Positions 1 to 64,000 of a stretch of 64,000 nt of DNA are shown piece by piece. Source of the stretch: Membranipora membranacea (Eukaryota; Bryozoa; Gymnolaemata; Cheilostomatida; Membraniporidae); assembly GCA_914767715.1 (NCBI GenBank), contig OU612069.1, positions 5,084,001-5,148,000 of the forward strand, read 5' to 3'. Positions within the stretch are counted from its first letter, which is position 1, and each line of letters begins with the position of its first letter. Made by a program: the position numbers and the translations under genes. Under the pieces are notes generated by a model. It searched no databases, had not been told where the DNA came from, and was given only the letters and a program-made list of their open reading frames with translations.

Positions 1-194
1 GGCTAATCTCACAAACTGCCTAAACTACCCTGACGCCCATAGCATAGGCTACTCTCAGAACTCAGGCTAATCTCACACACTGCTTTAACAACACTGACCC
101 CCATATCATAAGGTGAGATATCTGATCAGTGACACATTCTTAGTCACTGTGACGAACAATATCATATTTCTCTGCTGTGAAAATGCAGGCATTA

Positions 195-1755
195 TCATGG
201 GCCCCACGGACTTACATGTCTTTACTTTGCCAATGTCCACTATCAACCACCCAAGAAACACCAAACAGGAAAAGACACAAAAAAATTATTTTGACAACCG
301 ACCTTGAAATATCTCACAATATCTCTCCCCTCCTTCCTCTTTCATTTGCTTCAGGTATGAAGTTTCTAGCACAAACAGAGCTGACTTTATGGACCAGAGA
401 AAAAAGATGCTTTCTTGCATCTAGATGCCAGATCATGTGACATGTCATAGCAATCGAGGACGATTGCAACCAAGGGAGTGCAGATGTCACATCTACAGAG
501 CATACAGGAGAATTTTCTATATCATCATCAGTACACTCAAACTCAACTTGAGGACACGCTAGTAACAGACAGGACATTTAACCTCGATCAAAGTTAACTG
601 AATCAAAGTGAACATCGATCAAAGGCAACTGAATTAAATCAAAGCGCTAATTTTAATATCTGTACCCACTCTTGGGACCGATCAACCCACTCTTGGGGCA
701 GATGTATTTTGTTGTTTTTCTTGTGTTTGTTTACTGATGAGTGTCAGCAGTGTTTTAATGGGTTTGGAACCATGCTATATAAGAACATGGTTCACGAATG
801 GAAAGGCCTCTTCGTTTGCAACTTCATTTGGAGGCAGGTCAGTTTTTAAACATGGAAGTTTTACAGTTTTTATCATAATATTATTCTCATTTTACATTAG
901 TTATATTTATAGGGAAATAGAACTTGCCTTGTTTTTGATAATGGCACAGTATAACACTTGGTTGGATTATTTGTATCATCAATTAATTTAGTTAAATGAA
1001 TTAAAGTGAGCATGCATGGCATCATCAACTAGAAAGAATAACTTGTTGAAATCAGACATGTACTGTTAAGTTGAATTAATTACGCTTGATTCTAAACTTG
1101 AACGAACTAAAAGACACGCTCTTAAGTCAAGTGTTTAATCGCGACATCAAATGAGATCACATCTAAATAAGTCAGTGTCGCATAGTGAGAATCATCATGC
1201 CAAGCTCATGAGCACAGATCTCAGTAGCGGAGAGTTAATGCGGTGACTCCATAACCCGGAATCCCACAGTTTCTACAAAATTCACAAAACCTGAGTAGGC
1301 TGAAATGGCTGCATGAGTATTGACATCCCCACATGATTATTGTACTTATATTTTATTTCACTAAATTGGTTCTTTTTACACTCATATATGAGTTCTAAAT
1401 TATATTCGTTAATTTTTAAGCTACTAATAAACTATGAGAAACCATATATGAGTATAAAAAGAACCAATTTAGTGAAATAAAAAAAATAATCATGTGGGGA
1501 TGTCAATACTCATGCAGTCATTTCAGCCTACTCAGATTTTGTGAATTTTGTAGAGGCATCTTTTTTCTCTGCTCAATAAAGTCAGCTCCGTTTGTGCTAG
1601 AAACTTTAAACCTGAAGGAGGAGTGAGTTAGTGTGAGAGAGTTCAAGGTGGGTTGTAAAAAAATTCTTTTTGTGTCTTACCCTGTTTGGTGTTTTTGAGT
1701 GGTTGATAGTGGACATTGGCAAAGTAAAGACATGTAAGTCCCAGGGGCCCATGGC
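195..1755. mobile_element. Inverted-repeat element with a nested hairpin
   Basis: Outer arms of about 210 bp (195-412 and 1555-1755) are diverged reverse complements, starting at ATGGGCCCC. Just inside the right arm is a second hairpin (about 1268-1400 with 1425-1556). The interior, about 415-1265, has no coding signal I can support. Confidence 0.6.
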
Positions 1756-2011
1756 TATTATCCATTAATGCATATGAGTTACATCGTGTGAATAAACTTG
1801 GTCATATTTGAATAATCTAATCCATCGAGCCCAAAACACATATCATATCCTTGTTCATCATTTATTGCATTGTTGTTATCGCCCTCCTCGCATTCTCTCA
1901 TAATAAGTTTATCAACAGGTTGAGCGTATGTAGTGCATTGCACTAACTTGTGCGCAGCAGGCCAAAGCGAAGCGTTGATCGTTGATTTCTCTTGGTAATC
2001 TCAGTCTAAGC

Positions 2012-2266
2012 ATGGACGCCGTTTTTCAAAGGTTCCTAGGTAGTATGTCTAACTCGGACATTTCAGCCTTAAAATCCAAATGTAGGTTTAGAGGCATTGA
2101 TTTTAATGGTGACAAGAGCACCTTCTTATCTCGGCTACAGCAGTTACTTGAAAAGGAGTCTTTCGCACCGGTGCCATCTCAGAGTCAGCAAATCCAAACT
2201 CTGGCAGCAACTGACTACACATACATGTCTGTAGCTGCGGAGCACATGTCAGGATACGCTGATTAG
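2012..2266 (+). pseudogene. SAP-like domain fragment, open reading frame ending at TAG
   Basis: An ATG at 2012 opens MDAVFQRFLGSMSNSDISAL; the following residues fit the SAP DNA-binding motif (L-K-x2-C-x2-RGIDFNGDKSTFLSRLQ). A Gln/Ser-rich stretch follows, then TAG. The same frame stays open another 42 codons with similar composition, so this may be a decayed gene or transposon ORF, or a real first exon whose donor I cannot find. Confidence 0.4.
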
Positions 2267-2673
2267 ATACAGCCTGAACAATATAACGGAAGCCTATCAA
2301 CAGGACAGCACTCACTACTAGATGGAGACCAGCCAAGATATCAACATTCAGGAATACAATGTATCAACACCCAGCACAAGTCAGCTTAGCAGAAGCAGAA
2401 TCTCTAGAAGGCTCTATTCTTTAATATGATAACTAGACAGATACAAAAGCTCTCCAGATTATCTAGCATTAGCTCATTATGATGAGGTTCACAATTTACT
2501 CAACTTCTCTAGGTTATCAAACCACATCAAGTACTAGGCACACCATCACTAACACCACGGCAACTAGACCATCAGATTTGCAGGCGACAGTTAATTGATC
2601 ACCAGGAGTGTAACACCAGCCCCTCGATCTCCAGGTTTGCAAGCATCATCTCCACTACAAAGTCATCACTTAA

Positions 2674-2864
2674 AGGGATAATACACTTCTGATCTCTGTT
2701 TTGCAGCCAATGGAGCACAGAAAAATGTATGCAAAACTACAATTTAGAATGCACATTTGAGCAGAACAAGGGGTTTTGAATTACAAATAAGGAGTTTATG
2801 TATGTACATACATTTTTCTGTGCTCCATTGGCTGCCAAACAGAGATCAGAAGTGTATTATCCCT
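2674..2864. mobile_element. 191-bp MITE with TTAA target site
   Basis: Near-perfect terminal inverted repeats of about 58 bp starting AGGGATAATACAC are flanked on both sides by TTAA (2670-2673 and 2865-2868). TTAA target sites are typical of piggyBac and Kolobok; the AGGG start favours Kolobok. Confidence 0.75.
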
Positions 2865-2869
2865 TTAAC

Positions 2870-4005
2870 TATGCGTTCTTCTACAGGTTTGAATTAATCA
2901 GCCAGCAACAGGTCATCCTGTACCAGCACAAAGACTCGAATTATTATAAAAAAACTCTGCAGCGTCAGCTAACATACAACCTGATACTATCAGCAACCTC
3001 ACCAGTACGATCCTACAGCCAAATACTATTACAAGGCGTACAAATTAAGGAAATTCATATCACATATACCCAATGTGCATCTGTCATATTGTTTATCCGA
3101 TGAGTGAGAGTCGAAAATAGAGTCTCTGACTCCTTGGCTTACCTGATGTTTAAAAATTAATTTGCATCATGTGGGTGTATGTTAGACAGTGATATGACAT
3201 AACTCATTTCAAAAATCCAGATTACTGAAAGTGTAGTATGACTTGTGTCTTAGCACTAATTGGCTACGCTAAGATGTATAGCTTCGAGGTTGGATGATAA
3301 GTGAAAGTTGGAAAGGTGTCCTTGCTCAATTATCAAATGAATTTATGGCCAATCACAGGAAGGTATGTGTGCAGGACAAATTGCCATTGCAACAGATACC
3401 TAAAGATAATGTGCCCGCTTTTCTCCCACTGGACCAAACCGCAGGCGGTATAACAATCATTGAGGTGTCTTCTCTGATATATATACTCTGTGATTTAAAA
3501 TACCAAAAAAAATCATGCTGATATAATTTGTCTTTAAAAGAACAGTTGAGTCACTGTCACACCTGGCACATGAGCAGCCCCTCAACGGTAATCACTAAGG
3601 GGTTGATCTTATGAAACACCACATCGGCAACAGCACTCTGCTCCCTTACGTGCTAGTTATTTCTCATATAATTATTTCGTTTGTAGGAAAATAAGGAGTA
3701 TGTCAAAGATAAATCAGGTAGGACTAAAGTTTAATCTATTAAGGATTCCATTTCTGTGACATACATCTTTAGGGGTGGCAAAACATTTCCAGCTTTATGT
3801 CACAAGGCGAAACACTGGCTTTCTTTGACCCTCTCATGATAGTATAGATGGGTAGTATAGAGGAGAGATGGTAGTTGATAGACAGCTGACATTTAAACCT
3901 TGGAATGAGTGAGAGTTAGTTTTTGTGCTTGTCTAGCCAAACTGCTTGTGACATGTTCCAAAAGCCCAAGTTCCTGTTTTCTCCTAATGTGATGCAAATT
4001 GGAGA
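2870..4005. other. No gene seen
   Basis: Short ORFs only, the best at 3294-3521, with no motif, no convincing splice pair and no phase link to the neighbouring exons. Confidence 0.5.
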
Positions 4006-4009
4006 TTAG

Positions 4010-4174
4010 CTTCTAACACTAACAATCATTGTACTATGGCTGCCGAACACACGGACTACTCTCATGATGAGTCTGTATACCACTCATCTAATGAAGACTT
4101 TGACGAATCAGTACCGACTTTTACAACTCATCAAACTGGATATACGGATGAGCAACAGGAATCGGAATATCAAG
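4010..4174 (+). CDS. Disordered-protein gene, exon 1 seen
   Basis: The frame is open from an acceptor-like ggagattag (phase 1) or from ATG at 4036 (context tactATGG). It encodes DESVYHSSNEDFDES, a motif repeated in the exon at 7802. The donor CAAG|GTTTGT leaves phase 1. It could be the first coding exon or an internal one. Confidence 0.5.
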
Positions 4175-6198
4175 GTTTGTGATTGTAGCGGCTTTGAATA
4201 GTATTCCCTGTGTGTGCTATAATTGTCTCCCTGCATTGGAGGTGGACATTTTACAGTTCAGAGATATGTAACTTGCATCATATTCGAACAGAAGGTGAAT
4301 CTGCTATTCACTATGCAGTATCAATTCAAATAATCAAACATGAAATCATCAGGGGTAGGAATGGGAATAAATCAAGGTGAACGATTGTAACAGTTATATC
4401 AATAGTACACCTGTTCTAAGGGTGTGTTTAATTGTTCCCCTGCATTGGATGTATTGGAATATCAAGGTGAGTGATTGTGAAAGTTATATCAATAGTGCAC
4501 GGGTTCTAAGGGTCTGTTTAATTGTCCCCCTGCATTGGAGGTATTGGAATATCAAGGTGAGTGATTGTAGCTGTTGGTTGATTAATATGGCAAGGTATAG
4601 TCACTCACCACATTTCGAAGAATGAGCAGTGAAATAGTGGGCGCCTTAGGGGCTAGGTCGTGATGCCTGCGCCATTTTGCTCTCAGTTTGTAGGCAGGTC
4701 GGAGCACACCTGGGGGTCCAACAAGTCCCAGTTGTCAGTGGACTGCAGTAGGATTCGAAACCCACGACCTTCAACATTACTTGTTGAAGGGACAGCGCTC
4801 TTAACAAACTGAGCCACCTCCTACTCCTTGTGATTGTAGCGGTTATATCAATAGTACCGTGAGTTCTCAGTGTCTGCTATAGCTGTCTCCCTGTATTGGA
4901 GGCAGAAGTATGTAACTTGTTGTCATTCTGCCCGAGGAGTTAGGTAGAACTCCTTGTTCCACCCACTATATCGGAACGCAATGCGAAGCTGGTCATCACT
5001 TTGCAGTCTCCATTTCAGTATACATACAAGACATCCAGGTTATTCGACCCAGCCATTGCCAGGGGTCCTATAGTGGGATGGGAGTAGACTTACAAGCATG
5101 CAGTTGCGAAGAAACAGCTCATGTCCAGAAGGTGTTACTGCTCAAACTTCCGCTCTTCGTTTTGTTGAAAGTCATCCTACCCCCAGGAGATATAAATATA
5201 ACAAACTCACTGTGACTGGTCTTTCAATGCTCAGTATATGTATATGACCATTATATCAGCAAAAAATGAGATTCTTTTCACATAAACTACTTGTTTAGAG
5301 TTTAGACAAAGGAATATGTACCTGGCAAAGATTATGTTGAGAGACCATCTGAGACCATGTTTTGGAATATCAACACAGCATGCAAACTTGAGAATTGATG
5401 CAATTCATACCATGTGGAAGAACCATTTTGACGGCATTGTCAAACCATTGTTTTCACTAGATCGAGTTAGATATTTTATTGCCTTGATTTTATTTTTGTT
5501 GTATTATTTTGATTTTGGTCTTTTTCGCACATCAGGGAGAACATCTTTCGATGATGGTAGCTGCATATAGTAATGTATATATATATATATACATATATAT
5601 AAGTGAAGTGACCCTTGAAAAACATTCATTGATAAGTTTTTCATGTATTTTTTAGATTCTTTAGAGGGGTCACCAGCATATGATGGCAGCTTTTACGAGG
5701 ATGATTTCCACCAAGCCATGGGTAGGCTAAAATATACATGTAAAAGTCCATATTTGCTGGATAAGCTGACAGGTCACAATAGAAATGAGACTCTACATCT
5801 TACCAACAGGTAATTATGGCAAAGTCAGCATCTTTCTGACACTCTTGGTCTGGTTTGGTTTCTATTTCATCGAACAAATTAAAATATAAAAAAACTCAAA
5901 ATATTAGGTAAAGTGGTGTTGAGGCCTACATGCGCAATAGCTTTGACAATCTTGTAGCTAGTAGAGGCGCAAGGCCGAATTGTCGTAAAAGATGCGGCAA
6001 TAGAATTCAATTATTTTACAATGAAGCAAGTTCCAACCTCAAAGCCAAGAGGTGACACTCTAGCCCTCGTCTGTATAATCAGGAGTAACCACTGTAAGTT
6101 TCTCTATGTCTCTCTGCGTTTCCTCAATTTTAAGTTATTTGTTCTGTCACTGCATGAAAAACATTCAAAAATATGATTGCAGATTGCCAACAAAAGTA

Positions 6199-6230
<32 letters not shown>

Positions 6231-9200
6231 AGTCTCTATCCACAATAATACCGCTTTATTCAGCTTGCTATCCAAATTCTCTTCCAGAATAAAATACAGG
6301 CTGTTAACTGTGAGGCCTGTTCAGATATAACAATAATATGATAATTTTTTGTTGATGCTAATGACTAAGACAAAACAGATGTCCAAAGACCAGATATTTA
6401 CCATTGTAATCAATGATATTCATGGATTGGGAAAACATATCTGACCCTGGACAAGTATATGGCAGTTTATGTATGAATGCTGGAAAAAATTTCTCATCTC
6501 TGATTGGTCCCAAAGCTCCCTAATGCTCATTTGTCAAGTAGCTTGTCTGAGTTTTTAAAGGTCGTTTCTGGGACGTCATTCAATGCATTACGTTAAAGCT
6601 GCCAAAATTTACTTATTACTTATTTTCTTATATACTGATGTATTTCCCCACAAATAGCCGTACTGTGTATTTTACCACTAATCCATGAATTCATATTAAT
6701 GATTGTAGTAGCTGCGATGAAGCTCACTCTCAGAGCGTGGCGTACTCTCCGACAGCAGACATCACCAACGCTTCGACTATATACAACGATGTGACGCCGC
6801 AGTGTGTTCCCTACGGTAGATCTGATCCCGAGTCACATCATGAACCATCTCTTCATCCTTACAGACCTGCCATATACAGCTGTAAATCACCTCTAGTCCT
6901 CGAGGTATGTGGACTGTATCCCTGCACTGAACTTGTGATATTCTATTGCATGATTATCTCAAATCAGATCATGAATCAATTATGCCCCTCAATTTTGGTG
7001 ATTTTTGGCTGGAAATCAGATAATAGAAGACCAGGACATAAGAGGTACTTTGATCAAATTGACTCTAACTATCAAAGATACAGATTCTTAAAGTGCGATT
7101 TTGAGATCAAGGTGAACACATCGTAAGCTGCAGCTTTTTTGCTCAGAAACTCAATTATTCAAATTACTTGAGATCAAAGTATAACATATCCATATGACTG
7201 CTCTAAACCAATTACTGCCATCTCATAGATTAAGTCAGCCTTGGTCTCGTGCCTTGTTCCTTTTATGTGTTTTTTAAAATAAACAACCCTCCACAATCCA
7301 CTACCTGTCATTGTTTTGCTGTTAAACATTCTAATGATATTATTAGAATTACTATGAAGGTGATGATGATGATATCGACAGGCGGACTCGTACCGCAACA
7401 ACTACAGGTAATAAATATAACACAAATACTACAGGTTATATTACCACAGCTGCAACATGATCCATTCAGCAGACAATTGTTACAGGTTATTTACATGCTA
7501 CATACTTGAAATAAAAGTAATCTCAAAATACTGAGTTGTCTGCTTAATGTCAAGTAGCAGACAACTTTATACTACCAAGTTGATGTTCACGTTGGAGTTT
7601 TTTACTACAGTATAAAATTTCCTTTATGAAAATCAAGGTGCGATTAATCTGCCTGCTATAAAACTGACTTCTTATGCGATGTTTGATTATGTATAACCAC
7701 TAACATATATTCATATCAGTATATCTAACATTATATTATATTATTTATATTATATATATAATACAAAATATATACATTGATATATTATTTCTGCTTTGCA
7801 GGTACATTGAGCCGTAGATCTTACAGTAGAGTATCAGGGGTAGATAACTTAGCAGACAGTCATACTGTAGTATATAATGAGGAAACTGACTACGAGAATA
7901 CTACAGATGAAGAGGAGGGACAGGAGGGGGACAACTCAGTATATCACTCATCTAATGAAGACATGCAGAGTACCTCCGCTTACTCTCATCACTCTGAGCC
8001 GACTACTGATGCAGGTAACAGTTAGATCAAGTATAGTTTAGTTTATTATCAGATCTGATATTATCATGTGATAACAAAAATGGATCACGGGGTGCTCTTG
8101 GTAAAAATTGCACTAGAAATTTATCAGCTTACATAATAAAAGTTGGCACGGTATGACGTAAAAAGATTAAAAAAGCTCCTAGGTCTCTTCTCAGTGCAAT
8201 ATCGCTTTTGTATAAAATTACTGACTGTCCAAGAAGATTTTGTGAGGAGTCATTAAAATATTATATTGTGTAACGGGTGGGTAGGATCATTTAAAACTTT
8301 ACTAAAGTATGACCTAATTTGCCTGTAATTTGGGTTCGCGCCTCACCAATAGACTGGGAACAACTGGAATGCAGGCAAGTTGGATGAAAACTGATCTAGG
8401 TAATAATATTATGAAACCTTTATGTTCAAGCTTGGAAGGGAGAGGACAAACACAGAAGATTTGATGTTTGTACAACGTATATTATAGGTAGCAAGGGTGC
8501 AGCCTGTTGGATAAAGGTTAAGGCTTGGGAGCTTTATCAAAATGCACCGGCAACTGCCCCCTAAAAACTAGCAAATGTGACTGCTAGATTTCTTGGTCCA
8601 AAAACCTGGATACAAAGGATCAGGTTTTCAGAAGCCAGTGAGGGGATCTTTTAAAGCTGCAGGCATGATAATACAGTAATTTGGTCAGTTTTAACGTGTA
8701 GAGAGTTCTGAGTGTGCCGGAAATGGATGCATATCGCATAAGTTTATTTCTCGTGATTCACAATAGTAACATATCATTTCCTCGACTTCAGGGTGGTGCG
8801 GTTTCTCATTTTTATACAAAACTTATGAAATGATACTAGCTAGAGCTTATTATCCTAAAATCACCACTGCTTGATAGGCAAAATATATATATTTTTAGTG
8901 ACCAATTCAGGATTGATTTCACCTGGAGGTTAGACCACAGAAGAGAAAAGGAGCAACTGGCTCTAAAATCCTCACTAATTCTGATCGAATGACACCGCCC
9001 TTCCCTCCTGGACTAGCTTTTACTCATAGTTGTTAATTTCACTCACAGTTATTATTGAAATATACTTTTAATAGGTGATCAAGATGATGCAACCAGTCTT
9101 TGTTGCACAGCAGATGAGGATGAGGCTTCTGCACCCGAAGCGCTAGCTCCTTTTTCCCAATTCGGTAAGTAAATCTGTGTTTGGTAAATTGCCAGGGGTT

Positions 9201-12200
9201 GCCAAGTGCACAAAATGGGGTATGAAAATAAAACCCTTCAAGATTTGCTGTTTAGTAAGAAACAGAAGATTGGGCTGCCCCTAAAGAGGGACGCAAGGTG
9301 CCCTAAATCCTCATACTGAGAATGTGATACATCCTAGAAAACTAGAATACATCCTAGAGGTGAGGCCATAGAAGACCTAATCATGGGTGTGCAGCGAGCT
9401 GCCAAAACTGAACTTGCACTAATCGGCCATTGGTAATGACACTTTGATCTTAGGCAATAGGCTGAGATTTGCATGTATCTTCATTATCATCATCTTAAAT
9501 CTTTCTCAGTTTGTAATGTAAACCTGCTTGGTTAACTTTTAAATGTAGTTTATACATATTTAATAGTACAATAGTTATAGATAATAAAATAGCTTGATGA
9601 GACAACTCTGAAACAGAAGAATAGTCTATATTCACCTTTCTCTTACTCTGACAGGATTAGGAGGGGCGATAGTTGGAGGTATGATTAGACAGAGGAGACA
9701 AACCTATTCCTGTAACAGCCCGTTTATACTACATCGCCACAGTGAGCACACATCTCCTATCGATATGTCTGCTAGGCATAGTAATACACCTCGTGTGTGG
9801 TGAGTGGAGCTATGCACCCCTGAGGTCACCTTCGATATAATGCTTAATTAACCATAGAGCAGAACAAAGACTCACTCATCACCTAAGCCTTTTGGCTTCA
9901 TTCCTGTGATCTTTGAGTGTAGTGGGTATCTACTGTCGATAAGACTGTTGATAAGTCTGTCAGGCACAGTATTACACCTTCTGAGAACACATAACTAACA
10001 GTGTATCAAAATTCCTCAACTCTTTTAGTAAGATATATCTACTGATAAGTTACTATCATCACAGTCTGGAATCAATATTACACCAAATGATAACACAACA
10101 ATGGTCCCTGTTTTTATCTGTATCCTCTTCCCTGTGGCTCATTTCTAGTTAGGTGACTTTGTGTGTTGTAGCTTGGCAGGGTTGAGCCGGTTGAGATTTC
10201 AGTCCAGAGAGATGCTCTACTTGGATACGAATGAGATGTTAGTCCTTCCCTCAACTGTTGGTGGGCCTGCTGACCAGGTGATGCCTGAGCACCACCTGGA
10301 GCAGCCGTTACTCGCCACAGAACATAATCAGTCAGAACGATCATCTCTTCAGGAGAAGAGAACTTCACATTGCTCATCAGATACAAGAATTAATATAGAC
10401 ATGAATGGTCTCGGAGCAGGTATTGCTAGCTACTGTATTGTTAGCTACTGTGTTGTTGGCTACTTGTATTGTTAGCTATTTTCACCTACACTTAGCCAAT
10501 GTGTTGGCACTGATTGGCTGGTGGGAGAGGGAGATTCAATGCTAGGTCAGATGGTACTTTCCTGAAATAACCTATTAGTGTTATAGTGACATGTAAGAGT
10601 AATTCATTTTCACTTTCACTGTATTTCACTTGTTATATTTTGTGAGCTAGCATTGGCTCTCTCTCCCACCCAAAAGTCGATTAGATAAGAGCCCTCACTT
10701 TGGCTACCTACCTTGTGGGAAATATTAAATTGAAGCAAACTTGATAAGCTTGTAAAACTCATAATTTATCTAACAGACTCTCTGTGTATACACCAAGTGG
10801 TGAAGTGACACAAAAACTTGGACACAGTTGTAACGAGCTGTTAAAGATTGGCAGTTGGTGAATCTTTTGAACTTACTTTTAACTTCAGACTCTACAGACT
10901 CTGAGGCAGAGAAGCAGTCTCAGAGTATAGGTGAACGTTTACTGAAGCAGGCCAGTCCTCATATAGCAGAGTATCTCAACTCTCAGTCTGAACTTTATAA
11001 CAACAAATCTACCGCTGAGACAGGGGAGCTTAGTCATCGGTCGGCAGACCCGGCTCATCATCAGTCGGCAGACCCGGCTCATCATCAGTCCGCTGACCCA
11101 GCTCCTAACATGGAGGGTTTGGTGGAAGGTGAAAGCGATCAACTTCCCGAGGAGTATACTGCGGGTAAATCTCCCAATGAAGCTCATGTAGCAAGACTAC
11201 GCAATGAATCTGTAAGTTTAGGGTAAAATATGTAAATAGACGTTGGGCAATTTTCTACTAGGTCTATGTTCAAAATATTTAAGAGCCAAACATTACAACA
11301 ATGATATTCTGGACACAAAGTTAATCTGACCGCGCTGACACTCATCAACAGGCTCACGGAGAGAGACTCATACACAATAAGATTAAAAAATCAGTAAATA
11401 CATGCTGCTTTGCTGCTGTTATTCTTTTTGTAAACTCTTTATTGGCAGTCTATATCATTACAACATTGAAATGATTTCTAAATAGTGCGGGAAAAAAGGT
11501 GAAAAGTAAAAAATAGCAAAAATGTTAGAGTGAGAATATAGTAACGTAAGAATGAAATCTGAATGTATCTTTACTTCATATCATGTGAATATATAAACTT
11601 TTATTGGCAACCAAAGTCATCTCATTAGTAATGTTTTTCATTCAGTGCCAGAAAAAAAATTGAAAATAAATTGAATAGAGTAGCATTAACATTGTCGATT
11701 AATTTGATAACATTTGGTTGAATAGCAATGCTCTAAATGATCTGAACTCCTATTTGTACAGACACCAAGGAAATCTGACCTCGCTGACCCTGATCGGCAG
11801 CTGAGGCAGCAGGCTGATAGTCTAGTAGATATGGAGAGAGAAGAAGCCCAAATGACTACAGAGACAGGAGCTGCTATATTAGACGAGATTAGAGATATGC
11901 AGTTTATACTAGATCAAGCACAAGGTATGATAGTTATATAATATGAAAAATAATATGAAATAAAGTATGAAGTTTCAAAAAAGGCAAAAAAGGTCATCAT
12001 TATTACTGATTCAAATATAGTGCCCGCAAGGAGATAAGTATCCGCAAGACAACAAGTTTGCTTATATGCACAGTTTTATAACAGCAAAATTTGTGGCTAG
12101 CTGAAATTCATAAACCTTATAACATTACGCTTAGCTTCTGGTAAGTGCAGGCTGACATTGAATCACCCAAGACTTGCTGAACTGAACTCTAACCCATATT

Positions 12201-15200
12201 TCCTCTCTTAGGATTTGCTCACTCAGTAAATACAAGCTGAGAGAATAAGATTGTAGAGTCACTACTAGTGACCTGTTTTTTATTTTTTTAAAGAGGAACA
12301 ATACACTTCAGATTTCTGTTTGACAGCCAACGCAGCTCTGAAAAATGTATGCACATACTAAAACTCTGGTATTATAGTGTAAAAACCCCTGTTCTGCTCA
12401 AATATGCATTCAAAATTGAAGTTGTGCATCCCCAACAAGAAATAAGACAACTAATAGAATCAAGTTTTTAGCTGACATAGTCTGATTTTCTCGATAGGTT
12501 GTCTGCTCCTACCTTATGAAATAATACAGATGTATCATAATGCGCATGTGCATGATGTCATATTTTCTAGCCACCCAAACATTTTGCTTTTAAGCCACAT
12601 CCGGGAGGTTTTTCAACAGAAATGACTTGCAGCAATCAGAGGATTTTCTGAGTTTTATCAAACATTCACTGTTGAAACTAAAGGATGACTTCAAAACCTT
12701 ATGCTTTTGCTCCAACCAAGAATGGCCAGAAGCTTCCTTGGGAATTGGGGATACCTGAAGATGGCAGAGTTCTGCCTCCTGTCCCAACTGGACACAGAAA
12801 TACTAGTGGGAGTACCAGTCAGGATCACCATCATCTGCTACTGGGAGTGCTGACCCCTCACCTTACCGACCAGGCAGGATGTGGGAGGCCTTTAGAGAGC
12901 AACAGAATGAGCAACAACATGTTGATCAGGTAATGTTTTGTAAAATTGCTTCAAGCTTTCATATAACATTGATCGCATCTGCATCCATATTCACACTTAC
13001 ATTACATTGGTCAGATCCTATAAATCTAAAACAGCTAAGCAAATACAATCCTTATTCAGTAAGATCAAGACCATGATAGATTTTGTTGCTAAATACCTAT
13101 TTCAGAAGTGGTTAGAAGGGTTGCCTCAATTCTGGCAGCATGTGAAATGGTAGATACTTTTTTATTAGAGCATGATTCCAGGTTGAGGTAGTATATTGAC
13201 TTCCCTTTGATTATTATTTAGGTCGAACAAAGACCATCGCCGCCGCCTCCACCACCACAGTGCAGGCAGATGTTGTAGTCAGGAGGAGAGATGTCTGTAC
13301 CTGCCAGAGATGTCCAGCAGATCCAATCACAACACACACCCACATGCATGGCACAGCATCAAAACAAAACGATCACACTTTTATTATACATAAATTTCCC
13401 CAAATCCCGGCTATCGAGGATACATAGATACCTTGTCATATTGGGTGTAAGGGGTATAATTGTACGGAGGCAGCTGTTAACAGTGAGAAAGTCCGTTGTT
13501 AGCAGTTAGAACTTTATCTATAATAATTGTTACAGCCCTGTATATCCAGCCCTGATTGGGACGAATTAATTTAGAATTTGTGAAGATGAAGCTTCCATTT
13601 GACTCCGTGCTTGTTACGTGCAAAATAAGTAGTATATGAGCAATATTATTTCAGCATTATTGCTCTCATGTTTATAGAAAACATAATTGTGCCTTTGGTT
13701 CTCCGCTAGCAACTCATAATTTTTACAGAATAACGTTTTAATCATAAGTCGTGTTCATAAGTCAACCGTGTCGCACTGTGTTAGTGGTGAACATGGAAAC
13801 CTTGTACATATGTGTAATTTTATTAAGAATTCTTGCTCTCATGGTTGTAAAAAACATAACTCTTTGACTTGATTCTTTCCATGCAACTCAGGAAAAATCA
13901 AGATGATATTATGTGCAGCTAATTTTATGTGTACATTTATAAGCATTTTTTACAGAATAGTATTTCAACTTTTTGTAAGAATCTAGCTGTATTTCGGATT
14001 CATATTTTTCAAACTCAGTGGTGTCTTTTTATGTATAGTGTGTTATTTATTGTCTTGTATGTCTGCTGAATCCTGTATTTCCTGGAAAAAAAAACTATTT
14101 AGGATAATAAAAAAGTTCATAATCATTATTGGCTTCAATAGTTGTCTGTTGTGAAGCACCAGATATTTTTAGTTCTAAATCTGCACTGACCCACTTGCAC
14201 ATGGCCGCTCAGAGCAATGAACTCCCTCTCATTGCTCAGAGGGTCTCTATCATGAAACTTGGTTCTAGAGTCAATGGTCCATTTACATTGCAGTGGCCAG
14301 TAAAAGTTTATTTTCAGTGGCAACATTCTGTACACCATTGCAAGAATTTGTTGAAATTGTCTTTTGATGCTGACTATACTTACTCCGACTAACCTCAGCA
14401 TCAAGTACTTCAAATTTTTCACAGTTTGGCATCAGCTGTTGACCTTGAACCACGTTCAGCTCTTATTAGCACAATGACAGGACACATCTAGCGTGTAAAA
14501 TCATCCAACATCTTCCTGTGGGAGGTTGTGCTAGTCTCTGTTCAACCTAGATAAAAATGTCCCAGTAGCAGATGATGATGATCCTGTGTACTGGTACTCC
14601 CACTAGTATTTCTGTGTCTAGTTGGGACAGGAGGCAGAACTCTCCCATCTTCAGGTATCCCCAATTCTCAAGGAAGCTTCTGGCCATTCTTGGTTGGAGC
14701 AAAAGCATAAGGTGTTGGTTTTGAACTCATCTTTTAGTTTCAACAGTGAATGTTTGATAAAACTCAGAAAATCCTATGATTGCTGAAGTAATTTCTGCTG
14801 AAAAACCTCCCGGATGTGGCTTAAAAGCAAATTGTTTGGGTGGCTAGAAAATATTACATCATGCACATGCACATTATGATACATCTGTATTATTTCATCA
14901 GGTAGGAGCAGACAACCTATTGAGAAAATCAGACTATTTAAGCTAAAAACTTGATTCTATTAGTTGTCTTATTTCTTGTTGGGGATGCACAACTTCAATT
15001 TTGAATGCATATTTGAGCAGAACAGGGGTTTTTAAACTATAATACCAGAGTTTTAGTATGTGTATACATTTTTCAGAGCTGCGTTGGCTGTCAAACAGAA
15101 ATCAGAAGTGTATTGTTCCTTAAATACTTTATTTTCAATCTAAATCATTTTGCCGAAACAGAAGAAAAAAAGACAATGGAAAGAAAGCATAATGGTTTTA

Positions 15201-18200
15201 CCAGAAATACTGCATTTTATTCAATCTCATAATAATAGCTCATGAAAATTTGCAAAAAGCCTTAAACCCCAGTCAAGTTTATCTACCTTCAGGTCATACA
15301 ACTATAGAGTGTAAATTAAATGCTTTAACAAATTTTGCACGGTCGCTTCAAGATTAAGGCTTTGTGATGATTTTGATGTGCAAATTAATAATCTACCCTC
15401 CCCATCCCAATAACTACAGGAAAAACTTTTGTATAAGATCAAATCTTTTTTTTGTGTGAATAAAGTAAACGGAAACAAGTAAAATTCGGATGTGCATAAA
15501 ACAACTTAGGAAAGACCAGACAATTCAAATGAGCAGAATAATTTTGTTGTATTTTAGAAGCCAGAGGGTATGAGATGTCGGCAGCAGCAGCAGTGTTGTA
15601 TGAAGAGCCAGCGGAGATTGGCAGCAGCTCACAAATTTATAATTACTCAGTACCAGATCACTCTGTACCGCGGGCCTGTTCACTATCTCCCGCTGAGGGT
15701 GAGTCATAGCTACACTGATTAAAGGTTGATTTAAATCTAGCTGTTGCACGCCACATCGTCAAGTGTGTGTAGAGAAATTTGAATTGCCTTAAGGTTGGTC
15801 GTAGTTTGTAGGTAAGTCGGAGCACACCTGGGGGCCAACCAAACCCAGTGGTCGGTGGAATGCAGTGGGTATCGAACCCACGACCTTCAGCATTTGCGTG
15901 CTGAAGGACCTGTGTTCTAACCGACTGAGCCACCTTCTACTGATATACGAGTTGATCCACACAAAGCGACAATGCCACAAAGAAGACCAATAAACAATAT
16001 TTTGCTGAGGAAGCTGATATTTTCCAAAGGCAGATAGATCAGTTTCAAGTTCAGGCTGAGTTATGTTATGTTCACTATCTCTTGCTGAGGGTAACACCAA
16101 CACTGCTGGTTTACTATCTCTGAGATGCAAGTCTCTCTACAGCATAGTGACGTACATATAAGAAGACCTACTGGTTAGGTTTTGTTTATCTGTCTGGTTT
16201 TAAGTTTAGGAACTCCAGCACATTTGAATCAATTCAGTAGCTACTGCAATGTGAATATAACCAACAGTAATTGATAGCTTGCACATGCGCAAAGTTGGTG
16301 AGCGGCTGAGTTTCTCAGTACCCTGTTGCTTTTCTGCGATTAACAAAACCAAAATGTACGAAATGATCCATCAGAAGAAGTGAGGTTAAAGTGGCAGCAC
16401 ACCATCTGACCCTCCTGTTGTACGCAAAATGTTTCGTTGACTGACCTCTCCAGAGGCGCGCTGATATCACTCATACTACAGGAAGACACAATCAGGCATC
16501 AATACATTTCAATAACAGATTTCATTTCTGTTGTGTTGATTACATAGTCATGGGTTCAAGCCCATGAATTGAACAATCATAATCGAATGTCCCGTCCGCA
16601 ACACATTTTGGTCTATCTAATTTCTACATGTTGAAGGCAGATATTTCTTATGTTTGTTTTGTTAGTTATGAGACATCAGCTATGTCAGCTATTTGGTCCG
16701 TATTTTCTGTCTGCCTATAACCCTTATATTTTGAGCTCTGAGTCATTATACTACGATACCTACAATGATTTAGCTAGTATTATATTTTGTTGCAAGAGTT
16801 TTCATCTGTTATGGCATTGGTTGTTAGATCTCAGCCAGGTCATTTGCTAAGTCCGTACTTCCTGTTTGTTCAGTGCCATGATCCCACGAGCCTGAGAGTT
16901 ATCATACTATTTTACCTACAATGTATTAGTTAGTATCATATGTTTATCATACATTACAAAGTCCATACACCCTGTTTGCTGAGTCTCCAGATCTGTAGAG
17001 CTATGAGTATCTCTATACCCTGTGACAGGTGGTAGTTACAATGATGGCAGTAGTCTCTCTAGTGAGCCGATAGTTAAAAGAAGAAGAAGAGCAGCAGCAG
17101 GAGGAGGCAGAGTATGTAAGGGTAAACTATACTCTAGCTCTGACTGTAAGTAAACAATACAAACTTAAACGTATTTACTAAAACTACACAGGCCTCACGT
17201 GTTTATTCATTCACAAACAATGCAAACTTGAACCTCCGAATGTAAGCTACACATGATAATAAGTGACATTGTGTCGGGGTTATAAAAATACAATACCCTA
17301 GAACTCCACTGGTATTTGGGTCTTCCAACTACAACATACCTTAGAATAGTAAAGTTTTCCCAGCAGGAAATGTGCCTATTATTGCAGATGCTTGCAAAAT
17401 TACCACACATATTATAATATAGTATAGTACTGCCTCTACCAGATTGCCATCTTGTTGGATGTAAAACAAACACATAATACCACCGAAAGATTTCGGTTCA
17501 ACTTATCATCTTATTTTATACAATATTTGGCCAGTCTGATAATAGGATTGACTAAAGAGAGAAAAGTTATATATGTTATTGCCATAAACATATAAACGCT
17601 ATATATATTTATATGTTATTGCTAGGCATAGGCTAGGCTATTGCATAACAAATTTGGCATTTGTCTTCTTAATGCCTTCTAAGTTTGGCTGTACATAGTG
17701 GAAGTTGATAGGTTCTCAAACTCATCCTGAGGGTAAACAATTCTCTAATTTTCTCATGGGAATTCATTTATATTTATCTACACACATACGAGTTGTAGTT
17801 ATTTTCATTTGGATAAAAGAAGGAATTACTCCGAATGAAAATTGCTAGATTTTTGTACTGTTGTTAACAGCTGAAGGAGAGGGAAGTGCTCAACAGAAAA
17901 TGGTTGTCAGGACTAAGAAAACTAAGAGTAAGCTTCGCTACAGCATAATATTGGTTGCATTTTGCAAGTAGAAAATTTCAAATTTTCCCATGCCAATCTC
18001 CCCAGAAGTCAGTATAAATCTGGTCCTCCTAGTTAGACTAAGAAGTGGATTAGACCATGACAGAGTTTTATCTGTTGTCATTGACTTGTTTTAATTGGAG
18101 AATTTCAGAGCATTGTATTGTGGGATACTCTGTGATATGCCCATTGTTCACAGACCTTCCTGCTTTTTTTGGGAATTTCAAAAAAATGAGTTATGGGATA

Positions 18201-21200
18201 TTTTTAAGAACGCCCACGGATCATAAGCCCACCCATTCTAGTTGGGAATTACAGAATGGTGCATCATGGGATATTCTTTGACATGCCCAAAGTTTGCGTT
18301 ATGGGGTATTCTTTAATACGCCCTCTTATTGGTATCCTGTTTTGACGACACATAATCTGTACGAATCAATTTATAGAGAAGAAAAGAGTACAAAATAGCC
18401 GGAGAAATCTCCGGCGCTGTAAGGCTATAATTTCTGATATCAGTAGTGAAAACAACCGAGACGTTCATTATCAGGGTGAGTGTGAACCATAGACGTAGGC
18501 GTAAACTTGGACTTGGACTTGGACTTGGACTTGGACTTGGGCTTAGTATGAGATGTTACATGACTGCTGTTTCCATTTGAAGAGAAAAGCATATTGTTGT
18601 ATCTTCAACTGTAAGATGTGTGTGTGTGTGTGTGCTTTTCACGGGTGTCAATCAGGACAGCCCAACCTGTAGTAGTCTACACCAAGTTTGGTCCATTTGC
18701 GGGCGTGATCAGTTGAAGGAAGTAACTGGAATGCAGGCAATTGGATTAAACATGATCTAGTAGTAGTCGGACTCTCTGGCGGAGCCCTTGCTTTTGCTTT
18801 GCTAACTTTTTGTTTTATTCAACATCTAAATTAATGGCATAAATATTCAAAAAGAGAAGAAAAAATGCTTTTTGGATATCGACAATGTCAGCTGACAGTT
18901 ACTGATTGACTCCTTGCTTCTGTATTTTGCGCTGATTTGATCGTAAAATGAGTTTATATTACTATTGCCAATTCTTTTAGATATTCATAGATACCTTATT
19001 GGAGAGCATCAATTTTTCTTTTTAAATACTGGTTGGACTGAGTGATTGTACTTTTCTATTTTAGACAAGGGGGATGGAGACCAGTATACACCACCAGGTC
19101 AGAGTACCAGTAGTAAAATCTGCTCTGTGACTCCAAACCCATCACACTCACTTAGTAAGTTAGTCTCTAAATCTCCGGCACAGCAAGTCATACAAAGTGA
19201 AGATGGATCCTCTGGTGACATCAACCAATCATATGTCTACCCTGTAGCCGGCAGCCGATCAGATGACACCCCTGTAGCAGCAAACATTCCTCAGTATAAA
19301 GCCGAGAAAGATGTCAGCACAGCCGAAGCTTCCCAACATTCATCTAATGAAGAGCTTTCTATCTCAAGAAAAAGAAACCGTGTTCTGCCATTTCCCTCAT
19401 CTCAATCTGGCAGTGATGTCTCTATTGATTATGGGGCTGCTGCAGCACAAGCTAAGCGTTCTGTTGATTATGAGACCGCAGTATCAGGTTCTCCAACACC
19501 TGCTCAATCAACCGATGACGACTCAGTAGATGATGGAGTTGCTGTCCTCAGCGGAGCTCCCTCTATTGACTACGGGGCAGGAGTCAAACCAGCCCTGACC
19601 CTCCCTTCGTCTCAGGCAGTTAGCTGTGCGCCTGTTGACTACGGAGCTGAGGAAGAACTTGTAGAGAGAGGCACAAGGAAGAAAATGACAGTCGGGGGTA
19701 CAGCCAGCGATGTTTCTGAGGACCACAGTCGTGTTCCTGCAGATTCTTGTAGAGTGTTACCTGAGCCCAAAGTTGACTGCACTCCTATTTTGATAGGTCC
19801 TAATCTGGAGATTAATATCCCAGTGCCAGAAGCCCCAAAATCTAGAAAGAGAAAGAAATCAGTGTCCAGACAACAGAAGACACCCCGCCCAAGGAGGCAA
19901 GCTGCTGCTAAAGCTCTACAAAGAATAAGTAGTGAGGTGAAGAACTATGAGGCTGTCAATAAAATGCCAGACATATCAGACAACTTACCTGATGTTGTGA
20001 TACAGCATACAACACCTGTACCTAACCTCTCATTTTCAGTAGCTCTAGCAGGTAGCACTGGGGGAAGACTGACACATTCCACTCCATGTCCCACGCTGGC
20101 TTTTAATGATGGCCTTAAATCATCCAATAAGTCACCTGGGTTCACACATATTGCTAAAAAGAAGCGCATATCCAACATCCAACCAAAAAATAAAAAGGTT
20201 TCTGAGCACAAGCAAGATCAGAATGAGCCCATACAACCACGTGAAAACACACAGCCAAGACGCTCATTCAGTCATGATAAAAGTATTGAGAGTGTCATTG
20301 GCTCAGTAACTTTACCATGGGAAGGAAGGAAAGTGTTCTCTCGAGTTAACCGCTCACAAAGCTCTCATAACTCGGTTAGATTAGCTACAAAAGAATCAAC
20401 TGACCATGTTGTGGTTGATAGTGTGGAGAGCGAACGAATGAAGCCTATGCAGAAGCCCGTTGACATTGAAGGCACCTCACACTCTGGGCCTTCTCTGACC
20501 CTCAACTCTGTAATCAGTCGGCATCAAGAACCTGACGTCACACTGAAAGAAGGCGCAGCGGTTGGGTCTGCTGCACCTGATAACGATATGATTCTCGCTG
20601 AGAATAAAACAAATTTGGAAGTCAAAACCAAACCATTTACACCCAAACAGTTTCAGAAAACGGTCCGTATCGAGCTGGATGACAGCCCAAGTATAACCTG
20701 GGATCAACAGCGATCAGATGAAATCAATGTTCAGGTTGACCCTGAGTCTGATGTTATGAGAAATCCCCTTTTTGAAAACCAAGGTGTAAGTGTAGCAACA
20801 AAAGGAACAACATCAAAAATCATGAAATTAAAGAAGCCTGTTGCTAAGTCCGACAGTCCCCCAGCGGTTTATATACGAGATCAGGTATGTGATAAATTTG
20901 CTGACGTGAGCTTGTCGCAACAGATTGAAAGCTCCCCACAGGAACCTATTGATAGAAGACCCATCGTGAAACAGAACAAGCAAAAGATGAAAAAGAAGAT
21001 CACAAAGAAAACATTTACTCTAAAGAAAATAGAGAATGATGAAGTTGTTACTAATAATTCACTAAATTCTAGTCGCATCAGGACAACCAGAAGTGGCCGA
21101 TGGCTCAAAGTGTTGCCCTTAACAGTCGGTCCTGAGTCATCGATCCTGAGTGCAACAGAACCCGATCAAGTAACAACTAAGGTGATACCTACTGATATTA

Positions 21201-24200
21201 GTCATAATGTCTCAAAGGGTCAAATGCATAAAAGTGCTTCAGGCAGAGGTCGTTCCATGTCGGCTGCGAATGAACAAGGTGATGTGGAGGATGAGAAAAG
21301 GCGATGCGACAGAGCTTCACTTACAGCGGACATTGTAGTTACAGAAGTGAAGCACAGCCCTGGAGGTAATCAGAGTGTTCCTGGCATTAATCCCAGATAT
21401 AAAGATGATGATCTAAATATATCACCAGAAACTAGGCAAATATGTAACACCACATTTACCGTTTGTCGACCGGCTCATTCTAACAAGTCCTCTATATCTG
21501 TATATGAAGCAACGAGTGGTCAAGATAATTCAAGTAGCTCAAACAACAAAACACCCAACTCCCCACTTCATGAATCTACTGCAGTGAAGACCTATAATAA
21601 TGAACTACATGTTAGTGTGGAATCCTCATATACAGAGAGTCCAAGTGTGTCATTTATAAGTCAGAAGCGCTTGTCACGCAGTTCGCTGAACCTCTCTGGA
21701 GGTTCCATACCTCAGCCTTCTCCCTCAGAATCAGATGAGCCTGAGACCCATGTTTCCTAGGCAGCTAAAGAATCCCTCCTCTCTGAGAATGTACCGGCTA
21801 TGGATAACACTAACGAGATTATTGATGATATCATGAAGTCTTCTGATATGAACTCCATGGTTTATGATATGACCACTCTTCTGTCTGAACCTGGACGACC
21901 AGTTCGGAGTCGATCCTTCCTCACCCCAACCGGAAACCCATCGGATCAGGTAGATCAGGGAAATGGTCAAGCAGACACGCGACCTCTAACACAATTAGTA
22001 CCTGTAACCCCTTCCTCACCTTTACTGATTAAAATGGCTCAACCTTCAAAAACTAGGAAAGTGAAACGAGCTGACCCTGTAATGTATGCAGTAAAAAACA
22101 TGCAATTAAATGCCAGTTTGGCAGTTACTGGTCATTCTAACAATATTGCCTCAGCACTCATCTCAAACAAAGCACATGACAATGATGTCAAACCTTCTAG
22201 TACAGCCCTACATCACAGTTTAGCTCATAGAAATCCATCAGAGAAGCTCTGTGCTGTATCAGATATTACACCAATAGACAACGATATTGTGCCAGAAACA
22301 CAAAATGCTCCTCCTGTCGCTACAGTTATGAGCGATGATGAAACGAAGTTTGAAACTGTACCTGAAACTCATCAGTCTACGCTGGAGACTGGCCGAGATG
22401 TTGAGGCTGAGGTGTCAAAAACACCATCACAAGTTCAGTGTGACAGCAATCATGTGACTAACAAAGAAAATGTGAATTCTCAGCCTATTGAGGGTAATAC
22501 TGACCCATCTCCAATCAGTGAGCGCCCTAAGCGCAGGAGACCTGCTATGAAAACCTGTACAAGAACACGATCAGAGCCTGCTAAACCAGCTACTACAACA
22601 TGGGCAGCAAGTAAGCGAACGAGGAGCCTATCAGAGCCTCAACCCAGAGCACCTGCTGGTGATGGTGATGAGGAAATCATAAGTGTGTCGACAAAACCTA
22701 GAGTATCATTTGCTGACATAGTGAAGTATGCCATGACGCCGCGCTCTAGAGGTAAAGCTATAGTAGCTATGTTTGACACGCCCGAGCCAAGTAGTGCCAT
22801 CACGCCTAAGTCTATACTGAAGTCAACTGGATCAACTCCAAGTAAAGAGTTACATGCAGCCAGCTTTGATTGCTACAATGCTGTGGCCAGAGAGATAACT
22901 CCCAAGCCCATGCCAGCCAGTGATGGTTTGGTAAAGGAGACTAGAGATGAAGTATCATGCAATTCAGATGACACTACAGTGAAGGCCCATCGTATAGCAG
23001 CTGTCACAACAGGGAAGGCCCATAATATAGCAGATGACACCACTACAATGAAGGCCCATAATATAGAGGATGACCCTACAGTGAATGTCTGTAACCCATG
23101 TCCGACTCAACATGAAAACAGCAACAGCAGTCACTTCATGTTCATCCATCCACCTGTTGAGGTGAGTGATCAGTATGATTTAATCTAATTTTGGTTATGG
23201 AGGACCATAAATTGAAATTCTTATGTTTTATTGAATTCTGTGTCTTGTTGTCATCGACGTTTAACTATTTCCAAACAGAAATGATGATTAATGAGGGACT
23301 ATCAGAATATGCCCCAATGATTGCTCACAGTTACAGATAAAAAGACACATACAACGAATAATTGCGTAAAGTAACAAGGTCTGTCATCAATATACTGCTA
23401 TGGGATTTGGGCCCATTGCTTCAAACACTTGCGAGTTGCCCTAACCGTCAGAGCTACACTGCCTTCTGTTCTATTGTGTTGGAAGTACTGTCTTGAAGCC
23501 CTTCTGATTTGCAAGCATTCATCTGAACAATCACGAATTCGACAAGCTGACATGAAATCATTTCAAGTTCTTTCTCTTTGCTGCAGACAAAACCGAAGAC
23601 TAAAAACAGGCGCAATAAGAGCAGTGTCCATGATGTCTCCTCAGCCTTTGATGAGTTTGATAATAAGCTGAGAAACTTTCTACTTGATGAGTCTATAAAT
23701 GAGAATAAGAGAACTACCACACCTACGTCTCACCCTCATACACCCGGTAACTATACCTACATCTCAAAATCCCACAACCGGTAGTTATTTGTTTTTATAT
23801 GTGTCGTATGAAGCGGGCATTGATTTTAGGAGATATCTGCTCACAAACGACAATTAATATTAATGTTTATTTGCTGCATTGCCTGCTTGGTAAGTTGTAT
23901 AAGTAAATCGAATATAAAATAAATTGACTAACTGGAGGAATACAAGGTGGCTTGTACATGTTAATATGCCAAATGTTTAAGAAGGTGAATTCGTGACATG
24001 GATAGAGTGTTTCTGTGATTTTATTCATACTGATACCTTGACTCAGCAGAGAATGATGAGATGAGAGGTGGTAGTGACGGAGGATTGTTCTTCAGTCGAC
24101 GGAGAAAAGAAAGAATCTCCAGATACAGCCTTCTATCAACATGTCACGGCAAGTTCAAGTCTGTCTGTACCAGACAATCTCTCAATACCAAAACCCCACA

Positions 24201-27200
24201 ACAAAAACCAGCGCGTAAGTTGATAGTTTATTCTTGCAAGGATGAAAATGAGATGAAATAATAGATGCCCAACCTTTTTGGCTTCCTGCTTCAAGATGTT
24301 TTTATTTGAACTGTTTTGGGTTATATTTGTCAAGAGACCGTTCATATAGAATGAGCAAGATTTTCCGATCAAAGTCCCAAAAATATATGCGCTCAGGATT
24401 ATCGCTATCTGTTATTGCTTCATGTTGTAAGATGTTATCTTTACCGCACGTTGGGCTCACATTTTGACAGCAGGGACTTTGAATTAATATCATTGAGATT
24501 GTTTCTTGCAATTGGGTTCAACTCTTTCCTAGTCATTTGCTCGGAATATATATTGGAGCTGAGTGATTTGGAAACAATACCTTTAGCAGCTCTCTTTCAT
24601 CTAAGCAATGAACAACTGCAGGATCTCGATCCATTTAGCTCCCCACTTAAGATACAACTACATCATGCAGCCGCTGCTGTATCGTCTAAACTCTTCTTTA
24701 CAGTGACGCTGAGTTCATCTCTGGGTAAAATAAGATCCAGATCAGCATCAATACCTCCGAGTAAGTCAAACTCTAACTCCATCACCACAACACCTCACAA
24801 ACCTAGAGTGACTGTCTCCAAAACACGGAAATCTAGAGCTGACACTACAACACGAGGAAAGAGTAGTTCTGCAATAAATGCCAAATCTCTCAAGTATACT
24901 GGGCTGGCTCCTTCTGTGTCCGCCAAGTAAGTATCTCAGCTGTGTTAGCTATCAAATTGTCGACATAGAGAAGAGAAATGGAAGTGACTTTTTGGGCATG
25001 GTTATTCTCAACCTCTTCAGCATCATCAAACTAAATTTCTTGTTTAGTTGCTGTCTTTCCTAATGTGTGCAGATATTTGCTTGACCCCCTATCAACTAAA
25101 CAGAATATGAAACTTTTCTTGTATGTTTCGATGTAATAGGCTTTTATCCAATACATAAATGCCACTACCATCACACTGGCATAGTCTGAGCATCCTATTT
25201 GCCGGTGAACAAGTCCGCAGGGGCAACTCCAAATACCGACAAAAATATCAGAGTTAATATCTAAGGTCTCCTTTTTTGTGTGGGTATATTTCGTTATATG
25301 AATTTGGTTGACTATGGAATGCAACTGCCAGCTACTCAGGTAGAGTTTCAGTACCTAAACCTTTGCCCCTTTGTTTTCTGCATTTCTTGGACAACAGTTC
25401 ACTATAGAAATAAATCAAAGGTAATAAAATAATAGAAAGCACTAATAAAATATAATATAATAATAAAATAAATATTAATAAGTTATTTTTAAATCAAAGG
25501 ATGAGACACAGCGCCGGAGGAGATGACCCATACAATATGAGCAGTGATAGTTCACTGATAGGGCAGGATACAGACACACTTAGACGTCAGTGTTTCTCTG
25601 GTGTAGATAGAGCTCATATACAGTGTGACCTTCAGATGACCTCGTCACTACTGGATATTAGTATTATATCGTCTGTAGAGAGCGAGCAATCTTATACTGA
25701 TACACTCACAGCTCCTACTTATTTATATCATCAGGTATAATATGATCCTTTAAATCAGGGAGAATTGAAGGGGGAGGAACTTGCACTCCATGGGCCACGC
25801 CTCTTTTTATAACATGATCTAACTTTTGTTTTTGAGTTATGCCCCTTCGATTCTTCCTGTTTAAATGTACCAAATAAGTCCCTCATCATTACAGGAGAGG
25901 AAGATTTACCATAGGTCTAGAGGAGTTAGTTTCTTTGCAGGAGAAAAAAATTCACGCTTGAAAAAGCAGAATCTGTGGTTATCTTGCATTTAGGCGGTTA
26001 TGTGAACCCCTACCTTAACTCGCGAAGAATTTGTGCTTGCTAACATCTAGTCAATCCAAGACTAGCTAATATTTACAACTCTAGGGTGGTAGTCTACTAT
26101 TTGAGATTTACCATAGGTCTGGATTTTGTTCATGCTTACATGTTTTCAGCAACAGATCCTCCCTTGAATCGGACAACGAGACTTACAATATAAAGTAATA
26201 GATTCTAGTCTGCTTTGTGTCCCCTTAAATCATGAAATTGGTAAGAGTATGGGCGAGATACAGAAGTCATGTTGTCTAATCATAACATAATTGAATTAAT
26301 TGCCACAGTGGGATTTTTCTTGGTTACCTGCCACTAAACTTCTCTCCAATGCAGAGAGGTTTGTCCCATCTAGAGTCTTGTGCTGGAAGCCATAATACTC
26401 ATACAACTCCCAGCTTCTCGGATTCCCGGATACACTGGCTTGTTGTAGTTTTAAGGCCAAAATCACAATCTGATTGTTCACTCAATGAATTAGCGATATC
26501 TGTTACGGTCTTTCTCAGAAATTGCTCCCTCATTGTTGGAACTATATACATTCTGAGTGAGTGAATTTAGGAGGGATTTTGTAGAATTGAAAGACCAAGT
26601 AAGTGCTACTTTTTTTATCAATGTAGTAGTGATAATTTGCTTCAGTAAAGTATCACTCATTCTAATTTAAGGACACTTTGGCTAGAATGATAGGCCTGCC
26701 ACTACCAAATTATAATTAATTGCCGATGCCGTTTATTGAATCCTGACCTTGGAGATCGCAGGTCCATGAAGTTAACAATTAGTAGACTATTCCTCACACT
26801 CAATATCCATGTAGCCGATGAATACTATCACATGTTTTTATCTTTAACAAGGATGGAGACATACCGTTAGTATATTATAATAAGGCTGCCCCTTATGACG
26901 ATGATGATGATGAGAATTGTTCACCCAGGAGCTCAACAGATGTTATATCTAAAGGTAACCACAAAACAGTCAGCAAGTCAGCTGTCAAAACCGAGCGGCT
27001 GATTTATGCTTCTATGGACCACCCAGAAGTAGACCAACCAGAAGCAGACCACCCTGATATAGACCACCCTGATGTAGAGCAAAAAGCTCTGATAAAGGCT
27101 GTCAGCTCTACTGTCAAAAGTAGGTGAAACATTTAAATCTAAACCGATGGTCAGTACTAAATCAAGTTTAATCCATATGCCTGCCTTCAGAGTTGCTCCC

Positions 27201-29685
27201 TTCTACTGGTCACTCCGGCGTGACCAGTGGAGGGGATGCAACTCCTAATGCAGGCAAATGGAACAAACTTGGTCTAGGCTCGTACCCACAACTCAACGTC
27301 AGGTTCTGAAAGCTCTAGACAAACCGATATTTGAATATTATTGCTATGGAAGTGTTACTGGTTGTTTAGCAATCGCTTTTTTATTTTTAAATCATTTAAA
27401 TTATTGATTTATGGGGGGGGGGGCGTCTGACTGGGGCGAAGTCGATGGGGCTCAGACTAATGTCTCTTGTCCTTATCGTATATACAGGGGAGGCCAAAAA
27501 TAATAACTTGACAGCTGATAATGTGACAGCATCCGAAGTTAAAGTGGAGAAGAAAACTCCTAAAGTAGTGGATCCGAGCACAGCTAGTAGAGCTAAACAA
27601 CCTGCCAAATCTAAAGCCATAAGAAAGTCAACAATAAGTGAGTCATGACCTGTCAATATTTAATGTGTATGGTTGTGCTTTAACCTTGAGCTATTATGAT
27701 ATTCATATTTCAACACGATGATGGTAAATGGTTGATCACGGGTTGGTGCTGTTACTTTGTTGAAACTGGCTAATATTTGGTCGAATTGAGAGCCTTGTGG
27801 TAGGCTGAATAGCGACCTTAGGACACAGTTGATCCTTCAAGCTGAAAGAAAATTCTTCTCAATCTTCTTCAAACACCTGAGTTGTCCCCCATTATAGATT
27901 TACAGGTTATAATAAATTGTGACAAATAAACTTTTTTTAGCATATTCCCTGAATAGCCATAGAATATGTGGTATGAGATAAGTCACATTAAGTATTTGCC
28001 ACAGTAAATATCTCAACCCTTAGGCGCAACTATTCCTTAAAAGTTGTTCTATATGTGTTTTGTTCAGTTGAAGTGAGGTCAAGGCCTTCTAAAAAGCGAG
28101 AAATCAAGGTGAAGGAATCCTCTGTGGAGAAGATAACTCCTAGTACAAAAACTTGCTGTCCCTCAGCTACAAGCAAAATGTTGACTGCAACAAGCAAGAC
28201 TCCTAAAACTAAAACACCAGGTAATGAACTGTATTTTTTATGATAAGATAAGAATTTATTGAAACTCTCGCAGAAACTATTCGGTAGTTTTGAACGAATA
28301 AAAGGGGAAAAATTCAAAAATTGGGTCATTGAAAAAAGGTATTGGGGCAGGGAGGGGAGGGGTCTTTGAAGAGACTAATGCCATAATTGATATCAGATTG
28401 TTTCTGGCATGAAACCTGCCAAAAGTTTCGTTTCGACTTATAAGCTGGTCATCCGTCATTTTCACAATTTCTAACATGATGTTTCAGATTCAGGTTATCG
28501 CTCAGTGAGGAAGCTGTACAACGCTAACTCAGGATACAGACTAGGTAGTGATGATGATCTGAGTCAGACTTCTAAATGTAGTAGTTATCCTAGTCATGGT
28601 ACGGGACGCGGGCGTAGAGCCCTCAAACATAACAAGAAATCCAACAAACTTAGGTAATTATAAATATTCTAGTCAAGGTACGGAATGTGGGCGAAGGGCC
28701 CTCAAATATACCAAGAAATCCAACAAGCTCAGGTAATTATACATATTCTAGTCAAGGCATGGGACGTGGGCGTAGAATCCCCAAATATAACAAGAAATCC
28801 AACAAACTTAGGTAATTATACTTATTCTAGTTAAAGGTGTTGAGCCCTCAAATATAACAAGAGGATTAACAGACTCAGGGAATTGGAACTTCTTACAGTA
28901 TGATGTGCTCTTATAGGCTTGTATCACTACAATGTAAAATAAATATATATCAATGTCTTACAACGCTATAAGTTTACAGTGTTGAGTTGTCAATTAAATA
29001 TTTTGAATGATGATCGTATGTGGCATTGGCAAGTAGGTCTGATCAAAAGAACTTTTGATACAAATTATCAATGACTCAACACGTCTAATTATCGTCATGT
29101 CATTAGCTAGCCTGTCTTGACAAGCTTTGTTCGGTGGGGGGAGGGAACAAAGCTTGTCAACTCTGGCATGCTCGACTGTCGAGCAGCCGATATTAAATTT
29201 TCTCTTCTCTTGCGATCGAGAAGATAACTCCTTTATCTCACTAATCAAATTGTATAGTCGAGCAGCCGATATTAAATATTGTCTTCTCTTTCAATCGAGA
29301 AGATAACTCCTTCATCACACTAATCAATTTGTATAAATTCCTGTACAAATTGATTAGTGTGATGAAAGAGTTATCTTCTCGATCGAAAGAGAAGACAATA
29401 TTTATTATCGGCTGCTCGACAGTCGAGCATGCAAGAGTTGACAAGCTTTGTTCCCTCCCCCCCCACCGAACAAAGCTTGTCATTAGCATGGGTCAGCATC
29501 TTTGATCTGTATGCTGGGTAGTGATATGGAGTTGTCTCCACACAAAACAAGGGAACCTAACTTCTAGTTATTATCAAATTTGAATTGTTTTACCTGCAAA
29601 CTATATATACTCACTTTACAGTAAGAAAAGAACTCTGGCTACACCATCGAAACTGAAGGAGATTATGAATCTGATCAAGTTCTAA
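4010..29685 (+). CDS. Very long disordered nuclear protein, RIF1-like C-terminal region (about 24 exons)
   Basis: Exons were chained by AG/GT sites and phase from about 4010 to the stop TAA at 29683-29685, giving about 2,630 residues. Most introns are phase 1. The product is rich in Ser, Pro, Lys and acidic residues with several basic clusters (KRRRR, KKKR), so it is probably nuclear and intrinsically disordered. RVSF (22700-22711) and SILK (22811-22822) are the two classic PP1-docking motifs. About 160 residues beyond SILK a segment reads DLETIPLAALFHLSNEQLQDL, similar in pattern to the HhH-like C-II module of RIF1, which limits replication origin firing through PP1. The very large exon also resembles RIF1. 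No HEAT repeats are visible; they may lie upstream of the window. Alternatives are another PP1-binding chromatin protein, or a lineage-specific protein. An in-frame TAG at 21758 is unexplained. The final exons may be a separate gene. Confidence 0.6.
4165..4905 (+). repeat. Tandem repeat of about 90 bp copying an exon end and donor
   Basis: Units containing AATATCAAG|GT plus the start of the intron recur at about 4167, 4368, 4456, 4547 and, partly, 4829. Two copies carry a better donor (GTGAGT) than the first (GTTTGT). The SINE splits the array. Confidence 0.65.
4690..4830 (-). mobile_element. tRNA-derived SINE, copy 1
   Basis: On the minus strand a tRNA-like head has an A box (TGGCTCAGTTTG) and a B box-like GGTTTCGAATCC, followed by a body shared with the copy at 15.8 kb (CCCAGGTGTGCTCCGAC). 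It interrupts a tandem array in the first intron. Confidence 0.7.
5572..5601. repeat. (AT)n microsatellite
   Basis: An AT dinucleotide run in an intron; a second run is at 6204-6230. Confidence 0.85.
5656..5721 (+). CDS. Disordered-protein gene, exon 2
   Basis: A 66-bp phase 1-1 exon after atttttttag, ending CATG|GTAGGC style at 5721. Acidic, Tyr-containing product (GSPAYDGSFYEDDFHQAM), similar in style to neighbouring exons. Confidence 0.5.
6723..6881 (+). CDS. Disordered-protein gene, exon 3 (ends uncertain)
   Basis: The open frame encodes HSQSVAYSPTADITNAS and on to PYRPAIYS. The start could be 6709, 6712 or 6723 and the end 6815, 6881 or 6904; 6723 with 6815 or 6881 keeps phase 1-1. The GTATGT donor at 6905 is the best by sequence but breaks phase. 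Confidence 0.35.
7360..7407 (+). CDS. Disordered-protein gene, exon 4 (small)
   Basis: A 48-bp phase 1-1 candidate, GDDDDIDRRTRTATTT, between ctatgaag and ACAG|GTAATA. The polypyrimidine tract is weak and the call rests on phase and acidic composition. Confidence 0.35.
7802..8014 (+). CDS. Disordered-protein gene, exon 5
   Basis: A phase 1-1 exon after ttctgctttgcag with donor GCAG|GTAACA. It is acidic, with NSVYHSSNEDMQS repeating the motif of exon 1, which suggests internal exon duplication. Confidence 0.65.
8305..8402. repeat. Palindromic MITE relative, copy 3 (decayed)
   Basis: The right part (CTGGAATGCAGGCAAGTTGGAT) matches the copy at 18.7 kb; the left part is only weakly recognisable. 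Confidence 0.4.
9075..9164 (+). CDS. Disordered-protein gene, exon 6
   Basis: A 90-bp phase 1-1 exon, acidic (GDQDDATSLCCTADEDEAS), with a strong GTAAGT donor. Confidence 0.6.
9655..9799 (+). CDS. Disordered-protein gene, exon 7
   Basis: Acceptor tctgacag, donor GTGAGT; phase 1 in, 2 out. It begins with a Gly/Ile stretch (LGGAIVGGMI), too short to be a convincing membrane segment, followed by RQRRQ. Confidence 0.55.
10172..10419 (+). CDS. Disordered-protein gene, exon 8
   Basis: Acceptor gtgtgttgtag, phase 2 in, 1 out. Encodes LAGLSRLRFQSREM then a polar Gln/Glu/Ser stretch ending DMNGLGA. Phase agrees with both neighbours. Confidence 0.65.
10889..11211 (+). CDS. Disordered-protein gene, exon 9, with an 8-residue tandem repeat
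   Basis: Phase 1 in, 0 out, donor GTAAGT. A 24-bp unit at 11041-11104 gives two exact and one partial copies of SADPAHHQ, so this part of the protein probably varies in length between alleles. Confidence 0.65.
11762..11924 (+). CDS. Disordered-protein gene, exon 10, likely coiled coil
   Basis: Acceptor tatttgtacag, phase 0 in, 1 out. Residues such as DRQLRQQADSLVDMEREEAQ and ILDEIRDMQFILDQAQ have heptad-like hydrophobic spacing, the clearest helical segment in the first half of the protein. Confidence 0.65.
12292..15119. mobile_element. 2.8-kb TTAA-flanked element with arms of about 550 bp
   Basis: The left arm (12292-12844) and right arm (14559-15119) are inverted copies. Ends read GGAACAATACAC, related to the MITE at 2674, and both flanks show TTAA. 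It lies in the intron between exons 10 and 11. About 1.7 kb separates the arms; no transposase is recognised. Confidence 0.7.
12685..13278 (+). CDS. Possible small spliced gene inside the TTAA-flanked element
   Basis: An ATG ORF at 12685 (KLPWELGIPEDGRVLPPVP) lies in the left arm. In another frame a stretch ending MWEAFREQQNEQQHVDQ meets a GTAATG donor at 12930 and continues in phase after tatttag at 13222 into a Pro-rich end with stop at 13278. The frame change between the two parts is unresolved. No family is recognised. Confidence 0.25.
15558..15698 (+). CDS. Disordered-protein gene, exon 11
   Basis: A phase 1-1 exon after tgtattttag with donor GTGAGT. Contains a short poly-Ala run and ACSLSPAE; its last 25 bp are repeated, diverged, in the next intron near 16070. 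Confidence 0.65.
15785..15942 (-). mobile_element. tRNA-derived SINE, copy 2
   Basis: The A box TGGCTCAGTCGG matches the Pol III consensus; the B box-like element is GGGTTCGATACC. Shares its body with copy 1. It is not a functional tRNA: the anticodon arm and 3' end do not fit a cloverleaf. Confidence 0.72.
16670..16990. repeat. Degenerate tandem repeat in the intron before exon 12
   Basis: Roughly three units share GTCCGTA-TTCTGT..., GAGCTCTGAG/GAGCCTGAGAGTTATCATACTA and CTACAATG-TTAG. No coding signal. Confidence 0.45.
17029..17145 (+). CDS. Disordered-protein gene, exon 12 with NLS
   Basis: A phase 1-1 exon, donor GTAAGT. SEPIVKRRRRAAAGGGR is a candidate nuclear localisation signal. Confidence 0.65.
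17871..17927 (+). CDS. Disordered-protein gene, exon 13
   Basis: A 57-bp phase 1-1 exon after gttaacag with donor GTAAGC; ends in a basic stretch (VRTKKTK) continued by the next exon. Confidence 0.6.
18090..18325. repeat. Degenerate tandem repeat in the intron before exon 14
   Basis: Three diverged units share GGGAATT...ATGGGATATTCTTT...GCCC. No coding signal. Confidence 0.5.
18377..18475 (+). CDS. Disordered-protein gene, exon 14
   Basis: A phase 1-1 exon, donor GTGAGT. Strongly basic (KKKRVQNSRRNLRRCK), consistent with nuclear localisation or nucleic-acid contact. Confidence 0.6.
18500..18545. repeat. (ACTTGG)n microsatellite
   Basis: About six tandem copies of ACTTGG or close variants. 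A (TG)n run follows at 18618-18634. Confidence 0.8.
18672..18770. repeat. Palindromic MITE relative, copy 2
   Basis: Carries CAAGTTTGGTCCATTTGC and, inverted, GCAGGCAATTGGATTAAAC, related to the element at 27155. Confidence 0.5.
19065..23161 (+). CDS. Giant exon 15 with PP1-docking motifs
   Basis: One exon of about 4.1 kb, acceptor ttctattttag (phase 1), donor GAG|GTGAGT (phase 0). It encodes about 1,365 mostly disordered residues. Near the start a short motif of the form S/P-I/V-DYGA recurs (19420-19660). RVSF at 22700-22711 lies in a KPRVSFAD context, and SILK at 22811-22822 follows 33 residues later; both are established PP1-binding short motifs. The frame is open throughout except for one TAG at 21758-21760, after which it continues at once. 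Vertebrate RIF1 also has a very large exon before its C-terminal domain. Confidence 0.75.
23587..23746 (+). CDS. RIF1-like gene, exon 16
   Basis: Acceptor tttgctgcag, phase 0 in, 1 out. Basic start (KPKTKNRRNK), then an amphipathic segment SAFDEFDNKLRNFLLDES, probably helical. Confidence 0.7.
24047..24214 (+). CDS. RIF1-like gene, exon 17
   Basis: A phase 1-1 exon with a CAGCAG tandem acceptor and a GTAAGT donor. Basic (FFSRRRKERISRYS), no domain recognised. Confidence 0.65.
24533..24926 (+). CDS. Exon 18, RIF1 C-II-like helical segment
   Basis: Acceptor actctttcctag, phase 1. It encodes DLETIPLAALFHLSNEQLQDL then FSSPLKIQLHHA. The spacing T-I-x2-L-x2-L...S-x2-E/Q...SP resembles my recollection of the human RIF1 C-II module, an HhH-like DNA-binding fold. 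A Ser/Arg/Lys-rich tail follows. The exon either ends at a GTAAGT donor (24927) in phase 2 or reads TAA at 24928, which would end the protein. Confidence 0.65.
25500..25734 (+). CDS. Exon 19, or first exon of a separate gene
   Basis: In frame with exon 18 if spliced at aaatcaaag, a poor acceptor, but it also begins with ATG at 25501. Acidic and Ser-rich (SSDSSLIGQDTDTL). Donor CAG|GTATAA, phase 0 out. Confidence 0.55.
26852..27119 (+). CDS. Exon 20 with DHP repeats
   Basis: Phase 0 in, 1 out. Has a poly-Asp run and four variants of a five-residue repeat (DHPEV, DQPEA, DHPDI, DHPDV). Donor GTAGGT. Confidence 0.6.
27155..27288. repeat. Palindromic MITE (about 130 bp)
   Basis: A diverged palindrome centred on GGTCACTCCGGCGTGACC. 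Ends of the type CAAGTTTAATCCAT...TGCCTGC recur in other introns. Confidence 0.6.
27488..27637 (+). CDS. Exon 21
   Basis: A phase 1-1 exon, acceptor tatatacag, donor GTGAGT. Lys-rich (KVEKKTPKVV), resembling exon 22, possibly by duplication. Confidence 0.6.
28068..28220 (+). CDS. Exon 22
   Basis: A phase 1-1 exon, acceptor gtgttttgttcag. Basic and Thr/Ser-Pro-rich (SSVEKITPSTK, SKTPKTKTP), with several possible proline-directed phosphorylation sites. Confidence 0.6.
28488..28653 (+). CDS. Exon 23, whose end is tandemly duplicated
   Basis: Acceptor tgatgtttcag, phase 1 in, 2 out. Encodes GYRSVRKLYNANSGYRL then a Gly/Arg and Lys-rich end (GTGRGRRALKHNKKSNK). The last part of the exon plus its GTAATT donor is repeated three more times downstream. 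Confidence 0.6.
28591..28880 (+). repeat. 79-bp tandem repeat copying the end of exon 23 and its donor
   Basis: Units begin at 28591, 28670, 28749 and, degenerate, 28828. The first three each carry an AG|GTAATTATA donor. The 79-bp period is not a multiple of three. Confidence 0.75.
29117..29482. repeat. Long hairpin in the last intron
   Basis: Arms run from GACAAGCTTTGTTCGG to a small loop near 29340 and back to CCGAACAAAGCTTGTC. The left arm has an extra internal duplication of about 80 bp. Probably a foldback MITE; its transcript would form long double-stranded RNA. Confidence 0.75.
29622..29685 (+). CDS. Terminal exon 24
   Basis: Acceptor actcactttacag; phase 2 fits exon 23. It encodes KKRTLATPSKLKEIMNLIKF and a TAA stop; the end is a short amphipathic helix. 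Confidence 0.6.
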
Positions 29686-32200
29686 AGCCTGACTATCCTA
29701 CCATCAAGCTACGGCACTGGGTCATTATCAGTGTTAGCAGTTATTATCTTTTTGTTGATGACCCTAATTTACTATACCTTTTTTTCATACCTTGATGTCT
29801 GAGAAAGGGCACACAATCACAAACAAGTTATTTTGATGTATTTTTTCATTGTTTTTTTGTTATTCAAATTGTTCGATGACTTGTTGACATATTTTTCGGT
29901 ATTTGTGATTGGTAATTTGTATTCGGATAATAATATTTTTCCCTGTCCAAAAAATGTTAACAACTGTTGTTTCTAGTTTTTATCAACCTGTTCCAAATTA
30001 AAAATTATATTTGATAATACCATACAAATATTAGGTGTACTGTAAAGTCTGTGTTGTGCAACAAACAGCTCAAAAATTAGTTTGAAAGTATGCAGCAATT
30101 ACCTAGCTCGTCTTAAAAGGCGTCTAGTCATCATAATCATTGATATAGTGGCATATAATCAACACATGGTTCTTTTCTTTCAACACACATACTTCATAGC
30201 TATCTTATTTTAATGTGGCAACTGTTGGATACAACTTCAACATTGTGCAGTAACTGAGGACAGGGAAATTAGGAATATTCAACCCGAACTCCCTGCTGAG
30301 AGTAACTGTACACACAATCATTCACCTAGACCTTATTGAGCTGAAGTGAGGCACTTTTTAATCTTGGGGTGACATAAAGCCGTTGAGTTGTGCAATGGCA
30401 ATGATGAATGTTATCACTGATTGGGAAATCCAGGTTTTGTTGATTATATTTGTCAGTTTCAATGATAAATGCAGTTCAATTATAACCATAGGAATATAAA
30501 ATGGGTTTATGTCTATGATTGTAACACTATTGCTTCTGAATAATTGAATGTTGTTACTTCACTATCAAATGACTGGTTCGATACTATGGCACCATATAGT
30601 GTCTTCTCTAGGATTTTGACTAGGCCTATGAGAATAACCAAACTTCACTGTTTCAGTAAAACACCATCAGCTTCCAGTGAACAACATGACCACAGGATTC
30701 AAAGTGCTTTGGAGTACCGTAAATACACTCTGAACACTCCCTTGTAATGATTCAAGGTTACAAATAAGATAAGATGGTAAGAAGTGTATTGAGTTGAATG
30801 ATATACATTTCTAAACTGATAAAGCAAACCCACCAAAGACTCAAGTACTTAGCATAAAACAATTTATCTGCAGTATGATGTATCTCCTGTTGTCATGGTG
30901 ATTCTGACAGGATATGTTCAATTCTTGCATTTTTATTCTACCCGATTGAGAAATCTAGAGAAGACAGAGCGCCCCTGCCTCCCTTATAGAACTTTGGGCT
31001 TGAATCCCTGATCTAACGATCAGATTGACATGCCATCGCGCTGATCTCCTGAGATTACAGACTTTCTAGCTTAAATTAAAACCAGTTGAGCGGTTGCTTC
31101 ACTCAAAATAACACACTGCACACAATCTGTAAATGTCTATAATAAACACACTGAACACACTGACATTAAGACTACACTAGAAAGAGTAATTAAGTTGAAC
31201 CCGCTGATGATGGTACTTCCCTGAACATACCTAGTGAATCAAATTGAAAGTAGAAATAAATCCATTTCAATAATCCATACTGTCCTGAAGGGGCACTTAA
31301 AACAGGTGCTGGTGAGGGGTGTTGTAAGGCCAGTGGCAGGTGCTATATTACAGCACTCGATGTCTATTTTATAGCAGTGTTGTGGTTGCTGTAGGGGCTG
31401 CATGAGTGCTTTAAAGCATGTCACACATCATACAACAGTGGCCGTACCGGGCGTGCATCGGTGTTGGATTGGAAAAAGTACCTAAAATATATCCTAGCCT
31501 GCACTCTGGACTGCACCAACGGATCCCTCCTCCAAATTGCTATCACATATGACTGGATGTGATGCTGTATTCCTTTGTCCATTATGATGTCTACAATGCA
31601 GTGGCTATACCCCTTTTATAAAAACCATGTTACATGCTAGATGCCTCTGTAATTGCTCCCAATAATAAATCCATAAACACCACAAAAACATACGCAATAA
31701 TGGTGACACATGCTGGTGAAAGTTTACTCAGACTATGAGGGAGGCATGCAGTATAAGGAAGATGAACTCGAAGACAAATTCCTGGCAAACCTATACACTG
31801 AAAACAGAGCACCTAAGAGAAACTGCTACAACATGTCAATAGGTAAGGTACTTGAATATGATTGTAAAGATAAATAGCCAACGAGGCTGCTAAAAAGAAA
31901 AACATTGTTTTGACTGTGATTGGTAATGAAACTCTGAACTTACTTATAAGCTTGAGCGTCCAAATCAAAGTAAAGGATTCCAAATTTGATGCTCTTGTTA
32001 CATTACTGGATCTACATTTAGAGCTGGAGTCAATGCGGTGTCGGAAGCTCTTAGGCTTGACATAAGAAATCAATTGCCTAATGAATCTGTTTCAAATTAT
32101 ATTTTACCTTTATCAAAACTCAGCATGAATGCAAAGTTTGCTACAGGTAACTCTTCATACATCGTCTTCGTATTAAACTGATTTGTGGCCTGCATGTAAG
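29686..32200. other. Intergenic region after the + strand gene
   Basis: No supportable coding region. No AATAAA stands directly after the stop, so the 3' end of the transcript is unplaced. It separates two tail-to-tail genes. Confidence 0.5.
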
Positions 32201-32562
32201 CAAAAGTGAAATTTGTGAGGCATTGATTGATTGATTGATTGATTGATTTCATATATTTTTCATGAGTATTAAAAAAACACTGTGATATTTGTTCTGGGTG
32301 TAAACTGTCCATAAAGTAGTGTAAAAAGTGTAAAAATATATACACTAAAGCAGATTGTTTTAATAAAATACGTGAGATTGTGGAAGAGCAGAGGAGGGAA
32401 AAAAATAAAACAGCGACCAGAGAGTTAAAACAGGTTTGCATTTATGATGCGGACTAAAACATGATAAAACGAGTCCGTTCCCTTTGACGACCTGATCTTA
32501 GGAGCACGCAGGCGTCCTGACGGCATTGTCTCGATGATGCTATGAATAAAATGAGCCTCATC

Positions 32563-33763
32563 TCAATAGATCGTCAGCACATACTTCTGACATCTTAGTT
32601 TGATCGCTTCGTCTAGACTGAGTTGGATATTAGCACCGTGTTTTGTGGCTTCATTCAAAATCGATTGCATAGCATTTTGCTGAATACTATGCATGTGGGG
32701 ATAATATAGAAAAATAGCAAACATCAATTTCCACTCAATAAAAGTTCTATAAAGCTGCGTGACTAGTTTTGTATCTGCACCCAGAGCATGAAAACGCCTC
32801 ACAACATATAATCTCTGTTTAGCTTTAGAAATGACCATATCTGCATGCTCACTAAATCTTAATGTGTTATCAATCAATATGCCAAGATACCTGACAGAGC
32901 TGGAAAGCTCGATAGGCGTGTCGTCTAACACCAGCTGCGGGACATCAGGAGCGACTCGGGCGGAAGAGAAAACCGTCTCATGTGTTTTACCTGCGTTCAA
33001 TAACAGTTCGTCAGCAGCGCGAACACTGGCATTGCGGCTGACTTCATCAAAGTACAGCATGTTGTCGGTAGTAGGGTCACCAATAAAGCCCAGCAGCACT
33101 GTATCGTCAGCATACTTTATCACGGTAGCTTGGTCATATGAAGCCCGGATACTATTGGTGTAGAGGATAAAGAGAACATGACTCAGCAGTGTCCCTTGTG
33201 GCATGCCGGTATTAGTGATTAATAAGTCCGAGATGGCATCAGGGCTGGTGCGGGTGTACTGCAGGCAGTTGGTAAAAACTCAAAACCCAGTTCATGATAG
33301 AGACGTCGAGGTGAGCCATTCTGGAGATTAGGGTACTAACGTTGATGGTGTTGAAAGCGGAGCTGAAATCTAAGAACAGCGCTCTGACGTAGTTGGTTGG
33401 TCTGACGTCGATGAAGCGAGTTATTGTAAGTGAGTAAGTAGACACATCAGGGCATCTTGCGACGATCTTTTGGTCTGATACGCGAACTGCAGCGGGTCGA
33501 TGTTGGCGTTGGAGATTATATATGGTTTTATCAGCTTCTCAAGCACCTTACATAGATGGCAGGTGATGGCATTTGGTCGGTAGTCTTTGTTGCACTTTGG
33601 GTGTGGCACTTTCAGAACAGGCTTGATGACAGCAGTGCGCCACAACTTTGGAGTTGTCCCCTCTTCGATGGCACGATTATAGAAAGCACAGACAGTACCT
33701 ACTAGTCGATCTGCACAGTATTTCAACACCTTTGTTATGATCTTATCCGGAACGGGACCTTAA
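32563..33763 (-). pseudogene. Decayed non-LTR retrotransposon reverse transcriptase (CR1/L2-like)
   Basis: On the minus strand the motifs come in RT order: GPVPDKI, KDYRPNAITC, LFLDFSSAFNTI, PQGTLLSHVLF and YADD. The reading frame changes twice (near 33430 and 33220), so it is inactive. Endonuclease and 5' part are absent, as usual for truncated LINEs. An ATTG microsatellite at 32224-32247 may mark its 3' end. Confidence 0.8.
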
Positions 33764-35990
33764 TTTGTTGAAAGAGGGTGATGCATTAACCTTAATTATT
33801 GTGACATCTATAGACATGACAATTGGGTTGTTGCACATAAGCAACCCAGCTCAAACAATAGCCAACCAGCAGCAAGCAGCTTGCATACCGGCGTGAATAG
33901 AATGCGTCTTGAAGAACCTCATGATAGTAGAGAAACACGCATTTGCTGGTCCCCACAAGGTTGATGACTGTCAAAATGAGCACATGATCATGATATGTAG
34001 AAATTGTTCTAAAAAAAATTTTGTAAATGCTGATGACCATGGCAAAAGTGGTAACGTGAGTGCTATAGAGATGGTATTCACGCTAGAATTCAATATCATG
34101 GCAGATCGTCACATACCGATCGATATACAAATGAAGGTTGAAGGTAAATATGTCAATTTATAGTTGGATACGGGGCGTTGTTGGAGTCTTTTATCATTAA
34201 AATTGTAAACCCGTCAAAATTCAGTCATTGTAAGTTGTCTGCTTGTTTTGACTTGACATTAAATGATTATAGTGGCAATCCAGTAAAGGTGTTAGGTGAG
34301 CTTTCTTCGTTGGGTATCGATTGGGTTGTTGATCGAGTTCCCAACCATTATTCTTAACTGACACTGTCCTTCTCTTCTATGGTTTCAAGCCAAAAGCTGC
34401 ATTAAAGTGAACTGATAACTCTAACAGAACCTTTGCCGGTCACAGAGAATATCGTATCTACTGTTGAAGTCACAATAACAGTGAGCTTCCCAAAGTAAAT
34501 AATCCGTCATTTCTACATGTGGTTTGCCTCACATTGGGTCCTCATCCAGTGAACCAAAGGGACCTACTTGAGATGAAAAGAAATGCATAGACGATGATTT
34601 TGCCTCTGGTGTGCAATGTCCCAGAATATAGAAATTGCCCCTCATGGGTGCTTCAGAGATGTTTTTTAAACATTATTCAGTTAATCGTCCTAAAAAATCC
34701 TCCTCGAAGACGATTATCCCTTTTAACAAAATAGCACAACGCCATGACATGGCGTCACGCTGAAACCATAATTTTCAGAATCAGTGTTTGATCAAATTTC
34801 CAATGATATACAAAATGTTCAAATCGGTCAACATTGGAATCATATCCTTAAGGCCACCGTGCTCTGCTCAAGTTATCCTCTAGCTCTTACTTGAAACTAC
34901 AGTCAGTACAGTTCACTTAATTCAAATTTTTGGAGACCACAAAAATTTGTTCTAATTAAGCAGAGTTTGAAATAAGTGACATGAGAATGCATTGAGTTGA
35001 GAACTGACTATAGGGACCAATTTTCCTTGTCTGAATTAACAGGAGTTTTGAATTACAAAGTTTGAATTAACCAGCTTACACTGTACTTTGTTTTTTTCTG
35101 ACTCCTTGATAGGTTTACAAAAATGACAGTCTATCAAAGTCCTTCCCTGACCATTGAATGTGTTGCAGGTAATATCCAAACTAAAGAATAATACTACAGA
35201 GACAAATTAACCCTGCCACCATTTATTTTGCATCATCTAGCTAGAGAAAAAGAAGAAAACTTAGAAATCGGAAAACATCATGTTTTAAAAAGAATCTAAC
35301 TATTGTATATGGTTAATAAAAATATTAAAATACTAAGTTTGAATACATATCTGACTTCTGTCTATTAAACAAAGCATTCAAAACAACTAGAGAAAGGAAC
35401 CCATCATAGAACTCTCCTTATCAAGTTAATGATAATAGTAATGTGTAGTAAGTAAAACCATAGTGGTTTGTAGAATGTTATGACAAAGTTGTCATAGGGA
35501 TATCAGTCATCCTTGAGCATCATATTCAAAATAAACGCAAGTTTGTGTTACCTGCGGATGTATAAATATAAATCAAGACAATAACTCAAAGTATCCAATA
35601 TCTGATAGGGAAATAATCTAACCTTGTAAAATAATCTTAATCAAACTGAAGCATGATACACATGGGATTGTAGTGTAATATAGGAATGAAGCTCTACTGT
35701 CTACCCTAAGCATTATGTTGATAATAAGGTTCAGTGTGAATAGAAAATGTAAGGAGCAAAAAAACACGTGTAGACATTTTCTATATTAGTCATTACACCA
35801 ACTTGCTCCCTGAACTGATAGCAGCAGATTACTATAAAAATGGTAGAAAATATGTAGCATATGGGTGCCTTTTACGGTATAATGTTAGCTCATTGTAAGA
35901 ATGTGATTGAATATTATGATGGCGCGCTATTACATTCACCAAGTACCCTTGTCTTGTTGTATGAGTGCAACCACTGTGAGAGGATGGTAG
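33764..35990. other. Intergenic region downstream of the caspase gene
   Basis: Apart from the possible short TIR element near 35 kb, nothing recognisable. The nearest minus-strand AATAAA is near 35222. Confidence 0.5.
34907..35086. repeat. Possible short TIR element
   Basis: Imperfect terminal inverted repeats: GTACAGTTCACTTAATTCAAA and, inverted, GTACAGTGTAAGC...TTAATTCAAA. Resembles MITEs of the Tc1/mariner kind. Confidence 0.35.
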
Positions 35991-36073
35991 TTATGTATGT
36001 GTGACAGTCCACTTATAATACTCAGCAGACTGGACTACACGCCCCCCTCGTTTTATCTCTCTGACTTCTTTCT
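35991..36073 (-). CDS. Terminal exon of the LRR-ROCO-caspase gene
   Basis: Twenty-seven codons end at TAA (35991-35993) after the acceptor tttctacttgtag. Phase 1 matches the preceding donor at 36305. It encodes a basic tail (EVREIKRGGRVV). It is too short to be recognised by itself; the match of phase and acceptor is the evidence. Confidence 0.6.
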
Positions 36074-39000
36074 CTACAAGTAGAAAAAAATCTGATAACA
36101 ACAGATAGAGATTATTAAATTAGCAGATCAATTCTACGGACAGCATTCAGGATTATTTTGGATATAATTATATACATTATGAAGTTATCGTCAGATGCCC
36201 TGCTCATCCATAATAATATCTTTCACTTGCCTCATTTATAGTACTAGTACATGAGTCAAAAATACAGTATCATATAAGCATCCAAATAAGAGGAGTGAGC
36301 TTACCTAGAAGTGGTTCAATCCTAGTAACCACCTGGTTTGGCACATTCGCAAACATCTCAGGTGAGTTCTGAATTTGGACTCCAGGTAGCAGATACAGTT
36401 TTCTCAGATTAGTGAATGTGCAGACAGTTTTAGGCATCTGAGAGACATAAGAGGCAGCAGTGGGAGCTGCAGCAGCACCTCTGTTCAGGTTCTGATCTGT
36501 TCTCTCCACTCCATATCTTGTCACTGATTCTCTTACCTGCAATTTTGATGGTTGAAAATGGTAATGCATCATCTGTAAGAGTTTGAATGACTTCATGATT
36601 GGTTAAATGATTTCAGAGAGTGTAAGGTTGAATTATATTTATGAAATATTGGAGGTGAGAATGACTCCGATCAAGAGATTTACTTCAATTGATGCATCAG
36701 TAGTTTAGAGTAAGTTGGGTTAGTCAGTTGCATTTATAGGCACTTAACCGTTTGTGTCCATGAAGAAATATCTCAATATAACAAGGAACTTATGCAAGAC
36801 TTACTATTTCAGCCAGAGATACAACATCATGCCTATGTCCCAGGGTGTATAAGGTCGCCACCAAAGCTCTGATGAAGGGTGATCCAACGCCAGGGTTCCT
36901 TGGTGCAGCAAAAGCTACAATAGAAATTACTCTATGATACATAACAAATCCATTGACCCATTAATACCTAAGGTGGCTGTAGTTCTGCTGTAATTTTATA
37001 ATGGAAGAATTCTTGAAATAATCTTCAAATGATAATACGAGGGATAGTCCCCTCTAGTGCGATGGATTCATGACTGTACTGTACTGACTGTACTGTACAA
37101 CCCCAAATAACTGCCACTTCTAGAATTATATTGCTGTTTAAGCTGAACTTTTATGCTGTTGAATACTCACAATCAAAGCTGGACTGCATAATGATCATAT
37201 CTGATATAGATATGTCTTGTGTATCATTGTCCACTTCAAAGTCATTAGAACTCGGCATTGTCACAACCTGAGTGCTGCTATCAGTTTGGGGAGCTCTAAC
37301 AGCTGCTGCTCCAGTAGTGAGGTCGTCTCTCAGCATTTCCCGATTACCTTTGTGAAAAAATGCGGATAATGATCATGAGCTGCAATAATTAGTAGATATG
37401 CTATCAGCCTGTACTGTATTGTATCACTTTCTTGATTGTATAAGCAAACTGTCTTGTTGTCCTTGTTATGTCCTTTCAGTTTCAACTTCAACATGATGTT
37501 ATAAGCTGCACTCTACTTAAAAACCAAATTTGGTGCTGCTGCCTGATATTATTTCTCATTCAAGTTTAACAATACTTACTGCCAGCACATGCTTGTATGA
37601 TCACAATCTTTGGTCGGCCTCTCATCACAGAGAAGTTCTTAGGGGAGAGTAGATTGTAAATATCCGTTAGTCTGATGAAGACTCTGTCAGAGCCAATAAT
37701 ACAGCCCTCGTCTCCATGACTGGTTAGCACGAGTACAAACGTCCCTATATGCCTGTGTACTGATTGACCGACTGCATCTGTTAACTGTGTCTCGCAGTGG
37801 ATAGCTTCGATGATTTCCTAGTTAAAGAAAACTAGCGTAAGCCCCCAATAAAAGGTTTAGTTTCTCAAATTATTGGCTGAGATAGTTTACTGCATTGATG
37901 ACATAGAGCGGTTACCCTGGAACGTGATCAGATATTGTCAAGGAGGGATGATTCTAAACCCTGGTCATTCGTAACAATCAATCGTACATGTAAACAAATC
38001 ACAGATTGTAAATCTTTAGCTTACCCTTGCAGTGAAGCTTTTATGATCACCTACAGTAACAAACCCTAATTTATCAAGCATACACTTGATATTCTGATAG
38101 TCATGTTCGGAACCTCTCCTTGTCTGGTTATAGTCGTTAGAGACAATCAGAGCACGTCCTCGGCATTCTGTCATCTGGTAAGCAGTCTGAATATAATCAA
38201 AAAATAAAGCCTTGATGATCTTTGAACTATTTTGTTGCCTCGTAAGCTTTAAGATTGGAGAATTGTACCCAGGAACTTCCGAAAAACAGCTGTAATTATT
38301 CACTTCATAGACACAGCCTTCGAAGTTTGTGTAAAGACATGAAAATATCGATCAAAATAATAACAAAGTAGCAGCTTTATAAACCTGGCTTTCAGGGATT
38401 AAACTCTGATCTGCTTGTTGTGGTTCCATATCTATCTGGGGTTGTATTCTTTGCATGATCTCCACTACATCCTGAACTTCGGACATCTGGATCTCTGGTA
38501 TGCTCTGGCCAGGATCATCTGCTGTGAGAACAGGAGGAGGGTCAGGTTTTACATAGTGCTTATTAGAATTTGAATTTTCTCTGCCTGTTTTCTTTTCACC
38601 GTAGAAACCAAGTTTCGCATGATTAATTCAGTAAAAGAGAGCTGTTGACTGACCTGATCCCGCAGTTGTCTCCTCCCTTCTTATGTAGTCATCAAGAATT
38701 CTGACTCCCTCCTCACTGATCTTAAGACCTGTTAGAAACAACAGCAAAAATGGCAAGGTTAGCACCCCTATTGAAACAATCACTTGGTTAACATGCAATC
38801 CCGAAAATAAATGCTACAAATGGTAACAAATGAATTAATCGGATCTGCTGAGGCAGATAATGATATTTTTCCATGAACTTACATGGATATCTGAGAGGTA
38901 GCGGGACACGCCTCCTCCCATCGTTGGTGTCACATGGACAAGTCTCCTCTCCAGTGTAGGTGGTATGACGGGGCTCTGGCAGTTTGTATCTGACACTCCT

Positions 39001-42000
39001 GTTGAACCACTCAGGATTGACAAATGTTGCTGGTGATGACTGTTTGGTCAGTAGACAATGGGTGCAGTAGAAGACATGTTCATATCGAACTCCTTTCCAC
39101 ACAGAATCCAATTCAGATGTAAGCCGCTTCATTGTTTCTAGTTGGGTCTTCCAAGCATCGCTGATAAGCCTGGCCGGTGTTTGCGTGATGAGTGTCACTC
39201 GTTTTTCTTTCACATTATGCAATAGATACCGCAAGACACCGTTCATCTCTTGCACACTCGCTCCATTTATACCAGCTTCAGGTGTGTTGAATGGATTGAC
39301 GCATATGTCTAGAAATCTTGCAGTGATTACATGATATACGTATTGGGGTACGCTGAGGCCGTTTAGATACAGATCGACTCTCAGCTGAAGGTGATTTGTG
39401 CCTTCTGTTGGGTTTAGTATGTTCTTAGTGCTGAAATAGGGAACGATGAACTTCTCACTGCCATCACTTTCTATAGGTCCACAGATCAGGTGAAATGTTT
39501 TCAGCAGCGTGATACCAACATCAACAGGTAGTTCCGATTCATTGCTGAGCAGATTGTGTAGTAATGCACCTCTTATGATTCCTGTGGCTTTGAAATCATT
39601 GACCATGCTGACATACTCTAATCTGTCCACAGGTCTTTCCTTATATCTGTAGGGTCTAAATTTGGTTATGCGATGTTCCCATGCTTGAGCATCTGCATGA
39701 TCGTAAAGTGTCCTTATGACATCAGCAAGAACTGAAGGGCGATGGAATAAATAGTCACTCATCTTCTCAATGTCCTGAAACCACATTATTCTTCCTGCTT
39801 CTTTGACGTACTGCAAAGCATGCTCACTGTTCTTACTGAAACCTTGTATGAATTCAGTAACAGAAACATAAGGCTTTTGCTCCTCAGCAGTAAGCTTATT
39901 CAGCACTTCATACCAACTACCGGGTATATCAGTGATCAGCTTAGCCCCTGCTTCCTTCAGTGCACTCTTTAGTGATTTGATATCCATCTTGCTCGATGAA
40001 GCCGAGAGCTCTAGTATTGTTGTGATCAGGGGCTGTGCTCTGTCGATGAAACATGTCATAGAGAAAAATGAGCTGTCAGGCATAGCAACACCCTCTTCTG
40101 ATTGAATTACATCTAAACGCAGCTTCTCTGTTGCTGATAAAAGCTGTTTCTTCCTCAGTTTGAGGGTCTCGTTGCTAAGCAAATCACCATGAGTCAGTAC
40201 GAGCACTGGTCTTCCTAGGTTTGGTTGTGATGTATATAGGTGCGCTATCCACTGGAAGCATACATCCTGAGCTGCAGCCTCTACTCCATGCGCATGTACT
40301 AAACTGTCAAACTCTGCTATATCTACCACTAGAAGTGGTACAGATTGTACTTTGGCGTTCACTTGATAGGCAAGGTGATACACCTCATGCCCTCCCAAAT
40401 CAGTGAATACCAACTTCAATTTCTCATCAATGTCAGCCTCGCATACATTGAAGACACGTGTTGCCTCATCAAGCTTGATGTCGATATTGGAACGGGTTGT
40501 CAGCACACGCTGATCCTTCTGTATGCTCCTCACAATGCTTGTCTTTCCTGCTTTAGTCTTGCCTATGACTGTTACCGGAATGAGTCTGAAAATGTTATCT
40601 TTTTCAGCATGAAGATCATGCAGATACTTCCTTACAGCTTCTATACCCTGTATGCAGACAGCATAGGGAGGAGATACTAGTGCTTCGCAGTCGTCACATG
40701 TGAAGGTCTTTAGCGTGCTGATATTGAAGATACTTTCAGGTATAGAGGAGAGTGACCCGTTTTCTCTAATATCAAGTACTTCCAGTTTGGTGAGTTGCCC
40801 CAGGCTGTTTAAAAGATAAAAATATATTTACTTTCAATCATAATGAGCGTTGCCGACATGGGGATGAACTTTTAGTCATGACTAGACAAGTGCAAGGTAC
40901 AGTGAGTGGTATGGTGGGTTGGCCAAGGTTGCACAAGAAGATACAAATGTGTTGAAATTTGGGGAAAATGGCGCAGTCATTGCAGCCTCGCCCTCAAGGC
41001 ACACACTATTTCGCCGCCACGGTGTGGTGAGTGACTAACCCTTGTGATTTTAACCAACATTTTTAAAGCCAACTAATGACTTACTACTAAATTGTGAGTT
41101 TGTTACTTGCAACAGGGCCAAATGATATCCAGCATCACAACACCCGCTATCCCAGCAAATTAAAAAAAAAGTTTACTTTTATTTATTTTTCAATGTAATG
41201 CAATGTAACGTAGAATAATAAGTCATTCTTTCGTTTGTTATTTATCACTTCTGTTGTGACAGCTCATCCCCACCCTATTAATTTGATCAAAATTGTAGCG
41301 CTGATTGTTTTTCATCCTTTTGCTAATATGCTAATCAATTTCAACCTAAGACCACCTCCAGTATGCAGTAAATTTATTACTTTGTGAGGCCTTACGTTGC
41401 ATTCTAGGCTTTGGGGGTCGGGGTTACTCCCTGAACCCTGAATCGGGGGTGTGGATGGGGGAGGGGGGCTTACAGCGCTTCTCCCAAAGCTGAGATTAAT
41501 TGATATTACTGTGCTGCACAGGATAGTCTACGATGGTGGCAGGTTCACATTCAAAAGCTAGAAGTCACTCCTGTTTAGGGAGCCCTGATCTGAGCAACCC
41601 TGATTGTCACAATAAACAACATGGAAAATGAATTATGGTGATCTATTGACAATATTAGTAAAATTAGTAATTTAAAGATCCTTGAACTGAGGAAATTTTA
41701 AATTTGATAGGCCACATAATCATGATAACAGCGTTATTTCGCTCTTTTTTTCAGTGACAAAGTTCTCTTATTCACTTGTAATCGGCTACATTTAGTTATT
41801 TTTACAGGATAATACACACTTGGCATCGTAACTTTCAACATAATCTTACTTGATAGAGTTGAAAGTCTCAGATTCTCACTATCAAAAAACTTGTCTTATT
41901 GACTTACTGTACAAATTATTTTTATTTTAAATTGGTACACAGTTGATTTATTATTACATGAGGTGATGAGGACTAATTAATTTGCTAAATATAGTCTCAT

Positions 42001-45000
42001 CAAACTGCATTTTTGTTCTGGTCGATTTTCTTGCTAATTGCCAAAAATAGATATAATTAATCAAATTAATATTATGCCTTATTGATAACTTCCCTCATAC
42101 TAGGAAAGGTTGCTCCAACATAATAAAATGATAATAATAATAATGAAAATTTCGCTAGTTATAATAATGATATATGTTTGTATTATGCACATGTATTATT
42201 GGATTAATAAGTATTGCCCCTCATGTGAATGGAAGGAGACAACTCAATAGAGCGATCAAGATTGATACAATATCTGATAGTTATTTTGTATCAAGTTTGC
42301 CCTGTAAACTTAACAAATTTAGAAAAGGTTACAGTCCAGTAGACCTAGGATAGGTAGGATGTACTCCATCCCATAGAAAGCTAAGTAAAGTAGATATTTC
42401 ATGTCAGCTTGGAAAAGCTCCTTTGGGGTATGTACTGAAATGCCGATAAACTGAAAACCCAACATGAGAAGCATAGGGCACCATTGAAAAGTGCTGCTTT
42501 GCACCCTCAAGGATTATTACTTTCCCTAGATTTTTTATAGATCAGTTTTTGAGAATTGGCACCGGTATTGTGATATTTCAGACAGTTTAAATGACACATA
42601 ATATTATATCAAACCTAATTTCAATTCGGTAAATTGCAATTCAAATCTGTATGCAGCATTAATTTGAAGAGTTTTAAGATATAACATCCTTTGCTGGTGT
42701 CTTACTGAACATTGTTCCAGTTATGCATCTTCCAAAATACTATTTCCAAGGTGGTATAGAAACATTGCGGCAGCAGAAATCATATCCCATTACACTCATG
42801 CTACTTGTTGAGAGGACAATCCAATGCTCTAATATTATTGGAATGAAAAGTATCACCATTATGATGAGAAAAAGCACTGAACGTTGTGACAGTTTTATGA
42901 AAAAACATTACCACAATGCATCTCATTTTGAACATTATCAGTGGCTATGAGATGGTTGTCACAGCATTATAAAACAAACTTCATGAGATGATCATAAAAT
43001 AATGCTGTAGTGATGGAAGAACTGTGATGCTATAACATTGTTAAAATTGAATACTTTTTGATAGCATGATCATAACATCATGAAAGTGCTAATTATAAGC
43101 TGTATTCTCACATTTAACAGTGATGTATCATCATGTCAAAAATAATTTTTGACTAATACTAAGAAGCAAAGATTCTGCTATAACTGAATCTGAACATTGT
43201 GATTACCATTCTGTATCCTATTAGACAATAACCCAATCCTATCATTTACACACCATGTAATACTTGAAAAATTTGTATGCAATACGATGTTACAATGTTC
43301 ACCGTTTGCTGGGTTTTGACCTTCATTTTTTAACAAGAAGTCAAACAGTTTTTAGGTTATGGAATATAGGGATCACAAAAATTCTCAGGGATCAATATAT
43401 TATTAGCATTTATAAACTTGGATTGTCAGCATTGTGATAGGTAAACTATAAAAAAATCCTTTTCTTTTATATCTACTGGTAGGTACATATAACAATTGCC
43501 TTAAACAAACTGCTCACATGGATTTGTAAACAAAAGTCAATATCTCCTTGTCTAGCATACTCAGCAAGTCATCATGGAAAAGGTAATAAAACTGCCAACA
43601 CAGGTCTCCAAAATTTAAATTCACACTTCCGCTTTTGAATTTTACTAATCGCAGTCACGTAGATATGTTGGTGGTTGGTTGTTTGACTGATCTAAATACA
43701 ACAGCTTTATTTTCAGTTTTAACGCTTTGTATATTTGGTATTTATTACAAGTCATTGCCATCATCTTAAGGGCAAATCCTCCACCTGTACTATTTAAATA
43801 TTTACAAACATATCCAACTGTCAACAAATAGTCCATTGAAATAATGAAAGTGAAAGATTTGAAAGAGTTCCAAAAAAGTCGCCACCTCCATAAATGGGGT
43901 GCAATCATAGACTTGATTATAAACCTAGACATGACACTATATGGATAGTGAGGCACTAAGGGACTTAATTGTGGGCAACAAACGTCATTGGAAGGTGTAG
44001 AAGCAATGATGCTATCATTGATTTTCCGTCCACAATCCAGGTTTTTTAATCATAACTAGATCAATTTCGATCGGATTTTGAGTTTGAAAATTACAATAGA
44101 TTTAGCAGCTTATCTCATTTACGGCAAAACAGATTTGGAAGTCAGTGACCTGTTACCCCACAAACTTGATATACATATAGAAAGTCTTTTGTTCTGCTAC
44201 ACAAAATCCACAAGAAATTTAGAAGAATAGAAACAAAAGACAGTGGATATTCTAGTTTGTATCAACTGTTGTGTCATTTGATTGAAAGCCCAGCAATTTT
44301 GAATTCGGCACCCTATACTAGAATTGAATGTAAATGCTAATTTCATGTATTTAATTTGGCCCTCAAATCGATTCCACACCAAAATATGGAAACATAGTGA
44401 TTTTGAAAAATAATTTCGATGGGCAAAAACTGTTGCTAAACTGAACTAATACTAGGCAAAAGTAATGGATAAAAATTCATGCAGCAGCAGTGAATTTTTG
44501 TCGATTGTAACTTCAATAACATCCGAAAATTAACAAGTGTTATTATTAATCCACACAATTAAATTTCATTTTGATTCTGCAAGGGTTTGGTAGCTTTGGT
44601 CTTAACCTTGTATGATATTTTTAAATATGCCTATCGTACACCATGCTCACTGAGCTAGAACTTTATCGACAGAGGACTTAGGAATAGGAGGTATAAAGTT
44701 TCCTTAGCAAAATTTTTTGAATTGATGATAATCCAGAGTGGCAGCATTTCACTCAGGATGGTAGCATTAGAGCTGGGACAATTTAGTATCCAACAGTTTC
44801 CTCTATTCTTTTTTCTCTATGATAATTTTGAATTATTCGCCACAAGCTGGTATGCGTATACAGAAACTTACTGTATTAGCCAAATGATTACTGAAAATAA
44901 GCGAAGGCTCTCAAAAATTATTGATCCTACTAATCTGTGCCTTTCCCTTGTACAGAGACAGCTAGAGATTGATAGTTGTATCATCAAAGAATACAGCGGT

Positions 45001-48000
45001 GTTTCCGTTGGAGGGGAGGGGAGGGGGGGGGGGGCCTCACAGCGCCTCTGTCAAACCAAAAAAGCTTTATTCTTTTAATCCAAGAGTTCATTTCGTGTTC
45101 CACTGCGCTGCACAGGATAGTCAATGAAGACAGGATCACATCTGAAAGCTAAAACTCCATCCTGATTAGGAAGCCCTAACCTGAGCAACCCTGATTATCA
45201 GAATAAACAACATTTTAAATGAGTTAGATTTAGATATTTTCATAATCAAAGCAATCTTAGAAGCTGTGCCCATTACATATTTTCTTAAGGATGTCAAATA
45301 ACTCTATTTAAGTAAAAAAAAATTCGTACTTGTTAGTACATTTTAGTAATTACTACGAGATAATACACCCTAGGCATCGTAATTTTGTACTTAATATAAC
45401 TAATTGGTATTGGAAATCTCAGATTATCTTAATTTTTACCAGAAAGTGATGACGTAACAGAGTCATTTGCCCAATAATCAAGTTATTGATGTTCCTAAAC
45501 TGGTTTGGCAGATCAAGCAACATTTATCAAGCTGGTCTACATTGCCATACAGAGCAGCGCCAACCTTTCTTGCACTAATTAACAACATTCCAAGGCTGTG
45601 AATATCATTCTAGAACTCTGTTGGTTTGATGACTGCTGGCCTGATTCATACCTGGGGTGTATTGCTATGTAGGCAAATTGAGATTTTCAATCCAAGAATA
45701 ATTCTTGCCAAAGTAATTGTTATTATTATAATTACGAAATTATAGATTCACTTGGTTGTTTTATAAATACAGGATTTTCAAGTGGGAGATATGGAGTTAA
45801 AGTTATCACAAATATTTTCCTGAATTAATATCACAAAACATATTATTGTGATAAAATTATGGTTATTAATGTACTGTGCAACTATCTGTTTGAAACTGTG
45901 TCGTTTGATTATTTAAGCCTGCATGACAAGAATAAGTACCACTTTTAACAGCATGATAAGAGCGTTTGAATTTGTAAGAACAGGATTCCGAATTTGGCAA
46001 TACGTGGGCGTAGACTTGTGATACAGATAGTCGTTTGAACTTGATCTGTGCTGCCCAGTATTGCTTATTATTATTATGATTTATTATGATATTGATTGTT
46101 TATTTTTGCCAATTGTTACATATTAAATGAAATTATTTTCAGTTGCATAGACTATGAGCCAGCCTGCCAGCGCGTCAGACAATGAACAAAACTAATTAAG
46201 GAAGTATAGCCTCATATCTGATTGTGCATTGATACAATTGTAAATCGTTGATTTTAATTTTTAAACACCCACCCGAGGTGTGTGGCTGATGGGATTCGAA
46301 ACGTTCCACGTTGACCATCTGTTGAACAAATTTAACGGGACAACCTGTACTAAAAAGGCATAAGCAGATGGAAAATTTGTTTTAATGGACATACAGTTTT
46401 AGCTGAATGGATAAACCAAATTGAATGGCGAATCTTTTTTCAGCTCAATGACCTCCTCCCACTTGCCCTAAATGAAATTACATTGGTGTCAGAGCATTTT
46501 TGGACTGATCAATCCAACAAGCCACCTGGGAAAGAGGTATGTGTTGGGTATACCATGAATTGGCTACATTGTTTTTATAGAAACAGAGGGGCAACAAATA
46601 TTACATAGTATACAACATGTATTATTGAACCTCATCGGGACAGACCTAAATAGACCAAGATGAACATGCATGCTATGGCTGGTTCATGCCACAAAGTTAA
46701 AATTAAAAAACCGCTCAATTTATCCTTATATTAACTGATATGGCACTTGTATGCGCTTCTTGTGACACGCCTATTAAGACAATAATAGGGGAATGAGTGG
46801 CAAAACAGCAGACTGATCAGTTTAATTTTTCCTCCCTCTCGAGCCCACATTTTGTGAAACTCACTTCATTTTGCAATCATTGATATAAGTTTCATATATT
46901 GCCAATGCAACGTCAATCGAACCAAGTCACAATTTATTGAAGCAGTCTTTTAGAAACCAGTCTTTTATTTGGTCAAACACCTATTTTCTCTTGACATACT
47001 CATTCGAGAACAATCTACTGCAGCCTGTCTAGCAATCCTGTATAAGGAGAGCAAGTTGTGATACTGTTGAGATATTTGAATACTAGATGTATAAAAATGA
47101 CAAAAAGAGAAGCTACACACTCAAAAATCATAACCGTGAAATAATCCTTTGAAAGTATCAAGTTAAAGAAGATACAAATGTGTTTAAGTTTAAAATTGAT
47201 GCCATGTTGCATACACAACAACCCGGCAGTGTCGAACAGATCCTGGCATATTTGAAATTTAGGGAAATTGGCGCAGTCATTGCACACTCGCCCTCAAGGC
47301 ACACATTATTTCGCTGCCACGATGTGGTCAGTGACTAATCCTCGTGATTTAACCAACATTTTTTAAGCCAACTAATGACTTAGTACTAAATTGTGAGTTT
47401 GATACCCAGCATCACAACACCCTCTATCCCAACAAATTAAAAAAAAAGTTCACTATATTTATTTTTCAATGTAATGCAATGTAATGTAGAATAATATGTC
47501 ATTCTTTCGTTTGTTATTTATCACTTCTGTTGTGACAGCCCATGACCACCCTATTAATTTGATCAAAATTGTAGCGCTGATTGTTTTTCATTCTTTTGCT
47601 AATCTGCTAACCAATATCAACATAAGACCACCTCCAGTATGCAGTGAATTTATTACTTTGTGAGGCCTTATGCTGTTCTCTAGGCTTTGGGAGTCAAGGT
47701 TCAACCCTGAACCCCGTATCGGGGGGTTGTTGGGGGGGGGGGGGGGGCTTACAGCGCTTTTCCCAAAGCTGAGAATAATTGATATGACACTGCGCTGCAC
47801 AGGATACTCAATGATGGCAGGTTCACATTCATCATTGAACTTGGGAAATTTTAAGTTCGATAGGCCACATAATCGTGAAAACACCGTCATTTCGCTCTAT
47901 TTTTCAGTAACAAAGTTTTCTTATTCAATGGTAATCGGCTACATTTAGTTATTTTTACAGGATAATACACCCTTGGCATCGTAACTTTTAACATAATATT

Positions 48001-51000
48001 ACTTGATAGAGTTAAAAGTCTCAGATTATCGCTATCAAAAAACTTGTCTTCTTGAGTTACTGTACAAATTATTTTATTTTAAATTGAGGAGGACCAATAA
48101 ATTTGCTAAATATAGTCTCATCATAATGCATTTTCGTTCTGGTCGATTTTCTTGCTAATTGCCAAAAATAGATATAATTAATTAAATTAATATTATGCCT
48201 TATTGATAACTTCCCTCTTACTAGGAAAGGTTGCTCCAACATAATAAAATGATAATAATAATAATGAAAATTTAAATAAAGATAATAATGATATATGTTT
48301 GTATTATGCACAAGTATCTTATTGGATTAATAAGTATTGCCCCTCATGTTAATGGAAGATGACAACTAAATAGAGCGATCAAGGTGTAAGGTCATTGATA
48401 CAATATCTGATAGTTATTTTGTATCAAGTTTACCCTGTTTACTTAACAAAGTTTGAAAAGGTTACAGTCCAGTAGATCTAGGATAGGCAAGATGTATTCC
48501 ATCCCATAGAAAGATAAGTAAAGTAGATATTTCATGTCATCTTGGAAAAGCTCCATTGGGGTATGTACTGAAATGCCGATAAGCTGCAAACCCAACATGA
48601 GGAGCATAGAGCACCATTGACAAGTGCTGCTTTACACCCTCAAGGATTATTACTTTCCCTATGTTAATTATAGATCAGTTTTTGAGAATTGGCACCGGTA
48701 TCGTAATATTTCGGATAGTTTAAATGACACATAATATTATATCATACCTAATTTCAATCCGGCAAAGTCGCAATTCAAATCCGTATGCAGCATTACTTTG
48801 AAGAGTATTAAGAAACCACATCACTTGCTGGTGTCTCGCTGAACATTGTTCCGGTATGTTGTTTATACTTGTCTTCCAAAATACTATTTCCAAGGTGGTA
48901 TAGAAACATTGCGACAGCAGAAATCATATCCCATTACACTGATTATATTGGTTGAGAGGACAATCTAATGTTCTCATATTATTGGAATGAGAAGTGTCAC
49001 CATTATGAGGAGAGAAAGCACTGTACGTTGTGACAGTTTTACGAAAAAAACATTACCACAATGCATTTAATTTTGAAAATCATCGGTGGCTATGAGGTGG
49101 TTGTCACGGCATTATAAAACAAACTTCATGGGATGATCATAAAATAATTCTGTAGTGATAGAAGAACTGTGATGCTATAACATTGTTAACATTGAAAACT
49201 TTTTGATAGCATGACCATAACATCATTAAAGTGCTAATTATAAGCTGTTTTCTCGCATTTAACAGTGATGTACCGTCATGTCAAAAATAATGTTTGACTA
49301 ATACTTAGAACCAAAGATTCTGCTATATCTGAATCTGAACATTGTGATTACCATTCTGTATCCTATTAGGCAATAACCAAATCCCGTCATTTACACACCA
49401 TGTAATACTTGATAAAATTTTATGCAAAACAATGTTACAATGTTCACCGTTTGCTGGGTTTTTGACCTGCATTTGTAACAAGAAGTCAAAAAGTTATGAG
49501 TTTCTGGAATATAGGGATCACAAAAATTCCCAGGGATCAATTAGCATTTATAAACTTGGATTTTTAGCTTTGTGATAGGTAAACTATAAAGATTAATCCC
49601 TTTTCTTTTATATCTACTGGTAGGAACACATAACAATTGTCTTAAACAAACTGCTCATATGGATTTGTAAATAAAAGGCAGTATCACCATGTCTAGCATA
49701 CTCTGCAAGTCCTCGTCGAAAAGGTAATAAAACTGCCAACACAGGTCTCCAAAATTTAAATTCACACTTCTGCTTTTAAATTTTACTAATCGCAGTCACG
49801 TAGATATGTTGGTAGTTGGTTGTTTGACTGAACTAAATACAACATCTTTATTTTCAGTTTTAACGCTTTGTATATTTGGTATTTTTTCAGGTCCTTGCCA
49901 TCATTTTAAGGACAAATCCTCCACCTGTACCATTTAAACATTTGTAAATATATTCAACTGTCAACAAATTGATTATAAACCTAGACATGACACTATATGG
50001 ATATTGAGGCACTGAGGGACTTAATTGTGGGCAACGTTACGTCATTGGAAGGTGTAGAAGCAATGATGCTATCATTGATTTTCTGTCTACAATCCAGATT
50101 TTTGTTCATAACTCGATCAATTTTGATCGGATTTTGAGATTAAAAATTACAATCGATTTAGCAGCTCATCTCATTTACGCCATAAAAGATTTGGAACTCA
50201 GTGACCTGTTACCCCACAAATTTGATATACATATAGAAAGTCTTTTGTTCTGCTATGAAAAATCCACATGAAACTTAGAAGAATAGAAACAAAAGACAGT
50301 GGATATTCTAGTTTGTATCAACTGTTGTGTCTTTTGATTGAAAGCCCAGCAGTTTTGAATTTGACACCCTATACTAGAATTAAATATAGATTTAATTTCA
50401 CGCAGTTAAATTTTAATTTGATTCTGCAAGGTTTTGGTCTTTATATTTTTAAATATGCCTATCGTATACCATGCTCACTGAGTTAGAACTTTATCGACAG
50501 AGGACTGAGGACTAGGAGGTATAAAGTTTCCCAAGCAAAACTTTTCAAATTGATGATAATCCAGAGCGGCAGCGTTTCACTCAGGATGGTAGCATTAGAG
50601 CTACAACAATTTAGTATCCAACAGTTTCCTCTACTCACTTTTCTCTATGATACTTATGAATTTCTTGCCACAAGCTGGTATTGTTGGTATGTCGGGTAGA
50701 TTCAGTAGTGAATTCGCCATAAAGGCTAGGGGACTTGACCCTACCAATTTTCAGCGTGTCAATTTTGAAAAACCTCTTGTTTTTAATTACCAGGTGCCCA
50801 TGGGGCCTCATTGTGAGATTGGTTGGAATTATGAATGGATTACGCTAGTTTACTGGGTGCAATAGCCGATTACCATGATTTTCCCCATTGACTGCCCTTT
50901 AAAGAGGATATCATCATGATATTCCTGTGACTTAGAATAGATGTCTTTTATATGTTTGTGCCTACAATCTGAGCAAATAACTATAGCCAACGTCACTAGG

Positions 51001-54000
51001 CACTGATTTGCTTCATCCTTGATTTGGGTACACTTTACACTTATTAACAATTAAGACCATTGAAACAACGGTCTTTTATAAAAGATTCAGGCAATCAAAT
51101 TTGAGTCCATAATTGCAAACAATTTGATATGGTCTTCTACTATATAGCTAATCTGCAGGAGTGAACTCTCACTGCAGGAGCCATTGAATATTCTCAGAGT
51201 TGACAATAACAGGATAATCTCACTTATTGAACCCACCATGCACAGACCATTTATAAGAGATTTTATAAAGGAACATTACACAGGACACTTTTATGTGTAA
51301 ATACCTAGAGATAATAATCGGCCTTCCCTCTATTCTTTCTTGGGGGATGAGGCATCAGATCCATTGTAAATTTAATGTAAATGAAATTGTTCTAAGGAGA
51401 CAGGAGACACCTATACTTGTTTATGTGAACAAACTCAGAGTAGTTCTCACAAGATGATGTCTCAATAACAAACAAAGGTGAAATCACCAAGCAGGGTTTA
51501 TGGATATGGTTAATCTATCACATTGGGCCTATTTTAAAACTGGCAATACACGGTGTACAAAACATGTAAAAAATTTGTATTTAAGTGTTAACAGCTGAGA
51601 AGGAATGTTTTTCCCTGATCTGACAAAACACTAGAGTCTAGAAGCTTTGAAATATTACAACATAACGCAGTGGGATTGCTGTGTGTGCCCCTGTGCGATG
51701 TAAGAAGGTTGAGATACATTGCTTGGATGCTGCTTGAATTTGTTAATCTGTGACAGGGATTTGAGAGATCTAGTTTCTAATATCAGTGCTTACAGTATTG
51801 GTTAATTCGCTGTAAAGTTATGATCTGGGCAAGATACTGAAACTTGGAGGCCTGAAGTTAGAAGAGGCAAGCTTGACAAGGTATTAAAAAAATTAAGGGT
51901 GTACTGTGGTCACATTAACCCCCCTCATGTGTACTGAAAGGACTTAGGAAAAATAATGAATAATTATATCCTCTTGTCCCTGATTGGAATCCGAATATTT
52001 CTCTGTCATGTGGAGGTTTCTAAATCTACTGGTTCTTCTATCAAACCTAGGTAGTTTTTATATTCTGCTTTCACAATTAAATATGGGTTCAATTTTCATA
52101 TTAGGAACAATAATCTAAGTCAGCATTCAATACTCATAATCTGATATTATTTTAAGTGATGTCATGTTAGAAGACAAGACTACAGGTTCACATCAAAACT
52201 TCAGTGTGATATTAATATTGTATCACTGTATTGTGCTGAGTGTGAGGCCTCTATTCAATTCAATGCTTTTCATCGTTACAACCTTTGGTAAACAAAAGAA
52301 TCCTTTATATGCTGTACCTGATTCTTTTCAATAGAGGATAAATGTAGCGTGTCAGCTTGCATCCAAAGTTTATATGAGAAAATTGAGAAAAAATTTTAAG
52401 AAATGCTGCATTAAATGAAGGGAAAATACGATAGAGTGACCCTATATGATTCATCTATTGGCAACGTCACAACAAGGTCACACAGAAAATTTGACGCTTC
52501 TAGCATTTGTAGAAAAGCATTTTAATTGAGTCATCTGGTTAATAAAAGTTAATTTTTTGCCAACATTTCATCATGTTTTATGAAATTCGTGATTTTTTGC
52601 ATTGATTTCGTGGATTAAATAGTAATTAAACCACCAAGCCTGGAAAATAACCTCCAATTATTTTGTGATGATTTCAGCATCAAATTTAAAAAATGTAGGA
52701 GGAGTTAAAGAGGAGACCATATAAGTCACAGAGAAGCAGAAATATCATCGTGTTGATAACAAGACGCTGCTGTTTGTAAAGCAATTTTAAACTCGAAACA
52801 CGATCAAAATTGATTGAGTTATGAACATAAATTCTAAATCGTTGACAGTAAATGATAATATCATTGCTTACTACACCTTCCAATGACGTTGTGTTGCCCA
52901 TTTCAGCTATATGTAGTGTCCTGTCTAGGTTTATAATTAAGTCTATGGGTGCAATTGATTATGTTACAAAATTTAATAGAAATTTGTTATCATATTTCAA
53001 TTAATGTGCAATAATTTAGTATTTACCCTAAAATATACAGCCTATATCTTGCTCATGAAATTCGTCACAGCTTTAGAGTGTCACAATACACAAATAAGTA
53101 ATATTTACTTCTAAACTTCTAACTACTGATAGCTTATAATCGTTTAGTTGAGGGACGAAAACTCATGCTGCTAGATATTTCGTCATCACTTGCACATACA
53201 AATCTTCTGCAAATAACTATAGCTATACTCTTAATATTTACAAGTAGGGGATGATCTAATGAAGTCATTTGCCGAACAATCAAGCAGGCCTATTGAGATT
53301 TTCAATCTTGAAATATTTTTCCATAAAGTAATTTTTATTGTTATAATTACCTAACTATGGATTTAATTACTTCTTTTTATAAGAATATTACGGAATCTTC
53401 AAGTGGGAGATGTGTGATGGAAGTCAACAAAAGTATTTTGATATAGAAAAACATATTATTGTTATATGGTTAGTAGGGCTTTCGGTTAGAAGATGTGTCT
53501 TTGCCCATTCAAGCCTGCATTACCAGACTAAAATCCATTTTTTACAGCACAATTGGTGTGAACTTGATTAGTGCTGCCACAAAAAATGAATTTACTGTGA
53601 TATTCAAGAGCCTGTCTGCCAACATGTCTACAAACAACAAAACCGATAAGGTGGTAACAACAGTAATTATTTTGTCTTTTTGTCCTGTGACGGTAATTAT
53701 TTTCTCCTTCTTGTTTTTGTAAATACTTTTGAGAGAGAAACTGCTTTAGTTCATAACATTAAGAAAGTTTCGACTGCTTGCTGAACAACGAAAACAAGAA
53801 AAAGGAGTTACCAGTAATGCTGCCAGTAGAAGGTCCCATAAATGAAATCAGTGAAACAGAAGTCAAGATCCAGCTAGAGAAGATGAAAGCACACAAAGCC
53901 ACAGGACCTGACCAACTACCAATAGAGGTTGTGAAACTGCTCAAAGAGAGAGGGATATCATGGATGACAGCATGTTTGAATAACATCATTTCAGACAGGA

Positions 54001-57000
54001 TACCACAAGAATGGAGAGAAAGTGTGATAACACCTATATACAAAGAAAAAGGAGACCCCTTGGAATGCGGAAACTATCGCGGTATAAAGCTTCTGAGCCA
54101 CTGTTTGAAGCTTCTGAATCCACATAGAAGTCGGACTACACCAAGGATCTGCGCTGAGCCCGTTGCTCTTCATAATAATCATGGACGTGATAACGGAGGA
54201 CATTGACGAGGACCCACCGTGGGCAATGCTATTTGCCGACAAATCTGGTTCTATGCGATGAAGATAGAGGGAGCTTAGAGAGGAGGTTAGAGATCTGGAG
54301 GGAGAAAATGGAGAGTGTCGGACTCAAGCTAAGCAGAAAGAAGACAGAGTACCTACAACCTGAAGGAAACCAAGGAGACATCTATTTGAAGAAGTATGAC
54401 AGTGAGGAGAGGGTTCCATTGCCAAAGTGTTCTCAATTTAAACCACTATTCATCAAGAGGGAGGGTGCCGCAAGGAAGTGGAGCTGAGGATATCGAAGGC
54501 ATGGAGCAAATGGAGAGAGCTCACAGGGTGATTATGTGAGAAAAAGATGCCATGCAAACTGAAAGTTCTAATCTACAAAACATCAATACGACCAACCCTT
54601 CTCTACGGAAACGAAAAATGGCCAATAACGGGACATCTGTCAGATAAGATGGCCTCATGCGAAATGCGCATGGTCCGGTACTGTCTTGGGATCAGCCTTG
54701 AGGAACATAGGAGGAACGAAGATATTGTACAAGAAGCAAAAGTGGTGCCAATTGAAGACCTGATGAGAAGAAAGAGAATGCAGTGGTTTGGACATGTTCA
54801 AAGACGAGATAGTCAGGAAGACATCAGAAAAGTATGTGAGATGGAGATAGATGGCAATAGACCTAGAGGCCGCCCTAAGCAGAGATGGAGTGATACAATA
54901 AATGCGGACCTCAGATGGCTGGATCTTGATAGCAGCGATTGGGAAGACCGGAGCAGATGGAGAAGTCTGGTTGAGCTTGGTATCAAGCAAAAACCCGCCA
55001 CCCATACAGGACAAAGGCGGTGAAAGGTGAAATTAAGAAAGTTTAGCGGCACATCTGGCAGTTCAATGATTCAATGAAAAAGAAGCTGCGTTGATACCTT
55101 TAGTAGGCGTTGATTTTTATTTTTAAGCACTCACCACTAGGTAAGTGGCTGACAGGATACCCGACCGTTAGCCTGTGTCCATGCGGACACAGTTGGGGGG
55201 ACAACCTGTACTGGACCGGTATAGACCGGTATAGACCGGTATAGAAGGAAGGGCAACTTGTTTTATTGGACAGACCAATTTTGCTGAATAGGCATGGGCG
55301 GATAGTCAAAACGGAATGCCCAACTGCTTCAGCTTGATCTGAAGCCTTTACCGACTGGCCCCTAGTGAAATTACATTATTGCTAGCAAGGTGCTTAGTTG
55401 ACATTATGCTGAGAACAGCTTAAATTAAGAGATTGTATGTGCCAGTTAAAAGTCTTCATCCACAAGAAGAGATGTTAGGGCCCGTGTAAAATTTACACAA
55501 ATTTGGAGCAGTCCAGTGCTCTAAATAGCAAGATTGCTCTTGTATGATGACTGTAATGACTGAATACTTTAAAACACCACCTGTATTACTGACCCTTATT
55601 TGAGCAGACCAGAATAGACCTAGATGAGCATGCATGCAATGACTGGTTCATGTTCTAGCTTGAATTTAAAAAACCTATCATAGCAAGCAAGCATTTTCAC
55701 ATTATTACTACACAGCACTTAGACATACTTCTTGTGTTACACTTGTTTAGACAAAGAGGGGAATAAGTGACAATAACAGCAGTTACTCCCATTATTATGT
55801 CATAAGACTGATCAGTGTAAACATCCCTCAATCTCTAGCCCACATTTGGTGATGCTCGCAGCCTTTCGCCATCATTTATCTTAGCCTTGAATGTTGCCAA
55901 TGCGACGCCCATCGAATTAAGTCACAACATATCGAAACATTATTTTTGAAACCAATCTGATCAAGCACCTGTTTTCTCTTGACATAATCATTCGAGAAAA
56001 AACTACTGCAGCTTGTCTAGCATTCCTGTTTAAGGAGAGCGAGTTGTGACGTTATGACAGCGTCTTATTTTGATTTTGATTTGATTTTCTCAAACTAATT
56101 TTTCAGAACATGTCCTTCATGCAGTTCGACAAATTAAAATATTTAGGAGAAGTTTTAGGTAAAAATTTCAATTTAAAATCCCATCTCATCCCATCTGTTT
56201 GGAAAGCTGGTCAAACCACAGCCCCAAGCCTTTATTGTCTTCAATGATCGAATTTGCCCCAATCCTGCAGGTATATTCTGTAGGCCCTCATTCCCACTAA
56301 CCTCTAATGACTCCAGTCCTGACAGTGTGCAGATGCTGTGGAGGAGAAATAATGTAACGTTAAGATCCCATGCAATACTGTTTGTCAGTTCATGGTGCAA
56401 ACACGATTGGGCGACACATTTGATTAATGAGAGAAAGTTTTAGATTGAACATTTATCTAGGAAGAATTGTACCTATCAGATTTAGATTTTGCTGTCCGAA
56501 TAGATTTGGGTTTCCTTTTAATGCAAGTATCTGACGAGATAGCAGTAACCATAAATCAATTGAATTGCAATCTGACGTTTCAGATATGAATAAGTATTTA
56601 TATTGATGCAAGTAATGCGATTCAATTTATCAATTGATAGTGAAATTTCAGTCAATCCATAAAAAATATGGAACATTGACTAGCCTTTGCTTCTGACTGG
56701 TATATTTGTAATAAATTGTTACTCAATGCATCAAAGTCAGATGTTATGACCTCGTCCTATTTCGATATTGATTTTCTCAATTTTATTTTTCAGGGCATGT
56801 CCTTCAAGCAGTCTGACAAACTAAAAGCAATTTGAGAAAAATGAGATAAATGTATGAACTTTAAATCAAATGTCAATGAGATTGAAAGAAACCTAACCCA
56901 ATCAGAGCAAACTTTGAGAGAAATTGTAGGTTTTTGAATGGAACGTTAGCTGCAGTCGTGTAGGCAGGGTAAATAAAACCAAAGATGGAATATTCCACTC

Positions 57001-60000
57001 CATTTCCTTTTGCTCTAATGAATATATTTAAAGTAGTCCTAAGAGTCGATAACAGATGGTTAAACACCATAAATACATATTGACATAAACCTGCGACAAG
57101 ATAAAGGCATATCAATTCCACCATCAAGTGGTAGCATTATTTATACCTCTCAACTATTATAAAATGTATATAAGTGGTGATGAAATAATAGTTGAATTGA
57201 GGTTGTATCCCTAGGGTGGACCTGCGGCCGTTATTTGAGATTAGTGTAATGTTGTAAGTCCGGAAACCTAATTCAGCCAGTTGAAGGCAGGAATTTGGCT
57301 TTTATTCAAATTGTGTAGCTTGCTGTATGTTCATAACCTTTGCGTGTGATAGTACCATGGATATGATAATTGTGTATACATTTTTTGTTTCTTATTAGGA
57401 TATATTTTGTTATTTACGTGTTCTGCACCTAGCTGCGTACTAAATCTGTTTCTCGGTTTGTACCTAACTATAGAGTTGTTTCTTCTAAAATCTTTCATTC
57501 AAGTAAGTTTTTGCAGAGAGCAAGTGTCGTTATAAACGACTTCTTAATTTTTGTGATGTTTTTATTACGTCCTCTCAAGCAAAGTTTTACTTGTTTTACT
57601 CTTTCACTTGAGCTTTTAAGCAGGAAATCTGAGATTAGCCCCATCTTTGCGTCTTGATCTTGAATATGTTTCACAGAACAAGAAGTTCCTTATTCATTAA
57701 AAATAAGCTATAATCGTTAAATTGGCCTGTGCCATAAACAGAAGTCAAATTTATCCCTGTTGTCAGGGGAATACCACGGCTACTGGGATTTAATAAAAAA
57801 TTGAAAGACAATAAATCTATTACAGAATAGGTGCTCAATTAGTCTGTGTCCCAATCTCTTACAACTCAGATGTTTCTGTCCAGTGACCAGCAGTGCATTA
57901 TAAGTAACACCAGACAATACTTAATAACTTTGTCAAGGTATGTAGGCCTACCACGATACAATACAATTCATTCTATATATGTGTGGTACCCAGTCAAGTG
58001 CAGTGAAGTGAAAAAGTTATGTTTGTCATCTAACATGTCAGCTCTTTGTTGTTTGATCTCAACCAAATTTTGTATGCAGTACATGCTTGGCACTGAGAAT
58101 TTTACTCTGAATAATATAAGAAAATATGACTGTGTATACAGAAGCTTACTGTTCAGGTCAAAACAAATACTTTCCAGAATTGATATTGGAAACAATATTA
58201 TTGTGCTGATGTTATTAGAGTAATGTACAGCTTTCGGTTAGAAAATGTGTCGTTCCCTTATTTAAGCCTGCATGACAAGAATTATAATACCATTTTTAAC
58301 AGCATGATTAGATCGTTTGAATTTGTAAGAACACATTACCTATTTGAGCAATATGTGGGTGTAGACGTGTGATACAGATAGTGGTGTGATATGTGCTGCC
58401 CAAAATTGTATTCATATTTATTATTATTTTTATTTATCGTGATATTCATTGTTTAGTTGAGCCAATTGTTGCATATTATGAGCCTGCCTGCAAGCACGTC
58501 CGACAATCAACAAACCTAATCAGGTGGTAACAACTGTGAGAATACTTAATTTCCATTTTTTACGGTATATACTTTTGAGAAATAAACTCCTTTAGCTCAT
58601 ATAATCGAGAAAGGGTAGCCTAGTAGCTGACAGTGCATTTTACAAGGAAAAATACAGCTGCATTGAAACCTTCAGCAGGTACTGATTTTCGTATTTGATC
58701 ACTCACTCACTGCAGCTGATGGAATTCCAAACTATCCACCTGTCTCCATGCATCCTGTGCCCATCTGATGGACACTGTTGGCATGCAACCTGTACTGGAC
58801 GGGTGTTGACTGACGGGCAATATGTTTTGATGGATGGACAGGTTTTGCTGGACGGATAGACAAAGAAGTATGGCCAATTTTTTTCAGCACTTTCCACCTC
58901 TTCTGACTTGCGCTAAATAATATCACTTGGCGGCAAAGTGTTTTTAAACTAATCAATTTAGCAAGCCATCTGGGAAAGAGGTGTGTGTTGTGTAGTGCCC
59001 CTATACCATGAGCTGGTTACATTGTTATAGACACAGAGGGGCAACAAAAAATTACATAGTATACCTCCTGTATTATTGGACTAGACCTTATCAAAAAAGA
59101 CCTAAATAGACCTAGATGAACATGGATGCAATGGCTGGTTCATGCCACAAACTTAAATTGAAAAACCGATCATTGCATCCTCATATGACACTTAGATGTA
59201 CTTCTTGTGTTTTATATATTGCCAATGAAACGTCAATCGAACCAAATCACAATATATTGAAGCAGTCTTTTAGAAACAAGTCTTTCATTTTGGTCATTCA
59301 CTTATTTTCTCTTGACATACGCATTCGAGAACGAAATGCTGCAGCCTGTCTAGCAATCCTGTATAAGGAGAGCTAGTTGAATTGGTGAGGTGATTGGACT
59401 GTCCACCTGTGTCCATGTGTCCTTGCCCATCTGTTGGACGCATTCGATGGGAAAACCTGTACTAAAAAGGCATAAGCAGATGGAAAATTTGTTTTAATGG
59501 AAGGACAGTCTTAGCTGGACGGAGAGACTAAATTGAATGGCCAATTTTTTTTCAGCTCAATGACCTCCTCCCACTTGCTCTAAATGAAATTACATTGGGG
59601 GCAAACCGTTTTTAGACTGATCAATTTAACAAGCCACCTGGGAAAGAGGTATGTGTTGGGTATACCATGAATTGGGTACATTTTTTTATAGAAACAGAGG
59701 GGCAACAAAAAATTACATAGTGTACCACCTGTATTATTGAACCTTATCGGAACAGACCTATATAGACCTAGATGAACATGCATGCAATGGCTGGTTTATG
59801 CCACATAGTAAATATTAATAAACCGCTCAATTCATCCTTATATTAACTAATATGGCACTTATATGTCCATCTTGTGACTCACCTATTATGACAGTAATAG
59901 GGGAATGAGTGACAAAACAGCAGACTGATCAGTTTAAACATTCCTCCATCTCTAGCTCACATTTTGTGAGACTCACTTCTTTTGCAATCATTGATTTAAG

Positions 60001-61260
60001 TTTCATATATTGCCAATGCAACGTCAATCGAACCAAGTCACAATTTATTAAAGCAGTCTTTTTGAAACCAGTCTTTGATTTGGCCAAACACTTATTTTCT
60101 CTTGACACACTCATTCGAGAACAAACTACTGCAGCCTGTCTAGCAATCCTGTATAAGGAGAGGAAGTTGTGACACTGTTGAGATAGTTGAATACTAGATG
60201 CATAAAAATGAGAAAAAGAGAAGGTAATGCTAATTTTAAAATGTCCAGTTATGTCTTTTTTCTTTACATGAGAGCTCCAATTCAGAGTCGATCAATGAAA
60301 CTTAATAGATGACCAATTTTGAATTGTGTGCATGATACATATTATTGCTAATATTGTTAAATTGTTAGTAGTGAATCATAATATAATTGCATATGTATGT
60401 GCTTTCATTATCCTTACGCCTAATTAAACCGATGATGCGAGAACTAAATCATTAGCACTAAAAACCGGAGTTCCCAATTTTAAGTTTTCCTCAAAGGAAA
60501 ATTATTGTAATGGGGTCAGACCATTGTTTTCCTCACCTCTTTTTAGGGAAGCGCATGTCGTTTACTCAAAGTTACTACTGTTGCAAACATCTGACTCACA
60601 TGTATGTTTCAGATATTCATAGGTATTTGTAGTGATGCAAGTTACGTTCAATCTATAATTGCTTACAAAAATATAGACTTATTATGTAGATATAAATGCT
60701 TAATTAAACTTGTTTTCTAGTGATGCATGCCATGCGATTTAATTTATCAATCCATAGTGACATTTCACTCCATCCATAAAAACTGTGGAATATTCACTAG
60801 CCTTAGCTTCTGACTAGTATAATTTTCATGCGTTGCTACTCAATGCATCAAAGATAGATGTTATGACAGTCTCATATTTTGATTTTGAGTTGATTTTCTC
60901 TAACTAATTTTTTAGGGCATGTTGTCCTCAAACATTCTGATAAACTTAATTATTTAGGATTAATTTTACTTAAAAATACGGCTTCAAATCCCATGTCAAT
61001 TAGAATAAACAAATCCTAACCCCGTCATAGCAAACATAAAGAGAAATCACCATACTCAGAAGGAACAAACTAATTGTAAAAAAAGTCTGATATACTACTG
61101 TTGCAAGCATCTGACTCACCTGTCTGGAAGGCTGGTCAAGCCACAGTCCATCGCATATATACTCTTCAATGATGGAATTTCCCCCAATCCTGCAGGTAAC
61201 TTCTGTAGGCCCTGATTCCGGCTAACCATTAACGACTCCAGTCCTGGCAGTGTGCAGATG
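35991..61260 (-). CDS. LRR-Roc-COR-caspase fusion protein (10 exons seen, 5' end outside the window)
   Basis: The exons, in transcript order, are 61260-61120, 40804-38883, 38728-38654, 38518-38385, 38186-38025, 37817-37580, 37347-37171, 36914-36805, 36536-36305 and 36073-35991. Every junction has AG/GT ends and matching phase (2, 1, 1, 0, 0, 1, 1, 0, 1), giving about 1,090 residues to a TAA stop. Domains in order are LRRs (about residues 1-95), Roc GTPase with Walker A near residue 130, COR, a Cys-rich end, an acidic/Gln linker, caspase p20, an Asp-rich linker, p10 and a short tail. From family knowledge, Roc-COR proteins dimerise and switch with GTP, and caspases are Cys proteases activated by proximity. 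I infer a self-contained sensor/switch/protease. All catalytic residues are present, so it looks functional. The least certain link is the 20-kb intron to the LRR exon, although its phase 2 fits exactly. More LRR exons probably lie to the right of the window. Confidence 0.85.
36305..36536 (-). CDS. Caspase p10 C-terminal part
   Basis: A 232-bp exon, phase 0 in and 1 out. It encodes VRESVTRYG followed by SQMPKTVCTFTNLRKLYLLPG, matching the end of caspase p10 (polar loop, then LRKKLYF-like strand). An Ala/Gly insert (GAAAAPTAAS) enlarges the loop. About 30 further residues form a tail outside the usual caspase fold. Confidence 0.83.
36805..36914 (-). CDS. Caspase p10 core
   Basis: A 110-bp exon. 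It reads FAAPRNPGVGSPFIRALV, aligning with the family segment ending SWR...GS-x-FI-x-x-L. The S1/S3 Arg is kept while the Trp before it is Pro. A helix (ATLYTLGHRHDVVSLAEI) follows. Phase 1 in, 0 out. Confidence 0.83.
37171..37347 (-). CDS. Caspase inter-subunit linker and start of p10
   Basis: A 177-bp phase 1-1 exon. It encodes a linker rich in Ser, Thr and Asp (DFEVDNDTQD), a plausible place for maturation cleavage after Asp, then ISDMIIMQSSFD, matching the first p10 strand (family form ADFLIAYAT). Confidence 0.82.
37580..37817 (-). CDS. Caspase p20 with catalytic His and Cys
   Basis: A 238-bp exon carrying TSHGDEG with the catalytic His codon at 37716-37718, and IIQACAG with the catalytic Cys codon at 37587-37589. 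Most animal caspases read QACRG; Ala replaces Arg here, which some active caspases tolerate. Phase 0 in, 1 out, donor GTAAGT. Confidence 0.9.
38025..38186 (-). CDS. Caspase p20, N-terminal part
   Basis: A 54-codon phase 0-0 exon. It contains RGRALIVSNDY, matching the first core strand of caspases, then TRRGSEHDYQNI, the R-x-G-S-x-x-D segment that supplies an S1-pocket Arg, and LDKLGFVTV. Donor is GTAAGC. Confidence 0.88.
38385..38518 (-). CDS. Linker exon 2, acidic and Gln-rich
   Basis: A 134-bp exon, phase 1 in and 0 out. It encodes an acidic, Gln/Ile/Met-rich stretch (EVQDVVEIMQRIQPQIDME) that precedes the caspase. It may act as a spacer or as a caspase-cleavable prodomain, since several Asp residues are present; this is inference only. 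A CAGCAG acceptor allows a one-residue alternative. Confidence 0.65.
38654..38728 (-). CDS. Linker exon 1 between COR and caspase
   Basis: A 75-bp phase 1-1 exon encoding a predicted helix (ISEEGVRILDDYIRREE). Acceptor tttctaacag and donor GTCAGT. It joins the COR exon and the next linker in frame. No known domain is recognised. Confidence 0.7.
38883..40804 (-). CDS. Main exon: last LRRs, Roc GTPase and COR
   Basis: This 1.9-kb exon starts after tttaaacag at 40804. About 45 residues of LRR (LTKLEVLDIRENGSL) lead into a Ras-like Roc domain. Visible G motifs are G1/P-loop GKTKAGKTS at 40563-40537, G3 DLGGHE at 40401-40384 and G4 THGD at 40194-40183. About 400 residues of COR follow, then a Cys-rich end (YCTHC, CPCD, RYPC) that could bind a metal. 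The exon ends in phase 1 at a GTAAGT donor. Nothing is truncated in the G domain, so nucleotide binding looks intact. Confidence 0.88.
40942..44760. repeat. Duplicated block A, copy 1
   Basis: About 3.8 kb directly repeated, with substitutions and small indels, at 47250-50640. Landmarks are GGCGCAGTCATTGCA at the start, a G-rich run, TAATACACCCTTGGCATCG-like sequence and the CATTGGAAGGTGTAGAAGC end. No conserved reading frame, so this is non-coding duplication inside the large intron. Confidence 0.75.
45015..45460. repeat. Duplicated block A, partial third copy
   Basis: Matches about 41455-41880: G-run, CTGCGCTGCACAGGATAGTC, GAGCAACCCTGATTAT and TAATACACCCTAGGCATCG. Confidence 0.6.
46260..47060. 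repeat. Interspersed repeat C, copy 1
   Basis: A 0.8-kb unit with GATCAATCCAACAAGCCACC, CAGAGGGGCAACAAA and AGCCTGTCTAGCAATCCTG. Four copies lie in the large intron. Class unknown; no coding region. Confidence 0.6.
47250..50640. repeat. Duplicated block A, copy 2
   Basis: Direct copy of 40942-44760, lacking about 100 bp near 47830 and other short segments. Both copies keep the order of all landmarks. Confidence 0.75.
51610..53510. repeat. Duplicated block B, copy 1
   Basis: About 1.9 kb directly repeated at 62205-64000. Shared landmarks are ACACTAGAGTCTAGAAG, ACATAACGCAGTGG and CTTTCGGTTAGAAGATGTG. Confidence 0.75.
53771..55031 (+). mobile_element. 5'-truncated LINE with internal deletion and 13-bp target-site duplication
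   Basis: RT motifs are KATGPDQLP, CGNYRGIKLLSH, GLHQGSALSPLLF and LFAD, then a 3' part with EMRMVRYCLGI, RMQWFGHVQRR and RPRGRPKQRW. The palm region between LLSH and LHQGS is deleted and the frame shifts twice. ATTAAGAAAGTTT is repeated exactly at 53758-53770 and 55032-55044. RTE/CR1-type LINE; it interrupts an older repeat. Confidence 0.85.
55110..56050. repeat. Interspersed repeat C, copy 2 (diverged)
   Basis: Shares GACCTAGATGAGCATGCATGCAATG-like sequence and the TGTCTAGCATTCCTGT end. Contains a triplicated GACCGGTATA near 55215-55245. Confidence 0.5.
56195..56335 (-). pseudogene. Relic copy of the LRR exon, splice donor destroyed
   Basis: This copy has the same 141-bp length and frame as the LRR exon at 61120-61260 and still encodes a good LRR pair (LSGLESLEVSGNEGLQNIP). 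The position after CAG reads ATGGGA instead of GTGAGT, so the donor is lost. The acceptor side (ctccacag) is intact. Flanking intron sequence is also duplicated. Confidence 0.65.
58690..59376. repeat. Interspersed repeat C, copy 3
   Basis: Same landmarks as copy 1; directly followed by copy 4, so part of a local tandem pair. Confidence 0.55.
59390..60180. repeat. Interspersed repeat C, copy 4
   Basis: Closest to copy 1 (46260-47060), including AGGGGAATGAGTG and the CTGTATAAGGAGAG end. Confidence 0.6.
61120..61260 (-). CDS. LRR exon of the LRR-ROCO-caspase gene
   Basis: This is a 141-bp phase 2-2 exon encoding about two leucine-rich repeats (residues read like LPGLESL, LPAGLGEIPSLKSI, GLTSLPD). 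The acceptor is tcctccacag and the donor CAG|GTGAGTC is strong. The trailing AG joins the leading C of the exon at 40804 to give Ser, continuing the LRR register into LGQLTKLEVLDI. A symmetric phase lets such a cassette be multiplied without breaking the frame, and two decayed copies lie nearby. Confidence 0.75.
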
Positions 61261-61394
61261 CTGTGGAGGAGAAACAATGTAATGATAAAATACCATGCAA
61301 TACTGCTTGTCAGTTGATGAAGGAAACACAATTGAGCAACGCATTCAATTTATAGGAGAAAATTTCAGATTGATCAATTACCCATGTAAGATGC

Positions 61395-61460
61395 AAGGCT
61401 GTCTGTAGGCCATAATTGTTACTAACACTCAACAACTCCAGTCTTGGCAGTTTGCAGATG
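61395..61460 (-). pseudogene. Second relic copy of the LRR exon, truncated
   Basis: It starts like the other copies after ccaccacag (ICKLPRLELLSVSNN), but the similarity stops after about 22 codons and the second LRR and donor are missing. It lies about 150 bp upstream, in transcript direction, of the intact exon, showing local exon duplication. Confidence 0.55.
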
Positions 61461-62204
61461 CTGTGGTGGATAAATAACAGAATGTTAAAATACCATGCAG
61501 TACTGCTTGTCAGTTGATGGAGCAAATACAATTGAGCAACAAATTCGATTCATGAGAGAAAGTTTTAGACTGATCAATTACCCAGGAAGAATTGTACCTA
61601 TCATATTTAGATTTTGCTCTCTGAATAGATTTGGGCTTCCTTTTAATGCAAGTATCGGAGGAGATAATAGTGACCATAACTCAATTGAATTGCAATCTGA
61701 CGTTTCAGATATGAATAAGTATTTATAGTGATGCAAGTTATTTGATTCAATTTATCAATTGATAGTGACATTTCACTCCATCCATAAACAAGTATGGAAA
61801 ATTGACTAGCCTTTGCTTCTGACTGGTCTATTTGTATTAACTTGTTACTCAATGCATCAAAGACAGATGATTTGACCTCGTCCTATTTCGATATTGATTT
61901 CATTTTCTCGAACTCATTTTTCAGGGCATGTCCTACACGCAGTCTGACAAACTAAAACCTAAAGGTTTCAAGATTATATATTACAATGTTAAAAGATATC
62001 CATAGGTTGGTTGTCTCAAATGCCAATAATACTGATAAACCTATGGCATAAAGTAATCAAATAAAAAATAGCAATCTCTTGCCACAACTCTGGAAATTGG
62101 TATTGCATGTCTTTTTCAGCATATCCACAACACTCTGAATCATCAAAATGAAAAATATTGTCCGCTGTGGCTGGCCTGTGGCTTCATTTTTGGGTGCCTA
62201 ATGC

Positions 62205-64000
62205 TGTTTGCTGACAGAACACTAGAGTCTAGAAGTTTTTAAATATTACAACATAACGCAGTGGAATCGCTGTGTGTGCCCCTATGCGATGTATGATGGT
62301 TGAGATACAATGCTTGGATGCTGCTTGAATTTACTCTGTGACAGGGATCTGCGAGATCTAGTTTCTATTATCAGTGCTAATAGTGTTGCTTGATGTGTAA
62401 ATTTGCTGTAAGGTTATGATCTGGGCAAGATACTGAAACCTGGTGGCCTGAAGTTAGAAGAGGCAAGCTCATAAGACTTGACAAGTTACCTCATAGGTAT
62501 TAAAAAAATTAAGAGTGTACTGTGATCACATTAACCCCCTTCATGTGTACTGAACTGCCTTAAGTAAAATAATGAATAATTTTGCCGGTCCCTGTTTTAG
62601 AATCCCAATATTTCTCGGTCATGTGGAGGTTCTAAAATTACTGGTCCTTCTATCATGCCTAGGTACTTTTTATTTTCTGCTTTCACAATAAAACATGGGT
62701 TCCATTTTCAAATTAGGAACAATAATCTAAGTCGGCATTCAATACTCATAATCTGATATTATTTTAAGGGATGTCATTTTAGAAGACAAGACTACAGGTT
62801 CACATCAAATCTTTATTGTGATATGAATATTGTATCATTGTATTGTGCTGAGTGTGAGGCCTCTATACAATTCAATGCTTCTCATTGTTTCAACTTTTGG
62901 TAAACAAAAGAATCCTTTATATGCTGCGTCTGATTCTTTCCAATAGAGGATAAATGTAGCATCTCAGCTGGCATCCAAAGTTTATATGAGAAAACTGAGA
63001 ATACATTTATATTTTAGAAATGCTGCATTAAATGAAGGGTTAATACAATAGAGTGACCCTAAATGATTCTTCTACTGACAACGTCACAAGGAGGTCACAC
63101 ACAACGCTTTTAGCGTTTGTAGAAGTGCATTTTAATTGAGTCATCTGGTTAAAAAAAGATAATATTTTGCCAACATTTCACCACGTTGTATGACATCCAC
63201 GATTTTTTGCATTCATTTCGTGGATTAAAAAGTAATTACACCACCAAGCCTGGACAATAACTTTCAATCATTTCGTGATGGTTTTTGCATCAAATTAAAA
63301 AGATGTAGGGGGAGATAAGGAGCAACCATATAAGTCACTGAGAAGCAGAAATAACATCAGGTTGATAACAAGATGCTGCTGTTTGTAAAGCAATTTTGAA
63401 ACTCGAAATCTGATCAAAATTGATTGAGTTATGTTGACAGTAAATCAATGATAATATCATTGATTACTACACCTTCCAATGACGTTGCGTTGCCTACAAT
63501 TGAGTGCCTCACTTCATATGTATAGTGTCCTGTCTAGGTTTATAATTATTAAAAAGCTGTTATCCTATTTCAATTAATCCATGTCTGTATCTTGCTCATA
63601 AAATTGGTCACAGCTAAGAGTGTCACAAGACACAAATTAGTGATATTTTGTTATCACTCGCACATACATATCTTCTGCAAATAATTGTAGGTATACTTTT
63701 GATCTTTACATGTAGGGGATGATCTAATGAAGTCATTTGGCGAACAATCAAGTGGGCCTATTGAGATTTTCAATCTTGGAATATTTTTCCATAAAGTAAC
63801 TGTTGTTATTATAATTACCTAACTATGGATTTAATTACTTCTTCTTATAAGAATAATACCGAATCTTCAAGTGTGAGATGTGGGATGGAAGTCAACAAAA
63901 GTGTTTTGATATAGAAAAGCATATTATTGCGATATGGTTATTAGATTATTTTGAGCAATAGAAGGGCTTTCGGTTAGAAGATGTGTCTTTGCCCATTTAA
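62205..64000. repeat. Duplicated block B, copy 2 (runs off the window)
   Basis: Direct copy of 51610-53510 with scattered changes; it ends at the window edge at TGTCTTTGCCCATTTAA. Confidence 0.75.

What the first reader, a model, noticed from the sequence alone, without database searches (positions are those of the whole stretch)
35991..61260. LRR-Roc-COR-caspase: GTPase switch and protease in one polypeptide
Ten phase-matched exons join LRRs, a Roc GTPase with intact G1, G3 and G4, COR, and a complete caspase. Known Roc-COR proteins carry kinase, death or other effector domains, and known initiator caspases rely on CARD or DED recruitment. I know of no described protein where a caspase is the effector of a Roc-COR module. 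It would be a one-protein analogue of an apoptosome or NLR-caspase pathway: ligand on LRR, GTP-driven dimerisation, proximity activation of the caspase.
Basis: partly seen in the sequence, partly recalled or inferred. Interest (0 to 1): 0.93.

Follow-up and report, generated by a model that had tools for sequence, protein, structure and literature searches.

The report
Bryozoan LRR-GTPase-caspase receptor gene family
A moss animal (bryozoan) carries a large family of genes that join a sensor (leucine-rich repeats), a molecular switch (a Roc-COR GTPase) and a cell-death enzyme (a caspase) in what looks like one protein, a plausible all-in-one danger detector not described before in animals as far as we could find.

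Summary
On the minus strand ten exons with AG/GT borders and matching phases (61260 to 35991) give a 1,095-residue open reading: LRR, Roc (G1, G3, G4 intact), COR, a linker of about 70 residues and a full caspase with His, Cys and both substrate-binding Arg positions. The genome matches Membranipora membranacea (Bryozoa). One gene rather than two: twelve close copies and eight diverged loci on six chromosomes (23-43% identical in Roc-COR) keep the caspase just behind COR on the same strand in an open spliced frame; two NCBI proteins of another bryozoan, Watersipora subatra, have the same architecture; and of 69 Roc-COR matches listed in this genome, all 32 examined are followed by a caspase of one of two types (37 not examined). 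The LRR is built from 141-nt phase-2 cassette exons. Most likely a receptor-switch-protease fusion acting by proximity activation; expression and function are untested. In animals I found no description. The gene's start lies outside the window, and the junctions, above all the 20-kb LRR-to-Roc intron, need transcripts.

The parts
61120..61260 (-). LRR cassette exon, 141 nt, phase 2-2 (two LRR units); the gene continues upstream beyond the window
   Evidence: AG acceptor, GT donor; joins exon 40804 to restore an LRR (LTSLPDS|LGQLTKLEVLDI); one more intact cassette in L037, two to three in each of three C9 paralogues
38883..40804 (-). Exon with last LRR, Roc GTPase (G1 GKTKAGKTS, G3 DLGGHE, G4 THGD), COR, and a C-x-H-C motif near the COR end
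38654..38728 (-). Linker exon 1, phase 1-1 (CLKISEEGVRILDDYIRREE...)
   Evidence: recovered with Watersipora P0016 as guide; counterpart in L048
38385..38518 (-). Linker exon 2, phase 1-0 (tandem CAG acceptor, 38521 or 38518)
   Evidence: not recovered with P0016 as guide
38025..38186 (-). Caspase p20, first exon (RGRALIVSNDYN..RRGSEHD)
   Evidence: with P0016 as guide the end is the same but the start lies 103 bases earlier
37580..37817 (-). Caspase p20, second exon with catalytic His (SHG) and Cys (QACAG)
37171..37347 (-). Asp-rich intersubunit segment (contains FEVDND) and start of p10
   Evidence: self-cleavage there is inferred
36805..36914 (-). Caspase p10 (FAAPRNPGVGSPFIRALV)
36305..36536 (-). 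Caspase p10 end (QMPKTVCTFTNLRKLYLLPG)
35991..36091 (-). Last exon, C-terminal tail (YYKWTVTHT) and stop; the C9 and C10 models end FLKWKV and FYKWLV
56194..56335 (-). Look-alike LRR exon in the intron, donor reads AT
61403..61460 (-). Truncated LRR exon remnant

Best explanation
It is one member of a large bryozoan gene family encoding LRR-Roc-COR-linker-caspase proteins. Shown: the architecture, an open joined frame and kept splice sites in paralogues, the same architecture in a second bryozoan, intact GTPase and protease motifs, LRR cassette exons. Inferred: the LRR arc binds a ligand or damage signal; this changes the nucleotide state or the association of the Roc-COR module; two or more caspase domains are brought together; they cleave themselves in the Asp-rich segment between p20 and p10 and then cut cell targets, giving cell death or an inflammatory signal. 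Family size, cassette-built LRRs and clustered copies fit an immune or self/non-self receptor better than a housekeeping apoptosis factor. A second caspase type sits behind Roc-COR in other members, so the effector position may have been exchanged at a phase-1 intron.
For: Domains and catalytic residues; Pfam on six family members: caspase 6 of 6, Roc 6 of 6, COR-A 3 of 6; COR fold. Twelve close C5 copies: 78 exons examined, same length in 78 of 78, donor GT in 78 of 78, acceptor AG in 77 of 78 (L010 has CG); 2,817-nt joined frame free of stops in 10 of 10, window included. Eight of eight diverged loci on C1, C5 (two), C8, C9 (two), C10, C11 gave spliced models without marked frameshift or stop, a phase-1 intron directly behind COR in 8 of 8, and 510-1,051 bp from COR exon to caspase exon. 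Watersipora P0016 and P0019: 34 and 32% over 99% of Roc-COR, caspase domain E 8e-38 and 1e-36; P0016-guided splicing finds 38883, 38728-38654, 38025, 37817, 37171 and 36914-36805. Linker exons dN/dS 0.30. Roc-COR and p20 distances correlate: r 0.70, 0 of 5,000 permutations. 25 of 69 Roc-COR matches have a caspase within 4 kb downstream; seven of the other 44 were opened and 7 of 7 carry the second type. A random 8 of 107 unsampled caspase loci: 5 of 8 have Roc-COR within 4.6 kb upstream.
Against: No transcript or protein was available, so readthrough of two adjacent genes is not formally excluded. Roc-COR dN/dS among the close copies is 0.70, so constraint there is weak or selection diversifying; the linker value rests on few changes. 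The distance correlation without the two near-identical pairs falls to 0.42 (180 of 5,000). The spliced aligner can hide a defect behind an intron: the C8 model has an about 40-base 'intron' inside COR. Only two of the eight models repeat the window's full phase run. Six of 29 caspase loci held before the random draw showed no Roc-COR (five of these with only about 1.5 kb of flank), and 3 of 8 random ones. The Watersipora models come with NCBI's names and were not checked against transcripts. 37 of 69 Roc-COR matches were not examined. Function in immunity is inferred only.
Confidence: 0.85

Rival explanations
1. Two neighbouring genes: an LRR-Roc-COR gene (MFHAS1-like) followed by a separate caspase gene, duplicated together as a unit; the fusion is an annotation artefact.
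For: No transcript here. COR ends near an exon border, and the frame past the donor runs on for about 30 codons to a stop, so an unspliced end is possible. MFHAS1-type proteins without caspase exist (recalled; name).
Against: A phase-1 intron behind COR is kept in 8 of 8 diverged loci at 23-43% identity, and the linker exon is found with a protein of a second species; only 510-1,051 bp lie between the exons; no AATAAA or ATTAAA in the three introns between COR and caspase; linker exons dN/dS 0.30.
Confidence: 0.1
2. A decaying or non-expressed copy: the arrangement is real in the family, but this copy has no working upstream LRR part because of the 20-kb repeat-rich intron.
For: The intron holds a broken LRR exon and a truncated one lies beside the intact one; a reverse-transcriptase fragment lies nearby in the window; one sister copy (L010) has a lost acceptor and no DLGGHE string.
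Against: Every border of the ten exons is intact and there is no stop before the end; GKTKAGKTS, THGD, SHGDEG, QACAG and PRNP are intact in 10 of 10 close copies, window included, and DLGGHE in 9 of 10.
Confidence: 0.2
3. The caspase is a regulatory pseudo-protease or scaffold within a Roco signalling protein, and cleavage is not the output.
For: Type-II members have a divergent p20 with no Pfam match of its own (L048) and 7 of 8 have lost the G of QACxG.
Against: The window's type keeps His and Cys in 10 of 10 close copies with those exons tested, R-x-GS in 12 of 12 and, in the diverged models, HG and Q-x-C-x-G in 8 of 8 and R-x-G-S/A in 8 of 8. Type II also keeps HG, QAC and an Arg at the R-x-x-A place in 8 of 8.
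Confidence: 0.1

Closest known systems
Bacterial LRR-AP-GTPase-COR conflict proteins with C-terminal caspase (PMC8195603, passages read)
   Same: Same order: variable LRRs, Roc-type GTPase, COR, caspase in the effector position; several paralogues per genome with different effectors
   Different: Prokaryotic; no sequence comparison made here. The window's caspase is of the animal type (best solved match CED-3), with introns and LRR cassette exons
MFHAS1/MASL1 (name given by NCBI to the Watersipora relatives)
   Same: LRR-Roc-COR of similar layout
   Different: Human MFHAS1 has no caspase (recalled)
Amphioxus LRRs-caspase and TNFR-caspase hybrids (PMC2575513, passages read)
   Same: Receptor module joined directly to a caspase, QACxG kept; proposed shortcut from recognition to apoptosis
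   Different: No Roc in the main text (term 'roc' 0 occurrences); whether the LRRs-caspase models hide one was not tested
Brown-algal ROCO receptors (PMC11378527, abstract and two sections read)
   Same: LRR-ROC-COR with LRRs on repeated phase-2 cassette exons, large family, proposed immune receptors
   Different: 72-nt one-LRR exons; no caspase mentioned in the parts read
Trichoplax ROCO proteins with CARD or Death domains and Aplysia ROCO proteins with TIR (PMC4104024, PMC9334734, passages)
   Same: Animal Roc-COR joined to cell-death or immune domains
   Different: Adaptor or recruitment domains rather than the protease itself
Apaf-1/CED-4 apoptosome and NLR inflammasomes (recalled)
   Same: Sensor plus NTP switch leading to caspase proximity activation (works-like comparison)
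   Different: Separate proteins, STAND ATPase rather than Roc GTPase, CARD or PYD recruitment

Membership tests
Roco (Roc-COR) GTPases | Roc domain with G1, G3, G4 motifs | tested here: met
   Pfam Roc above cut-off; motifs in the window copy and in 8 of 8 diverged models
Roco (Roc-COR) GTPases | COR domain directly after Roc | tested here: met
Roco (Roc-COR) GTPases | GTP hydrolysis and nucleotide-dependent dimerisation | not testable with these tools
   needs protein
Animal caspases (C14A) | p20 plus p10 with His-Cys dyad (SHG, QACxG) and two S1 Arg positions | tested here: met
   profile of the family matches CED-3 and caspases 1, 9 and 6 over p20 and p10
Animal caspases (C14A) | Cleavage after Asp | not testable with these tools
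   needs assay
CARD/DED/DD initiator caspases | Death-fold prodomain | tested here: not met
   none listed by Pfam in the modelled part or in P0016 and P0019; the N-terminus of the window gene itself is not known
Bacterial LRR-AP-GTPase-COR-caspase conflict proteins | LRR, GTPase, COR, C-terminal caspase effector | tested here: met
   architecture only, against the description
Bacterial LRR-AP-GTPase-COR-caspase conflict proteins | Common descent with the bacterial proteins | not tested
   no bacterial Roc-COR-caspase sequence was compared; only the two Watersipora proteins carried a caspase domain
NLR/STAND receptors | NACHT or NB-ARC ATPase | tested here: not met
   the switch is Roc; no NACHT or NB-ARC in the Pfam table

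The most novel reading that the evidence does not exclude
Bryozoans use a family of perhaps hundreds of one-protein 'inflammasomes' (LRR sensor, Roc-COR switch, caspase effector), diversified by LRR cassette exons and by exchange of two caspase types at a phase-1 intron, for pathogen detection or for self/non-self recognition between colonies, in place of or beside NLRs; an animal counterpart of the bacterial LRR-GTPase-caspase conflict systems.
Probability: 0.4. Interest if true: 0.9.

Novelty: new variant of a known kind. Interest (0 to 1): 0.78.

Why it matters
A protease fused to its own GTPase switch and LRR sensor would show that the sensor-switch-caspase pathway, spread over several proteins in well-studied animals, can be packed in one chain. 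It gives a testable system for how Roc-COR states control an effector (an open question for LRRK2, here with a protease read-out). It also points to a large uncharacterised immune or allorecognition repertoire in a colonial phylum, parallel to bacterial conflict systems.

Tried and rejected
Two-gene reading: tested with paralogues, a foreign protein as guide and polyA signals in introns; judged unlikely. Chance juxtaposition: rejected (dozens of loci). Caspase search in 5.8 billion proteins: no hit at E 0.001 among the 7,992 scored, hence uninformative. The profile search gave 13 proteins, none with a caspase domain listed: twelve at 41-53% identity and one (P0021) 97% identical over 58%; P0016 and P0019 were not among its 13 rows although one search had found them. 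My first distance test was faulty: a pattern failed and left the caspase inside the Roc-COR part of ten of eleven sequences; redone. A first LRR pattern found nothing because it was too strict. Blanks in the motif table: C1 and C10 (His) are too-strict patterns, both read TSHG; the two C5 loci were not read into p10; P0019 has DHGGHQ and YRSPEYGTWF. On rechecking I withdrew a reading that type-II caspases have lost the first substrate Arg: R-x-x-A is there in 8 of 8 (R-x-G-A in four). I also corrected a claim that five of eight diverged models share the full phase run (two do). A caspase structure was not predicted: the domain is spliced, and the Watersipora proteins exceed 1,200 residues.

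Paper searches for an animal Roc-COR-caspase: on sponge and bryozoan caspases (open-licence full texts only, listings capped); none found among titles, abstracts and passages seen. The bivalve caspase paper PMC7836458 had no LRR passage and no Roc domain passage. 'Not in print' holds only for these searches.
Full report
Source. The window is C5:5084001-5148000 of a genome of 339,339,785 bases in 18 contigs. The eight contig lengths that I saw (41.07, 35.04, 29.96, 29.39, 27.17, 25.74, 24.42 and 23.37 Mb) equal chromosomes 1, 3, 5, 6, 8, 9, 10 and 11 of Membranipora membranacea, a cheilostome bryozoan (PMC10290214, passages; that assembly counts 21 scaffolds and 339.4 Mb). So the organism is a colonial lophotrochozoan animal, identified by length match, not by name.

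One gene or two. Twelve close copies on C5 were cut from the genome and carry Roc-COR, linker and caspase exons in the same order. Of 78 exons inside the fetched stretches, 78 have the same length, 78 a GT donor and 77 an AG acceptor; the last two exons were not covered in any copy, and three copies were covered for five exons only. The joined frame of 2,817 nt is open in 10 of 10 (window and nine copies with seven exons); dN/dS is 0.70 for Roc-COR, 0.30 for the two linker exons, 0.45 for the caspase exons and 0.19 for the p10 exon, on dS of only 0.01-0.03. The diverged loci matter more. With a splice-aware aligner written for this, eight of eight diverged loci on C1, C5 (two), C8, C9 (two), C10 and C11 gave models with no marked frameshift or stop, with 510-1,051 bp from COR exon to caspase exon (697 in the window). 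In 8 of 8 the intron behind COR is in phase 1 and the introns before and inside p20 are in phase 0; only C9_2053 and C10 repeat the window's full run 1,1,0,0,1,1,0,1, the others lose, gain or shift an intron. The aligner can hide a defect behind an intron, and the C8 model has a suspicious gap of about 40 bases inside COR. Roc-COR identity to the window is 23-43%, p20 identity 49-64%. G1, G3, G4, HG and Q-x-C-x-G are present in 8 of 8. Trees of the two halves share the groups window+C10+C1, C8+C5, the C9 pair and the Watersipora pair, but C11+C9 appears in the Roc-COR tree only; the distance correlation is 0.70 (0 of 5,000), or 0.42 (180 of 5,000) without the two near-identical pairs.

Second species. 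A search with the Roc-COR part in proteins of similar length gave 20 hits; the only two with a name are NCBI proteins of Watersipora subatra, also a cheilostome bryozoan: P0016 (1,386 aa) and P0019 (1,219 aa), called MFHAS1-like and MFHAS1 homolog. Both have LRRs and a caspase domain (8e-38, 1e-36); Roc is below cut-off in both (22.8 and 26.2 of 27 bits). Used as a foreign guide, P0016 recovers the end of the Roc-COR exon, the first linker exon and 38025, 37817, 37171 and 36914-36805 in the window; it misplaces the second linker exon, the start of the first caspase exon and the intersubunit part. P0016 begins MGAKSSK, which looks like a myristoylation signal (recalled motif, not tested).

How common. 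The caspase family search listed 145 matches (140 of 515 candidates scored), 137 loci after merging. Of 29 loci held before the random draw (eight cut automatically as best hits, 21 chosen by me), 23 carry Roc-COR upstream on the same strand; the other six are L001, L002, L005, L007, L008 and L017, five of them with only about 1.5 kb of flank. Of eight drawn at random from 107 unsampled ones, five carry it within 4.6 kb. From the other side, the Roc-COR exon has 69 scored matches of 359 candidates: 25 of 69 have a listed caspase within 4 kb downstream, including the 24 nearest relatives (window included) without exception. I opened L048 (one of those 25) and seven of the remaining 44 (L049-L055). 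All eight carry a second, divergent caspase type: its p10 part is found by Pfam in L048 and L049, while the L048 p20 part has no Pfam match, and L050-L055 match L048's caspase at 48-62% identity, 6 of 6. So 32 of 32 loci looked at have a caspase; 37 of 69 were not looked at. In L048 the donor after COR and the first linker exon keep place and phase 1 (read by eye), so the two caspase types sit behind the same kind of splice junction. Type II keeps HG (SHG or THG), QAC and an Arg (R-x-x-A) in 8 of 8, but seven of eight lack the G of QACxG.

The sensor. The LRR exon is a 141-nt phase-2 cassette. In the loci held, intact cassettes (AG and GT) were found in the window (one), upstream in L037 (one) and in the C9 paralogues L024, L025 and L026 (seven in all); two window copies are broken. 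L048 instead has more than twenty LRRs in one open frame. Cassette-built LRRs on Roco genes are known from brown algae, where they are proposed as immune receptors (PMC11378527).

Known context. Bacterial LRR-AP-GTPase-COR proteins carry at least 24 effector domains, caspase among them (PMC8195603). Amphioxus has LRRs-caspase hybrids (PMC2575513). Animal ROCO proteins with CARD or Death domains are described for Trichoplax (PMC4104024) and with TIR for Aplysia (PMC9334734). An animal Roc-COR-caspase was not found in the paper searches named under Tried and rejected. Hence: membership in Roco and in the caspases is met on sequence and structure; membership in CARD/DED initiator caspases is not; it works like (inferred) an apoptosome or inflammasome in one chain and has the same architecture as the bacterial systems, with common descent untested.

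Mechanism and limits. Inferred: LRR sensing, Roc-COR switching, caspase proximity, self-cleavage in the Asp-rich segment after QACAG, cell death. Not shown: expression, start of the protein, use of the 20-kb intron junction, GTPase or protease activity, ligand, role. The direction of the nucleotide effect on dimerisation is open.

Noticed in passing
L048 (C11:3046800-3053300) 4758-5261 and 5530-5952; L049-L055: A second, divergent caspase type (SHG/THG, QACQ-x, R-x-x-A) follows other Roc-COR genes; possible effector exchange at a phase-1 intron.
   Followed up: partly
L048 2-4030: More than twenty LRRs, Roc and COR in one open frame of at least 1,342 codons, in contrast to the cassette exons of the window gene.
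   Followed up: no
window 41300-45000 and 47500-51000: Similar stretches several kb long repeated in the same orientation with an offset of about 6 kb inside the 20-kb intron (seen by eye).
   Followed up: no
window 32563-33279 (-) and 53763-55023 (+): Reverse-transcriptase fragment (RVT_1, E 3e-7) at the first place; the ORFs at 53763 and 54532 look like retroelement pieces by eye, without a Pfam match.
   Followed up: no
window 19046-24930 (+): Long ORFs, one with RVSF and SILK motifs (PP1-docking type, recalled); no Pfam domain above cut-off. Perhaps a RIF1-like or other chromosomal protein; a guess.
   Followed up: no
window 39066-39055 (-): An invariant C-x-H-C motif near the COR end, with a further invariant Cys behind it; perhaps a metal site between COR and linker.
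   Followed up: no
P0016 residues 1-7: MGAKSSK start resembles an N-myristoylation signal, hinting at membrane placement of the Watersipora relative (recalled motif).
   Followed up: no
C5:4.1-7.6 Mb: Thirteen close Roc-COR-caspase copies (window included) spaced about 0.17-0.5 Mb apart, interleaved with six other Roc-COR matches, of which the one opened (L050) carries the type-II caspase; looks like repeated duplication of large segments.
   Followed up: no
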